In this document: positions 1 through 64,000 of the stretch, piece by piece
How positions within the stretch are numbered: position 1 is the stretch's first letter
Layout of the letters: each line of letters begins with the position of its first letter
Assembly: GCA_009746045.1 (NCBI GenBank)
Contig: RPFO01000213.1
Location: forward strand, 11,654,053 to 11,718,052
DNA: 64,000 bases
DNA from: Mesostigma viride
Lineage: Eukaryota; Streptophyta; Mesostigmatophyceae; Mesostigmatales; Mesostigmataceae
Direction of reading: 5' to 3'
The notes under the pieces: generated by a model
Database searches by the model: none
What the model saw: only the letters and a program-made list of their open reading frames with translations
Told to the model about the DNA's origin: nothing
Program-made: the position numbers and the translations under genes

Positions 1-1590
1 CCAACCCGTCTCCGACCGATGCTCTGCGATGCATCTTCTTCGGGGACTACGCTTCGCTTTACGACCTGTGCCTCCATCTCCACAACAACAATCGCCTCCT
101 CCTCCCAGACGGCCGCCTCTGGCGACACCTCACCTTGCTGCCCGGGTGCACCCGCCCCGAACTCCAGCACGCCATCCTCAACTCCCTTCTCCAGCGCTCC
201 GACGGCGAGATCTGGGCTCCATCCATCTCCGCCCCCACACTTCGTTCCATCCTCGCGGAAGCCTTTCAGCAGCACGTGACCCCCCTTGCTGCCGACGTAG
301 CAGCCATCGGTGGCACGCTGGCTACTGAACTTCCTCACATTTCCACCGCCGCCGCCGGCCTCCACCTCCACTGCCATTTCCGCCTCCACTGCCGACATCA
401 CCGCCGGGCTCCTCGACCTCGACCAACGCCTTCAAGCCACCGCCACCGCCCTTGAGTGCTTGCATGACACCGCCGGCCTCACCGCCCAGGCGGTGAAGGA
501 CATCGCCCGGCCCAGCCGGCGCCTGCTGGCCCGGCCGGCGATGCTCCCTCCACCTGGGCGGACTTGCTTAAGCAGCACACCACCTCCACCACCTCCACCA
601 TCACGGCACAACTCAAGCAACAAGAAGCCCTCGACCTTCGCGAGGCGGCCGAGCTCGACAAGCGCAGCCACAATGTCATCGTCAAGCACTTCGACCAGCC
701 GGCAGGTACGTGAGACCTCCACGAGCCCTCCTTGAGGCATTTAAGCGCGCCATTCTTGCCCCCATGCAACTCACTGGTGAGCTGGACATGTCGGCTGTCC
801 GCCTTCCTCGCGCGCGGGGTAAGGCTGGCCCGGCACCTGTGCTCCTCACCTTTAAGTACATGGCGGACAAGCTGGCGTTCCTTAAATGCCGCAAGAAGCT
901 CTCAGAGACTCGCTTCACGCTGGACGACGACTTGACCCTGGCCCAGCAACAGCGGCGACGCGAGCTATGGCTGACCTACCTTCAGCTCATGAAGGCAGCG
1001 CGCAGGGGGGAAGCCGGTATACTGGAGGGGGGCGGTCATCCACGTTGACCACAAGCCCTGGCAGGCCCCTCCTGGGCCACCTCAGACTAGGAATATATAC
1101 CAGTAGTGTAGATTAGACAGGCTTAGCCTTTGCATGTGGCCCGGCCACGCGCATGTGCGCCCATAATGGCCCCCATGGATGAAGCTCTCAGTATTTAGCC
1201 ACGCCCTGCCTACAAGGGGACCTCCCATGGATGATGCATTAAGAATTTAGCCATGCTATGCCTATGCAGGGAGTTACTCTCTGCTGAGATGCCATGTGTA
1301 CACCAGCTATAGCCTAGCCACATACCTTCCACCCCATATGTCATGCAGGCCTTCTAGGCCCTCTCCTCAAGCCGCCCTGGGTGCCTGTGCTGGAGGCATG
1401 AACCATCATGGCGGTGCAGGTGCACCTTGTGCACCCAGAGCAGGTGATAGTAGTACATCCTCCACCTGCAGGTTGTCGCCCTGATTGTATTACAAACCCA
1501 TAGATGTCCCTTTCTCAGGGCTATGTGTTACATATGCTCCCAACGGAGCTATGATTTTAATTAATTAATTAATTAATTAATCATCTTTTT
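1..1590 (+). mobile_element. ORF1-only LINE copy 1 (5' end outside window)
   Basis: The element carries a decayed LINE ORF1 (to about 1048), a 3' UTR and a short (TTAA)n tail at about 1555-1582, with no reverse transcriptase between ORF1 and tail. The ORF1 C-terminal part (about 710-1000) reads RLPRARGKAGPAPVLL, then RKKLSETRF and LTLAQQQRRRELW. That resembles the RNA-binding C-terminal region of L1-like ORF1 proteins. The frame is broken at about 700. The 3' UTR ends with a GCTCC-CAAC-GGAGC stem-loop (1536-1549) just before the tail. Copies with the same layout lie at 39457-40080 (minus) and 45830-48720 (plus, interrupted by a hAT element). Position 1016-1023 is the uninterrupted version of that hAT insertion site. 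Confidence 0.75.
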
Positions 1591-1805
1591 CCAAATCCCG
1601 GAGAGGACTAGCCCCCCCATGTCCTCTACTAGCTGTTCTTTGAAGGTGCGGGCCTTGCGGCGTCTAGCATCACGGCCCTGCCCACGTAAGGAGGTGCCGG
1701 CCAGGCTGAGCTGGGCGCAGTCCCACGGGGGGCCCACGTGAGGTGTCTACCTGGTTGGTGCGAGCTAAGTGCCCTACTCAGTAGCTGCAGGCGCCGCTGG
1801 TACCG
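1590..1805 (-). mobile_element. LINE 3'-end fragment
   Basis: The fragment is clearly similar to 38018-38240, the end of a LINE coding region (motif RRLQL..HLAR on the minus strand). It lies tail to tail with the ORF1-only element on its left. Several frameshifts are present, so it is a dead fragment. Confidence 0.65.
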
Positions 1806-2697
1806 GCCGAGCCATGGCGGAGACATCGAGAAGCATGAGGCAACCCTGCTCACCGTAGTCAAGCACGGCAATGTCGGGCCGGTGGTTGTGAGTAGAGGGT
1901 GGCCCCATCCGCGTCCTCCCACTTGATGGTGGAGTGGGGAAAGACCGACCGAACCTTTAGGCACACACCACCCGGAGGAGAGCCGTATGCCGAAATTGAG
2001 GAACCAGTTCTGGATCACTATATATTGTCGAGGCAAGCGGCAATGAGTAAACGAAATGCTGCCGAGCGCCGGGAGACGAAAAAACGTGACAGTTCAAGTA
2101 GCTCCAACACGGAGTCGAACTAGGACCTCTGGCATGATTCCATGGCTATATGGGTCTCCGGATCTACAGGTAGGCATCCCAAGCTACAGCCTGCGAAAAC
2201 TCTCTACCGGAGAGTGGTGCCACAGAACATACATGGAAGAACATCTTATTCATAGCTTTAATAGAATACAAGTGATGCCAGACCTGTTGACATCTCATTT
2301 ATTCGTTGCTTGTGATGCATTCATTATTGATCGAACGTTCACGTCCTTAACTGATGGATAGTAATATAGTCTGCTGAACATGATTGTGATCCACCTCTGT
2401 ATTTAAAATTCCAAGGTTATGCGCGCCACTGGCACGTGCGCACCCCGGCATTGGCACGCCCACGAGCCAATTTTTTTCAAAAAGACTGGCAGGGTGCATC
2501 TGTGCACACCAGCTGCTGCCGGCCAGACCCAGTATAGCTGTCACACGGCCGCACGAGATGGGCTGCGAATTACTTCTGCAACACGAAGGAGACGACGAGC
2601 TCGCAACTCTTGACACGCAGCTATCCGTTTAGGGGGCGCACGACGGTGCTCCGTGGGACAGGCGTCAACGTTGTGCATCCATGAGACTGCGCATGCG
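1806..2697. other. 3' flank of TBCCD1, no gene seen
   Basis: I see no convincing coding region. A minus-strand tRNA B-box-like motif (GTTCGACTCC, about 2108-2117) could be a degenerate tRNA or a tRNA-derived SINE, but no cloverleaf was found. Confidence 0.4.
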
Positions 2698-5600
2698 TCA
2701 CAGTTCGCCGCGCTCGATCCGGGCAAGGTCATACACCTGGCGCATGTTGCCCGAATCTGGGTGCACAAACACCACAAACAGCCAAGCATAACAAATGCCA
2801 CATTATTTAACTCGTCTTTTTACGCCCCACCCATTCCCAAATTTGATTTTTACGACCAAACCTTCTGTCCATACCCCACTGTGTGGCTAAATTAAATGAA
2901 AGTAAGCTACATCACATGACGTGGTACTTCAAAGAAGAACTTCCTCCTCCCTCTCTCCCCCTCCCCTCAACCCTACCCCCTTCCCCTCCACTGTAAAGAA
3001 AAGGCCTGCTGCAAGAAAGACGCGCTTCATAGACGGTGTAATTTTGGTATGATACTGGGATTCGAACACAGGACCTCTAGCACAATGTAACGTGCCTTCC
3101 TTGACTCACCAACCATGTCCCCCTGATCGGCTGTCAGCGGGCACCCACCAAGCAGCAGCAAGTCTTTGAAATGCGATGGAATGGTGTGACAGGGCTGACT
3201 CTGTAGCCAGCCCTTGACGTGAGACAGAATAATGTGACGCAAACCCATGAGCCAGATCACACACAAAGAGCAAGGCGGCAGCCAGTCCTTGCAAAGCAAG
3301 ACGGCAGCCAGTGCTTGAAATGTAAAACAATTGCCAGTCGCTCGGCTGTGATACATTTACGTGACAGGACCACTTACTCGGCAGCAGCCAGCCTTTAGCG
3401 TGCGACAGAATCATGTGGCAGCAGCATGATCTGGCACTCACTCTGCAGCCAGTCCTTGAAGTGCGACAGAATCACGTTCTGGAGCTCCTTCTTGCGCGAC
3501 TCCTCCAGCCCGGCCTCCTTCACCGCCTGCTTCATCTGGGACACCGAGCGCACCTGACGGACCACGCGGCCAGCAAGGAGCATGCAGCATGAGCATTGGC
3601 AAGGATGAGCAAGGATGAGCAAGCATGAGCAAGCATGAGCAAGCATGAGCAAGCATGAGCAAGCATGAGCAAGCATGAGCAAGCATGAGCAAGCATGAGC
3701 AAGCATGAGCAAGCATGAGCAAGCATGAGCAAGCATGAGCAAGCATGAGCAAGCATGAGCAAGCATGAGCAAGCATGAGCAAGCATGAGCAAGCATGAGC
3801 AAGCATGAGCAAGCATGAGCAAGCATGAGCAAGCATGAGCAAGCATGAGCAAGCATGAGCAAGCATGAGCAAGCATGAGCAAGCATGAGCAAGCATGAGC
3901 AAGCATGAGCAAGCATGAGCAAGCATGAGCAAGCATGAGCAAGCATGAGCAAGCATGAGCAAGCATGAGCAAGCATGAGCAAGCATGAGCAAGCATGAGC
4001 AAGCATGAGCAAGCATGAGCAAGCATGAGCAAGCATGAGCAAGCATGAGCAAGCATGAGCAAGCATGAGCAAGCATGAGCAAGCATGAGCAAGCATGAGC
4101 AAGCATGAGCAAGCATGAGCAAGCATGAGCAAGCATGAGCAAGCATGAGCAAGCATGAGCAAGCATGAGCAAGCATGAGCAAGCATGAGCAAGCATGAGC
4201 AAGCATGAGCAAGCATGAGCAAGCATGAGCAAGCATGAGCAAGCATGAGCAAGCATGAGCAAGCATGAGCAAGCATGAGCAAGCATGAGCAAGCATGAGC
4301 AAGCATGAGCAAGCATGAGCAAGCATGAGCAAGCATGAGCAAGCATGAGCAAGCATGAGCAAGCATGAGCAAGCATGAGCAAGCATGAGCAAGCATGAGC
4401 AAGCATGAGCAAGCATGAGCAAGCATGAGCAAGCATGAGCAAGCATGAGCAAGCATGAGCAAGCATGAGCAAGCATGAGCAAGCATGAGCAAGCATGAGC
4501 AAGCATGAGCAAGCATGAGCAAGCATGAGCAAGCATGAGCAAGCATGAGCAAGCATGAGCAAGCATGAGCAAGCATGAGCAAGCATGAGCAAGCATGAGC
4601 AAGCATGAGCAAGCATGAGCAAGCATGAGCAAGCATGAGCAAGCATGAGCAAGCATGAGCAAGCATGAGCAAGCATGAGCAAGCATGAGCAAGCATGAGC
4701 AAGCATGAGCAAGCATGAGCAAGCATGAGCAAGCATGAGCAAGCATGAGCAAGCATGAGCAAGCATGAGCAAGCATGAGCAAGCATGAGCAAGCATGAGC
4801 AAGCATGAGCAAGCATGAGCAAGCATGAGCAAGCATGAGCAAGCATGAGCAAGCATGAGCAAGCATGAGCAAGCATGAGCAAGCATGAGCAAGCATGAGC
4901 AAGCATGAGCAAGCATGAGCAAGCATGAGCAAGCATGAGCAAGCATGAGCAAGCATGAGCAAGCATGAGCAAGCATGAGCAAGCATGAGCAAGCATGAGC
5001 AAGCATGAGCAAGCATGAGCAAGCATGAGCAAGCATGAGCAAGCATGAGCAAGCATGAGCAAGCATGAGCAAGCATGAGCAAGCATGAGCAAGCATGAGC
5101 AAGCATGAGCAAGCATGAGCAAGCATGAGCAAGCATGAGCAAGCATGAGCAAGCATGAGCAAGCATGAGCAAGCATGAGCAAGCATGAGCAAGCATGAGC
5201 AAGCATGAGCAAGCATGAGCAAGCATGAGCAAGCATGAGCAAGCATGAGCAAGCATGAGCAAGCATGAGCAAGCATGAGCAAGCATGAGCAAGCATGAGC
5301 AAGCATGAGCAAGCATGAGCAAGCATGAGCAAGCATGAGCAAGCATGAGCAAGCATGAGCAAGCATGAGCAAGCATGAGCAAGCATGAGCAAGCATGAGC
5401 AAGCATGAGCAAGCATGAGCAAGCATGAGCAAGCATGAGCAAGCATGAGCAAGCATGAGCAAGCATGAGCAAGCATGAGCAAGCATGAGCAAGCATGAGC
5501 AAGCATGAGCAAGCATGAGCAAGCATGAGCAAGCATGAGCAAGCATGAGCAAGCATGAGCAAGCATGAGCAAGCATGAGCAAGCATGAGCAAGCATGAGC

Positions 5601-8600
5601 AAGCATGAGCAAGCATGAGCAAGCATGAGCAAGCATGAGCAAGCATGAGCAAGCATGAGCAAGCATGAGCAAGCATGAGCAAGCATGAGCAAGCATGAGC
5701 AAGCATGAGCAAGCATGAGCAAGCATGAGCAAGCATGAGCAAGCATGAGCAAGCATGAGCAAGCATGAGCAAGCATGAGCAAGCATGAGCAAGCATGAGC
5801 AAGCATGAGCAAGCATGAGCAAGCATGAGCAAGCATGAGCAAGCATGAGCAAGCATGAGCAAGCATGAGCAAGCATGAGCAAGCATGAGCAAGCATGAGC
5901 AAGCATGAGCAAGCATGAGCAAGCATGAGCAAGCATGAGCAAGCATGAGCAAGCATGAGCAAGCATGAGCAAGCATGAGCAAGCATGAGCAAGCATGAGC
6001 AAGCATGAGCAAGCATGAGCAAGCATGAGCAAGCATGAGCAAGCATGAGCAAGCATGAGCAAGCATGAGCAAGCATGAGCAAGCATGAGCAAGCATGAGC
6101 AAGCATGAGCAAGCATGAGCAAGCATGAGCAAGCATGAGCAAGCATGAGCAAGCATGAGCAAGCATGAGCAAGCATGAGCAAGCATGAGCAAGCATGAGC
6201 AAGCATGAGCAAGCATGAGCAAGCATGAGCAAGCATGAGCAAGCATGAGCAAGCATGAGCAAGCATGAGCAAGCATGAGCAAGCATGAGCAAGCATGAGC
6301 AAGCATGAGCAAGCATGAGCAAGCATGAGCAAGCATGAGCAAGCATGAGCAAGCATGAGCAAGCATGAGCAAGCATGAGCAAGCATGAGCAAGCATGAGC
6401 AAGCATGAGCAAGCATGAGCAAGCATGAGCAAGCATGAGCAAGCATGAGCAAGCATGAGCAAGCATGAGCAAGCATGAGCAAGCATGAGCAAGCATGAGC
6501 AAGCATGAGCAAGCATGAGCAAGCATGAGCAAGCATGAGCAAGCATGAGCAAGCATGAGCAAGCATGAGCAAGCATGAGCAAGCATGAGCAAGCATGAGC
6601 AAGCATGAGCAAGCATGAGCAAGCATGAGCAAGCATGAGCAAGCATGAGCAAGCATGAGCAAGCATGAGCAAGCATGAGCAAGCATGAGCAAGCATGAGC
6701 AAGCATGAGCAAGCATGAGCAAGCATGAGCAAGCATGAGCAAGCATGAGCAAGCATGAGCAAGCATGAGCAAGCATGAGCAAGCATGAGCAAGCATGAGC
6801 AAGCATGAGCAAGCATGAGCAAGCATGAGCAAGCATGAGCAAGCATGAGCAAGCATGAGCAAGCATGAGCAAGCATGAGCAAGCATGAGCAAGCATGAGC
6901 AAGCATGAGCAAGCATGAGCAAGCATGAGCAAGCATGAGCAAGCATGAGCAAGCATGAGCAAGCATGAGCAAGCATGAGCAAGCATGAGCAAGCATGAGC
7001 AAGCATGAGCAAGCATGAGCAAGCATGAGCAAGCATGAGCAAGCATGAGCAAGCATGAGCAAGCATGAGCAAGCATGAGCAAGCATGAGCAAGCATGAGC
7101 AAGCATGAGCAAGCATGAGCAAGCATGAGCAAGCATGAGCAAGCATGAGCAAGCATGAGCAAGCATGAGCAAGCATGAGCAAGCATGAGCAAGCATGAGC
7201 AAGCATGAGCAAGCATGAGCAAGCATGAGCAAGCATGAGCAAGCATGAGCAAGCATGAGCAAGCATGAGCAAGCATGAGCAAGCATGAGCAAGCATGAGC
7301 AAGCATGAGCAAGCATGAGCAAGCATGAGCAAGCATGAGCAAGCATGAGCAAGCATGAGCAAGCATGAGCAAGCATGAGCAAGCATGAGCAAGCATGAGC
7401 AAGCATGAGCAAGCATGAGCAAGCATGAGCAAGCATGAGCAAGCATGAGCAAGCATGAGCAAGCATGAGCAAGCATGAGCAAGCATGAGCAAGCATGAGC
7501 AAGCATGAGCAAGCATGAGCAAGCATGAGCAAGCATGAGCAAGCATGAGCAAGCATGAGCAAGCATGAGCAAGCATGAGCAAGCATGAGCAAGCATGAGC
7601 AAGCATGAGCAAGCATGAGCAAGCATGAGCAAGCATGAGCAAGCATGAGCAAGCATGAGCAAGCATGAGCAAGCATGAGCAAGCATGAGCAAGCATGAGC
7701 AAGCATGAGCAAGCATGAGCAAGCATGAGCAAGCATGAGCAAGCATGAGCAAGCATGAGCAAGCATGAGCAAGCATGAGCAAGCATGAGCAAGCATGAGC
7801 AAGCATGAGCAAGCATGAGCAAGCATGAGCAAGCATGAGCAAGCATGAGCAAGCATGAGCAAGCATGAGCAAGCATGAGCAAGCATGAGCAAGCATGAGC
7901 AAGCATGAGCAAGCATGAGCAAGCATGAGCAAGCATGAGCAAGCATGAGCAAGCATGAGCAAGCATGAGCAAGCATGAGCAAGCATGAGCAAGCATGAGC
8001 AAGCATGAGCAAGCATGAGCAAGCATGAGCAAGCATGAGCAAGCATGAGCAAGCATGAGCAAGCATGAGCAAGCATGAGCAAGCATGAGCAAGCATGAGC
8101 AAGCATGAGCAAGCATGAGCAAGCATGAGCAAGCATGAGCAAGCATGAGCAAGCATGAGCAAGCATGAGCAAGCATGAGCAAGCATGAGCAAGCATGAGC
8201 AAGCATGAGCAAGCATGAGCAAGCATGAGCAAGCATGAGCAAGCATGAGCAAGCATGAGCAAGCATGAGCAAGCATGAGCAAGCATGAGCAAGCATGAGC
8301 AAGCATGAGCAAGCATGAGCAAGCATGAGCAAGCATGAGCAAGCATGAGCAAGCATGAGCAAGCATGAGCAAGCATGAGCAAGCATGAGCAAGCATGAGC
8401 AAGCATGAGCAAGCATGAGCAAGCATGAGCAAGCATGAGCAAGCATGAGCAAGCATGAGCAAGCATGAGCAAGCATGAGCAAGCATGAGCAAGCATGAGC
8501 AAGCATGAGCAAGCATGAGCAAGCATGAGCAAGCATGAGCAAGCATGAGCAAGCATGAGCAAGCATGAGCAAGCATGAGCAAGCATGAGCAAGCATGAGC

Positions 8601-11600
8601 AAGCATGAGCAAGCATGAGCAAGCATGAGCAAGCATGAGCAAGCATGAGCAAGCATGAGCAAGCATGAGCAAGCATGAGCAAGCATGAGCAAGCATGAGC
8701 AAGCATGAGCAAGCATGAGCAAGCATGAGCAAGCATGAGCAAGCATGAGCAAGCATGAGCAAGCATGAGCAAGCATGAGCAAGCATGAGCAAGCATGAGC
8801 AAGCATGAGCAAGCATGAGCAAGCATGAGCAAGCATGAGCAAGCATGAGCAAGCATGAGCAAGCATGAGCAAGCATGAGCAAGCATGAGCAAGCATGAGC
8901 AAGCATGAGCAAGCATGAGCAAGCATGAGCAAGCATGAGCAAGCATGAGCAAGCATGAGCAAGCATGAGCAAGCATGAGCAAGCATGAGCAAGCATGAGC
9001 AAGCATGAGCAAGCATGAGCAAGCATGAGCAAGCATGAGCAAGCATGAGCAAGCATGAGCAAGCATGAGCAAGCATGAGCAAGCATGAGCAAGCATGAGC
9101 AAGCATGAGCAAGCATGAGCAAGCATGAGCAAGCATGAGCAAGCATGAGCAAGCATGAGCAAGCATGAGCAAGCATGAGCAAGCATGAGCAAGCATGAGC
9201 AAGCATGAGCAAGCATGAGCAAGCATGAGCAAGCATGAGCAAGCATGAGCAAGCATGAGCAAGCATGAGCAAGCATGAGCAAGCATGAGCAAGCATGAGC
9301 AAGCATGAGCAAGCATGAGCAAGCATGAGCAAGCATGAGCAAGCATGAGCAAGCATGAGCAAGCATGAGCAAGCATGAGCAAGCATGAGCAAGCATGAGC
9401 AAGCATGAGCAAGCATGAGCAAGCATGAGCAAGCATGAGCAAGCATGAGCAAGCATGAGCAAGCATGAGCAAGCATGAGCAAGCATGAGCAAGCATGAGC
9501 AAGCATGAGCAAGCATGAGCAAGCATGAGCAAGCATGAGCAAGCATGAGCAAGCATGAGCAAGCATGAGCAAGCATGAGCAAGCATGAGCAAGCATGAGC
9601 AAGCATGAGCAAGCATGAGCAAGCATGAGCAAGCATGAGCAAGCATGAGCAAGCATGAGCAAGCATGAGCAAGCATGAGCAAGCATGAGCAAGCATGAGC
9701 AAGCATGAGCAAGCATGAGCAAGCATGAGCAAGCATGAGCAAGCATGAGCAAGCATGAGCAAGCATGAGCAAGCATGAGCAAGCATGAGCAAGCATGAGC
9801 AAGCATGAGCAAGCATGAGCAAGCATGAGCAAGCATGAGCAAGCATGAGCAAGCATGAGCAAGCATGAGCAAGCATGAGCAAGCATGAGCAAGCATGAGC
9901 AAGCATGAGCAAGCATGAGCAAGCATGAGCAAGCATGAGCAAGCATGAGCAAGCATGAGCAAGCATGAGCAAGCATGAGCAAGCATGAGCAAGCATGAGC
10001 AAGCATGAGCAAGCATGAGCAAGCATGAGCAAGCATGAGCAAGCATGAGCAAGCATGAGCAAGCATGAGCAAGCATGAGCAAGCATGAGCAAGCATGAGC
10101 AAGCATGAGCAAGCATGAGCAAGCATGAGCAAGCATGAGCAAGCATGAGCAAGCATGAGCAAGCATGAGCAAGCATGAGCAAGCATGAGCAAGCATGAGC
10201 AAGCATGAGCAAGCATGAGCAAGCATGAGCAAGCATGAGCAAGCATGAGCAAGCATGAGCAAGCATGAGCAAGCATGAGCAAGCATGAGCAAGCATGAGC
10301 AAGCATGAGCAAGCATGAGCAAGCATGAGCAAGCATGAGCAAGCATGAGCAAGCATGAGCAAGCATGAGCAAGCATGAGCAAGCATGAGCAAGCATGAGC
10401 AAGCATGAGCAAGCATGAGCAAGCATGAGCAAGCATGAGCAAGCATGAGCAAGCATGAGCAAGCATGAGCAAGCATGAGCAAGCATGAGCAAGCATGAGC
10501 AAGCATGAGCAAGCATGAGCAAGCATGAGCAAGCATGAGCAAGCATGAGCAAGCATGAGCAAGCATGAGCAAGCATGAGCAAGCATGAGCAAGCATGAGC
10601 AAGCATGAGCAAGCATGAGCAAGCATGAGCAAGCATGAGCAAGCATGAGCAAGCATGAGCAAGCATGAGCAAGCATGAGCAAGCATGAGCAAGCATGAGC
10701 AAGCATGAGCAAGCATGAGCAAGCATGAGCAAGCATGAGCAAGCATGAGCAAGCATGAGCAAGCATGAGCAAGCATGAGCAAGCATGAGCAAGCATGAGC
10801 AAGCATGAGCAAGCATGAGCAAGCATGAGCAAGCATGAGCAAGCATGAGCAAGCATGAGCAAGCATGAGCAAGCATGAGCAAGCATGAGCAAGCATGAGC
10901 AAGCATGAGCAAGCATGAGCAAGCATGAGCAAGCATGAGCAAGCATGAGCAAGCATGAGCAAGCATGAGCAAGCATGAGCAAGCATGAGCAAGCATGAGC
11001 AAGCATGAGCAAGCATGAGCAAGCATGAGCAAGCATGAGCAAGCATGAGCAAGCATGAGCAAGCATGAGCAAGCATGAGCAAGCATGAGCAAGCATGAGC
11101 AAGCATGAGCAAGCATGAGCAAGCATGAGCAAGCATGAGCAAGCATGAGCAAGCATGAGCAAGCATGAGCAAGCATGAGCAAGCATGAGCAAGCATGAGC
11201 AAGCATGAGCAAGCATGAGCAAGCATGAGCAAGCATGAGCAAGCATGAGCAAGCATGAGCAAGCATGAGCAAGCATGAGCAAGCATGAGCAAGCATGAGC
11301 AAGCATGAGCAAGCATGAGCAAGCATGAGCAAGCATGAGCAAGCATGAGCAAGCATGAGCAAGCATGAGCAAGCATGAGCAAGCATGAGCAAGCATGAGC
11401 AAGCATGAGCAAGCATGAGCAAGCATGAGCAAGCATGAGCAAGCATGAGCAAGCATGAGCAAGCATGAGCAAGCATGAGCAAGCATGAGCAAGCATGAGC
11501 AAGCATGAGCAAGCATGAGCAAGCATGAGCAAGCATGAGCAAGCATGAGCAAGCATGAGCAAGCATGAGCAAGCATGAGCAAGCATGAGCAAGCATGAGC

Positions 11601-14600
11601 AAGCATGAGCAAGCATGAGCAAGCATGAGCAAGCATGAGCAAGCATGAGCAAGCATGAGCAAGCATGAGCAAGCATGAGCAAGCATGAGCAAGCATGAGC
11701 AAGCATGAGCAAGCATGAGCAAGCATGAGCAAGCATGAGCAAGCATGAGCAAGCATGAGCAAGCATGAGCAAGCATGAGCAAGCATGAGCAAGCATGAGC
11801 AAGCATGAGCAAGCATGAGCAAGCATGAGCAAGCATGAGCAAGCATGAGCAAGCATGAGCAAGCATGAGCAAGCATGAGCAAGCATGAGCAAGCATGAGC
11901 AAGCATGAGCAAGCATGAGCAAGCATGAGCAAGCATGAGCAAGCATGAGCAAGCATGAGCAAGCATGAGCAAGCATGAGCAAGCATGAGCAAGCATGAGC
12001 AAGCATGAGCAAGCATGAGCAAGCATGAGCAAGCATGAGCAAGCATGAGCAAGCATGAGCAAGCATGAGCAAGCATGAGCAAGCATGGGCAAGCATGAGC
12101 AAGCACGGGCAAGCACGGGCAAGCGTGGGCAAGCGTGGGCAAGCGTGGGCAAGCGTGGGCAAGCGTGGGCAAGCGTGGGCAAGCGTGGGCAAGCGTGGGC
12201 AAGCGTGGGCAAGCGTGGGCAAGCGTGGGCAAGCGTGGGCAAGCGTGGGCAAGCGTGGGCAAGCGTGGGCAAGCGTGGGCAAGCGTGGGCAAGCGTGGGC
12301 AAGCGTGGGCAAGCGTGGGCAAGCGTGGGCAAGCGTGGGCAAGCGTGGGCAAGCGTGGGCAAGCGTGGGCAAGCGTGGGCAAGCGTGGGCAAGCGTGGGC
12401 AAGCGTGGGCAAGCGTGGGCAAGCGTGGGCAAGCGTGGGCAAGCGTGGGCAAGCGTGGGCAAGCGTGGGCAAGCGTGGGCAAGCATGTGGCTGCTAATAG
12501 AAGTGCTTAAAGAAGTATTAGCACATGAGCATCTGACGTGGCATGACACGCAGTACCCAGAACCACGCCACCATGCCCCACCCACCTTCATCCCAAATTC
12601 GAAACCGCGGCATCCCGACCATTATGTATGGGATGCCGCGATCCTCAATCGGCTGAGGATAGCCAGCAAGCTTGACAATTCCCCATCAGCGATCATCCCA
12701 TACATGATCCTCATGCTGCGCCTGCGGTGATGCACCTTCTAAAAGAGGGTGTCAACCATGCACCATGTAATAGAGTGCCAATCATGCACCGTGTAATAGA
12801 GCATCAACCATGCACCTTGCAATACAGCATAATACATGCGCCTTCTAAAAGAGTGTCCACCGTGCACCCTGTCATAGAGCGTCAACCATGCACCTTGTAA
12901 AAGTGTCAACCATGCACCTTGTAATAGAGTGTCAACCCACCTTCATCCCAAACATGAGGCCGCAGCAACCCTTACACAAAGTAAGGGGTCGTTATCATTA
13001 CGTAACGGTTGCCGCGATCCTTTATGCTGATGAGGATCGCGAGCAAGCTTGATCCTGCTGCTGTGCAAGCGATCATGCGCCTTCTAATGGAGTGGCCTTC
13101 ATGTTGTGCAAGCCATCATGCACCTTTCCACGGGAGTGTGTCAACCCGATATAACCCTATATGGAGTGTCAACCCACCACATTCCCATAGCGTGAGTGTG
13201 TCAACCCGATATAACCCTATATGGAGTGTCAACCCACCACCTTCCCATAGCGTGAGTGTGTCAACCCGATATAACCCTATATGGAGTGTCAACCCACCAC
13301 ATTCCCATAGCGTGAGTGTGTCAACCCGATATAACCCTATATGGAGTGTCGACCCACCACATTCCCATAGTGTGAGTGTGTCAACCCGATATAACCCTAT
13401 ATGGAGTGTCGACCCACCACCTTCCCATAGCGTGAGTGTGTCAACCCGATATAACCCTATATGGAGTGTCAACCCACCACATTCCCATAGCGTGAGTGTG
13501 TCAACCCGATATAACCCTATATGGAGTGTCAACCCACCACATTCCCATAGTGTGAGTGTGTCAACCCTATAACCCTATATGGAGTGTCGACCCACCACCT
13601 ACTCGAGCACGTGCGCAGCGATGGGCAGACCACCCGCGCACAAGCCACCATCACCACCGTGACCCATCTTCATCCGATCCCATCATTTAGTGCTGTAGTA
13701 GGAAACATCACCGCCCAAATAGGATACAATACTGTACTTTCCAAGCTAAGTGAACGATCTCTCAAACTATCACTGTCCAAATGAATAGGAAACCAACCAT
13801 CTCTCCAACCACCTGGCTCCAGGCGTGCGCGACGATGGGCATATACCATACAGGCAGTCGTGCACCTCCTAATCCATTCTGAGTTAGATGAACCAACCGT
13901 TTGCTCCCGCGAGCACGAGGTGCCGGGCAACCTAAACCTAAACCATGCAACTTCCAGATTAATCCTTGATCACTTCAACCATGCACCTTCCAGATTGAAT
14001 CTTGACTACCTCCACCCACCTTTTGCTCCAGCGCGTGCGCAAACGCCGAGGGCAGGCTGAACGGGTTCATGCGCGTCTGGCCCTCGCCCGCCGCGTTCAT
14101 GCCACGGAAGGGGACCTGCGCACGCAGCAAGAAACGAAGGTGGTGGCCGCGGTGGTCGTGGTGGTGGTGGTGGTGGCAGGAAGAAGAAAGGCGGGCTTAA
14201 CAAAAGGGCCCCACAACACGCGGCGACTCATGATGAAGGGGGCAAGCTCTCACCCGGCAAGCGCCTTCATGACACACACCGCGCGGCTCATTGCGTGCTA
14301 CTGACGCAGGCCTGGAACCAATGAAGGTGATGAGAAAAGAATCTTGTTCGCGATCAAGAAGATACCCGCAGGCCACCCAAATGCTCACAAGGAAGGGAAA
14401 ACCGCACGCCACCCAAACACTCACAAGGAAGGGAAGGGCTCTGCGCTTCTGGGGGGCATCTGAGCTTCAGGGGCATCTGTGCCTCTGCTATTCCATGATG
14501 TCCCTCAAGTGGGGATTCCATAGGACCCTCCCCATGAGCCAAGCCATCAGCACTCACGATGAAGGGGATGAAGCGTTCGGTGGGCATGACAGTCATCTCG

Positions 14601-17600
14601 CGTCGGCTGACCCCGTCGACCACCCCATCCTCGTCCATGTCGCTCTCCCCGCGCGCGTGCAGCGCCACGGGGGCATTCCACAGGTTCACGCTCGGGTCAA
14701 CGCCTGCCTTCTCCAGGTGGGCGTCCAGCTTGGCATAGTAGGTGTTGTAGGGGGCGCACTGGCGTAGACAAAAGAGGGATGTGCCAACAGGGAGAAACGC
14801 CAACAATGGGTGGGCTCCTTGTTAGGTAACCATGGATGGGCCGACAAGGTGGGCGTCGAGCTTGGCGTAGTAGGTGTTGTATGGGGCACACTGGCATGGC
14901 AAACAGAGAGATATGCCGAAAGAGAGGAATGTGAATTGGTGGGCTTGTTGTCAGAGTGATGTTGGGTCGGTGGTTGTTTGATGTTTGATTGATGGGCAGA
15001 CAAGCAAGCCTCCAGCGTGGCGTAGTAGGTATTGTAGGGGCGCACTGGCATACTGAGAAGAAGTGGCCGCATTTGCACAAAAAAAAATGTTAATCCACAG
15101 TTGATGGATGCTCAGGCAAGGGTCAGCTTGGCCTAGTACACGTTGTAGGGCGTGCACTGGGTGTTTGGGTGTTGGTATCGTGTTGGAGGCAACCAAGGAA
15201 AGGGAGAAAGGGACGCTACTCGTTGGTGGCGCACAACAGGCAAGGGACAGCTTGGGGTAAACTCTTGTTGAAGGGGGTGCAGTGGCATACATGTGTGTGC
15301 AGGGGAGATGGTAAGAGAAGTAGGCTTCCGTGTTAATAGATAGAGGGTCAGCGCTTGGGGTCTCTCGTGATGACAGCATGCTGATGGCAGCCACACACAC
15401 ACACACACACACAATACTATAGTGACCACACAACCACACAACCACACAACCACACACACACACACACACACACACACACCGCAGGGCACTTCTCCCACCG
15501 CCATGATTATTTCTACGGAGGGGTGGGCAATGCCTATTATTATAGCATGACACAGGATGCTGGGCACGACTAGCTAATGGAACCGGGCTCAAGCCCCACA
15601 TGTAGGTTCCTGTTCTTGACATCGGGTGGTTGATATGGGAATGTGTTATTGTGATGGAATATGGTACTGAGAATCATGGCACCAGGCATCACGGCGCCCA
15701 CCAGCAGATTGCGGTTCTCCCCCAGCAGCAGCGGCCGGCGGTTGACGCCCAGGAAGAAGGTGCACTCTGTGCAGTTGGAGATGCGCAGCGCCTTGGCAGC
15801 CACGATCAGCTGCACGCGCTCGCAGTGCTCCACCTTGAGCACCTGGTCATTGTAGATACAGTGAACAGGGCACGATGAACAGGGCATGGTGAACAGGGCA
15901 CAGTGAACAGGGCACAGTGAACAGGGCACCTTGACCAGGGCACAGTGAACAGGGCACAGTGAACAGGGCACAGTGAACAGGGCACAGTGAACAGGGCACA
16001 GTGAACATGACACAGTGACAGAGCACAGCCATGCATAATACCAGATTCATTGGTGAGAAGGCAGAAGGCGAAGTATTATCCACTGCCTGGGCCCGCAGTG
16101 CTCAACGCAGGACATGCAGATGGTGCGGCATCATAGCGGTCATCATTAAGGTCATCATAATGGTCACTGTAACGGTCATAATAACGGTCATCATAACGAT
16201 CATTATATGGTCATCATACCGGTCACTGCATCCCGGGGGATGGTGCCGAGTGCACAGGGGTGATGTGGGTGAGGACGCCAGATCGTCAGCTAATGTTGCG
16301 GCACTGTATTAACAGCCGAGGGGGTCACCAGTCACCATTACCAAACAAAATGTGATAGTAACAGCCCTAGTATCACCATGGCCGAACAAAATGCGATAAT
16401 AACAGCCCTACTATCACCATGGGACTTGCTATCACAAGTCCGATTACTTAACAGCCCTACTATCACCATGGGACTTGCTATCACAAGTCCGATTACTTAA
16501 CAGCCCTACTATCACCATGGGACTTGCTATCACAAGTCCGATTACTTAACAGCCCTACTATCACCATGGGACTTGCTATCACAAGTCCGATTACTTAACA
16601 GCCCTACTATCACCATGGGACTTGCTATCACAAGTCCGATTACTTAACAGCCCTACTATCACCATGGGACTTGCTATCACAAGTCCGATTACTATTAGTA
16701 TCACCCTGCACATCCCTACTAGCCAACTGGCCGGCTCTGCGACTGGCCTGACTTGCGCCCCCACTAACCACCCCGTGGATAACCCTGCGTATGCACTACA
16801 CTGTATCCCACAACTTGACCTCCGCCTTGGGTACGGTCGTGGAACTAAACCAATAACCTTCATCATGGTATTAACCCAAACCGTCCCGGATAGCCATCCC
16901 TGACCGACGCACTCCTTTACCTCACCTTTCCCACAGCCCTGACCATGATCGTCTAACAGGTCATAATAACCTCCTACCAGATCATTATAACGTCCTACTC
17001 CGAAACCAGCCTGGAGCATCCCCGTCCATTCACCTTGCCCACTACCCTGATCACGACTGGCAAACTATCACCAGTAACTTCTACCAATCAACAACCCCAA
17101 CTACCACAATGTGCTTTTCCCACCTTGCCCGTCACCCCACCTATCGACCCACCTTGCCCAAGCCCCCAATCACTGCCGTCAAACTGTCACTAGTAGCTTC
17201 CGCCCACCCGCAACCCTACTCTTGAAGACCTAACACCTGTCCCTTTACCACCGACGCGATCAAGACAGTCTTACAAATTATCATAACCAATCACCGTCCT
17301 CCTCAACATTATCGCCAAGCCACCCCCCTGGCGAAGCCAGGTTGCGTTGCGAATTCGCCAGGTTGCCTTGCGAAGCCGCAGCCTCTCCTGAATCAACCAG
17401 CATTCCCACCCACCCACCTTGCCCACCGCCCAAGCCATCCACCCACCATGCCCAGCACCCAATCCACCCACCCACCTTGCCCAGCACCCAATCCACCCAC
17501 CCACCTTGCCCACCACCCAATCCACCCACCCACCTTGCCCACCGCCCCAATCCATCCACCCACCTTGCCCACCGCCCCAATGACGATCGTGGAATCCGTG

Positions 17601-20600
17601 CACCCTGACACGGACGCGTAAGCGAGCGGCGCCAGCAGGTACACGACCGTCTCGTGGCAGTCCAGTATCTTGGCCGTGTCCGGCTCCACCTCCAGCTCGT
17701 CCTTGACCACGCTCGTCTTGATCAAGCCCTGGATCAGGAGTGGGTTCTTGCGGGAGCGCCCGACCGACTCAAACAGCCGATTGGCTGCATCGGTGGCCGG
17801 AGAGATTACCCCCCCGCCAACCCCAGCCCCGGCGGCGACATCGGTGGCTGCGGCGGCAGCGACCGCAGCGACACCCTTGCTCCCCTCGAACATGCCCCTC
17901 AGGCCACCGCCCCCCGTGGACCCCCCGGGGGATGCGTTGTAGCTCGTGCTGGAGCTGCTTCCTCCGCTGCTGCCGGACGTCACGACGGCACCCCCCTGCT
18001 TGTTCCCCACCACGGGCCGCTCATGAGGGACCACGTGCGCCTTCATCCAGTCCAGGACGGCCTGGGTGGGGACCGACGCCAGAGGAGAGCCATCGGGGCC
18101 GGTGAATAAAGGCAGGCCCTTGCTGAGGCTGGCACCCGCCCCTGTCTCGTTGGCGCGCACGAGGATGAGGCCTAGCACGTCGAACTGGGCGGGGGTCACG
18201 TGGGTGGCCGTCCCGTCCTGGATCAGCGAGAGCAGCTGGGGCGTGTGGGTGAGCATGTAGGAGACGTTGTGCTGGTCCTCCTCGGCGGCCGAGCGGCGGC
18301 GGTACTGCTGCATCGCGCCCGTGCCGCCCTGGGGGGTGTTCAGATAGGAATGTGTGTTGTGGATAGGGAGGATTAGATAGGGGCACAGAAAAAAGTGTGG
18401 CTAGAAAGCGTAGATAGGGAACGTGGATTGGATTCGCAATAGGGAGCGTGGATTGGCACATGGATACTGTTGAAGGATCCAGTTGGTGCTTAGCATGGAG
18501 GCTGGACCATAAAAACCTCAAGCCTGGTTTGAGATTCTCTTTACATCGACCAAAGATACAACCTGTCTACTTCCATATATTTCGTCGTTTTTTGGTCCAT
18601 ATTTCATAACAAATTTCCTACTCCGTTTCAGAGTAGGAAAAGGGTGGGGAGGAGGGGCGGAGCCAAAAGAAAGCTCATGGCACACCTAACACCGAAGGGG
18701 TTACTAACCACCAAAGGGGTTGGGTTCGGAGTGTGGGTTGTAATGAACGCACGGGGTGGGATCAGGAGAGGATGCCGGGGGGGGGGGGGGGGGGGGGGGG
18801 GTAATCCTGTATCTGTCCTGTATCTGCCCTTGCCAGAGAACTCTCCTCCCTTCATGTCCAACTCTATCAATGGCATCCCTCACGACCACAAGATGACCAC
18901 AGGCGACCACACCATGACCACAGGCCACCACACCATGACCACAGGCGACCACACCATGACCACAGGCGACCACACCATAACCAAAGGCGACCAAACAAAT
19001 CATCACAGGCAACCACACCATAACCACGCGCGACCATGCCCATGAAATTGGCGACTCCTGCACACCCACACAACGCATGATGGTACCTGGAAACAAGGCC
19101 AGATACAAAGCGCTTCTGTACCAGTGCCCCTTAAACCAAATAATACGTGTACATGACGACCCGACGCGTAGAGGGATCAGGACCCTGGCCTACCCAACTC
19201 AGTCCCCCCGATGGTGTCCCCTCGATACTCGCTGAACATGGTAAACTATACATGGGAGACCGCCGACGTGATTGAGCCGCGAAACAGGAACAACCCAACA
19301 GCAAGTTCCCCAATCTAAGGTTACGACTCACCCTATAACGCGATATAACATGAAAAGAACCTGACTGGGACAACCTGCAACTCATCCCAGGGTCCCAACC
19401 ATTTCTCCCTGTGACCGTGCCAGGTGCACATGTATCTCCCATGCTATCTGATTCAAACGTGGAGTCAGGACATCACTGTCTCAAAATAGAAACATCCGAA
19501 GTGGCCACAAGCGAGAGGACCCATAATGGGTACCCCACATCCCGCCACGTTTGTAGCATCCGTGGTAATTTATGGGATCGGATGGCAGCAACGTTTAACA
19601 AACCCTGCAGGCAGATTGCACGTTGGGAAACCAAAACCTGGGTAGGTCCACCCAAGATAGAGAAAAGGGTACAATGTCTGCTTGCTTCCCACCACACCCC
19701 GACGCTTACATCTCGTTCAGAAGTCGGAGATCGCTTATTTAGCCCTTTAAACTGAGCACTTGGGAGAGATTACTACTGCATACCAAGGTTGCCGGATTCA
19801 CTGATGCCCCGCCCATGCGTTCAGAAAGATGCACAGAACAACCACTTACTGTAGCTGCCGGGATACGGGGTTCTGGACGGCCTTTTCTTGACTCATAACG
19901 TACAGCATGTAGCTATGCTGACGATGACACGATCTTACTGCCTACTAGGTGCTCACGTATGCTGCGGATGGTCGGGCAAGGTAGAGGAAAACCTTGACCA
20001 CCAAGGATGTTTAAAAAGCCACCAGGCAGCTCTCAATCACAAAAATTAAGAAGTAAGGCGCACTTACAGCAGCTGCAAATGGGACGGCCAGGTATCCATG
20101 AGGTGACGCATGGCCAGGGCTGCCAACAACCGGTGAGGTTTGCGGACCATGGCCACCGTGGTTCGGGCTGCCAAAATGGGAGTGACCAGGAGGGCTAGAG
20201 CCGGGCTGGCCGAGTTGCTGGTCGTGAGGTGTCCAGTTAGGCGTAGCCGTTGGCCAATGGTCCGCAACCGTCGCTGCGTCACGCTGAGGTCGGATAAGCG
20301 GCTTATGGTAGTTCTGAAGATACAGGAAAATGAGGAGGGCGTAGAGGTCAACGCTATCTATAATCTCCGCCTCCGCCATCGTTTCGTTCCCATCGTTATC
20401 GCTGGAACTCGCTGAAATGCCGTCGGGCAATACAGACACCAGCGTTTCTAGCACCACCGTCGCATGCAAGTCACTAAGCCCCAATACGGCCGACACCGTC
20501 GACCTAGGAATGGAGCGGCTCCCGCCAGTGCTGGTAAGAAAACGGTCCTTGAGGCTACGCAAAAAGGGCACCCCCTCCGACAGGCGGGGAATCAGCGGCA

Positions 20601-20679
20601 AAAGGGGAAGCAGGCCATACACGAACGGATTCCGACGGACGTGCAGGGAATGCGGATCCTTCTCTTCCTCCTCCCCCAT
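2698..20679 (-). CDS. TBCCD1: TBCC domain-containing protein 1 (TBCCD1), 7 exons, 661 aa
   Basis: Exons on the minus strand: 20679-20068, 18328-17564, 15842-15702, 14758-14558, 14115-14020, 3553-3442 and 2756-2698. All introns are GT-AG, codon phases match at every junction, and the sum is 1986 nt (661 codons plus stop). Exon 1 gives the conserved N-terminal region (RRNPFVYGLLPL, then SVDLYALLIFLYLQNYHK). Exon 2 ends in the TBCC beta-helix (VYLLAPLAYASVSGC, STIVIGAVGK). Exon 3 continues with VEHCERVQLIVAAK and FFLGVNRRPLLLGENR, exon 4 with APYNTYYAKL, exon 5 with MNPFSLPSAF. Exons 6-7 give the C-terminal signature ILSHFKDWLQ / NSGNMRQVYDL. Family knowledge: TBCCD1 proteins (ASQ2 in Chlamydomonas) position centrioles or basal bodies and the nucleus-flagella axis, and are related to tubulin cofactor C. 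The gene looks intact despite introns of 1739, 1721, 943, 442, 10466 and 685 bp crowded with tandem repeats. Confidence 0.93.
3144..3417 (-). repeat. Ghost copies of TBCCD1 exon 6 3' edge and donor
   Basis: Exon 6 ends with ILSHFKDWLQ followed by GTGAGT. At least five decayed copies of that edge follow inside intron 6, at about 3371-3417, 3302-3330, 3274-3296, 3193-3234 and 3144-3186. The 3371 copy translates as ILSHAKGWLL and the 3193 copy as ILSHVKGWLQ. Two still end in donor-like GTAAGT and GTGGGT. Confidence 0.75.
3601..12480. repeat. 10-bp satellite (AAGCATGAGC)n, 888 units
   Basis: The array spans 8880 bp, exactly 888 units of 10 bp, inside intron 5 of TBCCD1. The first two units are AAGGATGAGC. 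The main block is almost invariant AAGCATGAGC. Units 12081-12120 are intermediates, and 12121-12480 is a second block of 36 AAGCGTGGGC units. The minus strand has no stop codon in any frame, which produces artificial open frames of about 3000 codons. The array ends only about 50 bp before the exon 6 acceptor. Confidence 0.99.
12731..12945. repeat. 26-28-bp degenerate array (ATGCACCTTGTAATAGAG type)
   Basis: About eight units each contain ATGCACCTT. On the transcribed minus strand this reads AAGGTGCAT, a donor-like junction resembling the exon 5 donor (AAAAG then GTGGGT). It lies in intron 5 of TBCCD1. Confidence 0.7.
13137..13600. repeat. 60-bp tandem repeat, about 7.5 copies
   Basis: The 60-bp units start at GTGTGTCAACCCGATATAAC and are nearly identical, with a few shared A/G and A/C variants. 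Each contains CCACCA[CA][CA]TTCCC. This lies in intron 5 of TBCCD1. Confidence 0.97.
13600..14005 (-). repeat. Ghost copies of TBCCD1 exon 5 3' edge
   Basis: Exon 5 ends (plus-strand view 14016-14057) in CCACCTTTTGCTCCAGCG. Related stretches occur at about 13896-13929 (CCGTTTGCTCCCGCG...GCCGGGCA), 13813-13848 and 13600-13632, each retaining parts of the GCGTGCGC...GGGCA exon sequence. ATGCACCTTCCAG units follow at 13945-13995. Confidence 0.6.
14376..14440 (-). repeat. Two copies resembling TBCCD1 exon 4 donor edge
   Basis: Two 34-bp units in intron 4 read on the minus strand CCCTTCCTT followed by GTGAGC or GTGAGT. The true exon 4 end is CCCTTCATC followed by GTGAGT. The similarity is short, so this is the weakest of the ghost sets. 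Confidence 0.45.
14859..15287 (-). repeat. Four ghost copies of TBCCD1 exon 4 5' edge and acceptor
   Basis: Exon 4 begins TGCGCCCCCTACAACACC after CAG. In intron 3, copies lie at 14859-14898, 15014-15050, 15125-15161 and 15249-15287. Similarity falls with distance from the real exon. Three of four retain the AG acceptor. The third carries an in-frame TAG and the fourth has lost the AG. Confidence 0.88.
15393..15478. repeat. (CA)n microsatellites in TBCCD1 intron 3
   Basis: Two CA runs are separated by an ACCACACA motif stretch. Confidence 0.95.
15858..16022. repeat. 15-bp array (GTGAACAGGGCACA)n next to exon 3
   Basis: About eleven units of roughly 15 bp end within about 20 bp of the exon 3 acceptor. 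On the transcribed strand the unit is pyrimidine-rich (CTGTTCACTGTGCCC), so the array forms the upstream part of the 3' splice region. Confidence 0.9.
16400..16693. repeat. 49-bp tandem repeat, about 6 copies
   Basis: Units begin ACAGCCCTACTATCACCATG. Copies start at 16451, 16500 and every 49 bp, and are nearly identical. They lie in intron 2 of TBCCD1. Confidence 0.97.
17414..17580 (-). repeat. 29-bp array of TBCCD1 exon 2 end plus donor
   Basis: The exon 2 end on the minus strand is GGGGCGGTGGGCAAG followed by GTGGGTGG. The same exon end plus donor repeats five more times into intron 2. On the plus strand the CACCTTG or CACCATG starts lie at 17415, 17444, 17473, 17502, 17531 and 17561 (the true one). 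Each unit offers a donor-like AAG/GTGGGT. Confidence 0.93.
18777..18801. repeat. Poly-G tract, 25 nt
   Basis: An uninterrupted run of G in intron 1 of TBCCD1. The transcribed RNA would carry poly-C. Confidence 0.95.
18890..19035. repeat. 21-bp degenerate array (ACCACAGGCGACCACACCATG)
   Basis: About five units lie in intron 1 of TBCCD1. The array decays to the right. Confidence 0.85.
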
Positions 20680-21263
20680 CCTGGCTAATTTGATAAAGTT
20701 AAAGCATGCCAGGCCTACCTAGGATTCTTTCTAGCTTCGATCGTAAATACAACAGACTTCCATTGCGTCGTTTTGCTACCTGTCCTCAGTCCCGCGTTAG
20801 CCAAGCCTTGCGCGCTTTAGCCTTAGCTGTCTGACATGCCCTATTTCAACTCTCGGCTATAGATGACTCGACTCCCCCCGCTCGCTGCTGCACGCTGGCC
20901 AAAGCGAGCAATCGAAGCCGTATGCATGCTCAGAGGCCTCAAAATGCGAGCGAGCTGGCCTCTCGTGGTTTGCGCTCGACAATTTCTGCCAGGCCCCCAA
21001 AGCACCCTCCAAAAGTACGTCATGTACGGTATCCGAACTATTCACAACCTACACATTGGTACGGTTATTATTAGTAGAACATCGTGGTTTGCGCTCGATA
21101 ATTTCTGCCAGGACCCCAAAGCACCCTCCAAAAGTACGTCATGTACGGTATCCGAACTATTCACAACCTACACATTGGTACGGTTATTATTAGTAGAACA
21201 TGCTGCACGATGGCCACGTGACCGAAGCGAGCGAAGCCTGCGGTCATTAAAGCCTACAGTACT
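20680..21263. other. TBCCD1 upstream region with 119-bp duplication
   Basis: The region holds the presumed 5' UTR and promoter side of TBCCD1; I see no defined promoter motif. A perfect-looking direct duplication occupies 20964-21082 and 21083-21201, differing at only a couple of positions. The left 15-bp target duplication of the L1 element is at 21249-21263. Confidence 0.8.
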
Positions 21264-21328
21264 CTATAACCTCTATGTTGCAATGCAGCTATGGCGGCGT
21301 GAGGGCTAGCAGGAGCCAGAGTTGACCA

Positions 21329-22193
21329 TTGGCGACCAGAAGGATACCAGCTGATTCGTCGCAAAAAGGTGCGTCTAACGAACTCTTTTTTGCCTGGAAC
21401 AAAGCCGTCACTGAAACGGTGCGGCCAACAGGCGCCCGGCTTGCAAGGTGCAAACCCGGCCCTGTAGCCACACTGTTTTCAGTGACGGCCTCCCTCCCAT
21501 GGCTGTTTCATAGCGAGGCTAGGCCAGGATACGAACACCCATTGGCAATGTGGCGCTGGCACGGGCCAGCCCCTTTGGATGGGCCAGTAGTTACCCCGGG
21601 GCCTAGTCTCCTACAAAAAGGAAAACCCTTTAACAGGCGCTGGGACTATGGAATAGTCCGTGCCACACACGGTGATTGGAAATCGCCCAGACACCTTTTA
21701 CAACACCAGCCGACATTACATGGACAAGGATGTAATGTGGCTTTAACATCTCAGCTCCCCCTAGATGCAAAGGTAGCCAGCCGCGATGACTTACTAACAC
21801 GTTTTCTCTCCTTGTTTCCGTCCCCTCCTCACCACCAACGCAGGGCCGGTGCTACAACTCCATGGCTACATACACACCCGCTACCACAGCAGACAAGGTC
21901 AGCGGAAAAATCATATGGAGCCCAGCCATGGTTGGAATAAGGTGGCGAGGGAGCAAGCTTTTGAGGTATCAGGCATCCACCCAGGCAAATTCATCGAGGT
22001 CCCCCGGCGCACCCCTCCTCCAGCGGCCGCCGGTGCCTCCCCGGCAGAGGCCGACGCAGAACCGACACAGGACAACTCCGATGCGCTGGCCGTCACCACC
22101 CCGCACCCCAACCTCCCGTCCGATCTGGGCCTCTCCGACATGGAAGCGTCGGCGACACCGGCTACCGGCAAGCGCCGCGACCGCGACCCCTGA
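21329..22193 (+). pseudogene. ORF1 region of the L1 element, two overlapping frames
   Basis: Frame one is open 21329-21940 without an early ATG (first ATG about 21548). Frame two is open 21849-22193 and ends 38 bp before ORF2. The second frame is rich in Pro, Ala and acidic residues and ends in KRRDRDP. The pair could be one ORF1 broken by a frameshift, or two cistrons. I see no zinc knuckle or clear RNA-binding fold. Confidence 0.4.
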
Positions 22194-22231
22194 AACCAGA
22201 TAAGACCTCTGCCTTCCCACGACATCATCCT

Positions 22232-25200
22232 ATGAGCCAACTAACGCTAGTCTCGTGGAATGTCAGGGGGCTTAACACATACGGAGTCCGCACAGTGGGA
22301 CAGGGCCGCACCATGACTCGCATCCGGGAACTTACAGTAGAATTGGATAGCCTCCTACATCAATATGTTGGTCCCTCTCACGAGATTTGGCTTGGACTGC
22401 AAGAACACAAAATTCAGATAGATGCAGAACGTACCGCCCTCCGGGCGGTCCGAGCACTTGCACCTAGAACACTATGCCAATGGGGATGGGCTCGGGGTAC
22501 CCAAGGGGGAACGGCACTCATACAATACCGCAAACCACCTAACCCAACCATGACATACCTGCCATGGACATTACAAGCAGACACAGCCCCGGCTAGATGG
22601 CAGGGCAGATGGACACGACAATCTATAACATGGGCGGGAAGCCAGGGCTACCTCATTACCATCTATGCGCCGACCCTAGATATGCCGGCTGAACAAAACC
22701 TTTTCTACCAGCATATATTTGCAATGGTTTCTGATCTCATCTCCAACGGCCAAGAAATAGTACTTATGGGGGATTTTAACATTGATCTAAACGAACACCC
22801 TGCCCACCGTACAGCCTCCTTTTACCAACACATTCTAGACCTGAATTTGCAGGATGTCATTCGGTCACGGGATCAGGAGCACACTTGGCTGGCCACTCGT
22901 CTGGGCGTTCGCACAACCCGTCGTTTGGATAAAATATATATCACGCCCAAATGGGCCGATTTAGTCTGCCACGCCAGCGTAGAACGCTCCACAGCCTTCT
23001 CAGACCATTACCCATGCATTGTCACGCTAGCCCACCACACCCAGGCCCCACGGGGCCCAGGCATCCCTCGCATCAATAAAATCCTTCTACAAGACGATCA
23101 GTTTTATTTTGAGATCATGCAACGTTGGAGCAATTGGCGAACTCACAAGGATAGCTACACTGACTGCTGCACGTGGATGCAGGAAGGCCTAGCCAAAATG
23201 CTAGAATATTCACATACCTACTCCCTAAACGTACGTCGCGAGAAAGGACGCGCATACCGAATTCACCAACGCATAGTCAACAAGCTACAGCTGAAACCCC
23301 ACCTAAACCACTACGAACAAGCTCGACTTCAAAGTTCACAAACTGAACTCGACAAACTCCGTTTTGAAAGACACGCCCTAGCTTTAGACTCTGAAAATCT
23401 GTGGTGGCATCAGGTAGGCGAACGCATGACAAAAGATTTTTTCGCACTTATTCCACCACTAAAATCCAACTCAATCATTTCAGAAATCCAGGATGAACAA
23501 GGCACACACACGGCCACAACCCCCATCCTAGAAAGTGGACATCGTTTCTACACCTCGCTGTTCCAAAATGAACCCAACCCCGAAGCCGACGCGGCCATAG
23601 CAAAAATTTTACAAGCTATCCCACGCCGCCTCACACTTGCGCAACAACACCAACTAGACCAAACCCCCTCCATGGAGGAGGCTACTAATGCCATGCAAAA
23701 CATCCGGACCGGTAGTGCCCCAGGGGTGGATGGGCTTCCCATCGAGTTTTGGAAAACTTTTTGGTCCCTTTTACACGTAGATTTCTATCAATGCATACTA
23801 GAAATCTGGCAACATGGACAAATTACGGGTCAATGGGCCGAAACAGCCCTCATTTTATTGTTCAAAAAGGGTGACAAAACACAGTGGAAAAATTACCGGC
23901 CAATACGGCTCCTTACGGTTGCGTACAAAATCATTAGCAAGATAATTCAGCAAAGGCTCTACTCTGTTCTCGACTGCCTTATAGGCCCGGAGCAAGTAGG
24001 CTTCCGTGCTAACCTCCATATCAACGATAGCATCACCCTCATAATGGACATAGTAGAGAAGGCATGGCGCGACGACATTGCCGGCTTTATCCTCTTCTGG
24101 GACTTTGAAAAAGCGTTTGACCGCATGTGCTGGGCATACCTCCGACACATATTGATCGGCTTAGGGTTTGGCCCACGCATCCTAACGGTCATCATGGGAA
24201 TGATCAAATCGCTAACCTGGTACATCCTTATCAACGGTCACAAATCTGCACTTGGCCACAGCTCAAGATCCCTCCCCCAAGGAGATTGTATGTCCCCCAT
24301 CTTGTTCCTACTGGCACACGCAGGATTGTTTTGGCTCCACCAGCACGACCCTCGTCTGCAGGGCTTCCCGCTTGCAGGCAGTGCCAAAGGTATTGTACAG
24401 ATAGCCTATGTGGATGACACCACCAATGTTTGCATCTCTCTACAGGAAGTGAATGCTGTCTTGGAAAATATCAACACGTACTCTGTGGCCTCACAACAAC
24501 GTTGTAATGTGCAAAAGTCCACGGGACTGCACATCGGCAAACCCAACCCATCTCGGATAAACCCCTCTCACCTGGCCATGACATGGGTCAAACCAGGTGA
24601 ACACCATCTTTTGCACAATTGCCCCATTGGCTGCACGCCAGAGGGACGTTTGGCTGAACATCGTGCGTTTTTATATGACGAAACCAACCACGTGGGCAAA
24701 CTTGCAGGAGTGCTCCTCACGGCAGGGCGGTGGGGTGGCGTCCAGCGGATGAGCTTACGAGGAAAAGCACTAATCGTCAACCAACTCTTGTTCTCCAAGG
24801 TTTTATACTACTGTCTGGCACACCCTCCCAACGATCATACCATACAGCTTATCCAACGCATCGGCAGCAACTTTGTTTGGAAACAGAAAGGTTTGATATC
24901 TCACACGGTACATGGTTGGATCAGCCGGGATATGTCCTTTATGTCATGGTTGCACGGTGGTCTAGGGCTACACAACATACAATGGCGCTTGTGGTCGATG
25001 TATGCTAAACAAGTGATCAGCGTGTACATGGAAGTGAACACGCACCCTGGCTGCCTGTTGGCAAAAGAGTCTCTCTCCGCTAGTTACACCCATGCTAATG
25101 GCACATCATGGCACCTTGACGCTGGAGTACTTGGCTGCACACTGATATCATACAAGGGGCTCCCCTGGTACTGGTCGCGCCTATGGTTAGGTTATCACAA

Positions 25201-26650
25201 GCTCAAACCTGGGCGCCTCGTTTTTCCCACCACTCGTGAGGAGGTTGCACGACAGATTCTTTATTTCAATGATTTGATCGTGGACAATGCGCGCAAGCCC
25301 TTGGGCACGTTACATGGGCACAACCCTTATGCTGGCTTCCTGTGCGCATCACCCCCTGTTCTGAGAGTGCTCGATCTCTACGCGTGGCAGGGGGACAGAT
25401 ATCGGTTACGGGCATACACTGAAGTTAATGCTTGGGTGCAAAACATGCCATCGCTACACGCTTGGAACACCCTCATCCAGGCCATCCCAGCTACATGGCA
25501 TGCTGTGATGATGGCCCCACGCAAGGCCCTACAGCCGGGTGATTGGATCAGTTTTTACCCAGACGGGATCACATCCACATGCAAAGGTCTGGTCCGGGGA
25601 GTGTTGCCTCCGGCCGGAATTCAAGTCCAAGTGGCCGACACCCTTCCAGGCCACAATGGTTGCCTCAATCAGTTGGCGACATTATGTGTCTGTCTTCCAG
25701 CCCACCAATGTCACCGTATCCGGATGGTCCCGTGGTTAGTATCAAGGTCCTGCATGTTCCAGCCGGACCCCACGACCCCGGCGGAGGCCATCACTTGGTT
25801 ACACGTAGGCAATACGAGATTGGATACTTTACCATTGGACCCCCTGGAATTTGGCTGGACCCTGACCAAGGGGATGTCTAGGATCAGCAAATGTCTTTAC
25901 GAGTACACGGCAGAATGGGGTTATGACATTTTATTGCACGAGAACCATAAGCTCCACCCTGGCCGCCCACGATGGGGCTTTCAATGGCCTGGATATAGTT
26001 GGATTAAACTTATCACCCTGGCGGTCGATCACCCTTTGGTGGACCGCAGAGCGACCGACATTCAACATCTTTTACTGCACAGAGCCATCGGGGTAAACGC
26101 GACCCTCAGCAGCCGGTTTCACCACGATGCGACATGCCTGTGCACCTTCCCTTCGGAAACAATTGAGCACCGCTTTCTCTACTGCCAAGTGAGCGGGGTG
26201 TGGCAATGGTTGTTTAACGTATGGTCCGCATGGACCGCGCTACCACATTCCACACTAACGCTATCCGTGCGTTGTATCATATTCGGTATGGCGGGGACCC
26301 CCGGGGAGGAGCTATCCGACAGTCAACTAGCCTGGGTATGGCTCCGAACTAATATGCTATACGCGATCTGGACTATCCGGAACGAGACGGTTTTCAAAGT
26401 GCGGCACGAATACACCAAAGCCGCCGTTGTGAGGCGGTTTATCTTCCTCTGGAACTCAGCAATGCGTCGCGCTTGGCTCTTGGCGCAAGAACAATACAAG
26501 GTGTGGGACCCCGGGCCCAACAATGACAGGCCCAGCCCCTTGGAGCTCTTCCATGCTCTCCTGGGACGCAACAGGGTGTTTACTTGCATTCCTCACGGTG
26601 ACCTTACGCGCGTCACTTGGCTCCCCTGGTCACACAATGCTCCTTTCTAA
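22232..26650 (+). CDS. LINE ORF2: AP endonuclease, reverse transcriptase, zf-RVT
   Basis: The 1472-codon protein starts at an ATG giving MSQLTLVSWNVRGL. The endonuclease spans about residues 5-265: SWNVRGL, LQEHKI, IYAP, GDFNID (about 179), LDKIYI and SDHYPCIV (about 256). The reverse transcriptase spans about 490-790: GVDGLPIEFW, LLFKKGDKTQWKNYRPI, FWDFEKAFD (about 621, catalytic Asp), LPQGDCMSP and YVDD (about 726, catalytic Asp pair). The C-terminal zinc-finger motif CLCTFPSETIEHRFLYC (about 1302) is the zf-RVT domain common in plant L1 proteins. No internal stop is present. The product would nick target DNA and copy the element RNA. No RNase H domain was recognised. Confidence 0.95.
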   Translation: MSQLTLVSWNVRGLNTYGVRTVGQGRTMTRIRELTVELDSLLHQYVGPSHEIWLGLQEHKIQIDAERTALRAVRALAPRTLCQWGWARGTQGGTALIQYRKPPNPTMTYLPWTLQADTAPARWQGRWTRQSITWAGSQGYLITIYAPTLDMPAEQNLFYQHIFAMVSDLISNGQEIVLMGDFNIDLNEHPAHRTASFYQHILDLNLQDVIRSRDQEHTWLATRLGVRTTRRLDKIYITPKWADLVCHASVERSTAFSDHYPCIVTLAHHTQAPRGPGIPRINKILLQDDQFYFEIMQRWSNWRTHKDSYTDCCTWMQEGLAKMLEYSHTYSLNVRREKGRAYRIHQRIVNKLQLKPHLNHYEQARLQSSQTELDKLRFERHALALDSENLWWHQVGERMTKDFFALIPPLKSNSIISEIQDEQGTHTATTPILESGHRFYTSLFQNEPNPEADAAIAKILQAIPRRLTLAQQHQLDQTPSMEEATNAMQNIRTGSAPGVDGLPIEFWKTFWSLLHVDFYQCILEIWQHGQITGQWAETALILLFKKGDKTQWKNYRPIRLLTVAYKIISKIIQQRLYSVLDCLIGPEQVGFRANLHINDSITLIMDIVEKAWRDDIAGFILFWDFEKAFDRMCWAYLRHILIGLGFGPRILTVIMGMIKSLTWYILINGHKSALGHSSRSLPQGDCMSPILFLLAHAGLFWLHQHDPRLQGFPLAGSAKGIVQIAYVDDTTNVCISLQEVNAVLENINTYSVASQQRCNVQKSTGLHIGKPNPSRINPSHLAMTWVKPGEHHLLHNCPIGCTPEGRLAEHRAFLYDETNHVGKLAGVLLTAGRWGGVQRMSLRGKALIVNQLLFSKVLYYCLAHPPNDHTIQLIQRIGSNFVWKQKGLISHTVHGWISRDMSFMSWLHGGLGLHNIQWRLWSMYAKQVISVYMEVNTHPGCLLAKESLSASYTHANGTSWHLDAGVLGCTLISYKGLPWYWSRLWLGYHKLKPGRLVFPTTREEVARQILYFNDLIVDNARKPLGTLHGHNPYAGFLCASPPVLRVLDLYAWQGDRYRLRAYTEVNAWVQNMPSLHAWNTLIQAIPATWHAVMMAPRKALQPGDWISFYPDGITSTCKGLVRGVLPPAGIQVQVADTLPGHNGCLNQLATLCVCLPAHQCHRIRMVPWLVSRSCMFQPDPTTPAEAITWLHVGNTRLDTLPLDPLEFGWTLTKGMSRISKCLYEYTAEWGYDILLHENHKLHPGRPRWGFQWPGYSWIKLITLAVDHPLVDRRATDIQHLLLHRAIGVNATLSSRFHHDATCLCTFPSETIEHRFLYCQVSGVWQWLFNVWSAWTALPHSTLTLSVRCIIFGMAGTPGEELSDSQLAWVWLRTNMLYAIWTIRNETVFKVRHEYTKAAVVRRFIFLWNSAMRRAWLLAQEQYKVWDPGPNNDRPSPLELFHALLGRNRVFTCIPHGDLTRVTWLPWSHNAPF

Positions 26651-26775
26651 ACCTTTCACCTATCACACTACCCTCAGAGGGTAACCAGCTGGTCGATACG
26701 TGGTACCTCTTCACCTAATGATATTCCTATTGGTTAATAAAAATACCCATTTACCCGGAAAAAGCCTACAGTACT

Positions 26776-27443
26776 GTACTGTAAAAAAAGCGTGCGAGCT
26801 TACCACTTCTGTTGCCCTCGGGTACCCCTCAAGAATCCCAGATTTACCCTTCCAGAAGCCTTCCGTTTCCAGGTAGGACGGAGTCCGTCGGCCCGATGCT
26901 TTTGCGTTTCGTCAAGACGTGCTACTTAGAGTAGAAAATGTTTGCGAATAACGCTTTGTACAGTGTAGGACGTACATAGTCTGCACAGTTCGCCCACCGG
27001 CCAACCTGGCTGACGCAGCGGGAACACGTGTCGCGTCGCAGGGCCCGGGCGAGCAACGACGAGCATCGCGCAGCGTTGGATGTCCCTGCTACGGCTCGCG
27101 GATGCCAGGGGGCGAAATTGCTGAAGACAGCAAGAGCAGATCGTTTGGGCCGGACTTCGTTGCTTCGCACTTACGACTCGCAAGCACGAACGAAGCCTTC
27201 GCCCCTCTAGCTGCCTTCCCTTTCGTGCGTGGCCACTCGCAAGCAGGAACCTGCTGTCTTCGGACGTGCTAATTTGATGCAGTAACCCAGCCTGTCAGAA
27301 AAAGGTGGGACAGACATGGCGAGGTTGTTCTTTGTGGGTGCGGACGCCACCCGGCTTTCAATTATCGCTGCAGATGTAGCTTTGGCGTATTGAGCTGGGG
27401 CGTCCCGCTCGCGCTCGGTTCGGGGAGCAAGGCCATCTCTTCT
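26776..27443. other. Promoter side and 5' UTR of the F-box gene
   Basis: No coding sequence is recognised. The L1 element ends about 670 bp before the F-box start codon, so the gene's promoter must lie in this short stretch, cross the element, or have been displaced by it. Confidence 0.5.
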
Positions 27444-30400
27444 ATGGATTCCTTGGAAGCAGATGTACTCGGGCACGCGTTCGACTTGGCGCCGGATGCT
27501 TTCACGCTTTCCTCGATCGCCAGCACGAGCAGGGAGTGGAGGGAAATTGTGATCACGCGGAGGCTGTGGCGAAAGCGTTGCGAAAGGGAGTGCCCTGCGT
27601 TGGAGAAGTTAATTGATGGCGTATATACTACCACGGGAAATTCTGCACCACAGGAGTGGGAAGCTCAGCTGCAGGAGAGCAGGCTTTTCCAAAACATCCT
27701 TCGTCAGGTCCTGCACGCTCCTTGCGGTATCCATGTAGATGCTCTGGCTGCATCTTCCACCGACCATCCCGAGGAGAGTATCGCAAACACAACCCGCGTA
27801 GCGACCATACGCAGCTCACACCAGCCCAGTTACTGGTCGAGTCTGGGCAGCGCAAGTGCCGAGAGCAACGATTGGCTGCTGTACCAGACGAGCGCGCCTC
27901 TGACCATGGTGCGTTCGCGCGGCTTCTCGCCTGCTGTTTCGCTTAGGCCGCTGGGAGCCTGGGCGTGTTCGGACAGCAAAGCAACGGCTTGCTAACAATT
28001 TGTCATCCTAATTTTCTGCTAACATATCCCCGACTATGCTTGTTTGCCTATGATCTGCTTTTATTTTCCGTCCAGATCCACGAGATCCACTTGCGGCCAT
28101 TCAAAGGTAAGCATTTGGGCTTCGATTGTCTATCTACGCGGATCCTGTGTCGCCTGCCTGCTTTGTATTTCCCTGGCCGATGGTGAAGTAAAGCAGGGAC
28201 TCTTTCCCTTTCAACCGGCTGTATATGAGCAGTTCAAAGGGAAAGATAGCCTGCTGTACCTGTTTGAGGTGTCTTTTCGGGCGCTTTCTAATCAAGGACA
28301 TCAGTAATTAACAGTTGGTCCCTTTCGTTTTCAAAAATGTTACTTGGGAGATGATTCCGAAAGCTTCTGCGTAGGTGAACTTCATCATGTGCACAGGCCA
28401 TCGCCCCGGCTATTTTTGGCACAGACCCATTGAATTTGTGGCGTCTGCAGGCTTTCGCTTGTGAATGTTCCTTTTAAAGGCTCAGACTGATTTTTATAGT
28501 TCTCTCTCTGCTTAGTGCAAACCAACCGGCTGGTTGGCCCGATGGCTTATTGGCTGGCCTGGCTCTCTGCGTACCTCTTTCCCTTGGGAAGACTGTATGA
28601 GTTGTCTGTCGCTTTCTGTCTCACACGCTCTGTCAATGAATTCTGCCACCTCATGGCCCTTGTGGTCTGATTTATGTGTGCCGTGGACGCCAGGATGGTG
28701 CGATGGACTTGAGCGTCGTATTGCTCTAGCTGATTTCCTAGTCTTTGCTCCTCTTTGCTTTTCTTTGCTTCTCCTCATTTGAGTACGATTATAGTTGCTG
28801 AGTCGCCTTGTGGGCCTGGTGCCCATGTGGCATCGAGGTGTCTTGCTCGTTGTTTCCACCACCAAGCGTGGCTAGGCTCTGCTTGATACAGAGCAGTGTC
28901 TTGCTTAAGTTCAATGTTCTGTACTGCTGACCGCCACTGAGACTTATGAGCCGTCTTTTCGCCACCATGCCCTATCGCAGCTCTTTCCCACGTCTGGGTG
29001 ACATTAACTGCTTCACAGCGCAGCTCCCATCGCAGCGATGACCTTGGGACTGTGTTGTCGGTTTGTTTCTACTAGATAATGGCGCAATATGCTTTAAAGA
29101 GTTTAAAAAACGCCATGTCCGCTGGGAAGCGCCTTACAGGTTTCATATCATTTCTAACCACTGTTCACGATTGCATCCGAGTTCCAGCCACCATAAAACA
29201 TTATTCCTTCGCCAAGCCTATTTCACAGCCGAGTCCGACTGATGGATGCTGCCAGCCTTGTAACCAACAGATGCCAACCTTCCTACACAGTCTAACGTGC
29301 GACCAAATAATTAGCTCAGTACGTTTCAGGAAGGCTGCACAGGGGATCTAACAAGAAGTCTTTGCAATGTTGACCTAGTAGCTCATGGCAGCCACCATGG
29401 CCACCTCGTTTTAACCGCACTCGGATAAGTATACCCCAAATGTCACCAAACGTGCCTGCCGGCACGAGGTCTCCGTAGGTTGGCGCAGGGAAGCTGCCTA
29501 TTCCAGGCCTTTCTGCACAGGTTATGTGCCTGATGTAGCAGGACTGCGCATTGGAAGCCTGACGCGCAGCCTAATCTTATTTTTGGCAGCAAACCCTTGC
29601 GTCAGATTCTGATGCGTGCGTCACGTGAATTAAAGCGCTTTTTTTTCTTTCTTTCTTTTTTTTTTTCCCCCCTTGTGGTTGTCCTGGTATGTGTCATGTG
29701 GTATTTCGATTTCTGCTACTTGTTTGTCCCGGGGCATGCGTGCGCCCGCAGCCACGTTCCAGCGACTTCAGCCCATTTACTCGGCCAAGCGCGTGCGCTT
29801 CCGTCTCGGGTTCTGCAAGTCACCGCAGCAGTTCCGCGCTGCGCAGCAGGCAGGGCGCGCCCGCATCCCGCTCGACTTGGACGTGGCCGACGGCTCGTTC
29901 GTGTGGAGCTATATCTCGCCCGAGTTTCCCATGGCGCAGGTGGGCGCGCTGGGAAAGAAATTTAAAGATTCAAACGAAAATTACAGATCCAAATGATATA
30001 GTAGGGGTTATATATCTAAAGTGATTACTTTAAAATCCTGGTAACGACAAGTGTCCAGTGGAACTTTGCAAGGAACGGCAATATATTGCCATGCAGTTTT
30101 GCTGTTGGTATGGAATTGTTTCTCTTGTTGTATCAGGGAGCATGGTGGGGTGTGGGTGGGCAATTGGGTATGGGACGGGCCGGGGCAGTTAGGGGAACTT
30201 CACGCTGGTGGGCAATTTAGGGTATCTCGCATGCCTCCAGTGGGCAAGCAGGCAGTTTACGAATGTGGGTAAGAACAGTTAAGATTCAATAGTAAACGAA
30301 AGTAAAAGGATTAAGATTTAGATTGAAATCGTTTTTCTGGTGCATGTGAGCAGGTAATGTGGCTTTGTGTGGCGCAGTTGGGTGACTTGGCTGGTGGGCA

Positions 30401-33400
30401 TTTGGGGGGGGTGTAGATGGTGCGGGTGGGCAATCAGGTCATTTTTATGTTGGAGTAATTAAGTACGATGGTCACTAGGAATATTGTGTACCAGGCATAC
30501 TTTTGTGGCACAGGTGGGCAGCAGCGGGGGGGGGGGGGGGGGGGCGGGCACGCATTGCGTGGCACAGGAGGTCTGCTCATTGCTCCGCCTGCCCACCCGG
30601 CCACCCACCGGCCTACCCGCCCCAACATCTGCCCCTCATGGAGTGCACGTTTGCGTGCCTCTATCTATCCATACAGCCACCCATCCGTCATCCATCGGTC
30701 ACCAGTTTGTCGCACATCCTTCCACCATTCCGCCATATCCGGCCAGTCCATAAACCAACGAACCAGTCGGCGACTTAGCAATAACAAAAAAAATGCAAAT
30801 CAATCCTCAAGGAATTAAAGGATTATCAAATGGAAAACAAAAAGAATAAATAATCAAACATTCAAAACTTTCAATCATTAATAATCATACATAGAAGAAT
30901 AATGAATTGAAAAGAAAATGAGTTGAACCAACAAAACATGGAAACAGACCGACCGACTGACCAATCGACCCAACCCCAGACCAGACCAGACCAGGCCAGG
31001 CCAGGCCAGACCAGACCAGACCAGACCAGACCAGACCAGACCAGACCAGACCAGACCAGACCAGACCAGACCAGACCAGACCAGACCAGACCAGACCAGA
31101 CCAGACCAGACCAGACCAGACCAGACCAGACCAGACCAGGTCAGGTCAGGTCAGGTCAGGTCAGGTCAGGTCAGGTCAGGTCAGGTCAGGTCAGGTCAGG
31201 TCAGGTCAGGTCAGGTCAGGTCAGGTCAGGTCAGGTCAGGTCAGGTCAGGTCAGGTCAGGTCAGGTCAGGTCAGGTCAGGTCAGGTCAGGTCAGGTCAGG
31301 TCAGGTCAGGTCAGGTCAGGTCAGGTCAGGTCAGGTCTGGTCTGGTCTGGTCTGGTCTGGTCTGGTCTGGTCTGGTCTGGTCTGGTCTGGTCTGGTCTGG
31401 TCTGGTCTGGTCTGGTCTGGTCTGGTCTGGTCTGGTCTGGTCTGGTCTGGTCTGGTCTGGTCTGGTCTGGTCTGGTCTGGTCTGGTCTGGTCTGGTCTGG
31501 TCTGGTCTGGTCTGGTCTGGTCTGGTCTGGCCTGGCCTGGCCTGGCCTGGCCAGACCAGATTAAATAATCAAACAATTGAACCGTCAATAATCAATTTTA
31601 AACAAGAAATGAATTGAAAAGAAAATGACAACGACAATTATCAACGAAAAATGAAACACACTGGCGGGCTGACCAATCAACCCCAACCCAGACCAGACCA
31701 GACCAGACCAGACCAGACCAGACCAGACCAGACCAGACCAGACCAGACCAGACCAGACCAGACCAGACCAGACCAGACCAGACCAGACCAGACCAGACCA
31801 GACCAGACCAGACCAGACCAGACCAGACCAGACCAGACCAGACCAGACCAGACCAGACCAGACCAACCTACCCCAACCCACGCTCCCCCCCAACCCACCC
31901 ACCCACCCAACCAAACCAAACCAAACCAAACCAACCACGTATCACGAAAATCGTGAAGGGGGCCTGCCTGTCAAAGGTTAGGACTATCATGCGCCGCCCA
32001 GTCTATTTTTGTTTTGCAGCGCTGCCCCCGGTCACCCCCCGGTCACTGCTTGCTGCTGGTCCCTGGCGCAAGCGCGGCCAACAGGTTGCTTCCAAGCTGG
32101 ACCACGTGGATTCTTCTTACATGTGCAACGTTTAGACGAAAGGATACCCCTGGAATGAAGACATGGCTCTTGTACTGCTACTCTGCGGAGTGGTGGCGTG
32201 CCGTGGCGCCGTCATCTCTCGTGGTCGTGGCGCCGCCACCAATCACAGATGCGCCGCCAGCATTCGACGCCGGCATTCAATGCCAAGCATCAATCTGGTG
32301 CTGTGGATTTTTGCAATGGCGTGGCTTTTTTCAGTGCTGTGCTTTTTGACGCAATTATATGCCATTTTTTTTCACACGCTGAAGTCATGACATGGGTATG
32401 GCAATGAGCGATGTGAGCCGTCGAGCAGTCTTTTTATTCAATCTACTAATTGAGATTTCCTGCCCATTCATGGGACTACAGAGCTCCAACACCAGTGTTT
32501 ATGCTAACGGTCCGGATACGGACATTGTGTCCGGAAGTCCGGAGGGTGCGGGGCCGCCCAGTAGGTGTCCGAGAGCCCCGCCGTTAGCTAGGCCGAGTCT
32601 TTCGCGGGCAGGCAGCAATCTGGGCCGCTGGCTTCCACGACGGAGCGTGGTGTCGGGCCTGTGTACTGTTTCAGATTCTGTGCAAGTTTCCATGTTGTGC
32701 CGCTACCTTTGTTTGTCCCGCAAGAATTGCCGAATACTCGTTCTTGTGTGTCGGTCTGTATGCACACTTGTAATGGTTTTCAGCAGGCATTGGGCAGCCA
32801 TACAGATGTCATGCTGGCTTGCCCCCTTGCATGAAAACAATGAGGGAGGCTGCAAAAATGGCAGCAGCGCAGCTAAACCAATTCTGTTTACGGTGATGTA
32901 TTGGGATAGTATTTACATTATGCGATAGAATGGGTGGTAAACACTGGGACATGCATCAACGTCTGCAAGCATTTTTTGGAAAGCTTTGTTAGCGAGGGGT
33001 ATACCTAACAGAACTGAGCAAGACAGGCAGCGCCAGGCGCCGCAAAAATCAACCTGGAACTTTAAGGAAAAGTGAGCGGCAAACTGCGTGTTTGCTAACT
33101 GGATGCTGCCGATGGTTAAAGCAACAAAGCTCTCCGCAAAAATCTTAATGCAGAGCAAGAAAAAGAAGGCAGTTAGAGGCCATCTTATTGCTGTCAGTTC
33201 CACCCCTGGCGTCGGTCAGAATACTCTGTTTGCATGTCGTACTCGTGTTCTGCTACCCATTTGCGAGATTTGTAGTTTGCGCTATCGCGAGCTTTGAAGC
33301 GATATGTTTTGATACTGCAACTGGGTGTCCCAGGTCACTCACGTCTTAAGAGTTGGGCTATTTACCGATCCTCCACTTGAAAACCCTGATAGATACCCTA

Positions 33401-36005
33401 ATACCATTTTGCTTTGCCCAGAGAAAAATCGCTAGCGTCTGAGGGGGGAGGCCCGACCCACTCGGCCGTTTTGCGGCCTCATCCGTACCGGTTGAACCCC
33501 CCCCCCACAAACCTTGGCAGACACACTGTCTCACCAAAAAAGTTATCCTGAGTTCCTCCCAATATTTAGGCGTAGAAGCCCCTTGGCGATGTTCCGTGCA
33601 AGCATTTTGGGTGTGGCGTGAATGTCATGCATCTCATTGATCTTAAAATGCCCCCCATTATGGAGTTCGTATTGTTTGCATCACAGAAATACTACACGCA
33701 TCCTAATGAACACGCATCAGAAATGTGGTTAGCGAGAAAGCAGGCATGAGCTCCAGATGTTCCACGCCACCCCACCCCCCAAACTCGCACACACCCAAGA
33801 AAAGGGGGAATGTTTTCAGGCTGGCTCATCGCATGTCAAAGCAGGAAGCTGCTTTTCTCTCCCCGTTAATCTTATTAAGATCGGCGAACCGGGTGATTCT
33901 TTCTTTTTGATCTTTTTCCATCTGGTCCCGTTTGATCAAGCTGGGACAGGGTAGCATGGATCGGCGCATGGAATGGTTCAGGTCGGGTGGTGATGGCTGA
34001 TGGGCTATCCTTGGGTTGGTGCAGTCCACGTGTAAATTGATTCATTATTTAATCCTCGGGTTATCAAGCATGGCACATAGAAGATTGTGCCGGGGGGTGG
34101 ATGCTTTGTATCTAGGGGCAGCGTCCGTTCAGATAATATGTTCTGGACCCATTAAGGGCGATCAGGATGGGATGGTCGTGGCAATGGCACATGGACGCAT
34201 GACAGTACGCTATCTATTGTGAAAATGTTGACATCATCTATAGATATATTAAAACATGCTTGTTTTAAGGAATAACAACAAATTACAAATAAATAACAAC
34301 AAAGTTACATGAAGAATAACAACAAGTTATTTGTTGAATGACATTAAGTTACTTGAAGAAATAACAGTAAATTACTAACAAATTACTAAGAAACAACAAA
34401 CTGTTTTAAAATATATGTACACATTTATTGTATATAAAACTCATGATGGTAAAATAATAATCTCTGCAGGAAGACGCGCTGCAGTGCTTCAAGCTTCCCT
34501 CCCCCCAGCTGTGCGTGGGCGGCACGCTCTGCGTGGAGCTGCTGGGCAAAGTGCAGACGCAGGAGTTTGACAACCTGTTCTACATCTGGTACGTTTATGC
34601 TGGCGACACTGTGCTGGGGTCGCTACTGGTTGGCCCTGCTGGTCGTACTGGTTGGTGTCCCTATTTGTCTTTGGGCCTGTTTGTATCTGGTTGTTCCCCC
34701 CGCCTATGCCCCCCTCTCTTTGTCCCTGTCCCTTGCGCTTTATGATCTTCGCCGCCACTAGCACCACTCCATCGCCACCCCGGCCACCCCTTGTGCCACC
34801 ACAGCCTCTGCCTTTTTTCTGTACAGCGTACTTTTTTTGTTCATGTGTGTGCGTATGTATGTGCGAGTGTGTGTGCTCAATACATCACCAGTTTTGCTGC
34901 GTTTGAACCATGTGAATCCCGCTTGCATGAACTTTTGGAAGCTGTTATAGGCTCGGTTAGGACTGCAGCAGTGTTACCGGCACCGGCATGTGTGTGAGTG
35001 TGTGCCCTCTCCCAATTTCTCCTCCCCCCCCCCCCCCCTCTCTCTCCCTCACTTCCCCACCTCCCCACCTCACTCTTTGCTGGAACGTTCATCAATTTGG
35101 CAACTGGCAAAGGCATAGCTTTTAGGACGTCAATTTCTTTTTTGGAAGCCGCATTTCTCGATTGGGTCTCGTGGCCGCCTTTGCCCAGCCTCTCTGGCAC
35201 GTTTCCTCACTTCTCAGCGCGTGTACATCAGAAATTCAGACATATGACACCCTGCGTTCCTTGCGTCCTCCTGTGCGGCCGACGTGTTCGATGGGCCGTT
35301 GGTATACGGCGCGTACAACACGCGATCGCGCCCGGCACGGTCCACAACCTGTCCTGGCCAACGACATCAACAACATGAACACCTCCAACAACAACAATGT
35401 CATCGATGGCAACAACAATGGCGATGACAACCACGATGACGACGCCCAATGATGATGGTAATGATGACAAATGCGTCGACCCTGTCACATACAACAGCAT
35501 GGACCAGGTCAAGGTGGTGGGCTGGCCCATCCCCCAGCATGGCTGCGAGGTCCTACCTTGCGGCCGCTGGCGACTCATCCAGCGTGGCGAGTTAGACCAA
35601 GCGCTGGATGTGCTGTCGATGGAAGAGCGCGATGTGCTGGCGCGCGCCGACCCAGCCCAGCCGCAACAGCCGCAGCGACCGGACCCGATGCGCCGGCTGC
35701 TGCGCCGGCCGCGGCGTACATTAGACATGGATTTGGACCATGGGGTTGAGGAGGATGGCAATGATGACGACGACGACGACGATGACGGGAGTGAGGATAT
35801 GTTTCAGGAGGTGGAGTATGAAGAGGAGCTCGAGGGTGACGGCAGCGGGTTAGGGTTGCGGGGTGGCGACGCGATCGACCTGGGGGATCCCCGGGCCGGC
35901 GTGCAGGCGCTGGATCGGATACTTCGGGAGCATGCGGTGGCGGGGGACACTCGCCGGTTCCGGGACAGGATATCTGCCTTTCTGTCCATGTATTTGAACG
36001 CCTGA
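27444..36005 (+). CDS. F-box protein, At4g00755-like, 5 exons, 436 aa
   Basis: Exons: 27444-27908, 28076-28106, 29752-29939, 34470-34588 and 35498-36005. The total is 1311 nt, phases match, and all introns are GT-AG. The N-terminus is an F-box (DSLEADVLGHAF...STSREWREIV, LWRKRCERECP), which would bind Skp1 in an SCF ubiquitin ligase. Then come ASSTDHPEESIANT, PSYWSSLGS, IHEIHLRPFK, PIYSAKRVRFRLGF, SYISPEFPMAQ, FKLPSPQLCVGGTL, VELLGKVQTQEFDNLFYIC and MDQVKVVGWPI. This order matches what I remember of Arabidopsis At4g00755, whose substrate is unknown to me. The ATG at 27444 is chosen because the F-box begins directly after it. The C-terminal region carries a run of eight Asp and a longer acidic tail than I expect of the plant protein. 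Intron 3 (4530 bp) holds pentamer satellites. Confidence 0.92.
30370..30570 (+). repeat. Ghost copies of F-box exon 3 3' edge
   Basis: Exon 3 ends ATGGCGCAG followed by GTGGGC. Intron 3 holds TGGCGCAGTTGGGTGA (30370), TGGCACAGGTGGGCAGC (30506) and TGGCACAGGAGG (about 30560), plus several GGTGGGCAAT motifs from 30150. The exon part is short, so these are suggestive rather than firm. Confidence 0.5.
30976..31560. repeat. Pentamer array with five homogeneous blocks
   Basis: The blocks in order are CCAGA/CCAGG (33 units, 30976-31140), TCAGG (39 units, 31141-31335), TCTGG (39 units, 31336-31530), CCTGG (4 units) and CCAGA (2 units). Neighbouring blocks differ by single substitutions. CCAGA and TCTGG are reverse complements, so the intron RNA could fold into a hairpin of roughly 165 bp with the TCAGG block as loop. 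Confidence 0.98.
31560..31935. repeat. Second CCAGA array with duplicated flank
   Basis: About 35 CCAGA units lie at 31689-31863. Their left flank (AATAATCAAACA...GAATTGAAAAGAAAATGA, then GACCAATC.ACCC) repeats the left flank of the first array at 30848-30975. Flank and array were therefore duplicated together. The right edge decays into CCAACC and CCAAA units. Confidence 0.9.
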
Positions 36006-37574
36006 CCTGATGCGGCGACTCGTGTGCTTGAACGCGCGATGGGCCGGGTCGCTTATGTACCGGAGGACGAATATCTTTCTGTTGTGAGGATCATGGGGAT
36101 GGCTCTTGCATGGGGTGGGCCTGCCCATGCACCTCGACATGTGATGGACCTCATCGCCTGTAAGCTATATATCATGTGATGGGCCGGCATCCGTGAGGAT
36201 CAACTTGAAAAAAGTTGCTCTGTTGTCACCGCCTGTGGTAGAATAAGGGAAGCGTTTGGATGATCAAGAAGGTCATCTGGATGGCTTTTTCGCGCAGGGT
36301 GAGAGCGGAGGGTACGCGTATTTGGCGCTCAATACAGGATGATCCGACGACTGAGGCGGCCAGCGCAGATGTATCCATCCTTTGGGATGGGTCAATCAGA
36401 GTCAATCAGAGATCCTTAATGAGAGAGAGAGAGAGAGAGTGATGAGAGAGGCAGAGATATGCAAGTCGGTGTGCTCGCGTCTGCCAGTGTTGTTGCGTTC
36501 ATCTCTTTTGTGGTTGTTGTCAAGTTAGACAACCATATACATAGGCAAGCGCGTGTGTATGTGGTTGTCTGACTGGATGTTTAGATTTGAGAGTGGAAGG
36601 CCTAAAAGGGCCGCCTAATTGGGATTGGAACGCCTACAGGGCCGCCGTCCAGGGGAATCAGATGCGCCACGGCGGACTACCATGAGACCCGTCGCTCACT
36701 TGAGCTTTAAGAAAGGGTACCCCAAACTGGAGAAGGGTCAAGTGGTACCTTATCTTGCCCTTGCCTCCTTGGTCGTTTGTCCTCGCTTTGGTTTGGCCAC
36801 GTCCGACCTGCCGGAGTGGCTGCATCAGGCAAAAAGGGGCGCCCTTATTAATGATCGATATAATGATTAGATTGTAACAGGGTGCGTGAGTTGATGCGTG
36901 GCTTTATCTCGTGGTTCTAAGGCCGCAGCACGCCCCCCCGCAATGTAGTGACTAGAAGCGGTGACAGGGCATGGATTTGCTTGGACGTAAATGTGGAATG
37001 GTGCAGGCGCTAGCACATTTGTGACACTTGTGTCACCCGCAGTGCAGGACAGCACAGACACCTGGGCTGATTTGAAGATCTTTATTTGGTTTCTGCTGCT
37101 GTCCTATGGAGGGCATAGTAATGGGCAGTGCAAATGGGTATTTAGGGATGCCCAGCTCTGTGCCTAGCTGTGCTGGTTTCTTTTTGCAGTCTAGCTGTCT
37201 GCCGAAGCAAGCTGTTGAGCAGCCTAGGGTGTGGCCACTCAACATCACACACCAAACGCCAGCCAAGGGTGCATGGTGCTGTGTGCCCACCCTAAGTTGA
37301 CCACTTGGCGTTGATACATGTAGTGAACAAGATATCAAAAGTTAGTTGTCTCACGTAAGATATCAAAATCTAAGGCAGACAAGGCAGCATGGGCTAGCCA
37401 TGGCTGCCTTGCGTGCTCAACTCCTAATGCCCTGGTAATTATGTCTGCAAGTGCTTCTTATTTGAATCCAATATACGGCGCTGCTTGTCTCAAGTGTTGA
37501 TATGGCTTTTTGCCTGAATATTCGCGCATGCCCATCCATAGCCTTAATTACAGCTAGTCGGGCCCTTGGCTCGC
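36006..37574. other. 3' flank of F-box gene, no gene seen
   Basis: No coding sequence is recognised. TGTAAG, a possible algal poly(A) signal of the TGTAA type, lies at about 36161. A (GA)n microsatellite lies at 36420-36440. Confidence 0.4.
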
Positions 37575-37575
37575 A

Positions 37576-37755
37576 GCAATTAATTCACACTCGTGCTCCC
37601 GTTGGGGAGTCACGGAGCAATGTTCAGCCCCGATGGATGGATGGGTGGGTACACGCAAGTCTACCGGTCTAAGCTATCTACAAAATAGTCCTATAACTAT
37701 GGTGCCCGCGACCCTAGGGGTCTTGTCTACCATGTCGCCCACGTGTGCAACTGAT
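37576..37755 (-). mobile_element. LINE 3' tail, family B
   Basis: The fragment is about 180 bp, near-duplicate of the following one. It has the stem-loop GTGCTCCC-GTTG-GGGAGTCAC (37593-37613), a (GGAT)n stretch and a flanking TTAATT tail remnant. Confidence 0.7.
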
Positions 37756-37756
37756 T

Positions 37757-38390
37757 AATTAGACTCGTGCTCCCGTTGGGGAGTCACGGAGCATTAACCC
37801 TGATGGATGGATGGATGGATGGATGGGGACCGGCACACAATCCTACCGGTCTAATCTATCTACAACATCACGCCAACTCTATTATTCTAAGCTCTCTACC
37901 CTAGGGGTCCTGTCTAGCGTGTTTGCACGTGTGCAAACGCAGGCGCTTCCCCACTGCAGCTAGGGGGGTTGTTGTCCTCTATGAACTGGGCCCCGCTTGG
38001 CCTTGTCCATCATCTTTTTCAAAATCACGGAGAGGCCTAGGCCCCCCATGTCCTCTACAAGCTGCTCGTACGTTGGAAGTGCGGGCCTTGCGGCATCTAA
38101 CCTGGTTGGGCCCGGCCCACGTGAGGAGGTGCCTGCCCGGCTGGCCGGGCGGGGCGCATCCCTGCAGAGGGGCACGGGAGGTACGGTCTACCTGGTTAAT
38201 TGGTGCGAGCTAAGTGCCCTACTAGCTGCAGGCGCCTCTGCTTGATCGTGCTGGTGATAAGTGGCACATTATGCTCCGTCAAGTCCGGTGTTTTTTGCAA
38301 AGTCACCCACATCTGTTCGGTGCTGCCCCTTGGCACAAGCTCTACAAACAGGTCGTGGACCGGCTGGATCGCGTAGTATCTGGGCACATC
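37757..38390 (-). mobile_element. LINE 3' end with coding remnant, family B
   Basis: The minus strand codes RRLQLVGHLARTN and continues to a stop at about 37957, followed by a 3' UTR, the family B stem-loop (37767-37787) and TTAATTA. RRLxLxGHLAR is typical of the region after the reverse transcriptase in CR1/RTE-like LINEs. The rest of the element is missing. Confidence 0.7.
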
Positions 38391-38639
38391 TGAACCCTGT
38401 CATGCCAGATCTCCTTTGCGGCCGTTCCGAGCTTGGCACTGGATTTGTTGTCCACATCGTCGCGTCGCTGCTGCAACACGATGTTTTCTGGCCCAGAAAA
38501 CATCGGCATATGCGGGCTTTTGGTTCCCGCGGCACATTTGAAAGTGCTGTCCTCCGGCTTTTTGCCTTTGCACCGTGTGCAGTTCTTGGACGTTTGGAAT
38601 CATGGCATGGCTAACGTGATGACTGACTAGCTAGACCTT

Positions 38640-38926
38640 TTCAGTGGTTTTCCATTTGCGGGTATTTCCTCGTAAATGGTGGGAGAGCGATCGCAGCAAT
38701 GGTGCTCACCACTAGACACTCCCGGCCAGTTAGGCTCGAAACACACGCCCTGATCAAGCATATGCTGTTTCCGGCCCCACCGTCTAGGTCATCTCGTCGC
38801 TCTACACGTAAGCCAGCCATAATTTCAATGCACAAGCTAGGCTACACATTTCCATCACCATTCATCTTCATCATCCTGAACGACTCGAACACGCGGACAA
38901 GATAACGGCAGGCTCGAGCTACCATT
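38640..38926 (-). mobile_element. LINE-related repeat body
   Basis: The sequence is homologous in inverse orientation to 48760-49000. It includes the segment from GATAACGGCAGGCTCGAGC to the GTAGAGCGACGAG seed seen beside the 7-bp satellite. Not coding. Confidence 0.6.
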
Positions 38927-39360
38927 AATTAGTTAATTAGTTAAAATCATAGCTCCGTTGGGAGCATATGTAACACATAGCCCTGAGAAAGGGGCATCTA
39001 TGGGTTTGTAATACAATCAGGGCGACAACCTGCAGGTGGAGGATGTACAACTATCACCTGCTCTGGGTGCACAAGGTGCACCTGCACCGCCATGATGGTT
39101 CATGCCTCCTTACCTCCGAGCTACCATGGTCCGGATTCTCCCGATATCTGGCCTGCGCTGGTTGTCTCCTTGATAAGTGGCATGCCGAGGTACAAGTCCT
39201 CAGGTTGCGGACATGAGCAGCGTAACCTACACGGAAAATAGACCGCAACATCAAAGAGACAACATGTTGGTGAATTGAATGAATTAATTGATAGACACGT
39301 GACTGCGTCACGTGAGCATAAGTCCTTATGTTGGTGACCTTATGTTGGGAATATATAACA
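38927..39360 (-). mobile_element. LINE 3' tail (family A) and mixed fragments
   Basis: The TTAATTAG tail is followed by the GCTCC-GTTG-GGAGC stem-loop (38952-38965) and about 140 bp of 3' UTR shared with 39470-39640 and copy 1. The UTR stops at about 39110. A copy of the dispersed GGAGACAACCAGCGCAGG unit follows (39127-39174), then a palindrome-bearing segment (about 39293-39325). Confidence 0.65.
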
Positions 39361-39456
39361 GTAGTGTAGATTAGTCAGGCTTAAAGCCTAGCATGTGCCG
39401 GCCTACGCGCATGTAAGTAAGTAAGTAAGTAAGTATAAAGTAAGTACTTGTGTGTC

Positions 39457-40080
39457 ATTAATTAATTAATTAAAATCATAGCTCCGTGGGGAGCATATGT
39501 AACACATAGCCCTGAGAAAGGGGCATCTATGGGTTTGTAATACAATCAGGGCGACAACCTGCAGGTGTAGGATGTACAACTATCACCTGCTCTGGGTGCA
39601 CTAGGTGCACCTGCACCTCCATGATGGTTCATGCCTCCTAAACAAGCACAGGCACCCAGGGGGGGCTTGAGGAGAGGGCCTAGAAGGCCTGCATGACATA
39701 TGGGGTGGAAGGTATGTGGCTAGGCTATAGCTAGGGTACACATGGCCTCTCAGCAGGGAGTAACTCCCTGCATGGGCAAAGCATGACTCGACATTGCTAC
39801 GGCTATTGCAAGGGCGGGTGTGGGCCCATCACGTAGGCATACATGGCCACGTCACTAAGCTTTCTAGTCTATACACTACTGCTATATATTCCCTAGGCTG
39901 GGGTGGCTGGGGTGGCTGGGGTTGCAGGGGTCGCCTGCCAGGGCTTACATGGGCGACGTAGATGTCCGCCCCCTTCCAGTAGACCGGCTTCTGCCCCGCC
40001 GTCTGCCGAAGCTGGAGGTAGGTCGGCCATAACTCCCGTCGCCGTTGTTGCTGCGTCAAGGTCAAGTCGTCGTCCAGCGT
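39457..40080 (-). mobile_element. ORF1-only LINE copy 2 (5' truncated)
   Basis: Minus-strand order is ORF1 C-terminus, 3' UTR, stem-loop (39481-39494) and (TTAA)n tail at 39457. The ORF1 end reads LTQQQRRRELWPTYLQL then KPVYWKGADIYV, the best-preserved ORF1 terminus in the window. No reverse transcriptase lies between ORF1 and tail. Confidence 0.75.
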
Positions 40081-40180
40081 GTAGGCTTGTGTGTCATGCG
40101 CAAAGGCATGCCACGGAGTACTATGCTAATCTCATTAGAAAAATAATATTATACACAAAAGTTTAAACAAATATCGTCTG

Positions 40181-40372
40181 CATCATCCCCCAACCGTTAA
40201 GCACTAGATGGGGATGTAATCCTCATCCGAGCTGTCCTCTACTGTAATGCATCATCCCCCAACCGTTAAGCACTAGATGGGGATGTAATCCTCATCCGAG
40301 CTGTCCTCTACTGTAATGCATCATCCCCCAACCGTTAAGCACTAGATGGGGATGTAATCCTCATCCGAGCTG
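40181..40372. repeat. 69-bp tandem repeat, about 2.8 copies
   Basis: Units start at 40181, 40250 and 40319 with CATCATCCCCCAACCGTTAA and are essentially identical. Confidence 0.97.
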
Positions 40373-40446
40373 TCGACGAGCTACGCGCATGTGCGCCCAT
40401 AATGGCCCGGGCCCATGGATGACGCCTTCAGAATTTAGCCAAGCCA

Positions 40447-42361
40447 TTAAGGGGACTCGCACGTCCAAAAGCCTGAAAAACAGACTTTAGTGAGTATCAG
40501 TTCCAATGCACATGGGAACCATCTAGTGATGATTGGGTACCATAAATATGATGTTTGGACATTCATACCACCACTTGTTGGGGGTACTACCCCCAACCAC
40601 GCACCGGTGGCGAGCTAAAAATAGAAAAAGACGCTATTTATGAGATATTTTGCCCAAGACAAACCACTTGTCTAAATGACCTGCCCATACATTTCTGCAA
40701 AGTTCCCCCACTTTTTTAAAAGCTGGGCTATTTACATGGCCAAAATGGTCACATTTGTTTGAGTTATTAATTTTCCCGCAAAATGGGTACTTTTTTTAGC
40801 AAAAAAAAATAAATCAAATCATTAACACATCAGATTGGGTCATCCATACATTTTAAATTCCACTGAGTGGGGGGAAACACACTGCCAAAATTTGAGCTCA
40901 TTCTGACAAGCGTAGCTCAAGTTATTGATTTTCCTGTGATGCCACCTGGGTAGACGCTAAAAGAGAATTGAGCTAGTGCTGAGCCAAAATGACATCTGTT
41001 TTGCTACCCTAGACACCCAAAAACATGCCCACTTTGATCACGGAGTGTGAGGAGGATGTCCGGAGCGTCATACGCCCCACCCCTCCATCGGCACAGCCAG
41101 CCTTGTGAGTCTACCCTTATCAACAAGGCTGGTAGGACGACACGCCTGAGCAGCATATGTCATGCCTATCTCAGGCTAATAATGTGCGATTTTGTGCCAA
41201 CAACCAAGTTGTTCCACCCAACAACACATTAAAAACCCTGTTCCAAAATGCCCAACAAGCCGGACATGTGGAGGACCACACATGCAGTATATAAAGAGAA
41301 AATAAGCTGACTTTTTATCCAGCCAACCTGTGGCTAGCTGCTCTGGTTAGCATGACAAAGGCTATCATTTACTCAGTGGGAAAGGTGAAGAGACCATTGG
41401 AACAACCTACCTGACGCATGTGCCACCAAAGCATTGTGTCCCGCAAAATGCACACTGCCTCCTTTCTAACAAGGACGAGCCACTTTCTTTAGGAGACAGG
41501 TGCCAGCTCGTCAGTGTCTGGGGAAAATGATGCCGCTGCTTAGGAAGACCGCGTGAATTTCCTCGAACACAACTGTCTATAAAGCAAAAGAAATTTCAGA
41601 GAAGCATGTAAATAAAAGCATTACACCTTCCCGACAGGTTGTGGGCCACGCGCTGCAGCAAGCCAGCCACGTCACAGACGAACTTGCTAAAAAACATCCA
41701 GGAATCTAGCGATGCAGCGCCAGGACCCGCAAGTTCATGGCTGCATCTGGCCGGAAAGAAGGCAAAAAGCTTACGCTCAACGAGCTAAGAAAGCAGGAAA
41801 GCGCTATCTTAGGACGTTTAATACAAGAACGTACCATAACGGGCATTTATTCGTGCCCAGGCGCACAAGAAAGGCCACCCTTTCATGGAGAGGTCGGGCG
41901 CGCATCGCGCAGGCCTAATGTTATCTTACCGCAAAATGACGGGAAAGGTAAGGATAGCAGCGGGAATTTTTACGGCTTTAGAAACATCATTAAACTAGCT
42001 TCCATTAGGACCATCAAAACTGGCAACAATCGACAATCACACCTGCAGGCATCCATTATACTTTATTCATCCCGACAGAAATTCAGGCCGGACCCCCCCT
42101 GCCGATGGTAAAGAAAAAAAGCCCACGACATTATAGATCGCAACCATCCCACCATAAAGTAGAATCAGTAACTAATTTTCTCCAACAATCGAGCATTTTT
42201 TCTGCTTTCCGCGAGCCAGATTTGTCACGTTTCGTCTAAAAGCAGTCGCCATGGCCACTTCCGCAAGGGGTGCGCGCACCGTGCACCCACTTTTCACGGT
42301 ACGGAGGGTACCGCGGAATTTTTTTGGCGCGGAAAAAATTCGCCGCGCCGAGTCCCCTTAA
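40447..42361. mobile_element. Possible TTAA-flanked inverted-repeat element
   Basis: TTAAGGGGACTCG (40447-40459) and its exact reverse complement (42349-42361) bracket 1.9 kb, inserted next to a LINE 3' UTR fragment (40383-40446). TTAA targets are typical of piggyBac-type elements, but no transposase is visible, so it would be non-autonomous. A 125-codon open frame (41737-42111, starting MAASGRKEGKK) is unrecognised. A 13-bp inverted repeat could arise by chance over this span. Confidence 0.3.
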
Positions 42362-42439
42362 TTAATTAAACGCGTTAAAAACAAAAACGCGGTGGCAGAA
42401 GATTGTCAAGGCTCACACGCCAGCCCCTGTGGGCAAGCC

Positions 42440-42655
42440 ACCTTCCCCCAAGTGGAGGCGGCGTTTTGATGAGTAGTGTAGTTTTAGGATTTTTCTAGAC
42501 TAGATAGCTTAGAGTTAGGTTAGTTCGATTACGCGGCTCCCTCCACTCCACCCATCCATCAAGGAATATGTGCTACATGATCTCCCAACGGAGGCATGCT
42601 ACAATTTAATTTAATTTAATTTAACTAATTAATTAATTAATCAATTAATTAATAG
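42440..42655 (+). mobile_element. LINE 3' end, family C
   Basis: The fragment is about 215 bp, ending in the stem-loop CTCC-CAAC-GGAG (42582-42593), then TTTAATTTAA and TTAATTAA repeats. It is inverted relative to the next copy. Confidence 0.7.
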
Positions 42656-42897
42656 ACACACGTGACTGCGTCACGTGAGCATAAGTCCTCAGTGGGAGGG
42701 GAACATGGGATGGAATGGATGGTGTAAGGCTGTCCGCTGTAAGCTATCTAGGTCCTAGTTACAGGGGTGTGGGCACCGCGGCCCGAATCGCTATGAATGT
42801 CATACGCGGTCACACGCGGAGCCCCCACAGACTTGGGGGTGGTCTCCTTCATCACTACTTGCCATCTATCCTTGCGTTACTACCATCTGCCTCCATT

Positions 42898-43383
42898 AAA
42901 AAAATTAAATTAAATTATAACATGTCTCCGTTGGGAGATCATGTAGCACATATTCCAGGTTGGATGGGTGGTGTGGAGGAAGCCGCGTAATCGAACTAAC
43001 CTAACTCTAAGCTAGATCTAGTCTAGAAAAGCCTATCTACGCTACTCATCAAAACGGCTCCTCCGTTTGCTCATCTGCCTCCATATAACAGACAAACCAG
43101 GAGGCTGCCCGGGTGTGAGCCCGTCACGTCTAGTGTAGCACATGTCCATGCCGAGTCTATCACGAAAAGTCCACGGGTGGCGGCCCTGCCGCGCGCGGCC
43201 TGGGGCACGCCAGGTGAGGACATATCGCCCAGGCTGGGCGGGCTTGGTGCCAGCTAGTCTATCTGATGTGTCTACCTGATCTGCCGTGCGGGCCAGGTGC
43301 CCGGCTAGGCCCAGGCGCCTGTGCCTAATAATGTGGGAAACATAGGGCAAATCAGCGTACAAATCCTCATTACTAATGTGCAA
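42898..43383 (-). mobile_element. LINE 3' end with coding remnant, family C
   Basis: The minus-strand frame 43383-43042 gives HRRLGLAGHLARTADQVDTS and ends RSRFDE. It is followed by a 3' UTR shared with 42440-42600 and the stem-loop TCTCC-GTTG-GGAGA (42925-42938), then AATTTAATTT. The open frame is 113 codons; the upstream part is lost. Confidence 0.7.
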
Positions 43384-43392
43384 ACCAAAGGG

Positions 43393-44866
43393 TTAATTAA
43401 TTAGTAACATAGCTCCGTTGGGAGCATATGTAGCACACATCCCAGAGAAGGGGCATATGGCTTTCAATACATTCTGGGAGTACTTCCTGCAAGGTACGTG
43501 GAATGTAAACAACACTTGCTCTAGGTGCACCAAGGGCACCTGCACCACCATGATGTCTCGGAGCTCCACCCAACTAAGGGGCCTTGCGCAGCATCTTGGT
43601 GACGTTGCCGTCGAGTTGTTGCTCCAGCTCCTGCGTCAGTGTCCAGGTCTCGGCGCCGTACTGTCTGAGGATCGTCAGAATGACGACCTTGAAGAGGTCA
43701 CGCTTGACGATCCGGGGTAGGGCGGGGTTTTGCTCCACAAGCGGCGCGGTGGTCATGGAGTTGCACCCACGCCGTCGTCAGGTCGTCCTCGCAGTCCCGG
43801 GAAGCCAACTGCCAGTGCCGAGCATGCAGCTTGAGCCGTGAAGCGGCCGGAAGTAGGGTAGTTGACCTCGGTGTCGTCTAAGAGGCAGAGTGTGGGTGCG
43901 GGGCCCTGCCATGCCGAGGGCCAGGGCCTCCGTTTTGGGGCTGATTTCTAGACCAACCGGCGCCCGAGCCTCGAGCGCCAGGCAGTCCAGCCAAAGTTGG
44001 GCAGACTCCGGCTTCTCGATGAGCGTGATGTCGTCGGCATAAATGAGCCAAGCCATGCCTATAACATATAGGATTAATATCAAGGAGACAACCAGCGCAG
44101 GCCAGAAATCGGGAGAATCATATCAATAATAAACAGGTACGGTGAATAATTAACAGGTACGGTGAGGCAGTCCTGACGCAACCCTGCCAGACGCCGGTCT
44201 GCAGTGGGCATGGCGGCCGGGTAATGCCGTGTTGAGTGCGCACCGAAGTGGTCGACCCCTCATACAGCGTGCGGATGATGGTAATCAGGGGAGACTGTGG
44301 GGACGCGAGCGCGAGCAAGGACAGCCCATAGAGCGTCCCAGAAGACAGAATCAAAAGCCTTGATGAAGTCGACGAAGATCAGGATGGCGGGAAACTCACC
44401 AGGTTGCAGGAGAGCGATTTCCTCGAAGAGGAGTTAGCGCGACGAACATGGCCATGACGGTGTTGCGCCCAGGACGAAAGCCCATTTGACTTTCCTCTAG
44501 GTGACGGTCGAGAGCAGAACGAAGGCGGTTGAGGATCATGCTCAAGAACAACTTGAGTGCGGCGCTCTGGATGCAGACTCCTCGGTAGCTGGCGGGGTCG
44601 TCAGGGGAACCTTTGCTTTTGTACAGCATAATAAGGTAGCTGTGCTGCCACTCATGCAGGAATCGGCGGCGCGTCGGCAAGCAGGATCCGGTTGCAGATG
44701 CCAAGCAGTCGAACCCCATGAGCGCCGTCAGCTTAATAATCACCGGGGCGGGGAGCTGGTCAGGTCCAACGGCGGCGTAGAAGCGGAGTTGCTTGGCGGC
44801 AGTGCTCAGCTCGAGCTCGGTGAACGGCGGTAGCTCGTTCAAAAATGGCATAACAGTGACCTGCAA
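43393..44866 (-). pseudogene. Broken LINE reverse transcriptase
   Basis: Minus-strand fragments in order: AVGPDQLPAPVI, SYLIMLYKSKGSPDDPASYR (44866-44396), QMGFRPGRNT, a YGLSLLALASPQSPLI segment (44354-44118), then WLIYADDITLIEKPES (the YADD catalytic motif, about 44040) and QYGAETWTLTQELEQQLDG (43756-43574). Frames change several times. A 42-bp unit (about 44086-44125) interrupts the stretch just before YADD. The element ends in the family A stem-loop (43412-43425) and a TTAATTAA tail, so it shares its 3' end with the ORF1-only elements. Confidence 0.85.
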
Positions 44867-45107
44867 ATTGAGTCATTATCGCGATATGCCATATCATATA
44901 TGTGCGGCACCCAGCTAGGTTGCGGTTACCGAACAAATTTCGGCGTCGGTAATAATGCAACCTTAAAAATCGCAACTTAACGCGGTAATGACTGTAGCTA
45001 TCTAGACAACTATGTATGCTAGCTTTCTGTATATACTGCACACATGTGTCACAGTGGCCGGGGGCTGCGACCACGAATGGACCGCATATATCAGGGCAAC
45101 GAGTTTA

Positions 45108-45302
45108 TCAAGGAGACAACCAGCGCTTTTATCTGAAGAAGAAAACCAGCGCAGGCCAGAAATCGGGAGAATCCGGACCATGGTAGCTCGAGCATGCCGT
45201 TTATATCTTGTCCGCGTGTTCGAGTCGTTCAGGATGATGAATATGAATGGTGATGGAAATGCGTAGCCTTGTGCATTGAAATTATGGCTGGCTTACGTGT
45301 AG
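45108..45302 (+). repeat. Dispersed LINE-related segment before the 7-bp satellite
   Basis: The segment starts TATCAAGGAGACAACCAGCG. It is similar to 48733-48890 (plus), 38800-38926 (minus), and the shorter copies at 39127, 44086 and 62686. Confidence 0.6.
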
Positions 45303-45711
45303 AGCCACGAGCCACGAGCCACGAGCCACGAGCCACGAGCCACGAGCCACGAGCCACGAGCCACGAGCCACGAGCCACGAGCCACGAGCCACGAGCCACG
45401 AGCCACGAGCCACGAGCCACGAGCCACGAGCCACGAGCCACGAGCCACGAGCCACGAGCCACGAGCCACGAGCCACGAGCCACGAGCCACGAGCCACGAG
45501 CCACGAGCCACGAGCCACGAGCCACGAGCCACGAGCCACGAGCCACGAGCCACGAGCCACGAGCCACGAGCCACGAGCCGCGAGCCGCGAGCCGCGAGCC
45601 ACGAGCCACGAGCCACGAGCCACGAGCCACGAGCCACGAGCCACGAGCCACGAGCCACGAGCCACGAGCCACGAGCCACGAGCCACGAGCCACGAGCCAC
45701 GAGCCACGAGG
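45302..45711. repeat. 7-bp satellite (GAGCCAC)n, about 58 units
   Basis: The unit has no stop codon in several frames, which gives long artificial EPRATSH or RGSWLVA open frames. A short block of GAGCCGC units lies at about 45578-45598. The array starts exactly where homologous repeats read GAGCGACGAG. Confidence 0.98.
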
Positions 45712-47131
45712 TAGCCATGGCTGCATGACGGCGGAGCTCATGCATAACTTTCACGTTTGGGCACCAAATTCGGCCGTGGATATCACTATCGCTTCGTCTC
45801 TCTAAGACGCACACGCTGATATACTTTTCCGAAACTAAAACGCAATATTATGGCGAGCAAACGCTCGTCAGACTACGCAACGCAGCCTGGCGGCTGAGTT
45901 CCGCCAAGAAAATTCGCCTGCAGCTTCGGCTGCAGTTCCGCCCGGCCTCCCAGGCGCAGCGGTGACACTACTCAAGCATTGGTAGTGCACTCAGCTCCTG
46001 CGGCCTCGCCTTCAGCATCGCCTGATCCCAAACGCAGCCGCCCAGCACCGCGCTGGACCGAACCGCGCTTCAAGCTTCAACCCTTCAAGGTCGACGATCA
46101 CGAATGGACGAACATGTCCCCGAGCACTAGCTGCTCTGCATTGCATCTTCGATCTTCGGGGACTACGCCTCGCTTTACGACCTGTGCCTCCATCTCCACA
46201 GCATCGACCGTCTCATCTTTGAGGATGGCAAATGGTGCCCCCTCACCTATGTGACGGATCACCCCCAACCCCGCCCCCGCCTTCAGCACCTCATCCTTTG
46301 CTCCCTTCTCATGCGCTCTGACGGCGAGATCTGGGCTCCATCCATCTCCGCATCCACACTCCGTTCCATCCTTACGGAAGCCTTCCAGCAGCACGTGACC
46401 CCCCGGCTTGCTGCCGATGTGGCAGCAATGGGAGGCACGCTGGCTACTGAGCTCCCTCACCTTTCCACCACCGTCGCCTCCACCTCCGCACTGCCATTTC
46501 CTCCTCCACTGCCGACATCAAGGCCCAGCTCCTCGACCCGCTCGACAAGCGCATCCAAGCCACCGCCACCGCCCTTGAGTGCTTGCGTGCATGACACCGC
46601 AGGCCTCACCGCCCAGGCGGTGGAGGAAATCGCTGCCCAGCCGGCATCTGCTGGCCCGGCCAGCGATGTTCCCTCCACCTAGGCGGATCGACTTGCTTAA
46701 GCACCACACCACCTCCACCACCTCCACCATCGCGGCACAGCTCAAGCAACAAGCACTCGACGTTCGTGAGGAGGCCGACATCACCCAGCGCAGCCACAAT
46801 GTCATCGTCAAGCACTTCGACCAGCCGGCAGACAAGACCTCGACGACTCTTCTCACGGTGCCCATTCTTGCCCATGCATGCACATGCAACTCACTGGTGA
46901 GCTGTGGATGTACGGCTGTCCGCCTCCCCCGCGCGCTGGGTAAGGCTGGCCCGGCACCCGTGCTCCTCACATGGCGGACAAGCTGTCGTTCCTTAAATGC
47001 CGCAAGAAGCTCTTGGGGACTCGCTTCACGCTGGACGACGACTTGACCCTGGACCAGCAACAGCGGCGACGCGAGCTATGGCCGACCTACCTTCAGCTCC
47101 GGCAGAGCGCAGGGGGTTAAGCCGGTATACT

Positions 47132-48433
47132 CCAGGTTGTAAAATACGTGTGCGGGGTATAATACGTGGACTTAAAATACGCGTATTATACGTGGGGGGT
47201 ATAAAATACGCGGTGGTAAAATGCGCGACAGTTTTTGTGGTCCAATTGTCAGTCACCCAATTAGCACGCTCCTTGATGATGGTCATGCAGTTATTACAAC
47301 TGAAATTTGGTGTATATGCTTATTTATTAACATCTTCCATTTATGCCCTGCAATCCTATCTGATTATGATTTGTTAAATGCAGGGGGGAGCATGCTGCAA
47401 CGGGAATAGTAAGGATTCAATTAATTAAATGATTGTAAGGAAAGCCATCCACTATATAATGCATGAGAGGACATAAGACACAACTTCCGAGAAGGAGGGG
47501 TGACGTGCCCTCCTTTGTACTGGATCATGCCGGCCACCATCTGCTTGAAAGAGGCGCTCTCAGCCGCATTGAAGGCAATGCCGTTCTCGATAAAAAATTC
47601 GGCAGCCAGCAGCTGGACACCTTTCTCGTCGACGGGAACCAGCCATTTGGTGATGCTCAGCTGGCCTTTGCTGGGAACCGACGACAAGTCAGCCGGCGCA
47701 GCCCCTCCCATCTCCGCCATTGCCCTGTTCAAATTGTGCTGCTTCTTGGCGTCTGACTGCTGCGACTTGTTGTTATACATCCTGAGAAACTTGCTCCGGA
47801 TATTCGGTGGAATTTTGTCGCAGGGTAACATCCCTTCCCCTGCGATTCCGGCAAAGTGTGCACGGACTCGGAATACGCTGATTGCCCCCGCCCCGTATGA
47901 GAACTTCTTGTTGCAAAATGAGCAGAACTTATTCGACACAAACTGCGTTTTGTTACTAACAGCATCTGTGACTGCTTCTTTCTTCTCGAGAACGAAATCC
48001 CATTCAGGCCCTTTCTTCCTCATGGCTGCAAATCGAAAATGGCTGCACGCTGTCGCACAGTCGCACTGGCCTCGTCGTCGCTATATTGCATTACACCGTC
48101 AGTAGCACAGCTGGCATTTGCTGGCACACTGTTATTATGCGTTATGTACCTAGTCCTAGCTGTCTCCTACCGGCCAAACATTTTGCAAGGCTTGCGCTTT
48201 ATGAAAAGAACTGTACGCATCTACTTCTAGTAGTAAAAATCTCAAATGTGCAGTGAGCGCGCCGCGCCCAGAATCTGGGCACCGCGCCAGTGCCCGCTGC
48301 CCGCTGGTACCCCCGAAAAATTCAAAGTCCAAACCGCGTGGTCAGACGTAAAATACGCGTAAAATACGTCGAGGCCCATAATATGCTTTATCCCGCATTT
48401 TATCGCAAAAGTGCGGCGTACATAACAACCCGG
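47132..48433 (-). mobile_element. hAT-superfamily element, 1302 bp, 8-bp target duplication
   Basis: GGTATACT flanks the element at 47124-47131 and 48434-48441, and copy 1 carries the unoccupied site once (1016-1023). The termini are short inverted repeats: CCAGGTTGT at the left and CCGGGTTGT (reverse complement) at the right. Several AAAATACG-type subterminal motifs lie near both ends. The 8-bp duplication, ends and BED-finger protein all fit hAT. The transposase is truncated, so the copy is a non-autonomous deletion derivative. Confidence 0.9.
47421..48023 (-). CDS. Truncated hAT transposase N-terminus, BED zinc finger
   Basis: The open frame is 200 codons starting MRKKGPEWDF. A BED-type finger occupies about residues 33-70 (FCSFCNKKFS, FRVRAHFAG, then C). 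A second conserved hAT block follows at about 140-170 (AEFFIENGIAFNAAESASFK, then GGHVTPPSR). The DUF659 region, catalytic core and C-terminal dimerisation domain are absent, so the product could bind element ends but not cut. An alternative is that more exons were lost by internal deletion. Confidence 0.75.
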   Translation of the reverse strand: MRKKGPEWDFVLEKKEAVTDAVSNKTQFVSNKFCSFCNKKFSYGAGAISVFRVRAHFAGIAGEGMLPCDKIPPNIRSKFLRMYNNKSQQSDAKKQHNLNRAMAEMGGAAPADLSSVPSKGQLSITKWLVPVDEKGVQLLAAEFFIENGIAFNAAESASFKQMVAGMIQYKGGHVTPPSRKLCLMSSHALYSGWLSLQSFN

Positions 48434-48732
48434 GGTATACTGGAGGGGGGCGGTCATCCACGTTGACCACAAGCCCTGGCCAGCACCTCCTGCCACCTCA
48501 GTCTAGGGAATATATAACAGTAGTGTAGATAGTCAGGCTTTGCCTAGCATGTGGCCTACGCGCATGTGCGCCCATAACGGCCCCCATGGATGATGCCTTC
48601 GATCAGATTAGCCAAGCCATGCCTATAATGGGACCCCCCCCCATGGATGTTGCATTAAGAATCTAGCCATGCTATGCCTAGGCAGAAAGTCGCTCTCTGC
48701 TGAGAAGCCATGCCCTAGCTCTTGTATCTTGT

Positions 48733-49195
48733 AGCGCAGGCCAGAAATCGGGAGAATCCGGACCATGGTAGCTCGAGCCTGCCGTTATCTTGTCCGCGTG
48801 TTCGAGTCGTTCAGGATGATGAATATGAATGGTGATGGAAAGGTGTAGCCTTGTGCATTGAAATTATGGCTGGCTTACGTGTAGAGCGACTAGATGACCT
48901 AGACGGTGGGGCCGGAAACAGCTTGCTTGATCAGGGCGTGTGTTTGGAGCCTAACTGGCCGGGAGTGTCTAGTGGTGAGCACCATTGCTTCGATCCGAGC
49001 ACCATTGCAGCGCTTTTATACTTGATTGACAGTTCCCATTTATACGCCAAGCCATTTATATACTGTTTTGTAGATAGCTTGTAGATAGCTTAGACCGGTA
49101 GGGTTGCGTGTACCCACCCATCCATCCATCCATCGGGGTTAATGCTCCGTGACTCCCCAACGGTCCGAGCACGAGTTTAATTAATTAATTTATGT
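48733..49195 (+). mobile_element. LINE 3' fragment with family B tail
   Basis: The fragment begins with the dispersed GCGCAGGCCAGAAATCGGGA unit and runs through the body seen at 38640-38926. It ends in the family B stem-loop (about 49149-49172) and a TTTAATTAATTAATT tail. Confidence 0.7.
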
Positions 49196-49845
49196 ATTTA
49201 TTTATTTATATACTGGACCAGTTTCCAAATCTGGGCTGCCACATCATCTTACCTACAGCAGGGGCCAGGGAGCATGCTGCGTGGCTATGAACAAGGGCTA
49301 GCCATGACACTCCACATCCGAAAAACGTCCGAAAAATAATGTAGGCTGTGACTGGACTGACTCTTTCAACTATTATCAATTGAATTTAACCTTTTCACAA
49401 CATGCCTGGTAGCATCTGTCGTTCCCTGCTCCGCCTGGAGCAGGCCGCACACCGGTCCCTAACCACACGATTGCGTGCTGCATAACGCCCACGATTTTAG
49501 TACAACCCATGATACCTACACATGCCAAATCCTAAACGATGGTTCCCACTCTGTCCAGCCTACATAGTATAGGTTCCATGGACAGGACCCCATGCACTTG
49601 GCATCCACTCAGTCTCCCGGCCTACTAGAAGTACATGATTGGAATCCAAAATCCAACTGAATGGAATCCCACTTGGCCCGGGGTGGCCTCGGCGTACCAC
49701 CAGCACGATGGTCCACAAAACAGTACGTCCGCCAAGCCTAGGCAAAGAGCATTAACGCATCGCAAGGGTGACCCCAGGGGGGTGGGGTTACTTGATCTTC
49801 ACGATGACTTTGATTGAATACTTCGAAATGAATGATTAAATAAAA
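49196..49845. other. No gene seen
   Basis: The stretch starts with an AT-rich TATTTATTTAT run. I recognise neither coding sequence nor a repeat shared with the rest of the window. Confidence 0.4.
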
Positions 49846-51016
49846 TCAGCGACGGCCTCGCGGATTGAGCGCCATGGATGCGGCATCCACGGCAGCCTGC
49901 AGCGTGGCGCTGCCAAACACGTGCTCCACCTTGGTGTGCATGTAGTCCTCGTACGCAAACTCCTGGAGCGTGCACGCGTCCACGCTGGGCTTGTGGCCCT
50001 GGGCGCCCGCGGACGCGCGCATGAGCGCGGGGGATAGGTTCCAGACTGGACACATTTGTGGGTGGGTACGGGGGGGCCACAGAAACCACAGGTCCAAGGA
50101 AGAAGGGAAATGCAGAAGAGGGCGGGGAAGAAGGGGGAAGGAAGAAGACAGTGGGGGAGGAGGAGGAGGAGGAGGAGGAGGAGGAGGAGGAGGAGGAGGA
50201 GGAGGAGGAGGAGGAGGAGGAGGAGGAGGAGGAGGAGGAGGAGGAGGAGGAGGAGGAGGAGGAGGAGGAGGAGGAGGAGGAGGAGGAGGAGGAGGAGGAG
50301 GAGGAGGAGGAGGAGGAGGAGGAGGAGGAGGAGGAGGAGGAGGAGGAGGAGGAGGAGGAGGAGGAGGAGGAGGAGGAGGGGGGGGACCACATTCTCACTT
50401 GTCAGGCTCCCCTGCCCAAAGATGGCTTCCATAAAGATGACGTGACCATACACGATGCAAGCCATGTGGATGCAAGATACGCAGTTGAACCTAGAACTGA
50501 CCAAATCCGACCTCTCGATCCTGGCAGACGCCTGCATGAAGCACGCCGATGACTGGATTGCCTTTGACAATCGCCATCCCATTTATGACCATTAAGCCTA
50601 GTCCGTGGATAAGTAGACTGAGAATGTCTGGTTTCAAGCTCAGCTGAATTCGATGAATCCCCACACAGCTTTTCGTCCTGTGGACCGGCATGGCATAGCT
50701 GTTCTTACTGGGTGAATTGGCGATCAGGCTCCCCATACGCAAGTTAATTAGAGCGACCCCTCCCATTGTCGTGCTGTAGGCAACCCAAACAAGCCCATGC
50801 ATATAAACTGCTGCCAGAAGCCGACCAGGGGTCGGTGAAGTCGCAAAAGAACGTACCGCTGTAAAGTACTCCTTGCGGAGTGATGCGCAGGGAATGCAGA
50901 TCCCTTTGTGGAGGAGGAGATTGCTTTTCAGCTTCGTATAGGGTTGCTTTGCATCTGTTGATTTCGTGTACGAGTTTCTGGTACTGTGACTGCAACTCTT
51001 CGGCGGAGTCACCCAT
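49846..51016 (-). CDS. Unidentified protein, about 3 exons, 159 aa as modelled
   Basis: Candidate exons are 51016-50870, 50531-50399 and 50045-49846, giving 480 nt in frame. Exon 1 starts MGDSAEELQSQYQKLVHEIN, a likely coiled coil. Exon 2 includes IHMACIVYGHVIFMEAIFG, a hydrophobic stretch. Exon 3 ends LQEFAYEDYMHTKVEHVFGS and ALNPRGRR. The junction of exons 2 and 3 is well supported (ACAA/GTGAGA, TCCAG/TC, phases match). The exon 1 donor is uncertain: a better-looking GTACGT lies 13 nt further on but would need a missed exon to keep the frame. I do not recognise the family. It is divergent from the FHA-parvulin gene. Confidence 0.55.
50152..50384. repeat. (GGA)n trinucleotide array, about 77 units
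   Basis: In the transcribed minus strand it is a (TCC)n polypyrimidine tract filling most of the intron between the last two exons of the unidentified gene. All poly-Glu, poly-Gly, poly-Arg, poly-Ser and poly-Leu frames here are artefacts of it. Confidence 0.98.
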
Positions 51017-52093
51017 GTTGGCAGACCGTTATTTCTCGCAATTGCTCACGTGCTGCTCATGGGGTGCTTCCAAACCCTGCGGTGCGTATCAACTTTGTTC
51101 AAGCCTGCAGCCGAGAGGCAATATTGAGATTACTCTCGAGTTATCGGGTTTCCACGGACAGAATTATCTGCCTATGTTAAATACCGTGACAATTTCTTGT
51201 TCCTGACTTCCCGAGGTTGAGATTAATTAATTTCGTTTCCCCCCAGTTCCACGATGGCACGATGGCACGATCAGACATCAGACCGAATCTGCTGGCGTGG
51301 CTTCTGCAGTTCTACGGCACACCCGGTCGGACAATAAACATATGTATTTATAGGACGTAACCTGGATGTTATTTTCGGGGAAATGGGTATATTTTTATTA
51401 GCCAATTATGGACCTGGATGTTATCGATGAACCCTGTCCTATAATCAACAGTACAAGTTGCAAGGGCTAGCGGCTGTTCCGTATCTAGGTAGCTGAGGGC
51501 AGACTTCGTCAACTGATTCTAGCATCCATGGTTACCTGCGCCACGTCACCACTCACCAAACCCTTCGTGTGGCACTGTGTATCATGAAATCATGGCAGCA
51601 TATATGGCAGCCATGCATTACACTTTAATTACACACTGCGAGCATTGAGCAAACGTTCGTTCGCTACTTTGCAATTGGATCAAACTAGTTTGCTCTGGTA
51701 CTGTATGGTTTCCATCTGAGTGCTGTGCACTTCTGAAACGAACGTCCTGACATTTTTAGCGGAATTGCCGTTGTTAGGCGCAGTAAGCACAATGCAGAGT
51801 TTAAGGACGTGGGTTCAGGACTTCAGGTAAAACCTCGACCTTGAAGAGTGGCTTTTATAGCACTGTATCTTTTCTTCCGCTGATGGATGAAACGAAAGGG
51901 ACACATCGACCTCAACCACAGGCGTATACCTCGCCGAGATGGTGAGCAGAGTTTTTGCATGGCTTCTTTCTGGTAAACCCAATTCTTATACTCTTGGCTG
52001 TTTTTGTGGGAAATCATCGCATTGAGTTACATTTTGAAGCAATTAATGCGGTTCAATCGTCCCTTAATTTGGCTGCTGCATTGAAAACTTCAG
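51017..52093. other. Intergenic region between divergent genes
   Basis: No coding sequence is recognised. It should contain the promoters of the unidentified gene (minus) and of the FHA-parvulin gene (plus), and perhaps the latter's first exon. I see no defined promoter motif. Confidence 0.4.
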
Positions 52094-52223
52094 GGAGTCC
52101 GCACCGTGTTTTTCGACGTACCTTGAGGTAAGCTTGTGCCTCTTAGCCTTTGTTGTCCAAATTCGAGCCATTTCTGCGTATGCTGCACTCCCAACATGAT
52201 TTGCCAGGGTTACAAATGCATCG
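52094..52223 (+). CDS. Tentative upstream exons of the FHA-parvulin gene
   Basis: Two small exon candidates, 52094-52127 and 52208-52223, have acceptable AG/GT borders (CTTCAG, GTAAGC, TTGCCAG, GTAGGT). In the phase that joins 52504 they read SPHRVFRRTLR and VTNAS. The first would need a still earlier exon for the start codon. The evidence is splice motif and phase only. Confidence 0.3.
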
Positions 52224-52503
52224 GTAGGTATCTTTCTCGACAACCAGCCTACGATGTTGTTTTCAAACGTGCATGGATTAGCACACTCGGCATCTCCTGT
52301 TGTGCACCTACAGTATCCCTCCTATCCTGCTGCCTTCTCAGTCCTTCTGCCAGGTGACAATTTGATATTTTACTGACGTGCCTGCTGCGTATCACCACTT
52401 GATGCCTTGTTTAGTCTCAGGAAGGTTGCTAACGATTCAAATTTGTGAACTGTTTACACATTGTTGAAATGCGGGCGATTGTTTTCTTTCCTGGCACCAC
52501 CAG

Positions 52504-55500
52504 GTCTACGAAGAACGCAAGCTGGTCGCAACTATAAGGATTGATACCAGATCCCATTTTCTGGTTGGAAGGTATGGGGCCTCGTCTGGCCTTGCGATGT
52601 TCCTGACCTCTGGTTGTCCTCTCTGGTTTTTCCTAGAACCTTCGCAAGGCGCAATTGCTGCGTGCTGCGTATTGTTTATCTGCCAACTATGAAATCCGAC
52701 CTTTTCTGAGGAGTTATTGCTCTCGCAAGACCTATTCTTTTCCTTTTTGCACTCATACGCCTTCTCTGCCGCCGCTTTAAGTTGATTTTGCCTCCTTCCC
52801 CACACTGCTGCGTTGCCTTGCTTCCGCTGGCTTGCACTGCCTTGCGGTCAACCAATGCACATGAGTCACTACTATCATGCCGTGTAGTATCCAACATTTG
52901 ATTTGACACACGCATGAATTCGGTATGCCTAGCCTCCTGCTCCCTTTTCCAATCACCCTCAAACGACCTCATTTTATTACTTCCCATGACCCTCATATGA
53001 CAATCCAACCATGCCTGGCTGGCACCTGGCAGGAACGCGCACGACTGTGACATCGTCTTTGAGCCCCACTCCAAGGTGTCGAGGACGGTGCGTCCATGCC
53101 CTTGACAGTTACCCGTAAGGTGTCCTAGCATAGCAGGTATTCCAATGTCCAGTATGGTGCATCCGTGACTGTTGCTTCAACAATGGTTGGGCTCCCGTTT
53201 CCTAGACTCTTTATGAAGGGTACGGCTTGGGAGGGAACTAGTGAAAGAATGACATTACTAAACGCCGTTGAGCAACAATGGTTTTGCGACGTTGAAGGAA
53301 AAGCGACGCTAATTTCTCTGCTGGTGTGCTTTCAGCTTGACAATTAAGTCAAGAGAGAGTAGGCTGAAGCATGTGCCTGCACAGACCGCAGCACTGCGGA
53401 AGAAAAAGACTTTGACGGGCTTAATTTTGGCAGCATTACTACACGCGCTTTAGCAATGTGGTAATCAAGGTGCTGCGGAATCTGGTGGGTTGATAGCCAC
53501 AGGTCTCACCGTTGCCTTCATAGAACCTCCTTGTGGCAGTCGATAGGTATCCACAAGCAAGGGATTGCATAGCACATCATGGAAAGGGAGCTAGCTAGCT
53601 GGCGGGCGGGCGGGCGGGTGTGCGGGCCAGCAGGCGGGCGGGCGGGAGGGCTGCTTAGTGCAAACGTATACAATGCGTGGCATTCCGAGGTATGTCCTGT
53701 ATGATGCTGCTTCATGTTAAGATGCAAAAGTTCTTTTGTTATGTCCTCCCTGCCTACCTGCCATGTTCGCTTCACGACGTTGTTCTGGAATCCACAAACG
53801 GAGATGGTATACGTAAATTCTACTAGTTATTCGTATACTATCGCCATATCATAATGTTGGGTATCCGTTGATTGAGAAGCGCGAGGTAAGGGAATCAGCG
53901 GCATGTGACAATTGTCATGTTGCATTAACCGAATTCCTGCCTCGGAATGGCCCTTTTCCTGTAGGGACAAGGGTCCTAGGTGCATTCATTTAAGTTCCTT
54001 CAGAGAGTGCTTCAAGCGGTTGGTTGGGGGGAAGAAAGATCCAGGCTGCACGTATAGGGTCGAGTTGGAAGAATAGGGCAATAACCCGTTTGGAAGAACA
54101 GGGTAATACCCCGTTTGGAAGAATAGGGCAATAACCCGTTTGGAAGAATAGGGCAATAACCCGTTTGGAAGAATAGGGCAATAACCCGTTTGGAAGAATA
54201 GGGCAATAACCTGTTTGGAAGAATAGGGCAATAACACGTTTGGAAGAACAGGGTAATAACCAGTTTGGAAGAATAGGGCAATAACCAGTTTGGAAGAATA
54301 GGGCTATAACCCTTTTGGAAGAATAGGGCAATGACCCGTTTGGAAGAATAGGGCAATAACCTGTTGGCATTAGGAGATGATGTCGTTGAGGTTAACATTT
54401 TCCCTATCATTCTTGATCCTTTTCTAACACGGGTTCATTGCCTTTTAAATTCGTGCCTTCTGGACAGGCCGTGGCATACTGGCCGTCTTACCGGCCGCAA
54501 TCTTCTCTAAGCGCCGAACTGTAAAGCCCCAAGCCCTCATTGCTTACCTCGCTGCCATGCTCTCCTCTTCCTGTTGCTTTTTTCCCCCTTCCCCCCCTGT
54601 GTGCGGTCCTCAGCATGCGGCCATCGTCCACCACACGAACGGAGAGGTCTACGTGATAGACCTCAAATCTGGTAATCCCCTCCTCCCTTTCCCTCGCCCC
54701 TTTCTCCTGCCATGCCATAATTGTTCTTTGCCAACGACTCTTGAGTCAAGTTTTGTCTCGATCACTGTAGCTTCTTCTGCTCGTGTGTGTACATCCCAGA
54801 GTTATATGAGCCCAGAACCCATGGATCATTTACAAGGGCTGAACAAGCAGGTGTTTTCAGCTCATCCCCTTCACATCATACGGCACTGGTGCTGCATATA
54901 CTAAAGTTTAATCTAATATTGATGTTTAATCTGAATTCTGTCACCTCATAACTTGTATACTGTAACATCCTTTCCGTGCGTTTCAATCTTCTCAGTCCTG
55001 CTTCCCTGGCTTTCTCCCCGTTCCCCTCCAAGTCTGCCCCTTGGTGTTGACACCCGCTTCTTTGTAGCTTTGCCTCCTCCTCACTAAAAGCGCAGACCTT
55101 CCCTTTGTTTTCTTGCAACCTGTACTTGCCTGTTGCAGGTAGCCCCGGTTACGTATGTCATCCTGAAGTCGGGGCATATATCTAGTTGGTGTCACCAGAT
55201 CTCATGAGTGGGTTGTAGCGTATGATGGCATAACGGCTGTTTATTTTCTGTTTCCCTTCCCGCCTGTGTCTGGTGTCTATCGCAGCGCCGTAGTACAGCA
55301 CTATTTCGGGGGGGGGTAAGCTTCATACGATGTTGCACTACTCATGACACTCGATGTTGCACTACTCATGTGCCTGCCTCACCACCCTGTCCTGTGGCAA
55401 TGCCATGTGCTCCCTCATACCCAAACTCGCTGCACCAGGCCACGGCACGTATCTCAACGGCGATCAAGTGCCCGCGAACAAGCCGACGAGGCTCGTAGGT

Positions 55501-58500
55501 AAGAGAAAATGGGAGCAAAGTGCTTGACCTCGTAATTCGCATGGGACTGGTGCCACCAGGCACTTCTGGACTAGTACCAGCAGGCACTGGTGTACTAGAG
55601 CCACTAGACACCAGTGTGGCTTCCTACCTAGAGACCTAGAGAGCTGGAACCTACTTGTAGAGGTGTGGGCGCTACCTACCTAGGGACCTAGAGAGCTGGA
55701 ACCTACTTGTAGAGGTGTGGGCGCTACCTACCTAGGGACCTAGAGAGCTGGAACCTACTTGTAGAGGTGTGGGCGCTACCTACCTAGGGACCTAGAGACC
55801 TGGAACTTACTTGTAGATGTGTGTGCGCTACTTACCTAGGGACCTAGAGACCTGCAACTTACTTGTATAGGAATCGCCACTTTCAAAGGGCGCGCAGGTC
55901 TCCACGAGAGGTGTAGGAGTTTATCACTGCACCAGGTAGTGCAGTAACTGCATGCCTATTAAAGCTGAAGGTTAAGAGGGATCGGCTAATGTGCCAAGCA
56001 AGTGTTTTCTGCAAGCGCGATCGAGGATGCATGTTGGCTAAATGCGCCAAGAAAGTGTTGGCTAAAGAGGGGCTGGCATGGAGACGTATGCTGACTGCCT
56101 ATGCGATCGGGCCACCTGGCAATCCGGCGCGCAGACGGCTACAAGCTCGAGTTTGCAAAGGACACGGGGATAACCTTCACCGTGCGTGTGCTGGCGGGAA
56201 AGATCCCTGGCAGCGAGCAGCCCAAGGGCACCCTGACGCTGCTGTTGAAGGAGCCTGTGATGGTGACTGCGCTGGGGAGGGACAGGGGAACCTCCCAGGG
56301 GGATGATGAGGGCGTGCCGGGCGCTGGTAGCCATGGCAGGAACGGTGACGGTGGAGCCGAGTCGCCGCAGGAGGGCGAGCGAGCCGCGAAACGGCGACAT
56401 GTGGCGGACTCGCGGGGCCACGGTCATGTAAGGCAATGCTGCTCAAATCGTACGAGAAGATTAGGGGCTTCGCAAGGCAGCCCCTGTGAAGGGGTTGGAT
56501 TCCCCTTGACTCTAGGGCTACTGCCTGCCGTCACGTGTGCTACTGTCCGAGTGTGAGGAGGGGGTATGACGACCGGTCCAAGTGTGAGGAGGGGGGACGC
56601 GCGAAATGGGGTAGAGAATATGGGCGAGTGGGGATGTGCCTGTGAATGGGGTACGAAAGGCAGGTGGATGTGCAAATGGGTAATTAGGTAAATCGGCAAA
56701 TGGGTTGGAATTTGCGGCAGACCGGGAGTAGTTGTGTGGAGTGTGTTCAGGGGCAGGTGCGAGGTGCTGAGTGTGCCCAAGGATGGGTTGGACATGTACC
56801 CAAGTAGAGGGTACCGGAGGATCAGGCAGGGATCCAACGGATCATGTTGTGCTGTATGGCTATGCAGGAGACTTATGCAGGAGAAAAACCTTCGTTGTTG
56901 ATTTTGTCGTTGGGGCCAAGTCTTTTTGGTATAGGGCGATGGCACACGTGTGGGGGGGGGAAGGGCGGGTAGAATACTTGGGTTCAAGAACGCTTGGTTT
57001 CGGGAACGCAGTGCAGGCTGAGATGAGTCGTGCAGAGCAGTGGTGCCATCTCATCTGGCATCTGTATATGTCTAGCCCGTCGACCTGTAGATTTCCTGCC
57101 CATCGACCCGCATGTATCCAGGCCCTGAGGTGGTTTATGTAACAGCGGGCTTGACATGGTCTGGATGTTCCAGATTTGGAGGCCTGCGCTGGTTGTCGCA
57201 TCGATAGAGTAACGGGGACTGCTCCGGTCCCGTTGTGGCAACGGCTGCTCTGCAGTCGTGGCAGCAGCTGCTCTGTAATTATGAGGGGGAAGTTGGGTGC
57301 TCTTCAGAGACAGGAACTGCTGTTCTATTGATATTGCAGCAGCTCCTCTATAGTAATGGGATCTGCTGCTCGACAGATAGGGAACTGCCGTTCTATTGAT
57401 ATTGCAGCAGCTCCTCTATAGTAATGGGATCTGCTGCTCGACAGATAGGGAACTGCCGTTCTATTGATATTGCAGCAGCTCCTCTATAGTAATGGGATCT
57501 GCTGCTCGACAGATAGGGAACTGCCGTTCTATTGATATTGCAGCAGCTCCTCTATAGTTATGGGATCTGCTGCTCGACAATTAGGGAACTGCCGTTCTAT
57601 TGATATTGCAGCAGCTCCTCTATAGTAATGGGATCTGCTGCTCGACAATTAGGGAACTGCCGTTCTATTGATATTGCAGCAGCTTCTCTATAGTAATGGG
57701 ATCTGCTGCTCGACAATTAGGGAACTGCCGTTCTATTGATATTGCAGCAGCTTCTCTATAGTAATGGGATCTGCTGCTCGACAATTAGGGAACTGCCGTT
57801 CTATTGATATTGCAGCAGCTCCTCTATAGTAATGGGATCTGCTGCTCGACAGATAGGGAACTGCCGTTCTATTGATATTGCGGCAGCTCCTCTATAGTAA
57901 TGGGATCTGCTGCTCGACAGATAGGGAACTGCCGTTCTATTGATATTGCAGCAGCTCCTCTATAGTAATGGGATCTGCTGCTCGACAGATAGGGAACTGC
58001 CGTTCTATTGATATTGCGGCAGCTCCTCTATAGTAATGGGATCTGCTGCTCGACAGATAGGGAACTGCTGTTCTATTGATATTGCAGCAGCTCCTCTATA
58101 GTAATGGGATCTGCTGCTCGACAGATAGGGAACTGCCGTTCTATTGATATTGCGGCAGCTCCTCTATAGTAATGGGATCTGCTGCTCGACAGATAGGGAA
58201 CTGCCGTTCTATTGATATTGCGGCAGCTTCTCTATAGTAATGGGATCTGCTGCTCGACAGATAGGGAACTGCCGTTCTATTGATATTGCAGCAGCTCCTC
58301 TATAGTAATGGGATCTGCTGCTCGACAGATAGGGAACTGCCGTTCTATTGATGTTGCGCCAGCTCCTCTATAGTAATGGGATCTGCTGCTCGACAGATAG
58401 GGAACTGCCGTTCTATTGATATTGCAGCAGCTCCTCTATAGTAATGGGATCTGCTGCTCGACAGATAGGGAACTGCCGTTCTATTGATATTGCGGCAGCT

Positions 58501-61500
58501 CCTCTATAGTAATGGGATCTGCTGCTCGACAGATAGGGAACTGCCGTTCTATTGATATTGCGGCAGCTTCTCTATAGTAATGGGATCTGCTGCTCGACAG
58601 ATAGGGAACTGCCGTTCTATTGATATTGCAGCAGCTCCTCTATAGTAATGGGATCTGCTGCTCGACAGATAGGGAACTGCCGTTCTATTGATGTTGCGCC
58701 AGCTCCTCTATAGTAATGGGATCTGCTGCTCGACAGATAGGGAACTGCCGTTCTATTGATATTGCGGCAGCTCCTCTATAGTAATGGGATCTGCTGCTCG
58801 ACAGATAGGGAACTGCCGTTCTATTGATGTTGCGCCAGCTCCTCTATAGTTATGGGATCTGCTGCTCGACAGATAGGGAACTGCCGTTCTATTGATGTTG
58901 CGGCAGCTTCTCTATAGTAATGGGATCTGCTGCTCGACAGATAGGGAACTGCCGTTCTATTGATATTGCGGCAGCTTCTCTATAGTAATGGGATCTGCTG
59001 CTCGACAGATAGGGAACTGCCGTTCTATTGATATTGCGGCAGCTCCTCTATAGTAATGGGATCTGCTGCTCGACAGATAGGGAACTGCCGTTCTATTGAT
59101 GTTGCAGCAGCTTCTCTATAGTAATGGGATCTGCTGCTCGACAGATAGGGAGCTGCTTCTCTATCACTGTGATAGCAGACCATCGAGTGCTCTAATGGGA
59201 ACTGCTGCCGTACTGTTCAGAGGATGGCTTTTTTATTGCTATGACTCATTCGGGGGTGATATGATTGGATCCAGGGGTTGCTGTGGGTGATGGGGGGCCA
59301 TGCTGGGCGGATCTTTCTTTCCTGTAACAAACATGCGAGTGTCGACTGCGACATTACCTTGGATATGGGGACGGCTGCATGGATTCGAAGTGACATTGGG
59401 TTGGGCCTTTTGTTTTCCTCGACAGAAGGGCCACACAGTCACCTCAACAAGTACGGAAACGGTACGGGAGAGGGTTGCCTTGCGAAGCCGCGGCTGGCAG
59501 ATTTAATTTGATTTAATGGGAACCATGCTGGGTTGAATCGTTTTTCGACAGGAGGAGGGCCATGCGCCGGCCTCAGGCAAGGTTGTGCGGTGCCGGCACT
59601 TGCTGCTCAAGCATGTGGAGTCCAAGAACCCGGTGACTCATCGCGTCACCGACACGAGGTCGGCTGACCGGCCGGATAAGGTGAGTAGGGACGTATACTG
59701 TGGTGGTGGTATATGAACTTGACAATGCGCAGCGCGTGGCTGACAAACAGTCGGCGGACAGGCCGGATGAGGTAAATAACAAAGGGGGGCGGAAGTTTGT
59801 AGTGCGGTGGTATTTAACAAGAACAAAATGCCACGCGTGACCGACAGGAGGTCCGCCGACAGGCCGGCAAGGTGAGTATCGCTCAGGGCGCTGGTATCGT
59901 TGATTGATGGCAGTTCATTGGAATTCCAACTTTTCTGTTGTGGCAGTTACTGACATGGTTACTGTATGGGTTCCATGCTTTGTGCCATGTGCGCGTCCAC
60001 CCATCCACCCTGTGCGGCTTCCTTGCATGGGGCCTCCTTGATGAATGCTGCTGGCTGGTGGGAGCAGTGGCAGGTGACCAGAACCAAGGAGGAAGCTGTG
60101 GCGGAGATAGAGGGTAAGAGCCGCTGCTTGTTGTTATAATGTAATTATGCTGGGAGTGAGGAGGAAGCCGCGGCAGAGATGGAGGGTAAGAGCCGGTGCT
60201 TGTTCTGTTTTTCTATTTCAAGGATGCTGGGATCAAGTCGGAGCTGAGGCTATGTCTGACATGTTTATCCGCTCGGATCAATGCGGGTGAAGGTGGTGTC
60301 ATGCGGCTGGCTGCCTGGCGGTCTTCCAACACCGGAGCACCCAGCATCTGCAATGTCATGAGGTTACATGCCCTTTTCTTTGCCTCCTGATACACCCTAT
60401 CCATACACAGGTTTCCTGTCTGGGACGTATTTTAATATCGTGTTGCGCGGTTTTTATCTGGCCACCTGCTCTGAATGCAATTAATGAAGTAACCCACAGT
60501 TCCTGGCGGAGCTGCGGTTTTAGGAATATGTAGTATTAAGAATACTTGCTTAATCCAGCGTTGCTGGCGGGGCTGCCGTTCCGTAAGTATCAGGAGCGTA
60601 AGTATTATTCAGAACACCTTGCTCATGTTTGTTAGTGCCTAACCAATAATAGTTTAACTCTAACTAAACACACTACCTGGCGAAGCTGAACACTGCATAG
60701 CGCGTTACGTCTTGCCACCTCTGTGCTGATAATTTGGTCACCGTAGCGAAGAAGGCTACCTGTTGGCGCTGAGGATTCTGAAGTAGCGATAACACCTGGA
60801 TCCTGTGCATCGGTTCTCGTCAAACTGTTATAGGGTTGCTGAACTAAGCATATTACCTGGCATATTACCTGGCTCTCATCGGCTTATCCCTAGCTAAACC
60901 TGCTTTTCAATCTATTTGAGACAGACTACCTGGCGGAGATTCAATTGATGGTGGCTGAGGCCAAGGGACCCTGCCTTTGCTAAACCTGCCCTATTCATTC
61001 GACACCTGCCTCGTACCCAAACGATTTAATTGACTATCTGGCGGATCTTTGTATTTTTAACTGACTGGACCACCCTGCTCTAAAAAACCTGCTCTAGTCA
61101 AACCTGCCTCGTGCCCTTATTCAACAGATCACCTAGCAGAGCTGCGTTCTGTGGCGGAGGCGGGGCCAACGAAGCCTGCCGTAGCTAACAGACGAGCCAA
61201 TCACCAACCTGCCCCTTCTATCTGACGCCTGCCTTGAACCCTAACGGAAACAGACTATCTAGCAGCGTTGCGTTTAAGTGTGGAGAAGGGCCAACCGAGC
61301 CTGCTCTAAACAACTCGCTTTAGTCAAACCTGCCCCATCTATGCGAGACCTGCTGTCTACCCTAACTAAATCAGACTATCTAGCGGAGCTGCGTTCGATG
61401 GTGGAGGAGGGCGCATCCGGGGAGGAGATCGAGTCTCGTTTCTCTCAGATGGCGTCGCAGATAAGCGACTGCAAGAGCTCCACGCGGGGTGGGGACTTGG

Positions 61501-62413
61501 GCGAGTTTGGGCCCAAGAAGATGCAACCACCTTTCGAGAAGGCCGCGTGAGTGTATGAGATTGCTTTAATCATTCACATAGTCTTCTACATCGCGCCAAC
61601 TGATTTTATGTAGCTAGGATTGCCCCTACTCTTTGAGAAGGCTTTGTCAGTAGAAAGCCTCGTGAGAACTTAACATTGCACCCGTGGTTCGAAAAGGCCT
61701 CCGGTGATTATATATTTGTTGCGTGCTAAGAATTTGGTTTAGGCTCGTCTGTTAGAAATCCAACCAGTTATCATGGTAAAGTGGCTGCCTCGCAATAGGT
61801 AGGTTGTGCACTTGGACTTTACCTTTACCTCGAACTCTACGAACATCTGTTCCCCAGGTACGGATGCCCTATCTATCGTTACCGGCGTCAGAAATGTTTT
61901 CCCCAGTTCAGGCGGCAAGGTGCAGCAAGTTTGCTTTTACCTAGTACGTGAAAACGGCAGGTAAAAGCTAAACGACTTTGCATTTACCTTGAACCTCAAT
62001 TCAGGTGCTGTCCAGCGTCCATGAGCTCCGTCATGGTTACAATCGATCACGTAAGGCTTACGGGCAGGTTTACCTTTCCCTTTCACTCCGGCATGCGCAT
62101 TAAGTCATTTCGCAAGACCTCCCTAATGCTAAATGGGTGATGTGCTACGTGCCACCTGCTAGGCTTCAAATAAATGCTACAGCTGACGACATGCGTGCCA
62201 GGTGTAACGTGTAGTCAGTCAGCGGCCTCACTAATCAACGAGCTTTGCGCGCACTCTGCCTTGCTATGGACACTAAGTGGAACATTCGTCTCGTTTGCTT
62301 TCTCGCAAACTTGTACTCATCGATGCTGTCGCAGGTTTGCGCTGGCTGTGGGAGATATTAGCCCGATTGTCCACACTCCAAATGGGGTGCACATCATACT
62401 GCGCACGGGCTAG
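52504..62413 (+). CDS. FHA domain fused to Pin1-type parvulin isomerase (N-terminus unresolved)
   Basis: Nine exons: 52504-52571, 53033-53087, 54614-54671, 55439-55498, 56135-56427, 59552-59680, 60074-60113, 61375-61546 and 62335-62413. They total 954 nt in frame and give 317 aa. The FHA domain spans about the first 100 residues: SHFLVGRNAHDCDIVFEP, KVSRTHAAIVHH, VYVIDLKSGHGTYLNG and NKPTRLVDGYKLEF, with the Gly-Arg, Ser-Arg-x-His and His-Gly-Thr-x-x-Asn-Gly motifs of phosphothreonine binding. A Gly/charged linker follows (exon 5). The parvulin domain is complete: VVRCRHLLLKH, VTRTKEEAVAEIE, SQISDCKSSTRGGDLGEF, KKMQPPFEKA and NGVHIILRTG. Human Pin1 active-site equivalents His59, Cys113, Met130 and His157 are present. 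The Pin1 Arg68-Arg69 pair appears as Lys-Asn. Pin1's WW domain is replaced by FHA. Expected role: phosphopeptide-targeted prolyl isomerisation. Confidence 0.92.
54062..54365. repeat. 25-bp array (GTTTGGAAGAATAGGGCAATAACCC), about 12 units
   Basis: Degenerate units spaced 25 bp apart lie in the intron before the FHA exon at 54614. Variants include GAACAGGG and AATAACCAG. Confidence 0.95.
55626..55870. repeat. 52-bp array, about 5 units
   Basis: Units start CTACCTAGGGACCTAGAGA and repeat every 52 bp (for example 55681 and 55733), decaying to the right. They follow the FHA exon at 55439. Confidence 0.95.
56428..57307. other. Intron sequence before the 68-bp satellite
   Basis: No exon is recognised. 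A partial copy of the dispersed GCCTGCGCTGGTTGTC unit lies at about 57181-57208. Confidence 0.5.
57308..59155. repeat. 68-bp satellite, about 27 units, before the first parvulin exon
   Basis: Units are 68 bp (for example TTCTATTG at 57323 and 57391). Each contains CTGCTGCTCGACAGATAGGG, which resembles the acceptor of the next exon (TTTTCGACAG then GAGGAGGGCC). Variant units (CAGCAG, CGGCAG, GCGCCAG; GACAGAT or GACAATT) occur in patterns suggesting multi-unit duplications. Confidence 0.97.
59415..59452 (+). repeat. Ghost copy of the first parvulin exon 5' edge
   Basis: CCTCGACAGAAGGGCCACAC resembles the true acceptor region at 59541-59563, TTCGACAG followed by GAGGAGGGCCATGC. Confidence 0.6.
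59727..59880 (+). repeat. Two ghost copies of parvulin exon 3' edge with donors
   Basis: The exon at 59552-59680 ends CGGCTGACCGGCCGGATAAG followed by GTGAGT. Copies end at 59771 (GGACAGGCCGGATGAG then GTAAAT) and 59871 (GACAGGCCGGCAAG then GTGAGT). Both extend about 43 nt back into the exon sequence. Confidence 0.9.
60156..60206 (+). repeat. Ghost copy of the exon ending at 60113, with donor and intron start
   Basis: The real edge GGAGGAAGCTGTGGCGGAGA...GTAAGAGCCGCTGCTTG is repeated about 72 bp downstream as GGAGGAAGCCGCGGCAGAGA...GTAAGAGCCGGTGCTTG. The copy spans both sides of the splice site. Confidence 0.92.
60490..61292 (+). repeat. At least seven ghost copies of the exon 61375 5' edge
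   Basis: The exon starts ACTATCTAGCGGAGCTGCG after TCAG. Upstream copies lie at about 61248-61290, 61122-61167, 61029-61050, 60919-60961, 60661-60690, 60557-60580 and 60493-60518. Several keep an ACAG acceptor. Pyrimidine-rich CCTGCC segments recur between them, so the duplicated unit included the end of the intron. Confidence 0.9.
61615..61715 (+). repeat. Ghost copies of the exon ending at 61546
   Basis: The exon end CCTTTCGAGAAGGCCGC followed by GTGAGT recurs as CTCTTTGAGAAGGCTTTGTC (about 61630), AGAAAGCCTCGTGAGAAC (about 61654) and TGGTTCGAAAAGGCCTCCGG (about 61686). Confidence 0.7.
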
Positions 62414-64000
62414 GGGATGACTACTCTCGCATGGGGGACGATGTGAGGAAGTGTATGACGGAGGTGGTGCTCTTTGCCTGGGTCTGCTGCCCCCTTGGCT
62501 CGTTCGCTTCAGGGGGGCGTTTCTGGAAGGGAGGAATATAGCTTGAGTTCTGTACGATGCATGCTGGGTAATCCCTGCCACTAATATGGCGGGCTGGCTC
62601 TTTGCCTAGAGTCTGCAGCACCTTTATGAAGTGCTCTGTGGGCATGATGTAGAGCTGCTTTAGACAAAAGCGCGAGAGGACTTATATCAAGGAGACAACC
62701 AGCGCAGGCCAGAAATCAGGAGAATCCGGACCATGGTAGCTCAAGCCTGCCGTTATCTTTTCCGCGATGAAGACTTCTATGAGAATATACACAAGCGAGC
62801 ATGAGCAAGTACCTTGTGGATTGAGTGTCATCATAACAAAGCGTGTAAATTTGTGCCGACTAGCATGTGAAACTATTGGCGGGAGACCGGTCTACTATCG
62901 TAGACTGTGGCTCAAAAATCAAGTTCGGTTTTTTTTTTTTTTTAGTAGCGCAATCGACAGATCTCCGCGAGAGGATCCTGGATCATACCTTGGATACTGG
63001 GACGCCCGTTTTCAGTTGAGCGATAGTAGGCCAACAAGACCTGTAGTTGAAAATGGCTGTCAAGCTGGGCCCTTAGCATCAAATGGGCCAAAGTCCAGAC
63101 AGACCAAGTAGGACGTTCGGGGGTCCAAACAAAAGTTTTAACCCATGGTCCGCCAAGCCCTTTTAGGCACTTTAACACCCCTGAAAATAAAAAAAATCAT
63201 AACTCATAGCCCACAACTCCAAATACCCCCAGTTGCCAAGATGCTAGGAGTATCTACACTTCAAGGGCTTTCAGAATATGCAATAATATCATGAGTCTAG
63301 TGAGTGTTTTGGATGATACATTTAGTCAAAGTGAGCCAAAAGACGATCATTTGGTGCCAAAGAAAAAGTATACCCCCCCATTTTTTTCAGGGGAGGGTCA
63401 AAAACCTCAAACCCAACATTGGACAATTTAGTTGGATAGTCCAATGGTGCTTTCCTTGGGTCAAACCACCCGGATAGCCCATTTGGCCCATACAATGCCC
63501 GCGTTTATGTGTGTGGCTTACGCGCGCTCAAACAGCCAACTATCCCATGCCATACAATGAAGCAATATAATTGACCACAATTAACTGCCAGATATGCTGA
63601 AATACAAATATGAAGCCACCTTGCACTCACTGAACGGTATCTCCCCAAGAAATGCCACAAACTGGGCAACATTCTGGCTGAAACCCCTCCTTGAGCAGGC
63701 ATGGAAGGCTGTTGCAATTACCACTAATGTATCCACCATAAGGCATGTATAAATGTACGAGTTTCCACGCAAACAACACGAAAACGAATTGCCGTACCTG
63801 CCTCGATCATGACCTGGCCGGGTTCCGCTGGCCACATGCTCATACGTCACGGATACTAATGCTAGTGGCAGAGGCAGCCATAGCCGCTGTATCCATGCAT
63901 CCGTCATCATTACCATGTTGATTATCTATGCAAAATGACGTCTAACTCGTCGACGTTCCCAGCAGATGCTGCCGCTGACTTCCGTAAAACAATGGAAGGC
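62414..64000. other. 3' flank of FHA-parvulin gene
   Basis: The stretch holds a copy of the dispersed TATCAAGGAGACAACCAGCG unit (62686-62760) and a poly-T run (62928-62943). AT-rich sequence without recognisable genes follows, apart from the weak exon candidate near 63.7 kb. Confidence 0.4.
63631..63708 (-). CDS. Possible zinc-binding exon
   Basis: A 78-nt interval has AG and GTGAGT borders and reads PCLLKEGFQPECCPVCGIS in one phase. The Cys spacing (CCPVC) suggests a zinc-binding segment. No neighbouring exon was found. Confidence 0.25.

What the first reader, a model, noticed from the sequence alone, without database searches (positions are those of the whole stretch)
2757..61715. Exon-edge ghosts: introns of three genes carry tandem decayed copies of their own splice junctions
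In TBCCD1, the FHA-parvulin gene and, more weakly, the F-box gene, the intron next to an exon repeatedly contains copies of that exon's last or first 15-50 nt together with the adjoining GT or AG. The copies are outside the coding frame and some have lost the splice site. In the clearest sets similarity falls with distance from the real exon. The pattern occurs at 3' edges (TBCCD1 exons 2, 5, 6; parvulin exons) and 5' edges (TBCCD1 exon 4; parvulin exons). This looks like a genome-wide mode of intron growth by local junction duplication, with a reservoir of decoy splice sites. Known ideas such as intron gain by tandem duplication are related, but I know of no description of this edge-focused, repeated pattern.
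Basis: partly seen in the sequence, partly recalled or inferred. Interest (0 to 1): 0.92.

Follow-up and report, generated by a model that had tools for sequence, protein, structure and literature searches.

The report
Introns carry copies of exon edges
In the green alga Mesostigma viride, many introns hold fading tandem copies of the end of the neighbouring exon together with its splice site; they look like by-products of small DNA duplications that happened to straddle the exon border, and they give a record of how introns grow.

Summary
The window is from Mesostigma viride. Copies of exon edges with the adjoining GT or AG lie in the adjacent introns of TBCCD1 and the FHA-parvulin gene; the F-box gene is marginal. 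Chaperonin and MCM genes elsewhere show the same: 23 of 78 edges there, 33 of 112 with the window, match their own intron better than every unrelated intron. Controls: 3 of 112 reverse-complement probes, 1 of 65 far-end probes. The units are head-to-tail tandem duplications, mostly 50-150 bp. Similarity falls with distance at 8 of 11 multi-copy edges. 46 of 58 copies keep GT/AG; using them would give a stop or frameshift in 45 of 46.

Edge targeting is not established: at 95% identity, arrays span edges in 4 of 19 cases, 3.2 expected; at 90%, 11 of 31, 5.5 expected. Best reading: introns duplicate locally; duplications across a junction are tolerated, and the conserved exon keeps old copies recognisable. 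The copied exon share is usually small, perhaps limited by splicing. Ten library searches listed no description of this as a route of intron growth.

The parts
2698..20679 (-). TBCCD1 gene, exons 20679-20068, 18328-17564, 15842-15702, 14758-14558, 14115-14020, 3553-3442, 2756-2698
   Evidence: assembled by splice sites and frame; JGI Mesvir1 12277 identical over the first six exons; last exon supported by Chlorokybus P0002
14846..15289 (-). four tandem copies of the 5' edge of TBCCD1 exon 4 with upstream intron, starting at 14917, 15061, 15160, 15289; AG kept in three, AC in the farthest
   Evidence: identity 86, 82, 78, 71% with rising distance
16804..17563 (-). copies of the 3' edge of TBCCD1 exon 2: 29-bp array next to the exon plus weaker copies starting at 17190, 17072, 16952, 16844
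13587..13937 (-). copies of the 3' edge of TBCCD1 exon 5 starting at 13937, 13830 and 13617
3145..3416 (-). copies of the 3' edge of TBCCD1 exon 6 starting at 3416, 3331, 3235, 3182; the first does not cross the junction, two have TT instead of GT
14226..14459 (-). two weak copies of the 3' edge of TBCCD1 exon 4 (score 14 each)
   Evidence: does not beat all unrelated introns
51883..62413 (+). FHA-parvulin gene, exons 51883-51941, 52094-52127, 52504-52571, 53033-53087, 54614-54671, 55439-55498, 56135-56427, 59552-59680, 60074-60113, 61375-61546, 62335-62413
   Evidence: JGI 12280 (P0010) skips 61375-61546 and reads the last exon in another frame; homologues P0011 and P0013 contain that exon
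59730..59878 (+). two tandem copies of the 3' edge of parvulin exon 8 (unit about 105 bp), GT kept
   Evidence: the farther copy is the more similar
60159..60204 (+). copy of the 3' edge of parvulin exon 9, 72 bp away, GT kept
60487..61298 (+). six fading copies of the 5' edge of parvulin exon 10 with upstream intron; AG in four, AC in two
61602..61715 (+). two weak copies of the 3' edge of parvulin exon 10, one by score, one only in the hand-chosen alignment
   Evidence: (z 3.8)
27444..36005 (+). F-box gene, exons 27444-27908, 28076-28106, 29752-29939, 34470-34588, 35498-36005
   Evidence: translation equals P0092
30506..30529 (+). marginal copy of the 3' edge of F-box exon 3

Best explanation
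Introns of Mesostigma viride undergo frequent small head-to-tail tandem duplications, mostly 50-150 bp. When a duplicated block straddles a splice junction, the spliceosome goes on using the original outer site (the upstream donor or the downstream acceptor), so the protein is unchanged and the extra exon edge plus splice site becomes intron. Repetition at the same place adds copies next to the exon and pushes older ones inward, where they decay neutrally. The intron grows from its ends. Because the exon does not change, it is a fixed reference that keeps old copies recognisable, which makes the pattern look edge-focused. Blocks carrying much exon are rare, I infer because a copy with full exon context would compete as a splice site. 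Shown: tandem units, junction crossing, occurrence in unrelated genes, decay, unproductive use, small exon share in most cases; locality for one probe. Inferred: continued use of the original site, selection on the exon share, the duplication chemistry.
For: Own intron beats all unrelated introns at 33 of 112 edges; reverse-complement probes 3 of 112, far end of the same exon 1 of 65, far half of the same intron 6 of 92. A recent case: the CCT gene on C1468 has a 76-bp unit (about 20 exon and 57 intron bases), the real edge and three copies, 97% identical over the aligned 31-35 nt. Whole units align, intron part included, most clearly in parvulin introns 8 and 9 and TBCCD1 intron 3. 8 of 11 multi-copy edges fade with distance. 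Copies differ from the exon mostly independently: 62 coincident differences against 43 expected, 32 of the 62 with the same base (52%; about 42% expected), so a minority may be copies of copies. Duplications also lie in intron interiors: 20 of 31 arrays at 90% or more do not span an edge, and two copies of one CCT gene about 2.1% apart differ by a 43-bp tandem duplication inside an intron. Exon share: mean 28 nt in 19 edges against 56 under random placement, 0 of 20000 simulations as low.
Against: Unadjusted, edges are spanned more often than random placement predicts (9 of 19 against 2.6; 11 of 31 against 5.5), so some edge preference may remain. The small exon share could be a property of the duplication process, and the 29-bp array at TBCCD1 exon 2 is an exception (18 exon bases of 29; the filter dropped it). 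TBCCD1 introns 5 and 6 and parvulin intron 8 do not fade with distance. No transcript data show which site is used. Exon borders of the CCT and MCM genes are modelled from Pfam matches and a 20-junction splice-site matrix.
Confidence: 0.7

Rival explanations
1. Exon edges are mutational hot spots: something about splice junctions (G-rich donors, R-loops, transcription-linked breaks) makes duplication start there, so introns grow specifically from junctions.
For: Edge-spanning arrays exceed random placement: 9 of 19 against 2.6 expected, 11 of 31 against 5.5. Donors are hit more than acceptors: 23 of 56 against 10 of 56. Copies are mostly independent of each other.
Against: No clear excess at 95% identity: 4 of 19 against 3.2, 2 of 10 against 1.2. 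The one longer tandem duplication that differs between two gene copies lies inside an intron.
Confidence: 0.2
2. The copies are functional: alternative exons or regulatory decoy splice sites kept by selection.
For: 46 of 58 copies keep GT or AG; acceptor AG bases are kept in 39 of 42.
Against: Use of an intact copy gives a stop in 39, a frameshift in 6 and an open frame in 1 of 46. Splice dinucleotide bases are kept about as often as neighbours (donor 76 of 94 against 677 of 880 exon bases), and the donor G alone is kept in only 31 of 47 copies; these counts include 9 copies of the doubtful MCM_C2067 repeat. Copies mostly decay with distance.
Confidence: 0.04
3. A dispersed repeat or introner that carries exon-like sequence.
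For: The genome is repeat-rich (PMC6947507 passages).
Against: The TBCCD1 exon 4 edge probe matches only its own locus and its nearest copy (that search skips very common words); probes match their own intron, not introns of other genes.
Confidence: 0.01
4. Chance similarity of GC-rich, low-complexity sequence.
For: The weakest catalogue entries (score 14-16) are near chance; the MCM_C2067 copies at one edge look like a minisatellite.
Against: Reverse-complement and far-end controls at chance level, mismatched introns, shuffles.
Confidence: 0.01
5. Copies arose through RNA: reverse transcription of splicing intermediates reinserted next to the exon.
For: Copies hold exon end plus intron start, as a precursor RNA would.
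Against: Head-to-tail repeats of one genomic block in register (C1468) need only DNA tandem duplication.
Confidence: 0.03

Closest known systems
Intron gain by tandem genomic duplication of exonic AGGT (review PMC3443670, passages; Hellsten 2011 seen there as a reference)
   Same: A small tandem duplication of exon sequence whose extra copy is removed by splicing
   Different: There a new intron is born inside an exon; here the block spans an existing junction and an existing intron gets longer, repeatedly
Tandem duplication and intron sliding in Drosophila genes (PMC2891723, passages)
   Same: Local duplication near splice sites; premature stops in the spliced-out copy
   Different: Concerns new intron positions in coding sequence; the passages shown describe no arrays of decayed junction copies
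Human introns from tandem arrays (Zhuo 2007; seen only as a reference title in PMC3488318; content recalled)
   Same: Tandem arrays containing splice sites within introns
   Different: As recalled, concerns origin of alternatively spliced introns, not growth of existing introns from their edges
[quoted passage not shown] not held; content recalled)
   Same: Internal duplications can include exon-intron borders
   Different: Aimed at intron creation and protein change
Intronic minisatellites (general knowledge)
   Same: Head-to-tail units, copy-number change, decay
   Different: Here the unit includes the exon edge and splice site, and the exon serves as a fixed reference

Membership tests
Local tandem duplication / minisatellite array | units head to tail on the same strand | tested here: met
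   reverse-complement control 3 of 112
Local tandem duplication / minisatellite array | copies confined to one locus | tested here: met
   one probe only
Intron gain by tandem genomic duplication | a new intron created within an exon, splice sites from a duplicated AGGT | tested here: not met
   the duplicated block spans an existing junction; the intron is already there
Introner / transposon-borne intron | similar copies in many genes | tested here: not met
   (one probe); mismatched introns
Exon duplication (alternative cassette exon) | a complete exon with both splice sites in frame | tested here: not met
   exon part 14-58 nt in 37 of 38 aligned copies, 82 nt at 65% identity in one, though 96-150 nt of exon were offered in 37 of 38; 45 of 46 intact copies unproductive
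Exon duplication (alternative cassette exon) | inclusion in transcripts | not testable with these tools
   no RNA data held
Edge-targeted duplication process | recent duplications concentrated at junctions beyond random placement | tested here: inconclusive

The most novel reading that the evidence does not exclude
Introns in this lineage grow by a conveyor belt at their splice junctions: junctions are duplication hot spots, each event stamps a new junction copy between the exon and older copies, the exon share is usually held to about a third of the block or less, and the row of copies is a datable record of intron growth and a standing supply of cryptic splice sites.
Probability: 0.2. Interest if true: 0.85.

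Novelty: new variant of a known kind. Interest (0 to 1): 0.58.

Why it matters
How introns get longer is often credited to transposons and is hard to see because intron sequence decays. Here the conserved exon edge is a fixed standard against which duplications can be recognised and ranked by age, at 33 of 112 edges tested. That makes rates of intron growth, tolerance of duplicated splice sites and the exon context a splice site needs measurable in one genome. It also warns annotators: the public TBCCD1 model reads on into the first copied edge, and the public parvulin model skips the exon that has copies on both sides.

Tried and rejected
Rejected: dispersed repeat (one probe), chance, alternative exons. 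A window-only scan gave scores of 18 or more at 6 of 33 edges, 6.4% of 1209 intron-interior probes (many of the top-listed hits lie in the copy arrays themselves), 3.3% of 1850 intergenic, 0.4% of 540 LINE and 2.7% of 264 exon-interior probes. A lag-based scan gave 9 edge-spanning against 5 interior arrays at 85-90% identity but 2 against 10 at 95%; it merges and splits arrays unevenly and I rely instead. A blastn self-comparison missed an obvious array (C1468) and was discarded. The edge enrichment shrank to the stricter layout.

Left out of counts: the gene MCM_C2067 (its copies at one edge look like a minisatellite; 9 of the 68 copies come from that edge). In one search, three edges with the nearest copy more than 220 nt away were left out of the exon-share test (19 of 22 used), its null starts at 12 exon bases, and its low-complexity filter drops the 29-bp TBCCD1 exon 2 array. 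In one search, 6 of 118 edges (all in the window) had too little exon or intron to test. Only consecutive Pfam exon matches with small profile gaps became introns: 22 in 9 of 11 CCT genes and 17 in 6 of 7 MCM genes; 34 further single edges entered only. TBCCD1 intron 5 (10.5 kb) was left out. Proteasome and actin matches are mostly long single open frames and were not used; L055-L059 were fetched and not analysed. I searched no other eukaryote genome, so nothing is known here about other species.
Full report
What the window is. The three genes match JGI Mesostigma viride proteins: TBCCD1 (12277, identical over the first six exons), an At4g00755-like F-box protein (12278) and an FHA-parvulin protein (12280) (with sequences). 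The genome held as G000 has 439.9 Mb in 2243 contigs and the window lies on C1. Exon models were built from splice sites, frame and these proteins. The JGI TBCCD1 model runs past the exon 6 donor into the intron and misses the last exon (2756-2698), which Chlorokybus P0002 supports; the JGI parvulin model skips exon 61375-61546, which homologues P0011 and P0013 contain.

The copies are there. Probes of exon edge plus intron start scored z>5 above shuffles at 7 of 38 edges. The catalogue has 39 rows, 30 of them crossing the junction, 23 of these 30 with GT or AG in the right place (cut-off 14, the weakest near chance; 5 of the 9 non-crossing rows are intron-only units of a 14-bp repeat). Alignment of units shows that the intron part repeats as well: about 105 bp three times at parvulin intron 8, 110-155 bp at TBCCD1 intron 3, about 120-125 bp between the nearest copies at parvulin intron 9 (in the other arrays the intron part is weaker, and its unit limits were chosen by eye). 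The TBCCD1 exon 4 edge finds only itself and its nearest copy in the whole genome (the parvulin edge could not be tested).

It is genome-wide. I fetched 11 CCT chaperonin genes and 7 MCM genes located by Pfam searches and modelled 39 introns. A 60-nt edge probe was compared with up to 700 nt of its own intron and of about 40-50 introns of other genes. The own intron beat all others at 33 of 112 edges: CCT 10 of 44, MCM 13 of 34, window 10 of 34; I reckon about 2.5 by chance. About a fifth of the 33 win by one or two points only. By the listing the hits lie in 5 of 9 CCT genes and 6 of 6 MCM genes with modelled introns. Donors 23 of 56, acceptors 10 of 56. Scores of 18 or more: 21 of 112 edges, 0 of 63 exon-interior probes. 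Controls: reverse complement 3 of 112, far half of the same intron 6 of 92, far end of the same exon 1 of 65.

How it works. The CCT gene on C1468 shows a recent case: 76 bp, about 20 of exon and 57 of intron, the real edge and three head-to-tail copies, 97% identical in the aligned part. Of 11 edges with three or more copies, similarity falls with distance at 8 (perfectly at 5), rises at 2 and is flat at 1, the flat one looking like a minisatellite. Copies of one edge share somewhat more differences than independence predicts: 62 against 43, 32 of 62 the same base (52%, about 42% expected) (MCM_C2067 excluded). So copies are mostly separate descendants of the real edge; a minority may be copies of copies, or the exon itself may have changed. 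With few copies per edge this is only moderate evidence for repeated copying from the edge. Of 58 copies 46 keep the splice dinucleotide; use would cause a stop in 39, a frameshift in 6 and leave one open frame. Dinucleotide bases are kept about as often as their neighbours (donor 76 of 94, acceptor 39 of 42; exon bases 677 of 880 and 314 of 401), though the donor G alone is kept in only 31 of 47, with 9 of the 47 from the doubtful repeat. There is no clear sign that decoys are purged or preserved.

Is it aimed at edges? Arrays of 90% identity or more span an edge in 9 of 19 cases against 2.6 under random placement (P=0.0003), at 95% 2 of 10 against 1.2. With 34 more edges and a stricter layout it is 11 of 31 against 5.5 (P=0.013) at 90%, 14 of 41 against 9.1 (0.038) at 85%, 17 of 47 against 11.0 (0.017) at 80%, 26 of 68 against 16.5 (0.004) at 70%, and 4 of 19 against 3.2 (0.40) at 95%. 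A copy of an exon edge has one changing partner, a copy inside an intron has two, so edge copies should stay recognisable up to twice as long. Ordinary duplication within introns continues: two versions of the C887 CCT gene, about 2.1% apart, differ by a 43-bp tandem duplication in an intron interior, one of six indels of 6 bp or more in about 4.8 kb aligned. I therefore do not claim targeting, and do not exclude it.

What needs explaining. The exon part of the unit is short: mean 28 nt, at most 58, and at most 0.37 of the distance to the nearest copy found, in 19 of 22 edges (three with the nearest copy beyond 220 nt were left out), against a mean of 56 nt if placement were random. Distances may span more than one unit, which lowers the ratio, and the 29-bp array at TBCCD1 exon 2 is an exception with 18 exon bases. 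My inference is that duplications carrying more exon give the second site full exon context and are removed by selection. A property of the duplication process is the alternative.

Literature. Two Mesostigma genome papers were seen in passages: PMC6947507 gives a mean intron of 1142 bp with 30.1% of intron space in repeats, and none of the 11 passages shown mentions junction copies; PMC7027972 has no occurrence of 'intron' in its main text. Tandem genomic duplication as intron gain is well known (PMC3443670 and PMC2891723, passages). Ten library searches listed, by title and start of abstract, nothing that describes repeated junction duplication as intron growth; the library lacks most subscription papers, and Gao and Lynch 2009 is not held.

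Noticed in passing
window 3599-12487: An 8.9-kb array of a 10-bp unit (GCAAGCATGA) fills most of TBCCD1 intron 5 and ends about 45 bp from exon 6.
   Followed up: no
window 21965-26650: A stop-to-stop reading frame of 1561 aa with endonuclease and reverse transcriptase domains: a LINE-type retrotransposon between TBCCD1 and the F-box gene.
   Followed up: no
window 30976-31865: Neighbouring 5-bp arrays CCAGA, GGTCT and CCAGA in the F-box intron.
   Followed up: no
window 1-1050 and 46131-47100: Similar coding-like sequence at two places, perhaps two copies of a mobile element; seen by eye in the frames.
   Followed up: no
L060 around 3545-6670: A 3.1-kb insertion, with CTCCGT at both ends by eye, in a CCT intron on C1641 and absent on C887.
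   Followed up: partly
TBCCD1 3442-2698 and parvulin 61375-61546: Public JGI gene models look wrong or incomplete next to copied edges.
   Followed up: yes
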